Shown piece after piece: positions 1 to 64,000 of a stretch of 64,000 nucleotides of DNA (its first letter is position 1; the number at the start of each line of letters is the position of its first letter). This DNA comes from Heterotrichella gracilis. Taxonomy: Eukaryota > Sar > Xanthophyceae > Tribonematales > Xanthonemataceae. The DNA lies in NCBI GenBank assembly GCA_032358255.1, contig JAULBX010025187.1, positions 1 to 64,000 of the forward strand, in the 5' to 3' direction. Both the position numbers and the translations under genes were made by a program. Below the pieces are notes generated by a model. That model made no database searches. It was given only the letters and a program-made list of their open reading frames with translations, and was not told the origin of the DNA.

Positions 1-416
1 GCGTGGCGCCGCATGTGCAAGACTGACTGCTAATCTGGCTATTTTGCTGGAATGCATGTAACTAACTAACTAACCATGCAATGTGCCTTGAACCAGCTTT
101 GTTGCTCCAAGTGCTCAATGTCCACACCTATTGCTACTAGTCGCAGCGACACCGCAGCTGCTGGGGAAAGGGGGTTGCATGTTGCAGCCCTGACAGCGCT
201 GTGGTTGGAGCCACAATCTACGCCATCCATTTTGGCACCACAAAACATACCTCTCTGCTCCCAATCACATGCTCTTTCATTACTTTGCCACCAGAAGGGA
301 AGTGGCTTCATCACATCAGGCTCCATGCAATCTTCGTTGCATGCATTGCGGTAGCAGCAATGCACACAACCTACCTTGGAGAGGTTAAGGTTCAGGGGTG
401 CATGCAAGGTACGTAC

Positions 417-1180
417 CGTCCAATTCCTCGTCAGTTGCCTGCGACACCACGTACACCACAGCGGTTGTGAGGCAGCTCTCCCCCAGGAGAGTGCGCTGCT
501 GTGGGCTGAGCAGGACAGCAGTGTCCTTGAGGGGCTGAGCCCACATCCAGCCCCCACTCCACCCACAAGCCAGCACCTCGCGCGCCACTGCCGCGCGCAT
601 CTCCTGGCCTGCAGCACCCTGCACCCACCCACAGAGGCGTGGATGACTACTTTTGAACCATGCAGCATCCCGGCTGCAGAGAGATGTCCTCGGCCCATGT
701 CGGCAGCCACAATTATTAATGTACTGTATTGGGCCATTGCGGTAATGAGTCAGTCCTATCCAATGAACAAAACACTCTGGGCGGTCCAACTCTCACCGCA
801 ATCACCAGACATTAAACACTACAGAGATAGGCCTCCACCCGGCTAACCAAATCGCTGCTATCCATGCACAAAACTGCCTACCAAATTTGCGCCTGCCATG
901 CCAGTAAGGTTTAGATCCTCGCATACTGACCTGGGCTAGTGCCATGAGCGACGCTGGGCCTCATGCATGGGGCATTAGCTGCCCATCATACAAGGGGCAC
1001 CACCTGCACCTGCACCTCTGTCCTCACCTTCCCCACCAGGTGCTGTGAGGAATGGGCCGACACTCTCTCCCAGTGGATTGCAAGCTCTGCAGTGTTGTCT
1101 GCACTCTCGACCAACCGCGCCTTGGCCTTGGCCAGCGCGCTATACACGTTTGGGAACTGGGAGGGCCTGGCGTCTGGGAG
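417..1180 (-). CDS. Two exons of an unidentified gene running leftwards (partial)
   Basis: Two open exons with good splice sites are visible on the minus strand. Exon 1028-1180 has a CTCAG acceptor and a GTGAGG donor and encodes 51 residues in phase 0, helical and rich in Ala, Lys and Glu. Exon 417-608 has a TGCAG acceptor and a GTACGT donor and encodes about 64 residues. A connecting exon between them is not resolved, and neither a start nor a stop is in view, so the gene may run off the left edge or extend upstream. The first exon loosely recalls a stretch of the coiled-coil protein CCDC22 (LPD followed later by SA, LA and WE), but the second exon does not support that, so no function is assigned. 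It is also possible that the two exons belong to different genes. Confidence 0.3.
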
Positions 1181-2996
1181 CTGAGGGAGAAAATGTGGGG
1201 GAGGTAATCAGGCGCTGTGGAAATGGCTTGGGTGCAGGCGAGCAACTCTTTAGGAGGGCCGCAGTCGGTTGAGGACCTAGGCAGGGGTTTAGGGTTTGGG
1301 GTCTTGGGGTTTGGGGTGCGAGTGTCTAGACAGATCCTTGTCATGCTTGCCCCACACAGGCCCATACTATGTATCATAGCACAGCCGTATGCGGTTAGTG
1401 GAGGTGCTAAGTATGATACTGTGTGTGCATGTCGGTGACAGGGGAGCAAGCCTGTAGCTGAGCTTGCCAGCCATATGTAGAAGGGCCAGTTAGATGGGCT
1501 GCGCTTTCAGGCTGCAGCAGGCAACCACGCTACACTCTGCTGCCACCCACCTGTGGCCTGACTGGCTGTGGAGGCCCAGGCTCTTAAAGTGGGCTGCTGC
1601 TGGTGCTGCTTGGCGCCTGCACACACATGGCAGGTAGACGTTTGTAGGGCTGCAGCTGGCGGTATGCAGTGCGCGTGCAGGCTTTCATAGATGACGTGGA
1701 ATCAGTTGCATTGAGGCAGCAGAGGAGCATGTGCACTGAGTGAAGTGGGCGTGTGGTCTGTGGGGTGGTGGTGGGTACCCACCGGTAGTGCCATGGTTCG
1801 CCTCGAGCCACTGAGCGCTGCCCTGCTCGCATAGAGTTGTAGCTAGCAGAAGATTCAACAAGTCTGCTGCACCATATTTGACTCGGCTGTTGGTGGAGAC
1901 TCAGTGTTCAGCTTCCCCACAGCCACGCATGCGCCATGCATGCATATGGCAACATTCCACTCGCCCCGGGACGAAGTACTTGGATATTTGGAACTTCACC
2001 AGCGGCCTAGAAGAGTGCAATACGGGAATGGTCTAGAAAGTGCGATACGCACGGTCACACAGCTTGCACTCTGCGCACGACCTTCTGGACACCCAAGTGG
2101 GTAAGCGGGCACCCCTCCTCCTAGGTGATGTCCACAGCTTGAGCTTGACAACTTTGTGAAGAGTATTTATCCCTGCTGCTGCGGTGGTTGGCCTTGTTTG
2201 TAAACAACCTGAACACATTCCCGCGCAAACAACCCTGCACAATATTGGCAACCTTACCAAAGGCTTACTGGGGGTTTCGTATCTGCCTGCACATACATAT
2301 CCACGACTTGTGCCACGAGCTATCAGTCGTGGTTGTTGTGTTCTGTCTAGTTAAACTTCGTGGGTTTGGGGTTCAAAGGTCAGCAGCACCTTAACATATT
2401 GCACAAAACGTCGCGGTTCTGGGCGAGGGTTTGCTTGAAAACTTAGCAGTACCATGGATGACAGACCCTCTGTGACCATGGTGGACACCGCTGGACGGCA
2501 CGCCCTAGCACTTGCAGCTTGCTGATCGACGGCTACAGGTAAAAGTTTTGGTGGGCTCGAAGGCTCCTTCCGGTGGGCACACAAAGGTGGCCGCGTGACG
2601 GTTTTGTCAAAAAGGGTGCATGCCACAGAGGAGTCAATGGTGGGCCGCGTTGGCCGCTGCATCCACATTGAGCAAATCTGGCAACCAAAACAGGATGTCA
2701 GGACGTATTTGTTGTTCCTTTTCAAAGTGCGAACGACTACTAGTCGTGCATTTGCAGTGGTTCACGCCAGTTTTGAAACAGTGCTCATCCTGCAAAACTG
2801 ACCAGCAGGATCACGGTTGGCTGTTCACGAGCTGGGTTCATGATACTGTTGCTTGCACAACACGTTGCTGCACACGATTGAGAAGAAAACGGTGTCCTTG
2901 TCGGGAGACTAGGAGAAGGTGGTAGGGCGCCTGTGGGTTTCGCAGAAGCTAACTTGCCATTCCTTGTTGCAGCGTCGGAGGTTTGCACCGTGAATC
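1181..2996. other. Region without a supported gene
   Basis: Only short shadow reading frames are seen. Positions 1285-1318 hold a degenerate TTTAGGG-like tract. A possible minus-strand exon near 1593-1650 has plausible splice sites but encodes only about 20 low-complexity residues and could not be linked to a gene. Part of this region may be introns or upstream sequence of the minus-strand exons to the left, and its right end presumably holds the promoter of the membrane-protein gene. Confidence 0.4.
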
Positions 2997-5900
2997 ATGC
3001 CCTGGCGACCCGCGGGAATGGGGGACGAGGACGCCCTGCGTATCATGCAGCAGTCACCGCATTTTCAAGAGGTAACCCCCCCGCGGCTGGGCAGGTGGCC
3101 TGCTTGGTTGATGGTGATGCATCGCGTTGTCGTTTGCACACGTGCATTCCAAAAAGGACCATGCACTAGCACTTTATTTTTGTACACCCCCACCTGTTCA
3201 CCTTCGCCTACCTCATGCCCACCCTGTTGTCAGAGGACTGTACATTGTGACTGCTGCAACGCAAAATGTTTGCCACACCCACGCCACATGCTGGGCCCCT
3301 TGTGTGGGGTTATAATGCCATGCCTGCATCAAGTGCATATGCTGCTTGGTGTCAGCCTTTCTTGCTAGCTCACTTCCCCAACTAATGTGAAGACCAGTCA
3401 ACCTTTTCGGAGATGTAGTGCTTGGAGTTAGTTTGGGCTCCTTTGGGCCTGTCAGTTGATCTGGCACTGCCTAGTGTCTGTATCTTTCTCAACTTGTGTA
3501 GTGCGGGGAAGGGTAAGGCCTGGTGCCCAGTGGCATATCGTACTGCCAGCTCTTCATAGGGGTTCGGACTGCATGGTGCAGGACAGGAGTTCATTGCCAC
3601 TGTTGGTGTTTCCATCCCTCCTGGGGGTACAGGCTGCAACTGCGACCCACCACAAGGCGCCCTTATTATCATATGTATTTTCCACAAGGTGCCCATTACA
3701 GGCTGCAACTGTAACCCACCATGTGTTGGTCACCCCCCCTTTACAGGCGGTGGCAACGATCCTCTCCAAAGTGTATCCCCAGCCCGCCATCGCAGATGCG
3801 CTCATGCAGCAGCTGACTGTGGAAGACCTGGCCAACAGGTGAGGTGGCACTAAAGGGCGGTTTTGGCCAAAATAGCCCAGGTTACGGTGCTTGAAAATAA
3901 GTCTTCTCATTTGAATCTCCCGTCAAAGTGGTACAAGCAGTGCAAGGACAGGAATGGGTGCCGCACGCTTGTGCTAGGCTGCTGGGTGATCTGGCTTTTG
4001 TGCTGGAATGCTTGTATTTATCATCTTTAAAAGGCCATGGGGTTTGCACCTTGGCCAAACCAGTTGTTGTGCTGGGTGCGCCGATACTCTTGACTATGCT
4101 GTTGCCAGGCTTGTGCTGCCAAGCTGTATTTCAACCTGCACCACCTGTTCACTGCAGGGGTGTGTGTGGGCCCCCGCACGTGTTCTACGCGCTCCTCAAC
4201 CAGGAGCTGTACATGGTGTCGTCCATGTATGAGGCACAGGCCTCACTGGAACCAAGCACGTTTGAGGTATCATGATTTGATTATCAACGTAACAGGAATT
4301 TTGAGGCAGTGAAGAGGGAGCCAACCCAGGCTCATTAGACCGTTGGAACATGAATGAATATGTGGATGTTGATTCAAGGCTTGACAATGCCCGAGGACCT
4401 GCGTCTTTTCAACAGGAGCAAACCAGCTGGGACTTACTCTGCTGCGTGTTGCAGGACACGGAGGAAGCGCGCTCTGGTGACTGTGCAACAGCCCTGGTGT
4501 CGGGTGGGGTGCTGGGGATGTTCCCAGAATTTGAGGACCCCCGCCTGGAGGAGTCCTTCTCACGGTGGCACAATGCCCGCTTGAAAAAATATGACTGTCT
4601 GCTGGGTGCCTACAGCGCTGCAGCTATCGGACTGTCTTGTATCAGGTGAGCAAGATCAAGGTGTAAGCTTTAGGTTACAGCCTAGTCACTTGCATGGGTA
4701 CAGACATGAAATTATGACCGCATGAAAATGTGCACTTCAGTGTTTTGCCATGAATTGAAGGTGCAAAATGCGACAAGGGAAAAATCTAGTTGAACACGGT
4801 ATTAACCAAAATCAATGTGTCTTTCATCAGGGCGTTCGTGGGAGGCAGCACCACTGTCGGGGTCGCAGCAGTGCTCAGCGTGGCGTGCGTGTCTTGGCCG
4901 CTACTGCTGGCACCCCTGCTGCCCACCTGGTATGAAGACGTGCGCGCCATGTTTGTCATTCTCAACCGCCTGCTGCGGCTGCTGGTCACCGCCACGTGTG
5001 CGTTCTGCGGCATGGGAGGCCCTGCGAGCAAGGTGCGGGACAGGACTGGCTGGGGCATGGAATGTAGGGCAGGTTGATTATCTGGCTGTATTGCTGGGGA
5101 ACAGCCCAGATGCCATGAACAAAGTGCTTTGTGGGTTTTGGTGTAGAATTTAGGGTTTAGGGTTACATGTGTGAACTCTTACATAACTGGGAATTCTTCC
5201 ACGCATGTCTCGTATAGCGCTGGGTGTTGAGCGGTTGCATCTTCCATGTGATGTGACATGGATGTTTGCCATGTAGATACCACCTGGGCTGGGCATGTTC
5301 CTGTCAAGCAGCACGGCGCAGTGCTCCTTTTGCTGCTGCAGGTTGTGGCTGACTGCACCCAAATGCGGTTCAGGGTCAAGGGTTTAGCCTGACTGGAACC
5401 CACATGTGTTTAGGGTCTAGGGTTTAGGCTGACTGGAGCCCATATGCTGCAGGCTGTGGCTGACTGGAACCCCTATGCCACCGCGGGCATCCTGCTGCTG
5501 ATGCCATCCATCCAAGCTGTGGGAGGGCAAGTAAGTGTGGTATTGGGCATATACTCGTGATGCATCGCATGACAAGCAGGTGCTGTGCAGCAATTTCTTG
5601 GCATTCCGCTGGCACCCATGCCGCCATCTAGGGATTTGGGGTTGGCGCCCTCATGCCGCATAATAGAAAAGTATTTTGTAACGAATGCATAATAAATCAT
5701 TAAAGCTTGCTTGTACATTTCCCGCTTTACTAAGCTGCGGGTTCCACCATGTTTTTTCAAATTCCTGTAATGCCCTGCAGCTGCGCATCAAGCACCAGCT
5801 CCCGCTCCACCTGCTGTGCACCTCCCTGCACCTTGTATACGCGTACCGGCTGTGCCCGGGGCCGCTCTCAGACAGCAACGTGCCCCTCGACATGGTCTTC

Positions 5901-6038
5901 ACCGCCCTGGTCACAGCACAGGGCCTGGCTGCCCTGGCCCTGTCCAGCTACGTGCTGTACTGCCTGGAGCTGCACTACCGCCAGGTTTTTGCTCGGCAGC
6001 GGCAGGAGCAACGAGATGGCAAGGCGCACTGGGAGTGA
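2997..6038 (+). CDS. Multi-pass membrane protein of unknown function
   Basis: Seven exons join in frame: 2997-3071, 3747-3838, 4158-4266, 4455-4645, 4831-5032, 5453-5530 and 5781-6038, giving about 334 residues and ending at TGA 6036-6038. The ATG at 2997 is the first in the exon; a second in-frame ATG at 3018 is an alternative. The N-terminal third is soluble and helical. From about residue 140 there are four to six hydrophobic segments, including a long one rich in Ala, Val and Leu in exon 5, one in exon 6 (AGILLLMPSIQAVG) and two in exon 7, then a short basic tail rich in Gln, Arg and Glu. I do not recognise the family; transport or signalling would be a guess. The last 20 codons lie in the first unit of a 78-bp tandem repeat. 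Exon boundaries are all GT-AG and phases agree. Confidence 0.7.
5331..5478 (+). repeat. Exon-edge microduplications mixed with telomere-like motifs
   Basis: The 5' edge of exon 6, including its TGCTGCAG acceptor (5446-5478), is matched by an upstream near-copy at 5334-5366. Partial copies of its GACTGGAACCC core lie near 5388 and 5428. TTTAGGG-like motifs separate the copies. The copy at 5334 keeps a usable AG. Confidence 0.75.
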
Positions 6039-6202
6039 CCTCCTGGAAAGGGCTGCCGCCAGGTGCTTGCGCGGCAGCGGCAGGAGCAACTAGATGGCAA
6101 GGCGCACTGGGAGTGACCTCCTGGAAAGGGCTGCCGCCAGGTGCTTGCGCGGCAGCGGCAGGAGCAACTAGATGGCATGGCGCACTGGGAGTGACCTCCT
6201 GG
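5978..6202 (+). repeat. 78-bp tandem repeat, three copies, spanning a stop codon
   Basis: Units begin at 5978, 6056 and 6134; the third is cut short after about 69 bases. The period is 26 codons. Each unit encodes the same C-terminal peptide (ending KAHWE or MAHWE) followed by TGA in the same frame, so only the first unit is translated as part of the membrane protein and the other two lie in the 3' UTR. Copies 2 and 3 are nearly identical; copy 1 differs at a few positions. Confidence 0.92.
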
Positions 6203-7984
6203 CGAGAGGGTTATGCGCTCGCCGAGGATGAGGATGTGCCATTGCCCAGACGCTTGGTGACCAGTGCGTGGTCGTGACTCTTGGCAGCACCGGGGATGGG
6301 CGAGTGCCAGGGGGCCCAGCGATGGGACAAACATCTCATTGGGGATGCTTGCTGGGGGTGGGGATGATGCGTGCTGGGGATCATGTGCCCAGTGATCAAT
6401 GTTGGATTCGCGTTGTGCCTGGGATCAGGGCAGTGAAATGTACCACATAGCTGGGAGCGGCGGGTGTGCATGTGGGGCTACTTAGAGGTAGCTCTCGCAC
6501 TGTGGTCTCGCCGGATGTGGTCCGTTTGGATGCCGCGTGCTGTACTCCTACTCCAGCCCAGCCATTGTCAATCAATACTGTACAATACTTTTCCGTTGGA
6601 TTTATTTCAAGGACCCCATCACAGGACCTACGTTCTGCGGTTTGATGTGTGTGTTTGCCGTGCGTCAGCTACGCTAAGCGTGCTGATAAGGGTTTCCCCT
6701 TCTATATTGGGGGCGCACTTTTTGTGAATCACCGTGAGGACTGGGATGAGAGCAAAGGGAGGCTTTCTGAGTGCTCTAGCTGGCTATTCATCGCTTATAG
6801 TAGTTTGGATCTTGCATTTCCGCCTGAGCGTTTTTTAATTTTCCAAGACCCTGCGCTGTGTTTCGGCACTGCCCACTGTGCCAGCTGGTTTAAATTCAAA
6901 TTTGCGTTTCTGAACCAAGCTTCAAGCTGATTTGGAATTTGTTTCTATAGGTACATCCAAAGCAAGAAAGGAAGGATGATGAAAATGTGCATCCCGGATG
7001 TAGGGTGTGCAAGCTTAATCTACTAGGGTGTGTCAAGAGTGATTACACCCACCTGCCTTGTCAGCTCAATGAGCTGTATCTGACTGTCTCAGGCCAATTT
7101 ATCTTATCATCTGAGTGTAGTGAGTGTAGTGCTCCAGTGCTGCTGCATCACGGTCAGTCATTTATGGTAGCTTTTATGGCGGCATTTTGTTTCTTTCTCC
7201 TTGGTAGCGTCACTGGGTGACACGTTTTATGCAGGCATTCAGTTTGACCCACTCATACATATTTTGTCCCAGGGACATTTATTTTCCAATTTTGTGGACA
7301 ACAATGCGCTTCATGCGGCGCTGCTTTAGAACTTTCAACTTACGATTCACGCTTTTTGGTGCCTAGTGATGGCGCTCAGGCCGTGTGCGTGCCACCTAGT
7401 CTGTGGCATCACCTGGCAGTGGGCATTTCCTTTCTAAAATATTTCCCTTATTCAGAAGATTTATGCTTAAGACGCATGGCCCCCAGTGGCGGTCGCTGTG
7501 GCATTCTGCATGACCGTAACGGTTCCTCTGCCAGCCAGGACGCCTGACCGCTCGGAGCGTTATCACAGAATCTGATGTTCAAATTGTTAAACGTTTAATA
7601 CCATTCAAACGCATTTGTTGACAAATTGAATCACACTTTGTGGTAGCTGCACCTGCCAGCCTGAGGGGCCAGAGTGCTCAGCTCAGAGGCTCCTTGGCAA
7701 GGCCATGCGCTGCGCCAAAGTTATAATGTATAAGCCTAGAAGGGTATTATGAAAGGAATTGGATAGCGTGCAACTCATAGCCGATAGGGTAATACCCATA
7801 CTATGCGAGGAAGTCATACCCAGTGGTGGTCATGACTTCCTCGCACAATGTCATCACAAGGTGCGGCAGCGTCGTAGCCATCCCCAGGACCACAACTTTG
7901 AAAGCCTGGCGACCAAGCATGGTGGTCATGCGTTTATTATTCTGTTTCTATTTCTATGGTCATGCAGTGCATGCTGTCAGCCAA
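6203..7984. other. Intergenic region between convergent genes
   Basis: About 1.8 kb between the membrane-protein gene (+) and SIL1 (-). No convincing coding region is seen; the longest frames are short and lack homology I recognise. It must contain both 3' UTRs. A 14-bp perfect inverted repeat lies at 7804-7845. Confidence 0.6.
7804..7845. repeat. 14-bp perfect inverted repeat (hairpin)
   Basis: Arm 7804-7817 (TGCGAGGAAGTCAT) is the exact reverse complement of 7832-7845, with a 14-base loop. It lies about 140 bases past the SIL1 stop codon, so it could fold in the SIL1 3' UTR or mark an insertion. Confidence 0.85.
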
Positions 7985-10900
7985 TCACAACTCGTCCTTC
8001 CCGACACCCTGACCCCGGTCCCCCCCACTCCCACCTGCGCCCAAACCAGCCCCAGCACCTCCATCCGTCCCCACCCGCCGCCCTGCATCCCCAAGCAGCC
8101 CCTTTAACCGCTGCGCCAACCCAGCAACCTCCCCCACAAATTCTGCCATGTCCTCGTCCCCTTGCAACGCCTCCAACCGCGACTCGAGCTGCACCAGTGC
8201 GGCCCCCACGCCCTGCCGCCGCATGCCCTCCGCCCCCCCCTGGTGCGCCCCCACCGCCAGAAGTGCAAGCAGCGCCTGCGTGCAAACAGCCACGATCAAC
8301 GACATATTCACAGTAGATATGTCGATTGGACCGATCACCCCATTGCAATAGAGTCACATTCGACTTTCATGGGTTCTACATTCGGCATCTCACTATAAAT
8401 CGTCATCCAACCCACGATCACAATCACAGTTGCAAGCAGTACCTTCTCATTCACATCCAGGCTCTCCTCGTGCAGCATAGCTGCCACTGCCTGGAGGAAG
8501 GCTGAGTCATGGAGCGCAACACGCCACGTGACCTGCTGGCCCTGTAGGGCAGACATACATTTGGTAACATTTATAAACGGAGATACATGTGATACAATTT
8601 GGTACCTCACCAAGAAAGGATCCATGGGAACGTGATACAGTCGACATGCATCTCTTAATCACATCCTATTTCCCATCTCACAAACCAACTGTGGCACCAG
8701 TTCCACGCCTGGCGTAGCGTTTAGGGTTTGAGGTGTAGGGTTTGTCTACCCCACGCACCAACTGCGGCTCCAGCTCCACACCTGCTGTAGGGTTTAGGGT
8801 TTGAGGTTTAGGGTTTGTCAACGCCACGCACCAGCTGCGGCTCCAGCTCCACCAGGTCAGTGATGAGGTTGAGCGCCTTGAGCCTCAAGGGAGGAGGCGT
8901 GGCGCCCCCCGCCACCAGTCCCTGCAGCTGCGCCACACCACCCGCAGCCAGCAGCAGGCGGCGCCAGGCTCCCAGGTTGCGCGCTAGGCAAGCCAGGCAG
9001 TAGAGTGCCTTGGTGGCGGCGGCTGGGTGGCGAGAGTCGATGACCTGCGCATAGCAGCACAGAGGCAAAGTTTTCTTTTCGTGGTAATTTCTTTTTCATC
9101 GAATTGCTCCTCCAGTAGTAAGAAATTCACGGAAAGAAGAATAAAAAATTGAGCAAGCAGCGCCAGACTGGCAGGTTACGCGCCAGACAGTAGAGTGCCT
9201 TGGTGGCTGAAGCTGGGTGGCGCGAATCAATGACATGCGCATCGCCGCACACACACCCTCTTCTCTGGTTGTGGAACACGAGAATGTATTCTGGAAGGTT
9301 TCCCTTCCCCAATGATTGTATCAGATAAATCTTCGTTACACACAAACACATAGGGCATTCCAAGCCGTCATCAGCTTATTGCCCTGTGTGCCCTTCATTA
9401 CATCCTCATTTGTTCACTACCGTAACCATCATATGCAGCATGGGCCCCACCTGCAGCAGGCTCCCCACCACCCCCGGGTGCAGCTCCAGCAGCTGCTGCT
9501 GGAACTTGACGTTGTTGGAGGCGGCGGTGCCCAGCACGTGCGCGGCGGCAGCAGCCACATGCGGATCACTGTCATCCAGGGAGTATACCACTGGGGCCAG
9601 GCCACCCAGGGTGTGCAGGTCTGCGGCGGATACAACTCGTTCATCACTCAGGGGGGTAGATGTTACATCCAAAAGATTTATATAAGAAGTGTCCAAATAA
9701 TCATATTAATATATCCATAAAAGATTCGCCTGTGTGAGTGCATGCATGTGGCAACTTTCCAGCATGTTTGAGCACACGTTTGAGCGCTAGGTAAGTTTAG
9801 ATGGTTGGATGATCCAAGGCAGTCGGTAATACCGCACAAGCTACCGTACACGCAACATGTCTCCCTGACATGCACTGTACACAGTGCAAAACAGCAAAAG
9901 GTTGTAGCAGTGAGAAAAGCCCGCCCCACCGTTTGGAAGCCCGCCTCACAGTTTGGGATGCAGACTTGTTGTTGTCAATTGGCTCCACCGGGTTACATGG
10001 TTTAGGACCAGGGTTTTAAGTGTTTGCACCAAGGTGCCTCACCATTTGCATTGTCAATTGGCTCCACCAGATACCGGAGCGCTGTCAAGGCACGCTGCTT
10101 GTCTTCTGGGCTGCTGCTGCTGTTGGATAGCAGTGCAGCCGCATCCTGCAAGCAGTGGGTGCTACTGTGAGGAATAATGTGGCAGTCTGCGATGGTCCAC
10201 CACGCAGCGTTTACCCTGTTTAAATAAAATTTATTTCATTTTGTCTTGTATAAAGTACATCGCTGAACAATAGCAAAACATGTACCATGCACCAGTGCGT
10301 TCGCAGAATGAGACCTTTTGAGGCACACAAAGCTTGCAGCAGAATTGACTGAGTTGTTTGTAGGGGAATCCTGCACTTAATACTACCGGTATCTTCTTTG
10401 TGTGACACATGTACATGTATGCTGGCAGCCAGCCGCACCCACCTGTATCAACTCTGCCTCAGCAGGCTCCTGCTTCATCACCTCAATCAGCTGCACCAGC
10501 AAATGACCTGTCAGCACATTGCTGTCATGCATATAATGGATCGGTGGGAGAAAGAAGCGCCGCCATCTTGACGTACGGCTGCCTTTTTCCTGAAATGAGC
10601 ACGTTCTCGCAAACATTGTCGCTGGCAGTCAGCATACACTGGCGACTCCTGCTCATCGGCATTAAGCGGCAGGTTGGACACAAAAGAATCAAAACATTTA
10701 TTGAAATGCTCTGGTCGGGATTGGACTTTCTATTATGCTACCCTGAAGCATTCAATTATGGACTAGTAACATAGGCACTTGCCTGTTTCACTTTCTCCTG
10801 CTTCTCTGCTAGTGTCTCTCCTGCCAGCTGCGACATAACCGCCTGTTCCTTCAGCACTTCGGGGTCGCTGTGCTCTACAGCGGGACAGCAACAAAATCAA

Positions 10901-11498
10901 AAGTGGTATGAAGGATTAATCACAATAAGTGAGGCGCGAAGACAACACTTGGCAGCAACTGGAAAAATGAGTATCGTGGCCGTAAGTGCCATACAAGGAC
11001 ACTACGCTGCAGCAGTGCACTTCAGTCAATTTATTATAACGGCTTTTGCTTGATTTATAAAGCCAAAAATTAATACAGAAAAAATTCCATCTGCTCTTAT
11101 CCGTTCTCTCAAAATATCTCAAAGTCAGTGGCAAATGCATTACCCAGATCGCTGACCACAGCCATGGACTTGAGTGACAAGTGTACGCATGCATGCAACC
11201 TAAGTGCATGCCAACACCTGTCCACACATGCACGCCATCCAAACCTTATGGCACAATAAATGCAGCCCAATTCCACCCTTCAATGCATTTGTGCTGCTGA
11301 CAGAAAGTCCTTGCCCTCACCAATTGCCCAATGCAGCAGACTCTGCAGCTCCTCCTTTCCGCCGCTTGCAAGCCTTTCCACCGCTTCTACGTCCACCCTC
11401 GTGTACGTTTCACCCACGTGCGTGTCATTGTGCGAACTCCCAGCCAAACACAGCGCGCTGCAAAACAGTAGTACAACACACGCCACAGGACACCGCAT
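7985..11498 (-). CDS. SIL1: SIL1-type nucleotide exchange factor of the ER lumen
   Basis: Predicted exchange factor that releases ADP from the ER Hsp70 BiP. Eight exons in transcription order: 11321-11498, 10783-10874, 10443-10490, 10043-10145, 9451-9620, 8832-9044, 8443-8541 and 7985-8275, giving 397 residues. The ATG at 11498 opens a clear signal peptide (MRCPVACVVLLFCSALCLA). Family signatures follow in order: LLHWAIEHSDPEVLKEQA, a second block with ALTALRYLVEPIDNAN, then GTAASNNVKFQQQLLEL, which are hallmarks of the HspBP1/Fes1/SIL1 armadillo-like domain. The protein ends in KDEL before TGA 7985-7987, a classical ER retention signal, which separates SIL1 from cytosolic Fes1/HspBP1. Intron 2 starts with GC (CAG, then GCAAGT). 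The intron between exons 5 and 6 holds a decayed copy of exon 6. The gene is divergent from ERCC1. Confidence 0.92.
8681..8858 (-). repeat. Reiterated 3' edge of SIL1 exon 6 interleaved with telomere-like repeats
   Basis: The end of exon 6 with its GTGCGT donor (about 8826-8858 on the plus strand) is repeated near 8752-8784 and, more degenerate, near 8683-8712. TTTAGGG-type tracts at about 8716-8745 and 8787-8816 separate the copies. The unit is roughly 70 bases. The middle copy keeps an intact GT donor context. Confidence 0.85.
9154..9243 (-). pseudogene. Decayed duplicate of SIL1 exon 6 inside an intron
   Basis: This stretch matches the 5' part of SIL1 exon 6 (8951-9053), about 190 bases away, and still reads VIDSRHPASATKALYCLA in the same frame. 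It carries an in-frame loss of about three codons. The base preceding the exon has changed so that the acceptor AG reads AT, which should prevent splicing into it. It is a dead internal exon duplication of a host gene. Confidence 0.85.
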
Positions 11499-12019
11499 GC
11501 CCTGGGCACGGTCTGACTTCGATGGCATTTGCGGAGCTGATTGACCGACGCCAAGCTGCTGCACTCAAAGAACAAATAGCTCTGTATCCACCAGTGCAGT
11601 ACTTGGGCATATGCACTCAGTTCTTATGCCGTCGCGGCAATGTAGGCATTGCCAAAGACTTTGGTGCGCAAAAACTTGCTGGCAGCAATAACCAGCAATC
11701 GCCACCTGGCAGCAGGCAAAGCGGGAATCAGTGCATGCATGGCTCGCGATGCCTTTGTATCTATATCAACTGCCGCTCCCTTGAGAAGGATACGCACTCA
11801 CAATGTATGGTATACTGGTCACACTCTGGCTTATGGTTCTGCGTGCAGCTGTCTTATAACTTCCCCATGAACAAATGCATGCATTTATGCATGCATTGTG
11901 AGTTTAGGCACCTTGCACCACACAGACCCATTTCAGTCTCTGATGTTGCGATACTTGTTATCATCGATGTCATCCTCAATTGGTGAACACTGACGCTGGT
12001 GCCCTCCACCCCTGTCAAC
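11499..12019. promoter_or_regulatory. Shared upstream region of SIL1 and ERCC1
   Basis: About 520 bases between the divergent start codons, so it should hold both promoters and 5' UTRs. TGCATGCA-type palindromes are frequent here (for example near 11735 and 11875-11895). No TATA box can be placed with confidence. Confidence 0.5.
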
Positions 12020-14785
12020 ATGAACTCCAACAACCAAGGGCAGCCCTTGCACAGCAAACGCAAGGAACCAGACGGGTAGGGCTACTCCGCATACCTCAGG
12101 ACCAAGCCACGACTTTTCTAAGCCACTCATTTCTCACTTGGTCGTATTGTGACCTTTCTCTTGCATGCAGTGGTAGTCAGGCCAACAAGTCAGGCAGCAG
12201 TGCTCCTCAGCCATCCCGGCCCCGGATACAGATACCCTCTTTCTCAGAGGTGAGCCCGTGGGTTTAAAAAGCAACCATGTTAGTATTGAGCTCTAGCATG
12301 TGCGTGAACATCGGTAGGAGGTGCACTCTTTCTGTGGCTGGATTGGGATGTACACTGCTAGCACTTGGGAGCTCTGTGCTATTTGCCTATTTGTCTGTTA
12401 TTTGGCCTTTTTGACCCGGGTGGGAGGAGCTCCCGGGGCTAGCTACGGCGCTGCCCTCGATACTCATCTATCTATCTATCTCTTGGGTCCACCAACCCCC
12501 AGCCTACCCTAAAAGAGACCCTAAAACCCTGAACCCTAAACTGGGATGTATATTGGGAGCACCATCAACAACTCCCCAGCAGGGTGGCAAAGGGACACAC
12601 AGTCACATTTCATATAATTGGCTGCCGCAGGTCCAAGCAGCGCAGCGGCCCACTCAGGCCCCTCTGCTGTTCAACCCTGGCAGCAGCAACACGGCAACAA
12701 ACCCCGCACACCCTGCACAGCCCGCTGCTCCTGCTCCTCATGACTACCGGTACGCCTCACACAGTTCTGGGCCACACGTATACCACTGCCCCCCTGTCAC
12801 TGGTGTCCCATTTCAAAAACTATGCCGATTTCGTGTAGGTCACCACCGCCAGCAGTGCACCCTGCTACCCACTCGCTTGCCCACCCATACCCAGCCGCCC
12901 ACCGTGATGCCCACCCTCCCTCCAGCCACGCAGCCCCTGCGCAAATGGGCCCGCCACAAGGGGTCTCAAGAGGTAGTCATCCGGGACAAGGTACCTGCTT
13001 GGGTGCCCATATCCATCCATTGTCCTGTCCCAGCAATGGTTCATTCCTTTCTGCACTCCTTTCTGGGAAACAGATCCCTTTTACTTTGTACATGCACCAT
13101 CTGATGCCTTACCATCAGCTAAACCCTAAAGCCTAAAAGTAAAAAATCCTGCAGCTAAGTACTCACATGCCTACTGCGTGATGCCCGCAGGCCCGTCGGT
13201 CTCCCCTGTGGTCGACAATCGTGCAATCGCTCCTCTTGCGGCCGCCGGGCCCCCCGCCATGCCCTCCAACCCGCCGCTCAATGCAATTGTTGTGAGCCGG
13301 CGCCAGGAAGGTAACCCCGTGCTGCAGCACATCCGCAATGTGCGGTGGCAGTACGGGGACATTGTGCCAGACTATCAGGTTGGCACCAATGCATGCGTGC
13401 TGTTTCTCAGCCTGAGGTACGTGTGCACTAAAACCCTACACCCCAAACCCTAAGCAGCGCTGTGGCACACTTAGGTGTCGAACTTGAACATTTCTGGTAA
13501 AAATGCGTTTAAAACTTGTTGCAATAGGAGCAAAAGGTCCATGTGCAGTCTGCAACATGCTGTACTGATGAGCATGGCTGGGGCTCAGTATGCACCAAAA
13601 CGTCCTGCATGGTTGACTTAACCTGAGAGAGAGCATGCCTCGCCCATTTTCGACTGTCGCAGCAATGGCCAGCCAATCTCATATGTATTCAGGACCCAGC
13701 TGATGGATTGGAATTAATGTTGTTTCTCATTTCTTTCTGCTTTCTGCCTGATTGGCGCAGGTTCCATTTGCTGAAACCCCAGTACATCCACCACCGCATC
13801 AAAGAGCTGCAGCGCAGCTTCCGCACACGCATCATCCTGTGCCATGTGGACGTGGAGGACGTTGTGGAACCGCTGGGCCAAGTCATCAAGGCGGCAATCT
13901 ACAATGATTGCACGCTGCTATGTGCCTGGAGCCTGCTGGTAACCCCTGCCAATTGCTTGAACTCATACCTCCCAATCGTACCAATGATATCACTATACAC
14001 AGACCCTCACAGACAGGGTGCATTGCACTCGCTACATGACACTTTGATAGCGTTGCTACAGTTAATATAATTTAACGCACTGGCGCGCATTGCTCATCCT
14101 TCACTGATGTTTTCAAACATGGCAAGTTGTTATCCTTGCATTTGCACCGTCACTGGTGATGGTGACACATGGTTTTCCCACGGTGCCGTAGGAATGCGCG
14201 CGCTATCTGGAGACCTTCAAAGCCTACGAGAACAAGCCTGCAGACAGCATCCAGGAGCGCATCGAGCACGACTTCCAGTCGCGATGGAACGCAGCATTCA
14301 CTAGCGTGCGCGGCGTGAACAAGACCGACGCCCACACCCTAGGGGAGCGGTTCAAGTCCGCCGCGAACGTGATCAACGCCAGCATGGACGATCTGGCAAA
14401 GTGCCCCGGCCTGGGACCCACCAAGATCAAGCGCCTGTTTGACACTTTCAACGAACCCTTCAGGAAAACCCTAGTTCCCCGCAGCCTGGCGATTGCAGCA
14501 CCCACAGCTGCTGCAGTGGTTGGAGGCAACGCCGTGCCCGCCATTGGGAATACAGCAGGGGCCAGCGGGAGTGCTGTGGATACGCGGATCGGCAATGCGG
14601 GAGGCGGGGCAGCGAATGCAGTGGTGCCAATCAAAAGCGAGGGTGGGTCTGCTGAGCCTGATGCAGCAGCTGAAGGCGAATCAGGCGATGAGGTAGCGTT
14701 TGACATGCATCTGGACCTAGACATGGGTGTCCATGAGCTGTATGATGATGGCACTGAAGACGAGGATGATGATGATTTCCAATGA
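12020..14785 (+). CDS. ERCC1: DNA excision repair protein ERCC1/RAD10
   Basis: Non-catalytic partner of the XPF/RAD1 nuclease that cuts 5' of lesions in nucleotide excision repair and acts in crosslink repair; nuclear. Seven exons, 12020-12075, 12171-12249, 12631-12749, 12839-12972, 13191-13416, 13761-13938 and 14192-14785, join in frame to 461 residues. The first 160 residues are low-complexity, rich in Pro, Ala, Ser and His. The central XPF-like domain without nuclease motif starts at about residue 165 with [20 protein letters not shown] and includes [11 protein letters not shown] and [13 protein letters not shown]-terminal tandem helix-hairpin-helix follows at about 300-360 ([27 protein letters not shown]). 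A Gly/Ala-rich tail ends in an acidic stretch of Asp and Glu, an addition compared with animal ERCC1. The ATG at 12020 gives the only open first exon. Confidence 0.94.
12511..13452 (+). repeat. Telomere-like CCCTAAA tracts in ERCC1 introns
   Basis: CCCTAAA-type runs occur in intron 2 (about 12511-12541), intron 4 (about 13117-13137) and at the start of intron 5 (about 13430-13452, within 40 bases of the exon 5 donor). A CTAT microsatellite lies at about 12468-12482. The tracts are degenerate, with two to four units each. Confidence 0.8.
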
Positions 14786-15219
14786 CGTTTACAGCTGACG
14801 ATGACCATGTTATTATCAGGAGTCCTTCAGAAGTTGACCCAGTTTCTGGAACATGCAGTGTATGTGCATGCCACCAGGGTTGGTGATACATTGGATTGCT
14901 GTTCAAATTGCCCGGCCAGCCCATCAGCTGCAATCATGCAACCATTGACCACAAATGTTTGGAACAGCGACTGATGCACAGTGATAAAACAGTGTATTTA
15001 TAGGTCCAGACGCCCTCTACACAATCATATAGTTATAGCAAACTCGCCAACTTGAAGTCAGCTGTCAGCAACGTAATAGACTCATCAGCGAACACATACA
15101 TGTACAATACGGTGTATAATGTGCAAATCACCTCCCAAACTATTGGCAACAGGCTATTGAACATTATCGTGATTTCATTCTACTTTCTATGCAAGCCTCT
15201 TTTCCAAGCTGGCCGCTAT
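14786..15219. other. Intergenic region between convergent ERCC1 and hydrolase genes
   Basis: Holds the two 3' UTRs. No further gene is seen. Confidence 0.6.
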
Positions 15220-16511
15220 CTAACTGTTCTGCACAATGAACTCCACGACGCACTCCACCATCTCCCGCGCCGCGCTGGGAGCTGTGTAAAAGTGATCACC
15301 ACCTGGCACAATATGCAGGGTGTGGTTGGGGATGTACTTGTGGAACTGGTGTGCATCCCCCACTGGGATCAGGGGGTCGACCTGACCATGCACAGTCAGC
15401 ACCTTGCAGCTGGCGGGCACTGCGCGTGCCACCGCCTGCATGTCCACATTCACTCGGGAAGCAAGGTCCTGCAGGGGCCACTTTGTGGGTCAATGCATGC
15501 ACAGTGGGACACGCACACAAAAAGGCAGCAATTTTATTCAATTAAACCATGGGGTGGCGTGTCTACCCAGCCCTAGCTACTAGTAAGTTGTAAGATTCTC
15601 CGCCACGGCATTAATTTTCTTCGTTGCTTCACGCACGGAATCCTAATATTATTCGAGCAGTATAGCATATATGCATGTTGAGTTGTGTTGATGCACCGGT
15701 AATACATCAAAATCCAATACCACAATGCCGATGCGGGTTGCCACATTGCGGGGGCCCTGGCTGTTTGAATATCCCAGCGCCACAGACCAAACCATTCATG
15801 CAATTACCGTGCCACCCACCTCCTCGGTGAGAATCCACGAAAACCCAGTGCCCATCTCCACAGCCCCACCTGGCAGCTGCACCCACTTGCCACTGGTGAT
15901 CTCAACTTGCCCATCCCGCTGCAGCTTGTGTCTCACATGCTGTGGGTAATGTTGGTGCATGCCTTCTGCGCAGTGGAAGCGCCCTGACAGGTTCACAGCT
16001 ACAGGGAGGTTTGAACCATGCCGGGCAGCGTACATGACGACCTCAGTACCTCCCCTGCTGTGCCCAACAATAGCCACTACCCTCTTGCCTTTGGACTCGA
16101 CCCACTTGATGGCGCTGCTGAGGTCATCTATCTGCAGAATCACACAAGCAGTGGTGATTGTGGGATATCTAATATTAATTCCGATTTACGTCAGGTTTTG
16201 TGTAACCACCCTGGCTGTCTTGCAAGAGGTTTCAAACCAGGGGAGACATGCCAGGGCATGGCTATTACCTCTTCATCCCAGTTGGCATATTTGAAAGTTC
16301 CTTGGGAGTCCCCATTTCCACGAAAATCAAACCTAAAGCTTGCAATCCCCCTGGTTTGCAGAGCTTGTGCCAGAGCAGGGAAGTGGCAGAGGTCTCGATT
16401 GGAGGCATACCCATGCACAAGAATACAGGCTTTGTTTGAATCACAAGGTACCCAAGTGCCCACAAGGGTTTGGGCTGAACTGTTGCTGAACCGGTGGGTT
16501 GAGCTGCTCAT
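15220..16511 (-). CDS. Alpha/beta hydrolase fold protein
   Basis: Predicted serine hydrolase of unknown substrate. Three exons, 16269-16511, 15820-16131 and 15220-15468, join in phase 0 to 267 residues, a normal length for the fold. The oxyanion region reads ILVHGYASNRD, followed by FRFDFRGNGDSQG. The nucleophile elbow is GHSRGG with Ser about 106. The likely acid is the Asp in GQVDPLIP (about 216) and the likely base the His in GGDHFY (about 244), so the catalytic triad is complete. The layout (HGxxS, RGxGxS, GHSxGG) is like the plant and bacterial carboxylesterase or lipase-like hydrolases that lack a targeting peptide. The ATG at 16511 follows directly after an AG, so an additional upstream exon is possible; a frame at 16615-16733 could be part of it but was not joined convincingly. 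Confidence 0.85.
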
Positions 16512-17246
16512 TGCCTACTTATATCCCCACACACCCCAGGCCATCACAAGGTGCAGAGGGGAATGTGGCACGGCATGGCATGGGACTGTGATCACCCACA
16601 GCCGAATCAGTGCACTCTGCCAGTGCTTGGGGATGTGGGTTCTTTCAGAGCCAGACTGATGAACTTTCAGCAGTGATAGCATTTTGTCTTCCTCTGAGGT
16701 GGGGGTGTCACCCAGCTGCTGCCCTAACTTCAACTAGGGCCCACCACACCCCGCGCCTGGCGTTCCCGCCATTTTGTGCGCGTGCCAGGCGTGTGCCGGC
16801 CTTGCTGTAACACACGACACTCTGGACTTCAGGAGCCACGCAACAGGTATACCAGACGCCTGCCACAGGCTGCAGGCACCGCCCTGCTGGTGGAACAGCA
16901 GCCTGAGATGCATATATCGCAGCGGTTCGTGCGCCAAGGTAGTTTCTGCCTGTGCGTGAATCGGCGAGCCGCGCTGCGCTGCCCTTGGACCACAGCCCTC
17001 GCGGGACTTTGACAGCACCACCGCACGGTTTGCAGGCAACTGTTCGCAATTGGCACGGCACGCACTCTTGGGCTCACCTCGGTGATTTATTAAACCATTG
17101 CCTACTACACTACCAACCGCCAGACGATAAACAGAGGGCACCTCGTTGTATGGCCACCCACATCGCTCGGTCTTGTTTGGACTTCTGGCGCTGAGGCGAC
17201 CAGTGCGTGGCTGCCCTTCCTTTCTGCCAGTGGAGCGCGCGTCAAG
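16512..17246. promoter_or_regulatory. Shared upstream region of the hydrolase and the plastid protein
   Basis: About 730 bases between divergent start codons. Frames of 60-135 residues exist on both strands, but none has recognisable domains or well-supported splice joins. GC-rich from 16740 to 17240. A missing first exon of the hydrolase could lie here. Confidence 0.45.
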
Positions 17247-18500
17247 ATGGCACTCTCTGCTCTATCTCAAGGGCAGGCGTCCTGCAGTGGACGGTCCTTG
17301 TGCTCTTCGCAACCACCTCGGGCCTCGCCTATGCCATCTGCCGTACGCTCAGGCAGTATGACTGGTCAGGTGCTGCCATGCACGCGCCCACCGCCTGCCA
17401 GGCGACAAAACAGGTACGGATTGGACTCGGCCGCCACTTTGAAAAGGGAGCGTGTGGTGCAGTTTTGACTGCTGGAACGCCAGACACCCAGGACACGCCA
17501 AGGTCATAGGGCCTTCCATGGCCATGGCTGTGGACCTAGGGTGTTAAGAGTGCAGCGAAGCCCTTAAAAGCCGTGATCCTTTGGCCTGTATTGGAATTTT
17601 GGTTGGGTACTTGCTGAGCCATGCCACACACCTCTGCACTTTGAGGCACACAGCCTTGATCCACCGCTGATTATTTGAATTGCAGGTCAACCACCACATG
17701 CAGCGCCGCAACCCTGCAGCTGCCCGCCCTGTCCACCTACCAGCTGGTGCGCTACAAGCCGGACATCTTGCGGCTGTTTGAGGCCTGCGTGCAAGACGTG
17801 GTGCGCCACATCGACGGTGCCCCCTTCCTGCACATGCTGTGCTCCTCCGATGGCATGCCGTGCTTCACCCGCATGGCTGTTCCAGCTGTGGCACAGGTAA
17901 CAGCACTTCTCATTTCCAGAGTATTGTTCTCGTTTTGGTCTACTGTGCCTATTCACCCCGTTCACCTCTCACCCTTCATTCGTGCCTTTCAAATTTTTGC
18001 ATCTTTTTGAACCGTTGCTGATGCCATTTCCCCCCGCGCAGAACTGGGACATGCTGAGGGGCGCGGTGGCGCAGCACCAACCAGAGCTGCTGTGCCTGGT
18101 GCACCAGGTCCAAGCCAGCGCTCACGGGCTGAGCTGCCCCTACCAGGCCGCGTGCACCAGCGAGTGCGCAGGGACCTCGCAGCCGTGCCCGAGGACAGTG
18201 GACTTGGGCAGTGCAGGCAGCCTGATGGAGGGCAGGCTTGGCGATGGGTGCTGTGATGGTGAAAGCTCCCATCACCAACACAGCCACAGCCACAGCTCTG
18301 GAGCCCACAGGATGGAGGACATCCAGTACTGGGGGCTCATCGTGCAGTCCAGGCATGCCAGCACGGCTGAGGGGTGCTACGTCTTGAAAACAGTGCGCGG
18401 GAAAGATGCAGCAGGGTGCCAGTGCACGCACTACTCGCTCACCAAGGTGTGCCAAGGGGAGGGGATTCACTTCCAGCTGACAAGCTCCTGGCTAGCATAG
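17247..18500 (+). CDS. Predicted plastid-targeted protein of unknown function
   Basis: Three exons, 17247-17413, 17686-17896 and 18042-18500, give 278 residues. The ATG at 17247 sits in a good context (AAGATGGC) and opens a Ser/Arg-rich, acid-poor leader of about 55 residues (MALSALSQGQASCSGRS...), typical of a chloroplast transit peptide. The mature part begins with YQLVRYKPDILRLFEACVQD and contains FLHMLCSSDG. The C-terminal domain holds CYVLKTVRG, a CQCTHYSLTKVCQG cysteine motif and a final LTSSWLA. A His/Ser-rich linker (HHQHSHSHSSGAH) separates the halves. The cysteine motif resembles a conserved plant plastid protein of unknown function that I remember only loosely, so no name is given. 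It is divergent from the hydrolase. Confidence 0.78.
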
Positions 18501-19523
18501 GCAGTAGGATCCAGTGTTGTGCAAAACCACCACAGTTTTCGAATCCACGCAGTCTGTCACGCTGGGAGGTGGTCAACTGGGTTGCACATGATATACACAA
18601 CCGTTCTATATGGTCGTATCGACTGTTGCCCTGCAAATGAATCTGGATACAAATAGTAGCCGTTGTACAGATAGTAGCTGTTTTGGGACAGAGGGATTTT
18701 GTGTTCTGTATTACAACATACATCATATTGTTGGATTTTTCGTCAATCCTCTTGAGGGGATTGCTTGCCTAGAGTACTTCATAAATAGGCCGTCAATGCT
18801 TAATTGTATTTTATCCTTAGGGGGAAGAATGGGATTAATTTCAGAGGCTGTGGCGCAGCTGTTGCAACAGCAGGGAGTATAGGTCAAATAGTTCAGCGCT
18901 CGTCACTAACGCATGCAACAACAAATTAAGTTTTTTGCTGTTTGCTAAGTGTGGTACCTGCACAAGCAGGAAACAAACAGACACTGCCAGGCTGTCTGTA
19001 GAACAGGTCAAGGCTCTTGGCTCTGAAATCTTGTAGATGGAGATTATTTACACCGCGGTCTCGCGAGTCTCAAAATGTGTAACATTACCTGACTGGCAAT
19101 ATCACTATGACCAGACAACAACCAGCAAGTATGCACTGGCTAGCTGGCCTGAGGCCACCAATTCTTGCAATATGTTACACGTATGCAGCCAACACCCTGC
19201 GACTTCCAAACTGAGAAGGAAGAAAGGAAGGCCCGGGTCGCACAAAGGCGGAGTTAGGGAGCCACTGGCTCACACCAGGGCACCACATTGAATGGAACAT
19301 TCCCAGTGTTACTTGACCAGTCAAGCGAGGAGCGTCAAGGTTGTGGCATACTGCAATCATCATGCACTTTTGCACGGGGCAAGTTGCCCCCCATCCCCTT
19401 GGCAATGGCAATCCTCACAGGCAGAGTGAAAAGGCAGCAATATTACGTCAATTGTTCATGGTTGGTGCAAGCTGACTTGCCAAGTCCCTACATATACATA
19501 TGCAATGTCATTGCAAAACATTC
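18501..19523. other. Intergenic region between convergent genes
   Basis: About 1 kb between the plastid-protein stop and the GBP-like stop, lower in GC than its flanks. No supported gene is seen; the few open frames are under 90 codons without recognisable motifs. Confidence 0.55.
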
Positions 19524-22500
19524 TCACAAGGCAGTAGTCATGAGTCTGACCCAATCGCCCTTCTTTGCCTTCTTGTTCTGCGACATCTCCCAAGCTTTGT
19601 CCTCGTGCCCATTCTCCATCAGCCACTGCTTGATCTGTTGGATGGTCATGCTCTGCGGTTGCACACCCTCGGGGGTTTGCTGGAACTGTTCCGGTGCTTC
19701 AACAAAGTCGTCCATGGGCACATCGCCTGCACACATAGAGGGCGTCACACACCTGCTGTAGGGTCATTCTCCCACAGAACGCACGACAGCTGCATCAGCA
19801 CACAATGCATATGGCACCTTGCCACACACCTTGCACAATATGGCCACATATTGCACATGCAGTGTAAGGGGGAAAACCTTCAACAGCGCCCGCAAATGGC
19901 CATCTACATTGTACCCATCCCTACATATCCGTTTGCACCGCATCATGCCACCTGACCGTACCTGCAGCATCCGCTGGCTGTGAGCTCCCGCGTGACCTGT
20001 TCAGGTTTGCCCTTGCCTCCGCCTCCATCTCCTTGAGCCGCCGGTCAAACTCAAGCTTGCGCGCCTCGTCGCCAGCCTGCATGGCCTGCACGCCAGAAAC
20101 ACAGTCAGCTTGCGATATTACTTACAAAATCCCTGCATTTACCGACAAATTGCTTGCGCGCCTCGTCACCAGCCTGCATGGCCTGCACGCCAGAAATGCA
20201 ACACAGCTTGTCAGTTGGTTGAAATGGTGCAAACTTCACGATTTTCAATCCCAGACCACTGACCACTCGGCAAGCTAGATGTAGGCTTAAAACAATCTTG
20301 ATTGTATTTTTAAGTAGCCGTTGACTGCTATTTTCCATTTTTCTCAACGATTTATCATTTAAATCCCAGGTCACTGACCTGCAGGCGGGCTTCAGCGGCA
20401 GCAGCACGGTCCTGAGCGGCAACCAGCGCGGCCTGCGTGCTCTCCTTCTCCCGCAATGCCTGCGCCTTGTCAGCGTTGGCCTGCTCGCAGCGCTGGATCC
20501 ACTGCTGGGAGTCGCTGGAGGCACTGGTGGCTTGCCTGGGGAAGAAAGGGGTTTTATAATCTCACATAATACAACTTCCAACCCTACTTTCAGGCCATGA
20601 ACTTCCTCAAGGGCGGGCCTTGAAGAGATGGGTGGCATACAGCTACGGCTCCACTGATTGTTACGGCACTACTAGTTCATGGCAGTAATCCATACACCAG
20701 TGATCGTGCTTTCACTCATGGATGGAAAGGAATGCCACAAGTGTGATTTGGTTGTCATAGGTAAATGGGCAACCCATCCGCTTATGGGCACTTGCTCATC
20801 AGGGCACTTTGCTGATAACCATTGCATGGCAAATCCGACAGTGATTGTCATTATAAGCAGTGCATCATGTGCCTGCGGCCAAATTTTGACACCTCACCTG
20901 TGCAGCGATTCGAGCTCTGTCTTTGCCACAGCCAGCTGGTGCTGGGTCTGCGTGAGCTGGGTGTTGGCGGCCTGCAGCTGGCTCTCCAGGCCCAGTATGG
21001 CCGCTGCATGCGTGGCCTTGAGGGCATTGGTCGAGGTGCTGCTTTGGGACTTGAGCGCCGCAATCTCAGCATCCTACAATGACCCAAAATGAAAAGGAAC
21101 ATTAGTGAACATGGGGTTTCAGTCGAAATGGTAACCATACAGATTGTTCTTTTGCTAAGCGCCATTACACGGAGTGCCACCAGCAACCATATGGGCGCTG
21201 TGCGCCTGCAGGGTATAGTTGTGTTATGCAGATGAACTTCCTGCACACCTTTCCAATTGTCCAGAAATCAGCACCCTGTGTGAAGGGTGCCAAAATGAAA
21301 CGGCAAGGGGCATATAAATCAACCCCAAGGTTGTAATCCCCTGCTTTGTATGTGCGAATCCCAGCACCACCCAGCACACCTTGAGCTGGAGCTGGCGCGC
21401 TGCGGCTGACTGTGATGAAGCGGCTGCATCCTTTGCTGCCCGCTCAGACGCCAGCGACTGCCGCAGCGCCTCACTCTCGGCCTCCACAGTAGCGCACCGC
21501 ACCTCCAGCTGCTTCACCACACCCTCCAGCTGTGCGGCTCTCTGCACCGCCTGTGCAGCAGAACGATGCGCGGTTTAAAATCAAAAGCGGACAAATGCAC
21601 AAGACCCACGAGGTTGATCCCCGCCACAAATGGGATTGCTACCTGCTGTCCAGCCAACATTGCACATCTGTTCCATGTTATGCTGAGCAAGGGTGCCAAG
21701 ATTATAAAGCAAGGCGCCGGTCCAGATTTTAACACGGTGCAGCATGGGATTCCCAACGCTGCGGTACCTGCTGCTGCGACAGCACAGCCTTGCCGTGCGC
21801 CTGCTGGAGCTCCGCCTGCAGCTTGGCGGCCTGCGCCTCCGCCTGGAGCGTGGCTGTGCGCGCCTGCTCCTCCCGCTGCTGCGCCTCTCGCACCCGGTTG
21901 GCCTGCGCCTGCTCGGCGCGCTTGGTGAGGTCATGCAGGACGCCGCTGAAGGTTGCGCGCATGAACTCCGCATGGCGCTGCCACTTGGTGGGTCCCACCG
22001 CCTCGGTGGAGTCCCTATAGAAAATGTCATTAAAACAAAGAATAAAATACATTTGCTTACAAACATGTCACGATGTCAGTGTAGGTCCACTTTCGATTAT
22101 CATCTGCGAGTGTCAAGGGTAAGCTCGGACTCCGAGTCGGAGGGTTCCCTCACTGCCAAGCCCCTTACGACCGCAATGCACAATGACAACGCATTTCTGG
22201 TTTTAAGGTTTGGCGCATGCAGACGGGTACATGCCTCTAATGGCACCATACCTGTAAGCCTTCTCAAAGGCAGCTACCTCCCGCTGCACATCTTCAATGG
22301 TTGTCCCCTCCCGGCGTGCCATCTGCAGCCCACACCACTGTCATGTCAATTCCATTGCACTTAATTCACATCAACATGTTCCACATCAGTCCGCAATGTC
22401 CACGCAACGCAGTCACCAGCTGCCTTGATGTTTTTTAAAAGCAACTCAATAATTGCTTTTTTAACTTGTAACCTGATATATCCTTCTACGCAACGCAGCG

Positions 22501-25252
22501 CATACCTCCATCAGCTTCTGCGTCTCCTCGCTGATCAGCTTCTCGCAAGCCAGCGCAGCGTGCGTCAACTTCTGCTGCTTGAACTGTGCAAACCGGTACT
22601 CCAGCGCAGCCTTGTACCGCTCCTCATTGGCCCTGTGCCCAATCTAACCTAAGTGACCATTTACATACATGCGTTCTACCAGTACAGCAGAAATAGCAGC
22701 CACGCTTTACAAACCATGATATGACAGACATGCACCTTGGTGGCAGGTGCGGGTGTCCCGCCTGTGGCAGTCCGGAGCCAACATGGTCAACTTAGCCGGC
22801 ACCATACCTGCGCACAGCTTCCTCCCCGATAGCGCCCTCCTCAAAGGCGGCAGCAGCCAGGGAAAGCGCCCGGTGGTGCTCCCGCTCCAGCGCTGACTCG
22901 TCTGCCGCCACCGAGGCGTTGAACGACTCGGCGTAGGTGCGCTCCGCGGCGTCGGCGGCGCGCCGGCACTCTGCCTCTGCCACGCCCTGGGTGGTTTGCC
23001 CACAGTCAAGGATAGGATGATGACCCTTTGCTGAGGTACTAAGGGCGCTGTTACGAAATTCTAAGTTCACATGCGGTGAGTTACAGCAAAGGATAAGGGG
23101 AATTATATGCTGTGCAGTGCAATGCTCCCATGGTCAATGGCGTGTCTGGACACGCCATTTGGAAATAACTACCGTACATTCCACCTCATAATCGCAAGAG
23201 TTTCACCCCTGAGGAACCCCAAGGTACATACCTGCCATGCTGTGGCGATGGTAGGCACAGCACCCTCGTTGATTGCCTTCACATATGCCTCCGCCAAGCC
23301 TGCCAGCAGCGCCCCGGTGACCAGCTGGTTGCCCAGGCGTTTGGGCTGCGCCTTGCTGAAAATGAAACTGGTCAATTTTTGGAGGCCCTGCACACACCGG
23401 AGCCAGGCAACTGTTCACAACAGTTGCATTGGATACAGCTGCGATGACAGGTACTGCATGCAAGATGTAACCTACACTTACGGGGATCAAAGTGCGTCAT
23501 GGATGGAATTGGTGGAGGACAGTACGCAGCATTGAATGCATCCTTGCCATCAGGCACCGCATGCCAACCTTTTAATGCATGTGCGCACCAGCAATGGCGT
23601 GGGCCGCTGCAGTAGAACGGACTGGTGGCATGGCATGCATGGTGGCATGTCGTGCAAACAGGCACCAAGACGAAACCCCCCCACATGTACTTGTCCCCAT
23701 TTATGCACAGCCATGCACATGCTGTGCAGCACGTGTCACCAACATGCTAATTTTACTATTTAATGGGTATGCAAGTGAGACAAATGCGCGCATGCAGAGC
23801 AACACGCGCCTCCCTAAACCCTAAACCCTAAACAGGACGTGCCTCCCGAAACTCTGGCCTCATATCTGAGGGGGGCAGGGTCTCCAGCTTGGCAAGCTTC
23901 CCCTCGTCATTGATTGGCCGAACCAGGGTGAAGCAGTCGCGGTCGGGAAACAGCGCTTTGATGGACTCCCGGATCTGCACACATGGATGGGTTTTGGTGG
24001 TGCAATCAAACACAGACGCTGCATGCCGGTGAACTGAGACGAGGTTCCGTGGGTTGGATGCAAATTGCAAACTTGCTGTAAATCCCACCTTGTTTTTTGC
24101 CTTTGCCGCCTCCCCTTGACCTGCTATTGACTGCAGTGCAGTTTCCAGGTACTCTTTTGGCGTCACCTGCATGGCATGTATGATGAGCACCATGCGCAGG
24201 CACAGCTCGACTCCATGCTGGACAATAAACCATTGTAAGTTCATGTGACTATCGATGATGGTTCACTGGAAGACAAAGGTGCAAGGTGTGCATACCGTGC
24301 GCCCCTCCTCTTCAAGCCGCAGGTAGAAGTCACGCAGTAGCCACAGGAATGAGGGTGTGAAAGTCGCCAGCTCAGACTCGTTCCCTTCTCCTGTACCGAG
24401 GCACAGGAGCTTGTCAATAGAGGAAGGACCCTGCGTCATGCACGGGCCAGGACTGCCTGGCGCCTGGTCACTGGTAGTGAATCCATATAGAACATGCACA
24501 CAACTGCACAACTCTGCCAGGACGGGCGAAGCACAGCCTCAACACCGAGCAGAATCCAAGCTACAAAGTAGCTCAAACAGCGTCCCTTACCTCCTGACCT
24601 CACTCTGATGTGCTTGGTGACCTCAGTTACAAGGGACAGCCTGTCCAGTGCTGCTTCGTCGATGCCACCCATCTGGTTGTACACAAACAGGCTTGACAGC
24701 AACACCGCCAGAGAAAAGATCTGGGTGCTGTACTGGCCAGTCTGATCCCAGGCATCGATACCTTCAGTGTCCAGCAACACCTGCAGAGGTGTTTGTTTGG
24801 CTCAACAACAAGGACAATGGGTTTTACAAAACTGAAGCTTTGGTCTAGTGCTGTTCAACGTGACTTACCAAGTGGTATTTGCTTCCATCTGGGTTGGTCC
24901 TCTCCACAGGTGAAGACCACATCCACAAGCCCTTTGTGCACGGTCTGTGCGTGGGTGCCACCTGAAACCCACTACTCTGCCCCAGCAACTGATTCAAGAT
25001 GAAGCTCTTGCCCTGGCGAGCACGCCCACTGACAGCCACCACACCCATGGGGCCTTTGACCTTGCGCAGCACAGTGAGAGCCTGCTCCCCAAGCTCAAAC
25101 TTGTTTGTCTCGGTGTTGTATCGGATGAGCTCCAACGGGATGCCCCCCCCTTTTACCTTGACGCCTGAACCATAACCATGGCTCGATGAGGCTGGTGGAG
25201 GGCCTGCAGGGGCCTGACCACCCGGCCCTGTCTGCCGTCGAAAGTATTGCAT
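19524..25252 (-). CDS. Guanylate-binding protein (GBP)-like large GTPase
   Basis: Dynamin-superfamily GTPase of the GBP family. Fifteen exons in order: 24869-25252, 24591-24780, 24296-24390, 24089-24166, 23843-23974, 23232-23387, 22808-22986, 22506-22632, 22252-22322, 21768-22014, 21380-21550, 20898-21073, 20379-20535, 19962-20085 and 19524-19726; all phases agree and give 829 residues. The P-loop GRARQGKS is at 76-83, and the switch II motif DTEG at 132-135 (VLLDTEGIDAWDQTGQYSTQIFSL). The family's Arg-Asp guanine-specificity motif is in FLWLLRDFYL (about 211), followed by FPDRDCFTLVRPI. The C-terminal helical domain begins about residue 295 (LQKLTSFIF, GAVPTIATAWQ). Residues 400-760 are coiled coil rich in Ala, Gln and Glu. 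The tail (MTIQQIKQWLMENGHEDKAW) looks like the short SAP-like helix pair of plant GBP-like proteins. Plant members act in defence condensates; the role here is unknown. Intron 5 starts with GC. Confidence 0.93.
20152..20209 (-). repeat. Duplicate of the GBP-like exon 14 5' edge in the preceding intron
   Basis: About 55 bases match the start of exon 14 and its acceptor (20055-20109), 97 bases away. The copy keeps the GTGCAG acceptor and the in-frame AMQAGDEARK, then diverges, and runs into a possible GTAAAT donor. It could act as a cryptic or alternative exon, but it has no further support. Confidence 0.75.
23813..23834 (-). repeat. Telomere-like tract beside the GC donor of GBP-like intron 5
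   Basis: Three CCCTAAA units on the plus strand lie less than 10 bases from the non-canonical GC donor at 23841-23842. Confidence 0.85.
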
Positions 25253-25719
25253 ACTGGCCACTTTCCCCACCAAAGGCCTTTGAAACGTACGTCAAAGCAG
25301 ATAGTTTCAACGGGATGGGACGAGATATTGTACAAGGTCAAAGTGCCCACTTGCAACCGCTTGATGCCACTGCAATGGGCAGAAACGCTGACAATATATA
25401 CCCACACGATATCCACTGCTGAAGGAGCATGCTGGAGCAATGTAGTGACCCGATGTGGAAATAGTTTTTCGAGCAGGAAAAGTTTCGACTTTTTATAACT
25501 GGAAGACGATTGCCCTAAATCAGGGTTTCTGGCTACAAAAGGCAGAAATCGTTGATGCATGCATGCATATTCACATTGCGCAGTATGCGCCCACATCACT
25601 CCTGTTGTGGGCAGAACTTGCCCAGATAAGTGCTGTAAACCGGTGACTGAGCTCCCGCCACATGAGCGTATCGTCTCTCTATTCAGTGTGGTCACCTAAC
25701 GACTGTCACCACGCACAAA
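25253..25719. promoter_or_regulatory. Shared upstream region of the GBP-like gene and the methyltransferase
   Basis: A 467-base gap between divergent start codons, presumed to hold both promoters. Contains a TGCATGCATGCA run near 25555-25566. Confidence 0.5.
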
Positions 25720-27171
25720 ATGAAAATAAGCAAAGGCAAGTTTGCTGCAGGTGCCGTGCTGTACGCTGGGACTACTTACGGCGCCTATAGCTATCTGAAA
25801 TTCAAGCAGGACGTCAACCGCCAGTGCTCCTGCTCGCATACATACGACTACATCGCTGACGAGTATGACAAGCAAGTGGGGCTGGATGAAACCCTCATGG
25901 GAATTTCCTGGTTACGGTGGTGGCTTGTAAAGCAAGCTCAGGCAAGTCTCAGAAGGCATCCACTGCCCTGCACAGAAGTGGGTTAAAAGTCACACATGAC
26001 ATCCATCGTTTAATTGCTCCATTGGCTGGGTGTCACTGTGACGCATCAGCAATGGCGGCTAACGATCGTGTGCACGTGGATCTGCAACAGATTGGTGCTT
26101 GCCAACATCACCCAAAGTGAGCAGCTACTGCAACACTTTGCTGCTGTATGCGCCGTCGCACATGCGGGTTGCAAGAAGCAGTATCACACTGTGACTCGAC
26201 ACAGCCTCCCATGCATGTACAGGGCGACGTGTTGGAGATCTCTGCTGGGACAGGCAGGAACACGTCCTATTACGACAGCCAGTCGGTGCGGTCCCTTCAG
26301 CTCACTGACACCAGTGGCGCAATGCTTTCACAAGCCAGGGACAAGGCAGCCAGCGTGTCAGCAAAACCTGACGAGGGGAACATGCGCTTGCAAGTGTGCG
26401 TGGCCGATGCCTGCCGGTTGCTGCTGGATGAAGCTCCGGCCAGCTCTATACCTAGTGGCACAGCCAACTCGCAGTTGGTACCTCATCGCCGGTACCAGCA
26501 CGGGGTGCCCGCATGCCAGGGTTTCCAGCCACGCCAGTTTGACAGCGTTGTGGACACATTTGGCCTGTGCTCCCATGATGACCCAGTGAAGGCGCTGCAG
26601 GTGGGTGAACACTGCTGCTGGGTTTGTAGATTAAGTATTGGGATGACCCTTCCCATCTGAGCTGCAACTGTTGTTCCGGGATGCATCCACACTGCAAAAA
26701 TCATCCAGCCACAGCCAACTGACTGCACTGTGGTTGATAGCAACAAGTGGTGTATGGTGCGCCAAGACATGCACGGGGTGTGGGGTGCAGGAGGCGGCAC
26801 GAGTGTGCAAACAGAACGGGAAAATCTTGTTGTTGGAGCATGGCAAGTCGAGCTACAAGTGGCTGAACGACATCTTGGATGACAATGCTGAGAAGCACCA
26901 TGAGAAGTGGGGCTGTTGGTGGAATAGAGACATCATAATGCTAGTGCAGCAGGTGTGTATCCTTACTATTAAGGATGAGCATTTTCTGGTACTGTGGGGT
27001 CCACGTAAGCTGTGATTTGTGGACCAATGTTTGTTCTTTTCTACCCTATCCCAGCGCAACTGACCATGCTTCCTATGGCTGTTCCAGGCTGGGCTGGAAG
27101 TCGAATCAGTGAGCCGGTGGCACTTTGGAACCACTTACCTTATCGTCGCTAGACCCACAGTTCAATCGTGA
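25720..27171 (+). CDS. OMS1-like membrane-anchored SAM methyltransferase
   Basis: Class I S-adenosylmethionine methyltransferase similar in layout to OMS1, a mitochondrial inner-membrane protein. Four exons, 25720-25941, 26223-26600, 26791-26952 and 27088-27171, give 281 residues. The N-terminus has a basic start and a hydrophobic stretch (FAAGAVLYAGTTYGAYSYL) that fits a single membrane anchor, then YDYIADEYDKQV, typical of this family. SAM motif I is VLEISAGTGRNTSYY (the exon starts GDVLEIS). Motif II/III is in FDSVVDTFGLCSHDDPVKAL, and the post-motif region KILLLEHGKSSYKWLNDILD with a WGCWWNRDI box is also typical. The end reads HFGTTYLIVARP. Intron 1 is GC-AG with the classic donor CAG, then GCAAGT. 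An insertion of about 40 residues follows the CVADAC segment. Substrate unknown. Confidence 0.88.
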
Positions 27172-27706
27172 CAGGGGAGGAGCTTGTGACGTCACGCCAC
27201 TCCCCACGTTGCGGCAACACGCACTCGTGCTGGGTCTTGGCGGGGAGCTGTACTTGATGATCCAGCAGCACAGTGAACCAGCACCAGATCCTACTGCCGG
27301 CAGTTTGTTACTGCGCTCCTTGCATTTTGACCCTTCACGTCGTTGCCTACACTCAAACCTGTTGGCAGATGGACGCTGTCAGCAATGGAATTGACACTGT
27401 TGCATTGCTTACTTTACCCACGTGATGGTCAATTGCTCTTGCCACAACCCACCACAATTTTAATCTAGCACAATTGTTTTTCTTTGCTTTTTTCTTTAAA
27501 CCATTTTGCTTATCTGTGTTATTCCCTCAGGGGGGATGGGGTGGACGCCACCATGTGTAAAATTTGTTTTTTGCCCTCTATTTGTGTGTGGTCACTGTTG
27601 TTGCTTATTGCCTCTCAAAGTTGCTGGACAACTTTCTGTGTTTAAACGCTGAGCTATGCGAGTGACACAGTGTCCTGGCGCTGAGCAGTTGGTAGTGCAC
27701 CAAAAA
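27172..27706. promoter_or_regulatory. Spacer upstream of the mTERF gene
   Basis: About 535 bases between two plus-strand genes. It holds the methyltransferase 3' UTR and the mTERF promoter. A T-rich stretch lies at about 27455-27510. An upstream in-frame ATG at 27656 could extend the mTERF protein by 17 residues. Confidence 0.45.
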
Positions 27707-30700
27707 ATGGCGTCCACACGACTGTGCACGCCTCTGCCCTTGGTTGCCACGTTCACAAGGGCCTTCAGACCCGCAGCCAAGTGCAATAGCAAACGCGTTA
27801 AAGCAGCTGATCAGTCAGAACGCCAAGCAGGCTCCTCTTCTGACGACTCTGGCGATTATGCAGCCGCTCTTGGGCGCATGCTTTCTGAGAATGTGTTCGA
27901 GTTTTCGGACGGAGCGTTGGTAGCAGCAACAGGTGTGTACAAAGGCACTCCTTTTTAAAACCCAAAGGTGTTATTGGGCAGCTCAGGGATAGCCCCTACT
28001 GTTGGAAACTAGTGCTGTTGACCCATATGCATGCATGCATTTTGGCTGCTGTATGAGCGAGTACAGGCATAGAGAGCGTACAGCCACCACGCTGTGTGTC
28101 AACAAGGAGAACGTATGGTGGCGTGTAATCTATGTTATATGCAAGTTCATCACGTGTCAACCCCCTTTGTGTATCTGGTTGCTGTAGACGTCTCCACCAG
28201 TGCTAGCCACACAACCCTGCCCTCCACTCCAGAGGGTTTTCAGGAGGCAGTGGAGTACTTACAGACTGTTTTCGTCAAAGCCAAGTCGCCCATAGACGAT
28301 GCACTTGCTGGGCAGCTTTTGCTCACAGCCTTTTCCAGGCGCACCATGTCCACGCTGCACCCCCGGGGCAAGGACAGCCTGCCTCCCCGAGTCACAGCAG
28401 AGGAGCTGGAGGAGCGAGTCAGCTTCCTGAAGCAGCTGGGTACGTGCTCATCCGTCCCTAAGGACACTTGCAGTCAGCAGCAGCTGGCAAAACAGCTATG
28501 CACATTACCATGAACCATGGCAACAAGCCTCCCGAACGATTTTACAGGGTGCTCATTGCAAGAACCGCACGCTGTGCGCCATGCAGGGCTCTCCTGGGCC
28601 AAGATTGCGACAGGGATCCAGCGCTTCCCCGCCATCATCGCCACTGACCTGCAGCAGATGCACCGAGCAGCGTTCTACCTGCAATCCCTGGGGCTCGCCC
28701 AATCTGACGTTGCCTACCTAGTGGAGACTGAGCCACGGGTACTGGGGTTCAACGTATCCGAGGTGCTGGCGCCAGCGGTGCACTACTTCAACTCACTAGA
28801 CATCAAGGTGGGAATCCCCAGTATGCATTTCACGGACCCGCGAGCCGCGGCGGATACATGACAATTCTATTCTATTCAGTGCACGACACTGACGCAGCAA
28901 CATCACATGGGAATGCGTGGCATAGCACGGCGCACACGAGCACCAGGGTTGATTGCAGCACCGGCATGGGTGCTATCCGCATAGGCTAAGCAGACCGTGC
29001 AGTGGTTCTTAAGAGCTGTGGTGCAAGTATGTCCTCGGCATGCTGCAGCTGCACACAGCGCTGCAGGCACGCCAACGACATGACGGGTTGCAGTGATGCA
29101 ACCACCCCACACCAATCAAGCCCAGTTGCATGCACCCTCCCAGCACAGCATGAAGGACAGTGGAGGGCATCGTGAAGTTCTTTTGGAGGAGCAGCTGGAT
29201 CACCACATGCATCACAATTGTCATTTTATACTTCTATGCAAACGTCGTCATTTTTGCGGCCACTGTTGGTGCGTCCCTCCTGGGGCACACAAGTAAATGC
29301 TCCTATATGCACCTGCCACAGGGGCCAGCGCTCATCAAGATGCTCCTGAGGAGACCCGCTGTGTTTGGCCTGAGTGTGGAGAAGCAGCTGCAGCCGCGCA
29401 TCTCACTGCTGCGCCGGTTAGGGGTGAACTCGAGCAAGCTGGCTGGCGTGCTGGTGCAGTGCCCTGCCATGCTGTACCTGCGCGAGGATAAGCTCATGGC
29501 CACGATTGCCTGCCTGGAGCGAAATGGGATCTCCAATGCGGTAGGCGTCGCATGTACAATTGCTAACCAAAGAAATCCTTCTAAGCGGATCATTGCTCAT
29601 ATTATTATTATTATTACACCCATACCAGCCACAAAGGCCAGATCAGCAATCAACCTTGCACAAACGTGCGGCACTCAGTCCTGTCCTGGCATTGTTTGTA
29701 CCATTTTTGAATGTGCCTAGCCTGCAGGTCCTTAGTAACGAGAGCAGCCCATGTGGCCCTGGGGGCTCCCCTAGACCGCTTCCCAATTAGGATCATTGCT
29801 CATGCCGGTCGTTTATTTGAAAAATTAAATCATCAGCGTTGTAGTTGCATTACCCACCCTACACATTCACGTGTTTTTGTTCCTTTTTCTCGTGGTTGTG
29901 CTTTGTAATGAGGCCTTAGAAACTATTATTCTTACTATCGGCTTCTGCACATGCAAGCTTTTTGCTTTTTTTATTATATTCTTCCTCCTGCAGGCCATTG
30001 TGAAGGTGCTCAACCGCTTCCCAACCACCTTCAGCTACGCCATTGAGACACGCGTCCAGCAGACGCTGGAGTGCTTGAAGTCGCTGGGCTTGGACAGCCA
30101 GGCAGCACTGAGCACAACTGTTTTCAAGCAGCCTGCCATTTTCAGCCAGGACCCAGCCAAGCTGACCAAGGCAGCTGATTGGCTGGTGAGTTAAACTTCT
30201 AATATCTGTAAAAGATACCACTGCGCTCCACATGTCATCTCAGAAACTAGGAGGTCTGACCATTTTAAGTACGTGCTTGTCAACTCCTGTTCCTTCCTAT
30301 GTGCCAGGTGGACCAAGGTGTGCCCCGGGAGCTGATCCCCAAGATCGTGACCCGCTTCCCTGCTGCGCTGTGCCACAGTGAGGTATGCAACTATTTCTGC
30401 ACTTTGCAATGCAATTTTCAACTTGCCATTTCAGATTTGCAGGGTGCAAAAGCAGCATAGCTTAAACTGTGGCCAGTAGGTTGCAAGAGCCTGATTGCAA
30501 TGTTCACACTCAAGGGTATGAAATTGAAATGCCATGCATGATGCGGTAAGGGCTCTCGTTGCGTCTCCGCCAGGACCAGGCTCCGCCAGGACCATCAAAA
30601 CGCGATGAATTTATTTCACATTTTAGTAAAGTGGGAATATCATTGGATTTTTTTCATAAAAGATTAAGTTATCGAGTTCTGACTGGCACAGTCCTCCATC

Positions 30701-32664
30701 CCATGACCTTCACGCTCTCCTCCGTCTTTGCTGCAGTCCAAGCTGGTGGAAAATGTGGAGTACCTGATCAACCTGGGGATCCCCAGGGACAGCATAGGCA
30801 AGCTGCTGGCCTCCTTCCCTCAGGTGCTGGGCCTGAGCATCCCCCGCAAGCTGGATGTCACCGTCACCTACCTGACCAGCAAGGGGTTTACAAAGGCTGA
30901 GATAGCGGGCATGGTGGCGCGTTTCCCACAGGTGTGTTGACTTTTTGCCAAGTTTTCAAAACAGTAAAAATAAATCCATCTCTCTGGGTACCACTTCTAC
31001 ATGCATGCTATTGCTGGCCAATCTTAATCTGGCCTAGTGTACCACTTCTACATGCATGCTATTGCTGGCCAATCTAAATAGTGTGGTTGTGGGACTCACA
31101 TCTCGTTAATATTCCCACGACAAGGTCTAAACCAAAAACACTAGCTGCGCCCATCATCTCCCAAGTGCCATGCATACTCACATGCCCGCCCATGTGCAGC
31201 TCACGGGCCTACAAATTATCCAGCTGGACTTTAAGTGGCGGTATCTGACGGAGCACATGCATGGCGACAATGCTGACATCATCAGCTTCCCAGTGTTCTT
31301 TGGCTGCAGCCTAGAGAAGCGCATCAAGCCGCGATATGAATTCTCAATGCTCAATAACAAGTGCGTCCAGGGTCATCCACCAAAAACCCTAAATCATGAC
31401 CCGCTCTAACCACACTAAGTCCTAAATCCTGTGCCTTGAATACTGAACGGTGGTCAATTGACGGTCAGCGCATGCGGCATCAGGAAGGGAGGCTGTGTGC
31501 AGCTATGGCGTATGCCTGCCTCGCTGCGCTCATGGGCATTATGCTGAGCATTGATTTGCGCATGGCGATGTGGTTATCAAGGGCTGTGCTGCAATATGAT
31601 GCTGCTACAGCTAATGCTGCTCAGGCACAGGCTGTGCAAAAAGCATTACCCAAGCCTACAAGGTGCACAGCATGTATTCATATGGTACCCTCGCGTTCAG
31701 GCGGCTAAAGCTCAGCGGGTTGCTGTCGCAAAAAGACGATGCGTTCTGCCACCGCTTGGGCGCCACCGTGGAGCAGTATGCAGCATTTAAGGAAGGTTTG
31801 AGTGGGTACAGCGATGGCCTTGAAAGCGCGCCTGGCGAGGCCCATACCTCCACCTCAATTGAAGCAGACGAGGCTGGCCCTAGCGCCTCTGGACAGCATG
31901 CTGGCAGGGCAGGTAAGGCTTGCAGGGCATGTTACGAGGGCTTCATCAGTGTCTTGTTTATCCTTAATTGGGTTACATTTAAGGGTTGCACCCAGCGTTC
32001 CACCAGGCTGTGCTTTGCCGGATTCCATTCGCATCGCCGCAAGGAGTCAACGTCAACCATGTGCACATTACCAGCCGCCAACATCCAACTACACCTAGCA
32101 GCGCCTCAACCCCTTCCAATCTTGCACCAGGTGGTCCAGAAGCCACTGCTGCCTCGCTCACCGACGACACCTTTGGCGCCATGATGAGCGGGAGCCGCAA
32201 GCAGTGGCGCCGATCAGCCAAGCTGGCCACAGTGTTTGGCCTGGACGACTCACAGGTAGGATGAGCGCACAGTACAGGAATACGCAGGGGATCTTGAGAA
32301 CAGCCATTAGGAGCCCAAGTGCCTCACACCCATTATGTGTATACATGCATGGCCGTGCTTGAGACACAGAAAATACATCATGTTTTGGGATGCCTACTCA
32401 CCATTATGTACATGTATACTAGAATGGCATTACTTCTTGCATTTGAAAAACAAAATCCCTGGATAAAGCACGTGGACCAAATCGTTACGCAATTGCACAC
32501 CTTTGCAGGAAAACACGCCGGTTCAGCTGGCGGCGGCGGCGCTTCTGCCCAGCGGGTACGGCTCCCAGCGGATGTACATGCCATCCGGCAGGTCGAGAGC
32601 CAAGCGCACGGCTGCGCCAGGTGTCGCACCTGCAGTGGGTGGGGCAGCGGCTCCTGATGCATGA
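27707..32664 (+). CDS. mTERF-family organelle gene-expression factor
   Basis: Mitochondrial transcription termination factor family; members bind organelle nucleic acid and act in transcription, splicing or ribosome assembly. Eleven exons, 27707-27932, 28188-28439, 28587-28807, 29322-29540, 29994-30185, 30308-30382, 30737-30931, 31200-31360, 31671-31912, 31996-32255 and 32509-32664, give about 732 residues. The start ATG (AAAATGGCG) opens a basic, Ser/Thr-rich leader consistent with organelle import. From about residue 160 come repeated about 31-residue mTERF helices with the Pro-xx-Leu pattern: RFPAIIATDLQ, TEPRVLGFNV, RRPAVFGLSVEK, QCPAMLYL, RFPTTFSYAIETR, KQPAIFSQ, RFPAALCHS, SFPQVLGLSIPRK, SFPVFFGCSLEKRIKPRYEF. 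The C-terminal 200 residues are low-complexity and unlike the family. The exon 8-9 join (31360/31671) is the least certain. Confidence 0.9.
30988..31075 (+). repeat. Tandem duplication in mTERF intron 7, 51-bp period
   Basis: The 37-base block 30988-31024, which includes CATGCATGCTATTGCTGG, recurs exactly at 31039-31075. The core TTGCTGG next to a GCATGCAT palindrome is shared with repeats at the left edge of the window and near 50.6 kb. Confidence 0.9.
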
Positions 32665-33900
32665 CATGCAAGGGGTGCATGTGTGTGATTCTGCCGGTCA
32701 GTGGCCAAGTGCCCTTTGATTTGGGCGGCGTGATGCTTTGTTCTTGCTGAAGTGACAAGATGGGTGTATGGGTGGGATTAAATTTTTCCGTGATTTTTCC
32801 GTGACAGTGACATAGGGTGGGTGGGCAGTAGTGAAGTATACGATCCAACTGCAGGGGACTCGCAGTTTTGTGCGCTTTGTTCCAGTCAGTACGACCAAGT
32901 TTCTAACGCTGTGGTCAGTGCTGAGGGTTTTGTCATTGAAACAATTTTATTAGTATTGGTGCGCCAGATTTCGCTTTATGTAGTTACCAAAGCCAACCAT
33001 TCTTGCAATGTAGAGATACCATTTGGCTCAAATATTCTACCTGCTCTGCGCGCACTTTCCTTGGTTTTCAAAGGCGTTCAGAATACATTTTAAGCGGCCT
33101 GTTTAGAGTTTTGGGATATTTTTAGGCTCACCACGCAACAATTTTCGTATATTGCAATTGCAACACAGTTATATGCAGGGAAAGCAGTGGGCTGAACCAA
33201 CGCAACGGCTGCTCTGTAGACAAGACTGCTGTAGGCTGCGTTAGCACTTTTGCTTGGCCTGTTTACTCTTCATGGGTTAAGAGTGGTTTGTAGTGCTTGG
33301 CGGTCTCCTGTGGGCGTTCCCTTACCTTCTTTGGAAGAAGCTCCTTGTGGGGGTTTGCCAAGCGAAACTGGGGATATCCATAGGACACAGAACCCCAGGA
33401 ATTATTGAAAGCCCATAATGGCAAAGTGGGCGCCAAAGTTTTCGCCGCTTTGGTGTGCTGACAAATGGAAAGGGGTGAGGTCCAGCTTTGAGGGCTGTAG
33501 ACTGTAGGTGAATGCTGTAAGGAGTGCTACAAGCCCATTCTGGTACTGCACACTAGTCGAGAAGGCATGTCCTGATCTGGTACTGCTTCCACACATCGAC
33601 TTGTCACAGGGCATGCGATAAGGCGCGCGGCAATTGAGTAGTAAAGGTTTGTCACTCACGCCTACACTTTCGCAGCTCACCTTTGAACTTGCTAAGCCAC
33701 ACCCGTCGGTTGTGTTGATCACCACGTTTGCATCTTTGGCAAAACGAGTTTGTACCGAAAAGCGCGTATGCATGCATGCGCTGCAGCTACCGACAAGGCT
33801 TGTGTACAGTACAGGTACCATGCTTTAGAGAGTGGTTGGCTTGAGGTGTTGGACGCCGCAGCAATCGGCTGTCTACTGGGTACTTTCCTAGCCAGCTGCG
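32665..33900. other. Intergenic region upstream of the pseudokinase
   Basis: About 1.2 kb between two plus-strand genes. Low-complexity frames exist; one minus-strand frame (33402-33821) ends with an ankyrin-like stretch but has no supporting neighbours, so no gene is called. The pseudokinase promoter should lie at its right end. Confidence 0.5.
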
Positions 33901-36659
33901 ATGGGGAACTCGCTCAGCTGTTTCAGCCCCAGTGATGGCACAGCGTACGAGACGATCAGCACGACGAACGATGCATCTGAAAGGTACAAGTCCTTGAATG
34001 GCAGGTCAACTTCCACGACACACGAACGGGCAGGAACCAAACCAAAGGGCACAGCCAAGGCAGGGACAACCAAGCCTGACACAAGCATCGGCCAGAGCCA
34101 CGCGAAGAGGTATCAGGGCAGCGTGCAGCAAGCAGACGGATCCACCTCACCCAAACTCCGCTCCGGCAAGCAGAAAACCGCCGAGGACGGACCTAAGGAT
34201 GTGCGCCCTGGTGTTCCACCTCACAATACCTCCCACCCAGTCCACGCAAGCCAGAGGCGCTCTGGGGATGACAGGCTGAGTCATGTTGCGGGCAACCAGC
34301 GCAGCGCCAGCACCACTTCCAGCCAGGCCCATACCAGTCAGAGAAGGCACGCTGAGACCGAAGACACAGGCAAAGGGCAGAGCCGCGCGGTTGGGAACCA
34401 GCCCTGTGCACAGCCTAGAGGGTGCACCTCGCAAGGGGTCCAAACCAGTCAAGAGAGGCACTCTGAGGGTGAAGTGGCAGGGATAGGGCAGAGCCATGAT
34501 GTAGTGGGTCAGTACACTGCACAGCTTGAGGCTACCACCTCCCACCAGGTTCATACCAGCCAGGAAAAGGACGCTGCGGGTGAGGGTGGGCGGGGACAGT
34601 CTGCAGGTGGGCCTGGCGAGAAAGAGGATCCCTTCATGGATTGGCTTTCTGCAACCCCTCCTGGAGTGGACAGCGCTTTCACTGGCCCACCGCCCTTCCC
34701 CGCATCGCCACCAACCTCCCAGCCACAGGCCAGCCCCATCCTCACCACGCCGCAGCCAGTGCCACCCAAAAGCCACACCCAGCGGCTGGAGAGCCAACAC
34801 AGCATCCCGGAAAGCCAGAGCAGTGTCCCCGAGCACGGCGCCTTCCGGATGCCCTCCCTGACCTTCACCTCGTCTGGCGAGAGCACACCAAAGTCTGTCC
34901 AGATGGCCAAGTCGCTGTACATCCCGCAACCGCCGCAAGCCGACGCGTTTGAGTCAGAAACTGCAGCCAACTTGGTGCAGTGGCAGCTCCGGCCTGAAGA
35001 GGTGCAGTTCAGCCTGGATGAGGCTGGCAAGCGCGTCCTCCTGGGTGGCGGAGGAATCGCACAGGTGTGTTCAATTCTGGTCACGGGTACATGTGATGGC
35101 ATGTGCACATGGACATGCTTTTCTACTGCAGGCTGTTGCAGCTGGGCATGCAAGGGGTACCAGCAGTCAGCTCATAGGTGCATCCATCTTGCTTGCAAAT
35201 GCATGCAGATACATAGACCAATGGCTGTACCTAGGTGGCACAGCACACCCACAGCAGAGGCGCCCATCACAGCCTCCCTTCAACGTAGTACTTGTTCGCC
35301 TTGTGCAGGTATTCCTGGGCGTGTGGAACGACCTGGACGAAGTTGCTATCAAGGTGCCGGTGAACAAGAGCCTGCTCATGCCGCGCAACATGGTGCGGGA
35401 GGTGGTCACGCTGTGCAAGCTGCGCAACTCGCGCATCGTCAACTTCTACGGGCTGGTCCAGCTGGAGGGGCAGCTGATGGTGGTGATGGAGTACATGGCG
35501 GGGGGCAGCCTGGGTCAGGCCCTGGACAAGGGCTTCTCATGGGCTGACGGGTGAGTGCATATCCACTTACAAAAGGAAGAAGAAATAGTGAATCAGCTTA
35601 CTGTGGCTTATATCTGTCATGCCACCGTGGCGGGGCAGTCCTGACGCTAGCTGTGCCCACGTCGCTTGCGCATTACCCCAGCCGTTACATTTCCTCCAAT
35701 TTTGGTGCATGAACCTCAGAGAGCCTCAAACACTCACATATTGTGTGTTGCATAGCTGTCATCAGGCCACCTGTACATGCCGTGCTTGCAGCTGAGCGCA
35801 CTGCGCAAACCCTAGACCCTAAATATGCTTGCCATGGCTTGCAGGGGACGGGAAGTCGCAATTGCCATTGCTGAGGGCCTTGCGTACCTGCATGCGCGCA
35901 AGATCATCCACCTGAACATCAAGCCAAGCAACATCCTGCTGGGTAAATCTGTGGCAGATGTGAAGCTAGGGGACGTGGGGATGGCTGCCGTGCTGCCCAA
36001 AGATGTGTCGGGGGTATATGATATATATGGAGCAGGTGAGGACTAGGACTACGCTCTGTGTAGGACAAATTCATCCTGCAACCCAATCTGCACAGCTTGG
36101 CACCTGCATGTGCAGTTCACAATTTCTAGCCTCTGAGAAAGGCACCCGCCTTCATTGTACATGTATGCACCACCGATGCCACAGTGCTGCTAGTCTCGTG
36201 ACATGGATGCGATTGGTTCGCCACATCAATATCCAGGTCTACAATTTTTCCAGTAATCGACAGATCCAGTCCAGAACCACAATCACCAAGTGACGATGAT
36301 GACATGGGCGACAGGCCACCTTGGACCACACATACGCCCCACCCTGCTGCATGTGCCCTCTCTCCTCAACCCTAAACCCTAAACCCTGCCCGCCTTTTCC
36401 CCCAGGGACGCACGCCTACATGGCGCCGGAGGTCCTCAACTGGGGCAAGGTGCGCCCATCAGCCGACGTGTACAGCCTGGGGGTGGTGCTCCACAACCTG
36501 GCGGGCAGCCCCGCACCCCGCGAGCGCGGCCAGGCGCTGAAGCCGCCGGCTGACTGCCCCGCTGCTGTGGCCGCCATCGCAATGCAATGCCTGCAGCAGC
36601 GGGGTGAGGCCAGGCCTCAGATCAGGGAGGTGCTGCAAGTGCTGCGGGCATGCCGGTAG
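33901..36659 (+). CDS. Lipid-anchored protein kinase-like protein, probable pseudokinase
   Basis: Four exons, 33901-35064, 35309-35550, 35845-36035 and 36406-36659, give 616 residues. The N-terminus MGNSLSCF fits N-myristoylation at Gly2 and S-acylation at Cys7, so the protein is probably on a membrane. Residues 10-340 are disordered and hold about four degenerate repeats around H-T-S-Q-R-R (near 115, 144, 181 and 218; spacing 29, 37, 37). The kinase domain starts at about 375 with a Gly-rich loop (LGGGGIAQVFLG). The VAIK lysine (403), a helix-C Glu (about 419), VVMEYMAGGSL and the MAPEV segment with DVYSLGVVLHNL are present. The catalytic loop reads HLNIKPSN (491-498), with Asn in place of the catalytic Asp, and DFG reads DVG (512-514). 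The domain looks like the TKL/RLK group. Loss of the HRD Asp predicts little or no phosphotransfer. Confidence 0.9.
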
Positions 36660-36692
36660 CCGCGAGTACCCTAAACCCTGAACCCTTAACCT
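35810..36692 (+). repeat. Telomere-like CCCTAAA tracts around pseudokinase exons 3 and 4
   Basis: Tracts lie at about 35810-35823 (just before the exon 3 acceptor), 36366-36388 (just before the exon 4 acceptor, with CCCTAAACCCTAAACCCT) and 36669-36692 (directly after the stop codon). In intron 3 the tract joins the polypyrimidine stretch used for splicing. Confidence 0.85.
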
Positions 36693-37946
36693 AGGGTTGG
36701 GGCTGTGGCAAGCCAGCTGTGCGCAGGCATGCGTGGGGTGGTGCTTGGGGGTTGGAGGGGATGGCAGGTGCGAGCATGGGTATGCTCAGGCAATCAGGCC
36801 GGGGGCATGGTTTGGCAACATGCAGTGGGTAATGACAGCAATGGCGGTCACAGGATGGGTCAATCCAGAACGACGTATGTTTCAAGCCCCTTTTAGTTTC
36901 TGTTGCTGTTCCAGGCCATTTGCGGCTTTGTTTTTGCTGTTTCGCAATTGAAGACTTTGTATGGGTTTTGCATTCCTTTCTAATTGGGGTGCAATTTTGG
37001 AGAGGGTTCGGCACCTGTTGCCCTCCCACTCCCCACTTTTCTGGAGTCATACGTTCCAATTAGTACCTCTTGTGTAGATGTGGCCATATTTTCAACTGGA
37101 CCAGGTCCTATTGTGCTTCCATTGAATTGAAAAATTACTTCAAACAATCTTGGCTATACCTTCAAAACGTTTGGTACCATTTCATTGAGTCGGTCAGACT
37201 CTTTTTTCTAAAGTTCTTTTATCAATACTCGCTGTCGCGATCCTGGATGCCATCAAGTTCCATTCAATCTCATTTCAGTGCAGTGCCTTGGCACAATATC
37301 CTGCAGGATATTCGTTCAGTGTGGAACACATCGCCTCTAGACAGCACCTCTAGATCAGTACTTTGGCCCTCACAGTCAGGGGACGTCCTGCCTGCAAAAG
37401 TTTTCTTCTATCAGTTTTATGCCCAAAGCAAAGAGCTTGAACGTTGTCCCATGATAGCTGGCAATTCAGGCCCACATTGGCACCCATCCGGGCCTGGTAA
37501 ATTCATTAAATGCTGGTTGCCTCATTGTGCGCCTAATTGCACTGTGTAGGGTTTAGGGTATGAATACTCCAGTGTTACAGAGTAAGTGCTCATTACGGTG
37601 CTCGATGAGATCTATTAAATTTCTGCATCCTACTTTCTAAAGCAAGTCTGACATTTGCACCCCGCTGTCTTCTGGTCCACGTTGTCATGACTTTGAACCA
37701 AGAGACTACATACGTGCGCCCTGTGGCTATTGTAGCTACGCATGTAACATGAATGATTCTTCAGCAACTATTGTCACCCAGGCCTGTGATGCTGCATTGC
37801 AAGGCTTGGTCTCTGGTTTCCCTATCGCTTGGACCCAATACACTGTTGTCCGGTGAGCAAGCTGTGCACAACGCACACTGGAATCACAGCCCCACACCGC
37901 GCACGCTCGTCATGCGAGCGACACACATCCGCTGGATGATGCCATG
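36660..37946. other. Intergenic region between convergent pseudokinase and NAE1 genes
   Basis: About 1.3 kb, AT-richer than its neighbours. A plus-strand frame of 159 codons (37070-37549) starts at a non-ATG or weak codon, has no recognisable domain and lies in 3' flanking sequence, so it is not called. Confidence 0.55.
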
Positions 37947-40826
37947 CTACAGCACAAACACAGTACTGGTGCTGGCCATTGCATTGAACACCAGGGCCCC
38001 AGCCATGGGCACAAACTGGTGCGTGACCAGCTTGATGGCCTCCTGGGCAGCCATCCCCCCCACGATTGCGGCCACGCAGTGCAGCTCCGAGGCGCCAAAC
38101 CTGCACATCTCGCCCACCAGGTCGTCCAACACAGGCGCGCTGCTGGCGCCATGCTCCGCCAGTATGGACAGGGCTAGGGTTTTGAGCAGGGCCATGTCGT
38201 TCTCAACGTCCCTGCAACAGGAAAAGCAGGTTGGCATTGCTGGCTGCCGCGACAGAAGTATGGCATGCGTGAGTGTTCTTCTGACAGCCATGTCACATCA
38301 CATTCGTGAAAGGCCTGACAAGGCATTTCAGGACGCATGCAGTGGGCCGGTAAAACAGCAACCCCCCAGAAATGTGAAGATGCATCATAGTTGGTGCACA
38401 ACTGCGTACCCTTCAAACACCCCAGGGTAGCGGTTGTAGGTGTGGTAGAACCTGTCCACCGCTCGCAACAAGATGTACAGCGCTGCGTTGCTGGCAGTGT
38501 CCTCTCCAGCCAGCGCCTGGCGCAGTACTGTTGAGCGGCACGCATCGCTGCACTCCTCGGCAATGGTGCGGTAGCGCACCAACCTGCAGGACACGGATTG
38601 GCACAGGTTTCAATTGGCATGACAAACTTGACTGAAGCATGCAACTTGCAGTCACTCAGTACCAGCCTGGAAGTATGTTTACCACTTATACTGTATATTA
38701 TATACACTCCACTGACTGCTTCATGCTTCGTAAATATACAGTACATAATTTGTCTGCCCTTCAGCATGCAGACCTGGTCATTGACAACAAATAGTTGTCA
38801 AGTTACCTGATATTCCTGGAGTTCTTGCAGAACGTCTTGATTTTATCTTTTGGGATGGAGTTGGGATCCCTTCCAACGCCCTCCAGCAAGCCGCGCACGT
38901 TTGCTTCTACTGCTGCACCATCGCGATCTGCTTTCTCCCGGTACAGCCGCTGCAGCTGTAGGTACAGGGTTGTGGTGGCTGTCATGTCGGGTATACTTCC
39001 CTGCACACCACAATGATCCCATCTGTCAATGATCCCATATGTCAATGCCGGGATAAGGCATGCAGTGGGCGCGATCCTGCTGCAACAGGTCAAAATGAAC
39101 TGACAGGCATACACTCATGAAAAGTAAAATACAGAGACTAGTGCTCGGATGCAATTTCTACGTAAGCATACCTCAAGCGCAAGGTTGCCTGTTGACTCAA
39201 CAAACTGCTTCAATGCGGCTGCCATGATCCAGAAGTCATCCGATGTGGAAGTGACATTGGTGCTCTCATCCTCCAGGATTTGACGCACTTCCGAAGCTAC
39301 AGTCACAAAGCATGAAGCAGTGAGTAATCCATGTCAGCCAATATACATTATCCTGAATCAGCAGCCGCTAATGATGGCTCATTATTGATGAGTATAAGCA
39401 CTTGCACTCCCACCAAGTCGATATACATGGAAGAGGGTGGTATGCAGACTTACGGATGGATGGTGATGCCCACACTTTGTTGGCATTTGCCAATGCTTCA
39501 TCAAAGTTCTCCTCCTGGGCCATCACGAGTATGCGTCAGCTGGACGTTGAGTATGGTGATCCATGCAGGCAGAAGGTAATAGTGAATGAGACACCTGTTT
39601 ACCAAGAGACACGATCCATGCCTTCAATGATATGGGGTATGCTCCTGCACTTACCATCAATGGGATGCCATCATTCACTCGTATCCCTGATTGCAACAGC
39701 TCCTTAAATTGTGACCTTTCTTGCGATGTCTTTGGCAATTTGCCATCGTGTTCCGCTTTCCAATGATTTGCTGCCCTAATGAGCAGCACAGCTGCAACGG
39801 CAACATTAGAGACATGTCAGCAATGTGGTTGAAGTACTCAACAGAAAGGGTCACCACTGACCAATGCATTTTCAAGTCAGACGGATTGTTTGTCAGCGCA
39901 CCATAAGGTATGTGGCGATGAGTTACATCATCCAAGTATTGGAAGTTGATGGACAGGGCATAGTCCTCCAGTTCTGGCCATGGATCATGGTACCTGCGTG
40001 GTCAATGCCATGTGACAAAGGAGTACACAGGGCTCAACCTCCACACTAGTAAACCAGCCAGACCAGCACTCACCTGAGGTCCACCACAGCGTTGTCTGGT
40101 TTTGATTCCACCACCTGGTGCTCCGGTACGCTGGCCTGCATAAAGGTGCACTTGTTAGCACCGCCTGTCCATAGAAACCTAGCGCGTCATTTGGCCAGTG
40201 GCATCTGCATGGCATCTCACCCACTCACCCGCAGGTAGCCCACCAGCCCATAACTTCTTGCTGCAAGGAGACACACACCCAATGTGCGGCAGTATGATTC
40301 CAGCTGTACGATCTCCTGCTCTCGCATCTGCAAGCCACGACAGGCGTCTGTAACCAAATCTGCTTTACTTATGCATGCATATGCCTGTATGCATGCATTG
40401 CAACCATGTGCACATGAAGACCAGTTATTTCCTCACCTGGGTGGCAACCACAATAGAGAACTTGCTGAAAAAGCTTGGGTTGCCGTTGACAAGCTTCACT
40501 GGGTCCTCCTCCACGTAGCTCCCCAGCACAGCCTCATTCAGCTCCTTCAGGCAGCCTGTGACGCACTGGGCCCTGCTGCTCCCCAGGTGTGACTCCTCCA
40601 GCATGAAGTTGTTCCCCAGGTCGAAGGGCTCGACCTTCCTGTCGTCCACGATGGTGAATGAGGCGATGCCACCCAGCACCAGGTTCTTCAGTGTTTCTGA
40701 GCCCGTGGGACTGCAATTCAGGAGGCACACGGTGGCCGTCTCCAACGCTTGCTGCCCGTGGGCGCCCCAGACGCGGATCTGTCTGTCATAGCGCTTCTGC
40801 TTGGCATCAGGAGCAGCCTCCGCCAT
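37947..40826 (-). CDS. NAE1: NEDD8-activating enzyme E1 regulatory subunit (NAE1/AXR1)
   Basis: Partner of UBA3/ECR1 in the heterodimer that adenylates NEDD8/RUB and starts cullin neddylation. Ten exons in order: 40437-40826, 40229-40327, 40074-40135, 39902-39993, 39655-39791, 39454-39514, 39172-39296, 38807-39000, 38410-38583 and 37947-38211; phases agree and give 532 residues, the family's usual length. The N-terminal ThiF-like fold is clear: KRYDRQIRVWGAHGQQALE, LNCSPTGSETLKNLVLGGI, FTIVDDRKVEPFDLGNNFM. Next come RSYGLVGYLR and ESKPDNAVVDLR, then the helical insert, and the C-terminal GGMAAQEAIKLVTHQFVPM and LVFNAMASTSTVFVL. As expected for this subunit, no catalytic cysteine domain is seen. 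The ATG at 40826 is the only good start (GGCGGAGGC follows). Confidence 0.96.
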
Positions 40827-41369
40827 TGGGCAACGCTCCTTGTTGAAGAGAGCCTAAGGCAACTTTGATGGTTTTCACTCGTGGTTGCGGACCTGGAAGC
40901 CAAGTGCTAACCTGAAGCTCGTTGCACTTGCAATCGACCTGGCTCTGCTTTGCGATCGATTGAGACAAGTCTACCATTGATAGCAACGTTGGCTGACAGT
41001 TTAAACTCCTGTGTTTCAATGTTGCAGACGTCTGAAAAAACCCTCGACAAAACCCTACAGTTAAAATTTGCACTTGATTGCTGAAGCGTCAACCCAAGAA
41101 TTGTCCCTTTTGTGTATGCAGCCTCTGCAACTGCAGCAAACCTACTACATGCCATATCAATACATACATCAACAGTGGAGAATAGGGTCGTTTGTAAAAA
41201 CATACCACGCATATGGACTCCACAGAGCTGCTGCAGAGTGCGTTGCCAATTGCCAGCCTGGACATAATCGAAAACACGCTCACAGCCCAAGGCTAACATG
41301 GCATCAGCTCCATTCTCAAAGGTTGCGCACAACTGAAGGGCGAGTCAGGCGCCCCCAGGAGCTGCAATG
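40827..41369. promoter_or_regulatory. Upstream region of NAE1 and 3' flank of the TruA-like gene
   Basis: About 540 bases between two minus-strand genes. Presumed promoter of NAE1; no further gene is seen. Confidence 0.45.
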
Positions 41370-44300
41370 TCACGTGGTCAAGCAGTCTGAAACCGCCTTT
41401 TGTCGCCGTGGGTCCAGCCACAATTTCTCATCCCCGCTGTCCCCTCCACTGTCCCCATCGGTGTCTGGCTGGTCACCAAACGGGTCCAGACCACCAGTAG
41501 CCACTCTCGGTTGGAATGTCAGGAGCCCATAGTTGTCGTGTTGCATGTGAGGATACATGGGCACAGACGGGTCATCATGGGGTGGGTACTCCACGTCCAC
41601 CATGAACAGCCCTTCAGCATTGGCAACAGTCCAACCCCTGTGCCCCTCACCTGCAGCAGAACCACCAGGGATTATTACCATAAGGTGGTGCTGCGGTTGC
41701 AAGCCATTTCTGTAATTATAATAACAACATCGACAACATGGTGGATAGGTATATGTCGGTGGTTGCTGATACATCACAACGTGTACCAACCTACCCACGG
41801 CGGCATGCATGCATCATGCTGCATGATTCGCGTGCTGGCAATGTCACGCTGGCAGTGGGGACCCACCTGGCATCTGTTGCCTCCCCAGGCTCAGTAGGTA
41901 GGGTATGTGTGCCTCCTCCATTCTGCCCCTGCCCACTGCCACAATTGCGCCAACCATATGCCGAACCTACAATGCATGTTTCGTGTCAAATTGTAACCCA
42001 TTTCATACATTGCACGAAGGACATCCTGAAAGCATCCTGCATACTCCGCATGGAGGATACTTACCCCATGCATTGCCAAGTGCAACCGCAATTCCAAGAT
42101 AACACAACTCACACGTCAAGCTACCACCATGTTCCATGGCCAGCATTATAATAGAATGGCCTGGCGACAGTGGTGGCATGTGCACTCATGGCGCATGCAT
42201 GCTGCCTCCAGGCAAGGTTCCATCCCATGCAGCACCCTTCACCTGCTTGTACAAAAACCCGCTGCCGTGCACTTCAAAGCGCAGGCCCCCGTCGATGTCC
42301 ACCACATCCAGCCTGTGGACCACCTTGACGGGGTTGCGATTCTTGCCGTCGTTGGAGTAGTTTGAGAACCAGGTGAAGTCGTGGCGCCCCACAAAGTGTT
42401 GCGCCGCGCGCCTTCACAGTCAACAAGCATACAGATTAGAGTAGCCATGAGGCAGCCGGGAGGCTCATATTCATTATCATATTACGGTAAAATTATATTA
42501 ATTCCTCAAAATCCCTAATTCAATCAGATTCGAATTTCAAATTCCAGAAATTTCAGAAAAGATAAACACATGGCGAAAATGAGGGGGCCAGAGGAATTTG
42601 AAGGTAGACTATCTGTAGGAGTTTTTGTATACCCTCTCTCTGGATGACTATTAAGTGACAATGATTAAGCCGAGCTTCACGCCTACAAGCTGTGTGCCGC
42701 CCGTGCAAATAGACCATGCAAAAACCCTAGGCAAGGGCTTACCGCATGGCAGCCACATCCACCTCGCGCATCACATGGCCTCGGTGCTTGTACGTAAATG
42801 GGTCGAGCACCTGCCCCACATGTAGGCAATAGTGGTACGTCTTTGATAACGCACTGTACCGCAGTTGAAGTCCATAGGCATTGGGCACACCTGCAGCAAC
42901 AGGTTAAATATGAATGAACCACTGGCACGTCGCAGATGGGATGCGTCTATGATGCATGCATGTCTTTTGCAAGCCGCTGCCAGCATCATACAAACCCTGC
43001 TAAGGCAATCCCCTAGTGCACAGGGCGCTTTCAGCAGCACATTTCCGACAAAATCACGACCTACATGTTTGACTCGAATGCTCTTGGGTAGTCGGGAGTT
43101 GAGCGAGAACAGCAGCTTGTGGGACTCATGCTCACGGCTGGTGAGGAAATTGACCACCTGCAAACAAGGAGGTCAATAACCTATGAAAGGGTTTACATTT
43201 AGGTAATCCCCAACACCCTAACCTTAAACCCTACCGGTGCAGGTGGCGTCTGACCACCTGCAAACAATACCACGGCACCCTTGCTCGTCAATGATCAATG
43301 CATACAGCATCTGCCCATGCACCCCTGGAACTTATCAAAGTGCAAGCATTAGTATTGGAAGGTGCCACCATGCATGGTGCACCATGCACATGTCAGTGCC
43401 CATTGCCCTGCCACCCAAGCACACCCCACACCATCCCTACCTGGCCCAGCGCGTGCACACCGGCGTCGGTCCGCCCTGCCGCCTGCAGCCACAGCTGCTG
43501 GCGCGAGTCCTGCGTCACCTCAACCAGCGCCTTCTCCAGCATCTCCTGCACAGTCACCCTGTTGCAGCCGCGCTGCAGCTGGTACCCGTGGTACCTTGCC
43601 CCGTCGTAGGCAATGACCGCCTTGTAGTTCCACAGCCGGGCAGGCTCCTGGGAGGGTTAGGGTTAAGGTTAGGGTTAGCGGTAGGGTTCTTAAGTACTTG
43701 CGTATTGCAAGGTACCGACCACTTGCGTGTTGGGGTCCCCAGGTGGGATGCATCCGACAACAACGGCCACACTCCATACAATCTTGCCGCTGCCAAAACT
43801 AGCCCCATATGATATGAACCTACATCAATAAGCTTCCTCGTGAGGCAACTATGCCACTGGGCGCCAGGGTTCCCCACGCACCTGGGAGGGTTCGGGCGCA
43901 CCGAAGCGGGCGCTGCGCTCGTGACCCTCGGTTAGGGTTTCTGTGGGTTGCGGGGGTTCCGGCGAGGAGGCGGTTGTGGCGGGTGGAGGGGAGGGTGCAG
44001 CAGTGGCTTGAGGCTCGGTAGAGCTGTAGGCACGTGTTGCGCGGTGTTTCAAGGCATGGTTGGGCTGTGTAGGCGCTTTTGGGAGGGCTGGTGAGGGTGC
44101 TGGCAGGCGGAGGGCGGTGTGGAGTGCAGAAGCTGTGCGCGTGGAGCTCCAGAGGACCCTTGCACGCATTGTGTGGGTAGGCTGAAGGTGGGCAGGCCGG
44201 GCTAGTTTGGCTGCTGTGTGGGGTATTGTGGGTGCTGCTGGTCGCTGGCTCTTTGTGGTACAAGGAGTGTACTGTGTAGGTTGGTAGACCTGGCGCACTG

Positions 44301-44382
44301 GCTCCGCACAGCAGCTTTCCCTGTACAACAAACCACCTTGAAGGAAACCGTCTGCTAATTTGGTACTGAGTGTGTGCCCCAT
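41370..44382 (-). CDS. TruA-family tRNA pseudouridine synthase
   Basis: Converts uridine to pseudouridine in the tRNA anticodon stem-loop. Supported exons: 43882-44382, 43441-43647, about 43061-43157, 42743-42890, 42243-42411 and the last 41370-41650; one or more exons between 41651 and 42242 are not resolved. The first 167 residues are an Ala/Pro/Thr-rich extension, basic and acid-poor at first, that could be an organelle targeting peptide. Domain hallmarks: [18 protein letters not shown], the catalytic Asp in [67 protein letters not shown], and at the end [14 protein letters not shown]. An acidic tail of about 50 residues follows. The donor after 43061 (GTCGTG) is weak and chosen for phase. 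Eukaryotic PUS1/PUS3 and bacterial TruA share this layout; I cannot tell the target position. Confidence 0.85.
43151..43690 (-). repeat. Exon-edge copy and telomere-like tracts in TruA-like introns
   Basis: The 17 bases across the acceptor of exon 3 (43151-43167) recur exactly at 43251-43267, 100 bases away. A CCCTAAC/CCCTAAA-like tract (about 43211-43236) lies between them. A second TTAGGG-rich tract at about 43650-43690 abuts the acceptor of exon 2 and, in the sense strand, forms its pyrimidine stretch. Confidence 0.85.
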
Positions 44383-45829
44383 TTTAAACGCAGAAATACA
44401 AGTGGAAGAAAGCAGTCAAGATAGAAGAATAGTTAGTGTCCAGTGCAAACACGACTCACCAGTGCATGAATAGCTACAACTCATGCATGCACATGCATGC
44501 TTTGCACCCCATACCCATGCAAAAGCGTCCAAGCCGCCGGTGATGCCTGAACTGCGCCAGCTATTTACGCTCGTTGTAAATATGTTGTCACCCTGCTTAT
44601 TCTTAACTACGTACAGGTGGTCGTAAATTCTAGCCAGCAAGGAGATAACAACTGATGCATGGCTGCTGACCAGAATGCACACAGTCCAGCGTCCCTTTCA
44701 AGACTTTAGGACAACAGCAAGAAAAGAGGGACGAAAATCATTAACTCTGTACCTCTTTCACGCCGTCTACCAGCAGCCATTTTCTGCCGTTGCAACGCGT
44801 TGCAGTGCGCATTTCACTGGGCTTCCCCATGGAACCCTAGTCCAGGGTACAGGGGAGGTCACAACTTGAAGTGCGTAGTGAGGTCTTGACATTTCGCCCC
44901 ACATTGATCATACTGAGACTATGACGTCCTGCGGACTTGTCAGTATGCAAGCTGTATCTGCTAGAAGCCCAGCCCTTACAAAGAAGGTGGCCACAGGTCA
45001 GAAGTCGTGGCAACACGCTGCCTGCGGCATGCCTTGCACAGCACGCTTCCCAATTTCCCAGTGTGTGGGGGTATTTATTGCTTTCTTTTTTTTCACTTTG
45101 GGTCAAGCAAGGCAAATAGCATGGTGGTGCAATAAAGTGCTCCACGTTCTCTGTAACTTCCCTGTTAATAACGTATAATATAGGAAGGTATTGAAGCCCA
45201 TCGCAGTCACAATGCAGAGGTAAGAATGGGCGTCCTCTTGAACAGTGCACTCAGGACGTGCTGGATGAAGCCTGATTTTTCTAGTGAGTCACAACTTACA
45301 AATGCGACCACTTCTATAATAGCTTGCAAGCTGGGGTACATCTACAAGCGTTACATTTGGAAAATTACCTCAGTCAGTACAGCATTCCCTTTGCGCAATT
45401 ACATTGGCCCACACAGCACTCACAGGAGCATCACAAAGCTAACAAAAGCAATTTTAACCAGCAAGCACCTCATAGGCCCATGAAGGCTTCATGTCACTCA
45501 TAGAATCACAACATGCATTTGCGTGTTCAGAACTGCAGTCCCTACAGCTGTACCACCCCCAGCTGCAGCAAATCTTGACCAGAACTTGTTCTTCTCTATG
45601 AACCAGATCAAGGCAACCCCCTAGATAAGGTTTGTAACCTGCGCCCTCACAGAATATCTGTTACTTACCCCTGTCTCAGCTGCCAAGGCAAGGGCCCCGT
45701 TCCTCCCAGCACATGCCAGGCAGCCTATGCCTCCCAACCCATCGCTTTTCCCCTAGTAAACTCGCCAGTCATTATAATCACCAGTACACTGTTTCACTCC
45801 CTCACACACTGACGTTCTCTCTGCGCCTC
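44383..45829. other. Intergenic region between TruA-like and uridine kinase genes
   Basis: About 1.45 kb between minus-strand genes. Contains the TruA-like promoter region and the 3' flank of the first uridine kinase copy. No supported gene; the longest frames are shadow-length. Confidence 0.55.
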
Positions 45830-48808
45830 TCATTCAGTAAAATACCGGTCCCCAAATTCCCCAACACCCGGCACCACCTGAAACTGCGTGTTGATGCGCT
45901 CATCTATCTCACTGGTGATCACCTTCACCTTGGCGTAGGACCCGCACAGCTTCCGAATGCCCTCGGGCGCCGCGATGAGCGACAAAAACAGGATCTTGCC
46001 CTCGTCCACACCCTTCTCCAGCAGTACCTGCGCCAGAGACGGAGATTGAGTCATAAAAGACGCAGGCACACATGCACCGCAGACCGGACAGTCACATCCT
46101 CATGCTGCCTTGCACACGCTGCGATACCCAGCTCTGTCTTTGCAAACCTCATCCGCAGACCTCTGAATTGAATACATGCTGGGTATCTGTGGGAGCTGCA
46201 TGCCGCATCCATGTAGCGCAAAGGAGCTATATGCCTGCAGCATGTCATTCAGGAATGAATGTAGTTTGGTACCTGAATTGCGCGGCAGGCTGAGTTGCCT
46301 GTTGCCAGGATTGGATCCATCAGCAGCACATGGCGCTGTGCAATGTCCCTGGGGAGCTTCTCATACACAATGTCCTTCGTCATCACCTGATCACCAGTCC
46401 TGCAAGCCACGACGCACATGCGGCTCACGACTGCTTTGCCTATCTGTCAACAAACAATCCCTTTGGACTCATTAGACATGGGATCCAATCCAAGATGCAT
46501 GTAAATGCTTGCTGGACACTCTGTGTGCACATCGATTGGTGGTTGTGCACCAGCTCTGCCTGCCCCGTCCATTGCCCCCACCTGTGGATAATCTTAGGTG
46601 CATACTCTTTGGTTTAGGCTTATTGTTCAGGTTTTAGGGATTCGGATTTGAATATGGGTTGGAGGAGGGCCGTACCTGTGTATCAAGATCTTGCCTATCT
46701 TGATCCCCTTGCAGCACGCCCTCAAGGCATTCTCCATCGACTCCCCACTGCGGATGACGCTCACGCCGCACAGGCGCTTGGCAAAGTCCACTCCCACGTA
46801 CTGCTCCCCAGTGGGCGTAACCACCACCCTTTCCATGAAGGGTAAATGTCCCAGAGCGTGCTCCACAACCTGTTAGAGCATGTAAGAAAGTGAATGCCCT
46901 GCGCCATACCGATCAGGGCGTGCATGCATGTTGCCACAGATATGCTGCCAGTAGCAAGGGTGCATCAAGACCTGCTCCTTGCAATGAGTGCAGTCAATGC
47001 ACTGAATGAAAGATCTGCCATGGCCATGCATGAGCACCATACTTGCCGGGGCACAGCTGTACATGCACCGAGTGCATGAAAACGCACCACCATGGGTGGC
47101 AAGCTGGGCCATCCTGTGCAGGCATTTATTTGTAATACACATCAAAGTGCGCAGCTGATTGCTCACCAGTCGCAGCAGGCGGTCAGCATAGAACACAAAG
47201 TCCGGCTTGTCTGTGTTCCGGTCCCGAATGATGGTGTGCATGCCGCGGATCTGGAAGTTGGAGGGCAGGACCTCCAGGTTGTGGTAGATCCTCCTCAGGT
47301 CGTGCTGCTGCAGCTTCATGCGTATGTGCTCCGTGATGAGGTCAATGGCAACCACGTTGTCGCCCCTGGCCGTGCCAAACCCATTCAGGTCATTCAAAAG
47401 CATGTTGGCATATACAATGTAATGTATATGTGCCAGTGTATAGGAGGCATGGGATGGAAGTACTGGACAGGTGGCAAAGTAATGATGCCAGTGCAAAGCT
47501 AAATTTTTCCAAAAGGTTTAATTACCTGGCCCACGGGATGATGACATCTGCAAACTTGCGGCTGGGGGCCACATACTGGTCAAACGCAGGCTTGACAAAC
47601 TTGGTGTACTGCTCAATGACCCCCGCCACATCCCTTCCGCGATTCGTCACATCCCGCTGTATCCTGCAAGTGCAAAAACAAGCTCAGTCAAGCCATCCAA
47701 ATTTGAGGCCTGCCCACAACGCCATGTGCAGCCAAATGTGTGCATATAGGCATGTAGTGTAGCGAGTAACAAAGATTTAAAAAAATGCATCCATGCCCAT
47801 CCATGGAGGCCATGCTGGTGGCCCACAGACAGGCGGCATGCCAACTCCTGCTCATATGTTAAAAGGGCATGCCCATTCCTGTTCACATGTAAAAGGCCAG
47901 CAGCACGCACCGCCTCGCCAGGCGCACGTCGTCGTCTGTGTCCACATAGATCTTCATGTTGAGCAGCTCCCTGACCTCCTGCACGTGCAGCACCAGGATG
48001 CCCTCCAGAATGACCACATCCGCGGGTGGCACCCTGCGCGTCTCGGTGGACCGCTGGTGCGTGGTGAAGTCATACACAGGAATGTCCACTGGCTTCATCT
48101 CCTGCAAAGCAATACCGCGGGGAGGAGTCAGCATCCTGAAGGAGCTGCCTGCTATGGCATGCAATGACAATTGGCGGTGACTCAACCATAAGGTGGGGTG
48201 TAACTGCCTCAATTTGGTACGCACCCGTAGTGCGTTCAACACCCTGAGCAGCTCCTCGTTGTCAAACGCATCAGGATGATCGAAGTTGAAAGCTGCAAGG
48301 GAGAAAAGGTTAGCGATCGGGTCCAGACAAGACACCTGCGCCTTGTTTGTGAACCCCGTGGTCCATAACAAAGAAGGCGCAAGAAGTGCAAGGCAACCAA
48401 CCCAGAGTTACTTACATCCAGCGTGCTCTTCCTCTGTGAGTCCACGATAGAACGAGTCTTGTGACAGCATCACCACGCACTGGTCATGCAACCTGTAGAC
48501 AGACACAAGCAATGGAGTTGAATTACCGCCAAGGATGACAGTGCAAAAGCTGTACTTTGATCACCGGTGCATGAATTCATTCCCAAACAGCCTCACCTCT
48601 GCATAATATAGTCACAAACTGTGGTTTTGCCTGAGGCTGTGCCTCCAGCAACGCCGATGAAGAAAGGCTGGGACCGCTGCCTCCTAGCACCCCTACTTGT
48701 AGGACTGACACTGCAGCCCGTGTCGTCATCAAGCTCTTTGCCGTTGGAAAGAACGTTTATCCGGAGCTTTGAAGCAACGCTCTCGTTCAGTCCAGCAGGC
48801 GAAGCCAT
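45830..48808 (-). CDS. Uridine kinase / uracil phosphoribosyltransferase fusion, copy 1
   Basis: Pyrimidine salvage: an N-terminal uridine/cytidine kinase domain makes UMP or CMP from nucleosides, and a C-terminal UPRT domain would make UMP from uracil and PRPP (in many plant members only one half is active). Nine exons in order: 48597-48808, 48416-48492, 48225-48292, 47911-48101, 47526-47663, 47167-47365, 46676-46869, 46273-46399 and 45830-46027, giving 467 residues. The ATG at 48808 (GCCATGG) is chosen over upstream non-ATG codons. Kinase: Walker A GGTASGKT at 55-62, [84 protein letters not shown], the PRPP loop [21 protein letters not shown], and the uracil-binding end GVGEFGDRYF. It heads a tandem pair. 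Confidence 0.95.
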
Positions 48809-51392
48809 GGCTGCTGACACCCCAGTCAAGACCAACTACACTAATGGCCCCACCCACAGATGCACAGAAGCAGCAAAGCGCTTCGTGCTTCACCCGCCAG
48901 AACTATTGGTGCCTGGCTGTTTATCAATAGCTGTTGGTTGCGTACTAAATTGCGCCAAGGCCAACCACCATTCCACCACAATGGAGACGTGTATCAGCGA
49001 TGGGTGCAGATTGCCAAAGTAGACGTCAAGCCACGACCTTATACCCTAAAACTGTTGTTCTGTGACAAGCCCTTTGCCATCGTTGGACAACCGATTTGGA
49101 GGCAAAGAGCCAGTCCCAAATTGCTTTGGAGTTGGCTACCAAAATACTGCGATGCCAGCATGCCTCCCGAAGTGACACAGTTTGGCGAAGTAATTCAGAA
49201 CAGACAGATATCTCGGAGCCAAGATCCGTACAACTAGTCGCATTTGGCGAAGTCACTGCTTGAGACCCCACTGAGCTGATTCCAAACAACAGTCCTGTTA
49301 TATACTGCGCGTGGCGACTGGCCCCGCTGTCCAAAAACTTACATATAACCCATCGTGGGTCCCACGGGACTTGAAATCAACCCTTTGTTTAGTGCTTGCG
49401 TTACATAGCTCAGAGAAAACGCTTAACTACAGCACAGGCAGACGCACGCCGCGAGCTCCAACGAATCCATGATTCATATGCATGCATGCATAATGTGCAT
49501 ATGCTTGCAAATGCTGGACAGCTTCTCAGCGGTTCCCTAGGGTTCGAGGGCAGGCTGGGCGTGATGGGTTCGTGAGAACTATGCAGTGTGTCCTTACAGA
49601 AAGCCGTTGAAACCCCGACTGAGCAACAATCGCCGCAACAGTTGCAGTCTTTTTGCCACAATCTTGGTCCATTGGCCAGCTGCAAGCACAATGAGCCATG
49701 TTTGGGCGCCAACTTGCACTGCACACCTGAGCCCACTCAATCCAATTCCTAAGCCGGAAAAAAAGGCAAAGGCAGTAGGTAGTAGGATTTTGACTTAGAT
49801 AGTTTCAGACATGGGTCCTGCTCAGCTGGACTGATGGGTTCTATTCCCCTGACTCTGCTTCCATAAACCCCTGTTCCACTCACGGACACTGGTAAAGTTG
49901 AGTGTGGGTTAAGGACCAGCTTCAGCCTCGTCCCTTCCCTTGGCCACCCCATACGCCTGTGGTTTTTCGTGGTGGGCAGCCGGCTCCATAGTGGCTTCAT
50001 ATACGGTGCGCAATTCCAACCCTTGACTTGCTCATGGTCTCACATCGCATTGCAGCTGAGGTATGCCTGTACAAGCTTGTAAGCATTCGGAGCCCACTCA
50101 ATAGGCCCCACTCAGTGGGCCCCACTAGGTGGTGCGTGTGCCTCAACACATCCCTTGGTGCACTACATCTCAATACTCCCCAGAACGCACCCGTTGCAGT
50201 GGCTTGGTTTGGGTATTGTTCTGTGCTAGCAAAGGACAGGGTTGGCGCACGTGCATGCATACATCACTCACTAGTTCCAGCAAGTTGTCAACATCTTGTC
50301 CCAGGCTGGTTGTATCAGCACGTTATTATTTTAAGGACGCCTAGCTTTGTGTTTCATTGCGGGTGTCTGAGACTCAGGTGGTTGAACACTGTCCGGAGCT
50401 GGAACACCTTCATGGACAGGCTGTTGGGTGTTGGGTGTTGCTTCATAATGTGGGAGTGCCTCATTGGCTACGATATAGACCTGGCCTGAACTTGTACATT
50501 GCTCTCAGGGGCCTCCAGGTTTTTACCTAGGTGTCACTTAGTTATTTAGTTTAATGTATACATGCATTCCAGCAATACTATTGCTGGAATGCATGTACAT
50601 ACGGCGTATGTACAGCCAGATTAGCAGCAAGACTTGCATTCCAGCAATTGGCAGCCAGACTAGCTCCAGATTAGCAGCCAGACTTGCAAGCAGCTGCAAG
50701 CAGCCCTTTCTTGGCACTGTTGCACCTAGGTGTCAGTATTGGCTCTTACATAATGTAAACGTTAAGTGGCGCAAAGAGCAGCTAGTTTAGAAGGTGGACT
50801 CAGTGAATAACTCGCTGCAAGCACTTTGCAGTTACTGTACCTTAATTACTGGCGGCTTGCTGCCAACATCTGCACATGTTTTGCGCAGTGAGCTGTTTGT
50901 ATGCCCCGGTGGATACTATCAGATTGTGTGGTAACTTCATTGACGCTACAAAGGTTTAACCCTCCTCACCGAGAGGTACTGTCATGCTGCAAATCTGCTG
51001 ATTTAAGCTGTGTAACTACGACGCGAGGCTTGCAAACGCTGATGGTGTTCACACAGCAGCCTCTGCAGCGGCCTGCTAACAACAGACACTCGAGAAATGC
51101 ACTCAGTGTCGCTTTGGGCTTGCTGAGACCTGCCCAGAGGTCCGCGGTCAGGGACAAAGTAATACTATGCTGAAGAAACAGGAGAGCTGAAGGGCACAAA
51201 CCTATGCACCATACAGATCCTAAGGACAAACTGTCAGGCACAAAAGATTTAGTATGTGCACAAACTGTCTGATACATTTAACCTGCCCTTTGCCCCACCA
51301 AATAGGGGCAGCAGATTTGTCAGCTGGCAGGAGACTCAGTCCCACTGAAAAATCCGCTCATATGAAGCCCTTTAGAAACACAGCACCGATGC
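48809..51392. other. Intergenic region between the two uridine kinase paralogs
   Basis: About 2.6 kb between two minus-strand genes. It should contain the promoter of copy 1 and the 3' UTR of copy 2. No gene is supported. Two overlapping hairpins lie at 50559-50614, followed by repeated GCATTCCAGCAA and CCAGATTAGCAGC motifs to about 50700. A direct repeat of a GGGCCCCACT motif lies near 50103-50128. Confidence 0.6.
50559..50614. repeat. Two overlapping perfect hairpins, possible short inverted-repeat element
   Basis: A 19-base arm at 50559-50577 (TACATGCATTCCAGCAATA) pairs exactly with 50579-50597 around a 1-base loop. A second palindrome, 9-base arms 50594-50602 and 50606-50614, overlaps its right end. 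The arm core (TTGCTGGAATGCATGTA) recurs singly at about 45-60 and, diverged, near 3998-4013, which suggests a dispersed family. Confidence 0.85.
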
Positions 51393-54798
<3,406 letters not shown>

Positions 54799-55667
54799 GG
54801 CTGCGTCGCTGCAACACGAGCTTGAAGCAGACAGCTCCACCCACTCAGGTGGGCAACCTGCTGTGCAGTTGTGGTACTGTCAGACAACCAGCGCGTTCAA
54901 GCCACTGGCTACGGTTCGAGGCTGCAGTCTATCGCTGCGTCTTTTGCTGTTGCGCCATGCGGCTGGCTGTGCTTCTCTGTGCAGCAGCTTGCAATCGACG
55001 CCCCACTGAATCACCGGCAATTTGTGTGCAACGACGTAGTAACAGTTTAAAAAAGAGCACTAGTATGAAGTGTTGAGCGTGCTGTAGACAGTCCGCCGTG
55101 CTCAAGTATGCTGAGTAAACATCCTGCGGATTTCTTTCCAATGTGTAGTTGATAATCTTAGCTGCTAGGAAGAAGCTGGTGTTTCTGTAACACCCTGTCT
55201 GTTTGCATAACCCGTAAGTCACCACCGCTAGCCTATGTACAAACGATGGTCACAGACACAAATATAAAATATACATGGTTCCCAGGGCACCTAGAGCCTC
55301 TAGTAGAAGTTGTGGCGGCCACTGTGGTCTACTAGCCAAGTGCCAGGTCAGGCCAGTGAGTCAAGACACCTGAACCCATCAACCGAATTGCCATCAGATG
55401 AGCAAAATACAGAAAGAGACACGCTTTGAACATTATTTCTGAGAATTCAAAACAGGTAGTCCCATGGTACCGGCAAGCAACGGGGAGCAAACAATGGTGC
55501 GGGCAGTAAGAAAATACACAATGGCTACAAGCTCATACTGAAGGTAAAGTAAATTCCACTCCTCTGTAATAATCTGTATAAAGTCACAACTGGGGGCAAA
55601 GTACCACATGCCCCGCCAACTAGTGGGGCGAACTCAGTGCGATCCCCTTGCACAGGAGACTGCCCAG
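54799..55667. promoter_or_regulatory. Upstream region of uridine kinase copy 2 and 3' flank of the NOL8-like gene
   Basis: About 870 bases between minus-strand genes; no supported gene. Presumed promoter of copy 2 lies at the left end. The neighbouring first intron of copy 2 carries a cluster of TGCATGCA palindromes at about 54659-54710. Confidence 0.45.
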
Positions 55668-58616
55668 TCATCTCCTGCCACCCTTGCCATTTTGCGCCCA
55701 GGGCTTTGTGATGGATCGCCGCAGCGCGCTTCGCCTCTTGCTCTTGAAATCCTGGTAGAGCACCTCCCGGCGTGCCTCCCACTCCCGCTCCAGCTGCTCG
55801 GCACTCTTTTGGCGCACAAAGGCTGCACCCGCAGTCAGCTTGCTGAGCGAGGCGGGCATTCCCCCGCCTGGACCATCGCCACCCTCCCCATCACTCTCCT
55901 CCCTGCCACTAGACGCAGCACTGGGGCTGTCAGCATCGCTGGCTGTCGCATCGTTGCTGGCACGTGGGCCTAGGCCTGCTGAATCATGACTCATGGAGGC
56001 ACCCGAGTGATCCTCAGAGCCAGATGATGCCGCTGGACCACTGACGCCATTCCCAATAGCAATTTCATCAATTGCATGCAATACCCCTGGGTCAGGGAGA
56101 TCATCAAACGCGCCATCCTCATCAGAAGCAGCTTCCGCATCTGAACCTTCGCCTGCAGCTGAAGTGGGTGCATCAGAGGTGTCCCCATCATCTGCAGCAT
56201 CATCAGCAGTTGCATCAGCATCACTGCCGATACCGCCATCGCTGGCGATATCGCCATCACTTGACGACGCATCGTTGTCATCTGCAGTGCTGTGGGTGCC
56301 ATCTGATCCATTGTCAGCCCCCTCGAGCCCCGGTTCCGCATCAGCCTCCTCCCCCAACTCCTCCATATGATCACCTCCACTGGTTACTGGATCATCATCT
56401 TCTTCACTCCCACTTGATGCTGCGTCATCTGAATCACTGCCAGAATTGACAGGCTCATCAGCATCTGGTCCATCACTGTCCATGGCAACCACACCGCCTC
56501 CACTTCCTGGTGCATCATCCGACTCACTGCCAGAATGGACAGGCGCATCATCACTGCCCACCGCAAGCACACCGTCTCCACAGCCGTCCCTGCTGTTGCT
56601 TTCGCCTTCCTGGCCCGCATCAGCAGAGCTGGGTGCAGACCCAGGACCATCACTGACAGGGCCTTCCTCAGTCGCGGGTGCATGCACTGGTGCTGTGTCT
56701 TCCCTGGCAGCTGGCTTGGCAGCTTCTGGCTTGGCAGCTTCTGCTGTCACTGTGTCCTGCTTCGCCATGTGAGTGGCTGCCTTCTGCTGCAAGGGCACCT
56801 GCCCTTGTTTGCCAGCTGGTTTTCCAGATTTGACGGCCACCACTGCTGGTTGCCTCCCTCTCGTCCCCTCATGTTCATCATCGGAATCGCTGCCAAACCT
56901 GCTCATTGCCTGTGCCATGGCCCGCTGGTGATGCCGAGTGTGATCGGTGGCGTCATCGTCGCTGAAATCCACAACCACCTCCTCCTCAGACAATTCCTCC
57001 TCCTCTTCTACCTGTAAAAGAAAATGAAAAGGATATTAACAAAGGCGGCTGGGCTACAGCCATCCCCAAACTTCCCCCACATGGGTGACAAGCCTTGAAC
57101 AGGTGACCAAGGCAAAAGATCAGCACTGCCTGGAGTGATCCAGGGCCTGTTCAGGGCCAAGGGAAAAAGAGGCACCCCTGGAGGGGTAGGTACACCTCAG
57201 TCCACACCTGTGGTGGTGGCGATGGTGGCTGCGCCGGCGGTGGTGGCGGTTCGCTGAAGGGGTGTGGCACGACTGGCTGTGCAGGCTGCTCCTTGTCGGG
57301 TGCAGCATCGCCATGTGCTGGGCCCATAGCCATGGAGCCCTGCAGCTTAAGTCGTGCTGCCACTTTGACAGCTGCTCGCTCAGCATCCCACTTCCTTGCC
57401 CTCTTCTCCATCACCTGAGCGTGACACAGTCAGACTGAGCACGCAGTGATGCAACCACCCAATGTCAACCATGTGCTGGTTGGCATGCAGACGGAAAAGC
57501 AGCTGTTGTGCAACCCTGCCAATGAGTTTGCTTGGCTGCATGCAGGGCAACCACACAATTACGCCCTGCGGCAGCTGGCTAACTCATTATAGGAACACTG
57601 TAGGTGCATCAATGGACGAGGAGGCGCATTCCGCACCTTTCTTCGCTTTGCTGCTGGCGGGGTTGGGGGAGCATCCCAAGAAAGCTTGCTGAGGGAAGTT
57701 GGCTTTGTGACCGGGAAGTACCTGAGCTGCTTCCCTCCACCCGCAGCCTCGACCTTCAGCAGCTGCAGGACAAAATATACCATCATTTTCTGCCGAGTCA
57801 AGGGTGTGTATATGTAACATGCATTCCCGCAAGTGCCGGCAAGGGTAGCATGCACAGCACTGGCCAGTTACAGCTGCTGCATGACTGCACTCGGAACAAG
57901 TTTACCTGCACGCTTGCGCCTGACATATACTACACCCTGCATGTGTTGCCAACCGGACAGCTGCGCACCTTTTTGCAGAAGCTGGCAGGTGCCGGCAAGT
58001 GGAGTGGAGCAAGCTCAGCTGGTGCGGTAGGCAGCTGCGCATCTTCCGCAGCCAGCTGCTCCTCCTGGTCCCACAGCTCCTGTGCGGCATCCTCCTCCCA
58101 CTCCTGCTCAAGGTACGAGGTGAAGTGCGGCTTGGCCTTCTCCACGCGCAGCACGTGGCCGCGCCACTTGCACCCGTTGTACTGCACACGCAGGACACAC
58201 CCATGGTGAGAGGTGAGCTGCAAGCTGAAGAGCCCAACAGGCGCGCTGGTGCAGTAGCCCAGGGGAACATATGCATCTAAGGACCTTGCTGACACTGTAT
58301 GGCGTGAGGCCAGTGATGGTGGATGCATCCCAGCTGGGTCAACTCTGGAAGTGTGCAACGAACTGGACCCACTGCAGTTACAGGACAAGGCACTAGTACG
58401 TACCAAGCTCAGGCACCGGCTGAGCGATGTGTCATCCTTTGGCTCCAAAGTGACGTAGGCAAACCCTCTGCAGGTTGCTTCAGGTTGGTTTACCCTGTCT
58501 GCATCTGTTGCAGGCACGATCTCGCAATCTACAACCTCACCAAAGGCTGTGAAACGGCCTGCAAGGAGCTCGACGCTGGTGTCTGGGGGCAAGCCGCCAA
58601 CGAATAGTCGAACCAT
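55668..58616 (-). CDS. NOL8-like nucleolar RRM protein
   Basis: Likely nucleolar RNA-binding protein in ribosome biogenesis. Five exons in order: 58404-58616, 57969-58181, 57637-57762, 57208-57414 and 55668-57011, all phase 0, giving 700 residues. The ATG at 58616 directly precedes the single RRM: RNP2 RLFVGGL (3-9), FGEVVDCEIV, and RNP1 CRGFAYVTL (49-57). The RRM continues across the first intron as CKWRGHVLRVEKAKPHF, the same arrangement as human NOL8 (KWKG...LQIQLAKESF). A basic stretch (KRRK) and a Pro-rich segment follow. The last exon begins with acidic residues and holds about 300 residues of Asp/Ser/Glu repeats such as SGSDSDDA, then a basic helical C-terminus (EQLEREWEARREVLYQDFKSK, RRSALRRS). 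The long acidic region is expected for nucleolar proteins. The assignment rests on the RRM and layout. Confidence 0.82.
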
Positions 58617-59302
58617 CCTCGTCACCCTGTGTGCGTTGGGGCACTCTACATGCAACTAGAAACTTGCAAGGTATTGTCTACAAGCTCTTCCACACCGGAG
58701 CACCTTCCTTTCTATCCGGGTGACAAAAGTTGCAAAAGCTTATGCATGCATGCATCTTGGTTTCCTCCTCGTATAAATCTTGTCGTTTTACACAACGACT
58801 GGGTTTCCCGCTCAAAACGTTCTCGCGCCCAAAACAGCGAAGTGGGGACTTTGCTACTCTCATCTGGGTGATACAGAGGTGGGGGTATGCTGAGCAACGG
58901 TGAGCGTTTGGTTTGGCAGGGCTAACTATCTTGCTGTGGTATTGCTTGCCTTCGCCTGGACGGGATCGGCTTCAAGAAGTTCAAGATTGCACCCGCCAAG
59001 CCCAGAAGAACTCGTAAGGAATAGGCGCTTTGCTGAACCAAGCAGCTCCACCTTTACTAGTTGGGTCTATTTCTAAATCGGAGTGGTTTCAACACCACAG
59101 GTGGGTGACTAGTTGGCACCCTTACTGGCACCCCTACTCGACGATTGCTGTTGCACACGCCACGTAGTTACGAAACTTGCAGTCTTGCCTTGGTCTAGAC
59201 CCACCCCAGACTATGTCCGCTTCATGCAGGTGGATTATTGGTTGCAGCGGGATGGCAAGGCTACACGCGGCGTAGCACTTTGGCTTGCTGCCTCCACACC
59301 AA
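58617..59302. promoter_or_regulatory. Shared upstream region of the NOL8-like and membrane-protein genes
   Basis: About 690 bases between divergent start codons. A short open stretch on the plus strand (about 58931-59025) ends in a basic peptide (FKKFKIAPAKPRRTRKE) followed by a stop. It could be the last exon of a small basic protein, but no start or upstream exon was found. Confidence 0.4.
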
Positions 59303-61755
59303 ATGGCCTGGGCAGCGCTGTTCTGCATATGCCTGCTGGGCCTGCTCAGTGAAGGGGTGCTAGGTGTTTGGCAAACAGGTGTGTACTGTCTTCATCTGCA
59401 GTGGCTTGCCTTGTCTCCAGGCCCTTGTGGTGCTCGCTCCCACTATCAGCAGGCCAGTAGGCCACCCTCCTTTACAGTTTGCTTCCCTTACGGTTGTATG
59501 TCTTTCAGGGGGAGATGACGTTGAAAGCATACTGCGAGGTTTCAGCTTTCGCACTGGAAAGCATCTGCTAGCCACCACACGGGGTGAAAGTATTCACACA
59601 GTACATCAGCCAGTCAGAGGTCTACAAGAGCAGCAAGTGAAAGCAAAAAAGCGCAAGAAGAAGAAGCCAGTCTCTCAGCAGCACGTCACCACAGACAGTG
59701 AAAGCCAGCAGGCTGCAGAGGAGTATGGCACAACAGCAGTAGAACCCGTAGTCCCAGCTTCCACACAGGCTAAGCTGATTGCAAACAAGTTCCCAGCAAC
59801 CTATGAGGACACAGAGGGGAGCGGTAGCCCCACCACTACCACTGCCAGCTATGGCGAGAGTGAGGCACCAGTGCAAGTTTCCCTGACCAGCTCAAAACAC
59901 AAAAACACACAAAGCACCAGCGTACAGGCTGCTCAGAACTATGCACGGCAAGGTGCAGGCCAGACCACTCGCTCCAAACCCACCAAAGGGACACAGGCGA
60001 AACAGTCTGCAGCTGGACACCAGGCGGAGGAGGAGAGTAAGCCAGTGGGTGGTGAGATCTTCCACGTGCAGCGGTCGTCTGTAGATGACGTGCCGCAAGA
60101 CGCGCCCCAAACCGCAGGGCGGATGGCGGTGACTGGGGTACGTCCCTCCACCATCGGCGGGCCTGCAGTTGGCACCAAACCCGCCACCCAGGTTGGCGGT
60201 GATCATGGGAAACAGGTTGTTGTTGGCCACCCCAAGGTTACCCACAGCAACACCACTGCCGTGACGCAGCATCCAGCAACCAGCGAGGGCTATGTGGCAG
60301 CAGTGGTGAAGGAGCAAGCCCCCACAGAGGAGCACACCGATGATAGCAGGTAATGGGAAGGAGCACCCATGCGAAACAATGTGCATATCACCCCAATGAG
60401 GTGCCAAATTTGAGGTATCTCTTGTCCAAGCCGTGGCGAGCTGCTCTTGGCATGTACTGCCATCAACCTGAGCAAAAATACAGCACACCTCAAATACTGA
60501 CAACGAGAACCACAGCGGCAGCTCTATATCCCTCACATAGTCCCACTGTTTGCAGGCACAGCACAGCAGGCACAGCACAGCAGGCAGAGGAAGCGGCCTA
60601 CAAGGGTGCGCTTGCAGCCAACAGTGTGCCTGCACTGTCACAAATACACCAGTACAACAGCGCCTGGATAAGGTGAGGCGGAACACTGACTACTGCACCG
60701 CTACTCTAGCGAACAGCTACCCTAATAGTCAGTACCCTAATAAATGACCTATTCACAACAGCTGATTGCCAAGCAATGAGGTTGCAGTCGCTGACACATG
60801 CCCTGCATCGTGTCATCGGCATGGGGGAACATCAATGACAGCATGTGTGAAATTCGATGACAACATTGCATTGAGGCCATAACTCAGAGCCACTGGCACT
60901 GTTTCTGGACTAGGTACCGGGTGCATCCTATCTGAGTCTTGCCATGCGCCATTCGTATCCTGGTGACCTATATGTTGGCTACTGACTGCATGCGTGTATT
61001 TTTAACTGTGTGCTTGCACATTGGCAAGCAGGCAGGATGCATGGACATGTTGACGCAAATTACAGAACCCTGCTGGGGTACGTTTACCTTGCAACTTGGG
61101 AGGTTGAATTATTCGTGTTGATGCGGTTGAAAATAAAGCATAAGAGAATGGAAAAATAATTAATACCATCACCTGCCACCACCTCTGCGTTCACCGTCAT
61201 TCGTCCTGCACCTGTGACTTCCCCCTCCTGTGCATGTGCAGTGTGACGGTTGTGCTGGCGCTGGCGCTGGTGCTGGCTGCTGCCACGCTGACCGCCTACA
61301 AGCGCTGGCGCAAGGAGCTGCCGCAGGTGGTGGACGTCTCGCGCTTCACCAAGCTGTCGTACTCTAGGTAGGGCTCATGTGCATACAAAAGCGCACCTGC
61401 GGAAAGTGAGGGTGAGGGGTGGGTGGGGCAGGAGGGTTGCTACAGGGTTTAGGGATTTTGGCTCGTTTCACCTTCACCTGCAAAAAGTGAGAGACGAGGG
61501 GTGGGTGGGTGCTACAGAATTTAGGGTGTAGGGTTTTGGCCCGTTCTCACTTTGCGGCCCCTGTGCAGGCTGAACCCCTTGACGGTTGGCCTGCCAACCT
61601 CGGTGGGGCGCCGGACTTACGAGTCTGACTCGGATTGGGACGACATGAGCAGCATGCGCCTGGGCCGCCGCAACCGCTCGCTCTCCTCCGCGCCCCTCAT
61701 GGTGGGGACCAGGGCCAGCAGCGCTGTGGTGCACGGGAGGGCACCCAGCCGGTAG
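59303..61755 (+). CDS. Predicted type I membrane protein with signal peptide
   Basis: Five exons, 59303-59363, 59509-60349, 60556-60672, 61242-61367 and 61569-61755, give 443 residues. The ATG at 59303 (AAATGGCC) opens a signal peptide (MAWAALFCICLLGLLSEG). A disordered region of about 300 residues, rich in Ser, Thr, Gln and Ala with a Lys patch (KAKKRKKKKP), follows. A short helical stretch precedes one transmembrane segment (VTVVLALALVLAAATLTAY, about residue 341-360). After it comes a basic stop-transfer sequence (KRWRKELP) and a Ser/Arg-rich cytoplasmic tail (YESDSDWDDMSS, RRNRSLS). No catalytic or adhesion domain is recognised; a secretory-pathway or plasma-membrane scaffold is only a guess. 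Exon 3 contains a short in-frame repeat of CACAGCACAGCAGG. Confidence 0.78.
61394..61556 (+). repeat. 81-bp tandem duplication with telomere-like motifs in the last intron
   Basis: Two diverged units start at 61394 and 61475, each beginning CACCTGC and containing GGGTGGGTGG, then a TTTAGGG-type motif. The second unit runs up to the acceptor region of exon 5. Confidence 0.85.
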
Positions 61756-64000
61756 CATTGGCAGCATTGCCACGCACCTGGCCAGTGGGGAATTTAGAGG
61801 GAGGGGGGGGGAGGGGGGGGTGTTGGTGCAGTGGGAGTTTGCAGACAGGCGCGACGTGCATTCAATGATTGCATGCAACCAGCATGTGCGTAGCGACGTG
61901 CGAAGCTGCGCAGGTATTTGTTGGGGGAAACAGTGCAAATGTTGGAAACTGGATGCGGCATGTGGTCATGTGGTTGCTTCATCATGGGCGCTGCAGGCTG
62001 TCAGTGGAAAGCGCAGTTTTCCTTCATTTCAAAACTGGGAGTTTGTGGCACAGCGCATGCAGCCCGACGTATTGAGCACATTCATTAAATATAGCCCAGC
62101 TCGTTGTTCCTGATACCATGACCGCATTACGGGTTGTGGTGCTGCAAGGGCTGATACTGTATGCGCTGGATTATGAACGTGCACGCAGGCCACATGGCAT
62201 TGTTTTCGCTGGTGCATCCTACCAGTATTGCTGGTGTGTGGGGTGAGCTATCCTACCACCTTTTCTGTTGTAAAATTACTTACGGTGCAACAGCCTAGTA
62301 GTACTAGCCTAACAGGCAATACCCATCGCTGACTTCCAACTTGCCGGCAATTATGCGCAACTGTGCAACGCTATTCCAATATTGCATGCCGCAATGCTGC
62401 ACAGTGGTGGTGACTATCACCGGCTGTCAGATCAGCCAGCTGCAGTATATTTGCGAGGTAAAGTGTTACATTATTGGAATTAGTCTTGCTTTCCAAACAT
62501 TTGGCGTCGGCAGATGCCATATTGACAGCAGTGCCTGTACCAGTAGTAGGCTGCACGTGCTGCTGTAACTAAATCTCAAGATAATATGGATACCAGCTGC
62601 TGGCAAAAGCCACAAACAGCCGGACCTTCAACACTTTGCAGCTTGGTTGGCACACCCAGCGCTGGACGGTGCTCAAACATGTGCATACAAAAGTGTGCTG
62701 TACAAGCTGCTACTAAGACAACGAAACCAACAAGCTCTGCAAGCACGTCAGCCCAAAAAGAAACGTTCACAACGTTGTAGAGGCTAATCTATGCAAATGT
62801 TTAAACCCTCCAATGAGCGGTATGCTGATCAAAGGCAAAGTGCCTCGAACATACTCGATATGTACTCAGCGGTAATCTGTGGAACGAGACTGACTGTATT
62901 TTTAAACAAAAGCCTTCAAGAAAGCTCAATAAAAACGCTTGCACAGTACTGCCTTGTCGGCAAGCACCTGAGTGGTGTCCCTACCACCAACCCCTATACT
63001 GTTTTTTCTTTTTCTCAAAACGGGTACTGCTTGTTCAAAAGTTGCTGTTACGAAAATTGCTTCAGCAGCGCACAAGCAAAAAAGGGGCGTGCGCAGTTTC
63101 ATCCAAAGGAGCATATGTTTGCTATGCTATGAATCGCCTATGCCCAAAAACCTGACAGAAAAGGGTACCAAGGGCGAACTGTTTCAGCTCCCCACGGGAA
63201 AGCAAACTCAACAAGGCACTGACTGACCATTCTGCACAAAGGCAGTGGCTTTGGGTGGTTGTAAGTTGGCAACCTACTCTAGATGGACAATAGTCGCTAA
63301 CCTACAAAGTGCAGCACAAAACACCAGAATGGTGTGTTTGCACAGTACATGCACTGATTTTTGCCAGAAAAAGGCGGCTGCTGGAGGGTTTGTGGGGATT
63401 GTTGAGACCTGCTTTACTGTTCCGGCGACACTGAAAGCTGCTCCACCTCCAATATGCAAAGCCACCAGGCACTTATTTGGTTTTAAAAGAATAGGGCTAA
63501 CAATACGAGCCAAGCAAACAGATCTCCCCAAGTTCGCCAAAAAAAAATGCTATGGCAGTGCTCTGTTTCAAATGTGCCAACATAGTACGCTGCGACCACT
63601 CAATAACTTACACGGCTGTAGCTGGGCATACTGGGCTATCCAATAAGGTAGGCTGCACCTGCAGCTGTGGAAACGCCGCTCCTGCTGTAATAAGGCCGCC
63701 TGGGCTGGGCTGCCCCGCGCAGCCAGCAGCTATTCACTCAGCTGGGTTCTGTTAAAATGCCCTGCAAGAGGTTACCAGAGTATTGGTAAGCGCACTGGAT
63801 AAGGACAGGGTAAATGAGCAACACAAGCCAAGGATGGTGCTTTCAGGTGCCATGCTGTGCGCCCACCAACAAGTTGGCTGCTCACTTCGCTTGCAAGACT
63901 TGAAAGGGCTTGCATCACCCAAGCAAGGTTAAAACAGGTTTCAGTTTGTAACAGTTCACGTAAGAACAATGGCCACTACAGGGGTCGCAGCCTGCTGACT
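61756..64000. other. Right-hand region without a supported gene
   Basis: About 2.2 kb. It holds the membrane-protein 3' UTR. Several frames of 60-130 codons exist on both strands, none with family motifs or coherent splice joins. It may be intergenic or intronic sequence of a gene beyond the window. Confidence 0.5.
61798..61821 (+). repeat. G-rich tract after the stop codon, possible G-quadruplex
   Basis: About 24 bases are almost only G with a few A and a T, about 43 bases past the membrane-protein stop codon. The runs of four to nine G could fold as a quadruplex in the mRNA 3' UTR. Confidence 0.8.

Follow-up and report, generated by a model that had tools for sequence, protein, structure and literature searches.

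Tracts and duplicated exon edges in the window

Why should short telomere-like tracts lie beside exons, interleaved with copies of the exon edges, in the 64-kb stretch of Heterotrichella gracilis DNA analysed here (the window)? TTTAGGG occurred 26 times in the window compared to a shuffle mean of 4.7, and none of 100 shuffles reached 26. The motifs formed 24 clusters, of which 19 lay in predicted introns, 4 were intergenic and 1 was found in predicted coding sequence. An earlier note on this DNA had reported tracts in the introns of at least eight genes, often within about 100 bases of a splice site; the 19 intronic clusters were spread over 11 genes, and 15 of them were no more than 100 nt from a splice site, which bears out both statements. 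An Rfam scan of the window at the gathering threshold gave no match and a tRNA scan of the window found none. The tracts outside the duplications described below were as follows.

1288..1297, plus strand: telomere-like tract, intron of a gene on the minus strand, acceptor 111 nt away
5149..5164, plus strand: TTTAGGG x2.3, about 126 nt past the donor, membrane-protein gene
12506..12540, minus strand: intronic tract, ERCC1-like gene
13121..13130, minus strand: tract 63 nt ahead of the acceptor, ERCC1-like gene
13431..13453, minus strand: tract at most about 40 nt past the donor, ERCC1-like gene
23812..23832, minus strand: three perfect repeats, 9 nt past a predicted donor that reads GC instead of GT, gene on the minus strand
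31384..31393, minus strand: tract about 29 nt past the donor
35807..35823, minus strand: tract about 24 nt ahead of the acceptor, gene presumed to be kinase-like
36368..36387, minus strand: tract about 26 nt ahead of the acceptor, same presumably kinase-like gene
43657..43688, plus strand: degenerate TTAGGG-like tract ahead of a TruA acceptor
46633..46639, plus strand: tract 39 nt past the donor, first of two paralogs that we take to be uridine kinase-UPRT-like
52176..52191, plus strand: tract about 80 nt past the corresponding donor, second of these paralogs
60719..60740, minus strand: degenerate tract past the donor, gene at 59-62 kb

At three exon borders the earlier note had described the exon edge itself as reiterated around the tract, and each of the three cases was confirmed. 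In the membrane-protein gene, which had no Pfam family at E 0.001, a 22-bp copy and a 40-bp array were located in the intron at 5033-5452. The donor of the SIL1/Fes1-like gene (Pfam match PF08609) is reiterated in a 73-bp x 2.3 array on the minus strand, and the acceptor of exon 3 in the TruA gene (Pfam match PF01416) has an exact 17-bp acceptor/exon match in the intron. For the last intron of the gene at 59-62 kb an 81-bp duplication with the motif in each unit had been described, and this place was confirmed as well: a stretch of about 35 bp recurs at offset 81, each copy being followed by a tract. The two TTTAGGG motifs are 72 apart, so that the duplicated units are out of strict register. 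When positions 4800-9700 of the window were searched in the genome, only this stretch itself was recovered at full length, with no second allele and so no empty site.

5334..5355, plus strand: intronic copy of the acceptor and start of exon 5453-5530, 21/22 identical
5349..5447, plus strand: 40-bp imperfect TRF array, exon-start copies interleaved with telomere-like tracts
8684..8852, minus strand: array (73 bp x 2.3) in the SIL1/Fes1-like gene, built from exon end, donor and a telomere-like tract; the real exon is 8832-9044
8744..8779, minus strand: first intronic copy of the SIL1/Fes1-like exon end and donor, matching 8817-8852 at 92% identity, with a tract separating the two
9972..9989, minus strand: 18-bp exact direct repeat, partner 10051-10068 inside exon 10043-10145, telomere-like 7-mers in the spacer
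43151..43167, minus strand: TruA exon 3 acceptor and exon start, intronic copy at 43251-43267, degenerate tracts between
61394..61509, plus strand: duplication of about 35 bp at offset 81 (61394-61427 and 61475-61509), last intron of the gene at 59-62 kb
61444..61454, plus strand: tract after the first copy, same intron
61520..61536, plus strand: tract following the second copy, same intron, acceptor about 44 nt further on

Telomere repeat and placement of the tracts

TTTAGGG is probably the telomere repeat of the H. gracilis genome (68.5 Mb). A whole-genome pattern search found the perfect six-fold repeat in 16 contigs, 7 of which carry it less than 300 bases from the contig start in CCCTAAA orientation; the contig-start position rests on these 7, the lengths of the other 9 not being shown. 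Three-fold TTTAGGG was found at 834 places genome-wide and the reversed pattern at none. The tracts thus match the probable telomere repeat of their own genome, and their position is internal, since those of the window and of 25 separate loci all lie inside contigs.

Placement was analysed on gene models from an ab initio gene finder written for this analysis, which predicted 375 introns in a 264-kb sample; it was trained, using no RNA, on the same 264 kb that it annotates, and the predicted introns around copies were misdrawn at some loci (L009, L027). The sample contained 113 TTTAGGG motifs, 92 of them in introns, 20 intergenic and 1 in coding sequence, with introns making up 40% of the sample. 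The control GGGATTT occurred 23 times in introns, 11 times in intergenic DNA and 4 times in coding sequence. In the separate set of 25 three-fold tracts, 23 were in predicted introns.

Within introns, 43 of 92 strong tracts were no more than 30 nt from a splice site, whereas 21% was expected (permutations, 0 of 5000), and in 94 of the 375 predicted introns a telomere 7-mer lay at most 70 nt from one of the ends. Counted by pattern over the whole genome, 939 sense and 456 antisense motifs were found up to 30 nt past donor-like sites compared to 237 and 148 ahead of them, and a scrambled-motif control gave 113. The excess on the acceptor side was weak in the permutation test (113/2000). The enrichment near exon edges that the earlier note had suggested was therefore found in the sample and, for donors, also genome-wide.

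First coding introns were depleted in tracts, with 3 of 66 carrying one compared to 68 of 309 others. Telo-box promoter elements sit near the transcription start, in the promoter, the 5' leader or the first intron, and a promoter reading of the tracts is disfavoured by this depletion, promoters and leaders being unannotated in these gene models. Tract-bearing genes were not set apart by codon bias, GC3, intron GC, intron length or CDS length; since no link with codon bias was found, a link with transcription is unsupported.

Copies of flanking DNA around the tracts

Exon-edge copies were found at 15 of 88 intron ends with a tract and at 18 of 569 without, so that they are about five times commoner where a tract is present and not equally common in both, as the earlier note had allowed they might be. 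Strong tracts lay between two copies of the flanking DNA in 37 of 110 cases, compared to 215 of 2989 random intron points, and were flush with the copies on both sides in 11 of 110 compared to 15 of 2989. Their flanks thus bear marks of break repair, target duplication included. Broken down by location, copies flanked 27 of the 73 intronic tracts in the sample and 1 of the 11 intergenic ones; among the 25 separate loci, 9 of 25 lay between direct repeats (9/23 intronic, 0/2 intergenic). Looking from the duplications instead, a telomere 7-mer was present in the spacers of 33 of 79 intron and exon-edge duplications (8.8 expected), and in 31 of 84 with nothing masked (9.6 expected). Six control 7-mer families stayed within about 2.5 sd of expectation, while GGTGGTT, a non-telomeric G-rich family, was likewise in excess (21/80 vs 9.1).

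Differences between the exonic and intronic copies, counted by codon position, were 34, 25 and 57 with a tract and 25, 32 and 45 without. By this comparison the intronic copies look as if they decay neutrally on average, a pattern as if only the exonic copy were constrained. The alternative splice sites that the earlier note thought such a process could create would be hypothetical.

A repair or slippage process acting repeatedly at exon borders, as the earlier note proposed, agrees with the border enrichment, the five-fold excess of edge copies and the copy-tract-copy arrangement, but two results narrow it. Edge copies without tracts occurred at 3.2%, the background of local duplications inside introns being 3.3%, so copying of borders in itself calls for no special process, and the idea of one was rejected. 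Local repeats also had similar rates in coding DNA (4.7%) and introns (3.9%). Furthermore, 27 of 33 tract-bearing duplications (82%) straddled an exon edge compared to 59% in simulation (1 of 300 simulations) and to 29 of 55 without a tract, but this preference was not robust: with nothing masked the counts were 22/31 with a tract vs 35/68, and the unrelated control family TGCATGG gave 14/17. The preference was therefore dropped as support.

Origin of the tracts

We consider it probable that the tracts arose when staggered DNA breaks were repaired in an error-prone way, which inserted short pieces of the genome's own telomere repeat and, by fill-in, duplicated the flanks. The copy-tract-copy arrangement, often flush, fits such repair. 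A staggered break would open inside a gene, and fill-in of both overhangs would duplicate the DNA lying between the nicks; telomere repeat, whether telomerase added it or it was captured from another place, would then give copy A, tract, copy A. If the break spanned a splice site, the outer site would stay in use, and the tract with the second exon-edge copy would become intron and decay neutrally. Some loci may later have expanded into (A-tract)n minisatellites. The pile-up at splice sites would call for a higher rate of breakage or capture at borders. The depletion of first introns and the scarcity of tracts in intergenic DNA are beyond what staggered-break repair explains.

The tract could instead be cause rather than filler, if pre-existing G-rich telomere-like DNA stalled replication or slipped and was tandemly duplicated together with the exon edge. 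Further tracts lay outside the copies in 16 of the 33 tract-bearing duplications (copy likeness 0.86), which counts against fill-in, as plain tandem duplication of an existing tract would also give outer tracts. Minisatellites (8684-8852 of the window, and L029) repeat the tract within their units, one 40-kb part of C2 (120-160 kb) holds a cluster of both tracts and local duplications (33/86 motifs and 42/109 duplications), and the spacer excess of GGTGGTT is also in keeping with instability. However, the tract was confined between the copies in the other 17 of 33 (likeness 0.89), and of the flush loci, L018 and L022 had no further exact telomere 7-mer within 110 bases on either side, although L021 has some. 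Instability also leaves unexplained how the tract came to be near a border initially, and we regard it as unlikely.

An origin by selection for splicing, with repeats kept near splice sites to aid intron recognition (TTTAGGG as a G-run enhancer at donors, CCCTAAC as a branch-point-like sequence before acceptors), appears more unlikely again. It draws on orientation: 6-30 nt ahead of acceptors the tracts were mostly in CCCTAAA sense (71 vs 5 seven-mers), 6-mers such as CCTAAC and CTAACC were enriched there, and sense motifs outnumbered antisense 2 to 1 past donor-like sites genome-wide. In the sample, however, the two orientations were alike at 6-30 nt past donors (95 and 91 seven-mers), AG avoidance could itself yield the acceptor bias, and a near tract made no difference to donor scores (5.73 with one, 5.72 otherwise, p 0.98); nor does a splicing role predict flanking copies. 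Insertion into introns of a mobile element whose ends resemble telomere repeat, either introner-like or a retroelement targeted to telomeres, would account for many dispersed copies, the intron preference and direct repeats resembling target-site duplications. We hold it to be highly improbable: the insert at flush loci is little more than the repeat itself, the duplications at its flanks have no fixed length but range between 12 and 96 bp (score 12 or more), and intron ends carry tracts independently (8 introns with tracts at both ends, 6.6 expected). The same lack of excess disposed of a hairpin or terminal-repeat idea.

The pattern belongs with the known interstitial telomeric insertions, as a variant of them. 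As reported in PMC2246262 and PMC7215372, short interstitial telomeric sequences (ITSs) of the own telomere repeat are inserted at double-strand breaks in mammals, and target-site duplication from staggered breaks is one documented outcome (rodents 6/130, primates 4/25, horse 3/66 plus 2 combined with other changes); 31% of human ITSs are intronic, judged compatible with random insertion. Short own-repeat tracts at internal sites with such duplications are common to both. Duplication is a minority outcome in mammals, whereas about one third of the strong tracts here lie between copies, 92 of 113 motifs are intronic, which departs from the random placement reported for, though not defining, human ITSs, and they pile up at splice sites.

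Other known systems offer partial parallels. Fill-in by CST-Pol alpha-primase at complementary 3' overhangs, followed by end joining, makes small tandem duplications (PMC8355091); the abstract of that work mentions no telomere filler. In rice, insertions 10-1000 bp long, often local duplications, were attributed to nearby nicks and patch-mediated breaks (Vaughn and Bennetzen 2014, cited in PMC7407515), an account that as cited there mentions neither a telomere repeat nor a splice-site bias. Introner elements, as outlined in PMC7789003, share repetitive DNA confined to introns and direct repeats at exon borders, but have paired inverted repeats at the two intron ends; tracts at both ends were independent here and not preferentially inverted (S/A 4, A/A 4 among 375 introns), and no duplication length is fixed. 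A literature search, with most subscription journals outside its reach, found no report of such a pattern in algae.

Mammalian telomeric insertions have been described as scars that look randomly placed, while the tracts here concentrate at splice sites and many of them accompany exon-edge duplications. Two questions thereby become testable: do exon-intron borders break more often than the rest of a gene, and does repair make introns grow at their ends? A wider proposal, which we find doubtful, is that telomere-repeat repair is a main engine of intron-end remodelling in this lineage: breaks would prefer exon-intron borders, perhaps tied to transcription or splicing, and be patched with telomere repeat, duplicating the border. 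Introns would then lengthen from their ends, and telomere DNA would be present in thousands of them, together with surplus splice sites, sequence like a branch point and copies of exon edges that alternative splicing could use. Whether intronic telomeric repeats affect splicing has been called interesting to test (PMC7215372).

Direct repeats and filler DNA at intron edges have been discussed as repair signs in intron gain by tandem duplication or double-strand-break repair (PMC3296678). Here existing introns appear extended at their ends, and no newborn intron was shown. The candidate for a gain was L027, where a tract lies in a predicted 78-nt intron between 77-bp copies; it was rejected, the copy being the end of a dihydroxy-acid dehydratase exon (PF00920) with the predicted acceptor inside it, and an ordinary longer intron holding an exon-edge copy is more likely. 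Since intronic copies look neutral over the whole sample, constraint on them is not claimed from this locus, at which the copies have four differences in the 60-nt coding part that leave the protein unaltered.

Telomere-like tracts in introns and beside splice sites

The window covers bases 1-64000 of contig C269 in a 68.5-Mb genome (903 contigs) that is intron-rich and alga-like. Six-fold perfect TTTAGGG repeats were found on 16 contigs and, since they lay within 300 bases of the contig start in seven of these (C70, C140, C526, C609, C712, C717 and C770), TTTAGGG is probably the telomere repeat of this species. Three-fold TTTAGGG occurred at 834 sites in the genome, compared with none for the reversed control. 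Because the genome carries no annotation, we built a small gene finder based on a hidden Markov model, using the window and C2:1-200000 (264 kb, the sample) for training. This finder, which is ab initio, works from DNA sequence alone and can err around duplicated exon edges (as at loci L009 and L027), predicted 72 genes and 375 introns in the sample, with the sensible splice consensus CAG/GTRNGT ... TGCAG/. A Pfam scan of four models from the window found Fes1 in the SIL1-like gene, tRNA pseudouridine synthase in the TruA gene, and ERCC1, and gave no match for the membrane protein.

The earlier note had placed telomere-like tracts beside exons, and this was borne out by an intron bias and a donor-side pile-up in the sample and by a genome-wide donor contrast in pattern counts. 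Introns, which make up 104.6 kb of the sample, held 92 of its 113 TTTAGGG motifs, while 20 fell in the 78.5 kb of intergenic DNA and one in the 80.8 kb of coding sequence; for the control GGGATTT the counts were 23, 11 and 4, respectively. With all seven registers of the repeat pooled, the density at 6-30 nt after donors was 10.6 per kb in the sense (TTTAGGG) and 10.1 per kb in the antisense (CCCTAAA) orientation, falling to 1.8 to 4.7 per kb between 30 and 150 nt and to 0.75 farther in. At 6-30 nt before acceptors, the density was 7.9 per kb for CCCTAAA tracts and 0.6 for sense tracts, and deeper in the intron it was 2.4 to 6.9 and 1.7 to 3.6, respectively; the scarcity of sense tracts near acceptors probably reflects avoidance of AG there. 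Reversed controls remained at 0.1 to 1.8 per kb at every distance.

A telomere 7-mer lay within 70 nt of an intron end in 94 of the 375 introns. Strong tracts, defined by three or more 7-mers, numbered 92, and for 43 of them a splice site lay no farther than 30 nt away. The expectation was 21%, and none of 5000 permutations was as extreme. The donor side was clear (30% vs 10.5% expected; 0/2000 permutations) and the acceptor side weak (16% vs 10.5%; 113/2000). In whole-genome pattern counts, which are independent of any gene model, AGGTRNGT was followed within 30 bases by TTTAGGG 939 times and by CCCTAAA 456 times, and was preceded by them 237 and 148 times, respectively; the scrambled motif GATTGTG followed it 113 times. 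CCCTAAA was found 8-38 bases before TGCAGG 2164 times and after it 1306 times. The genome-wide contrast is strong at donors and modest at acceptors. The first 30 listed three-fold tracts gave a separate set of 25 loci outside the training sample, five overlapping or near-neighbour tracts being left out. The gene finder put 23 of the 25 in introns; in 13 of these, no more than 34 nt separated the tract end from a splice site.

Two neighbouring paralogs in the window (45830-48604 and 51393-54798), which we take to resemble uridine kinase-UPRT, both have CCCTAAA-sense tracts after the donor of apparently the same intron, and this pair offers a possible test of tract persistence.

Tracts between copies of flanking DNA

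We examined 110 strong tracts, of which 85 came from the sample and 25 were the separate loci, chosen for long tracts. Two copies of flanking DNA enclosed 37 of the 110; the same was true for 215 of 2989 randomly chosen intron points. On either side the copy came to within 10 bases in 11 of 110 tracts and 15 of 2989 points. The copy-tract-copy arrangement was seen in 27 of 73 intronic tracts of the sample (6 flush), one of 11 intergenic tracts and not in the single coding tract. Direct repeats flanked 9 of the 25 separate loci. By place, the copy-tract-copy arrangement was seen in 9 of the 23 separate loci in introns (5 flush) and in neither of the two intergenic ones. Clear cases are:

L018, L021 and L022: copy-tract-copy loci, copies of 25-34 bp, gaps of 0-1 on either side
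C2:189606: copy-tract-copy locus, 50-bp exon end, tract, then a copy of the exon end

The tract was confined to the space between the copies in 17 of 33 duplications (mean identity of copies 0.89), and extra tracts lay outside the copies in 16 (0.86), consistent with formation of copy-tract-copy first and array growth later. Differences between exonic and intronic copies, by codon position of the exonic copy, numbered 34, 25 and 57 with a tract and 25, 32 and 45 without; this third-position excess is roughly as expected if the exon is under constraint and the copy in the intron is not. The earlier note had suggested that duplicated sites could create alternative splice sites; intact donor-like sequence was retained in some copies, including L027 and the first SIL1 copy.

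At L027, the end of a dihydroxy-acid dehydratase exon is present in two 60-nt copies (1417-1476 and 1531-1590), each followed by donor-like GTGCGTG. They differ at four positions, all synonymous; recent origin, gene conversion or actual use of the intronic copy are possible explanations.

Exon-edge copies and local duplications

Exon-edge copies had also been linked to the tracts in the earlier note, which suggested repair or slippage at exon borders. The copies were indeed commoner at tract-bearing intron ends, occurring at 15 of 88 ends that carried three or more telomere 7-mers, 6 of 59 with one or two and 18 of 569 with none (15/88 vs 18/569, Fisher p 3.6e-6); swapping exon edges gave 0.07 to 0.19%. 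Since the tract-free rate (3.2%) matched that of local duplication inside introns (3.3%), such copies are in themselves ordinary here and it is the excess that goes with the tracts. Local duplication rates were 7.6% in tract-bearing intron windows (overlapping windows), 4.7% in coding and 0.6% in intergenic DNA.

With telomere 7-mers masked, 127 local direct repeats were found (32 intronic, 56 at exon-intron edges, 18 coding, 11 intergenic and 10 mixed). Such repeats were far more frequent in introns and at exon edges, with 88 cases (55 of them lacking a tract between the copies), than in intergenic DNA, with 11 in 78.5 kb. In the spacers of intron and edge duplications, the 6-mers with the greatest enrichment came from the telomere repeat, and a telomere 7-mer was present in 33 of 79 spacers (8.8 expected). 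As masking could force tracts into spacers, the search was rerun unmasked, giving 31 of 84 (9.6 expected). Seven control 7-mer families were handled in the same way: the G-rich, non-telomeric GGTGGTT was in excess (21/80 vs 9.1 expected), GGGTGGT was somewhat over (21/75 vs 13.4), and the other five were near expectation.

A preference of tract-bearing duplications for exon edges appeared in the masked search (27/33, 59% expected, 1/300 simulations, vs 29/55 without a tract, 57% expected). It weakened unmasked (22/31 vs 35/68) and the unrelated control TGCATGG gave 14/17, so we set this test aside; the case for a border bias is built on the positions of the tracts. A single 40-kb region, C2:120001-160000 (loci L043-L046), holds 33 of the 86 telomere-like motifs and 42 of the 109 local duplications of C2:1-200000.

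Possible origin of the tracts and other repeats

The best reading of the copy-tract-copy product, which is seen directly, is repair of a staggered break; the break and the enzymes we infer from it. Both ends of a staggered break in a gene would be filled in, leaving a duplicated flank, and a telomere repeat would be placed at the joint between the copies. Because uniform breaks would not concentrate tracts at borders, something further would be needed: a break rate tied to borders, selection, or a bias in capture, which might arise if G-rich donors such as AGGTGGGT primed telomerase in one orientation. The occurrence of both tract orientations and the depletion of strong tracts in first introns (3/66 vs 68/309 among the 375 predicted introns of the sample) speak against a simple role as RNA motif or promoter. 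A side role of CCCTAAC before acceptors is possible, as it resembles enriched 6-mers found there, presumably branch-point-like.

Under the break-repair reading, the tracts resemble mammalian interstitial telomeric insertions, in which, according to passages of PMC2246262 and PMC7215372, telomere repeat is inserted at internal breaks with target duplication among the outcomes; PMC8355091 describes fill-in of 3' overhangs by CST-Pol alpha-primase that yields small tandem duplications. Such insertions are already known; the present tracts stand out by their concentration in introns close to splice sites and by their many duplications. Our literature search found no report of intron-end telomere tracts of this kind in algae, and passages of a Trebouxia and of a Coccomyxa assembly paper mention telomeric repeats and not intronic tracts.

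Two further repeats were noted in the window. A stretch of about 60 bp in an intron of the SIL1-like gene (9335-9399) matches at least 38 other places in the genome at 83-91% identity, several of the listed matches being at contig starts, and is a short dispersed element with no relation to the tracts. A 78-bp tandem repeat (5978-6202; 2.9 copies, 96% alike) spans the end of the membrane-protein gene and runs past its stop codon.
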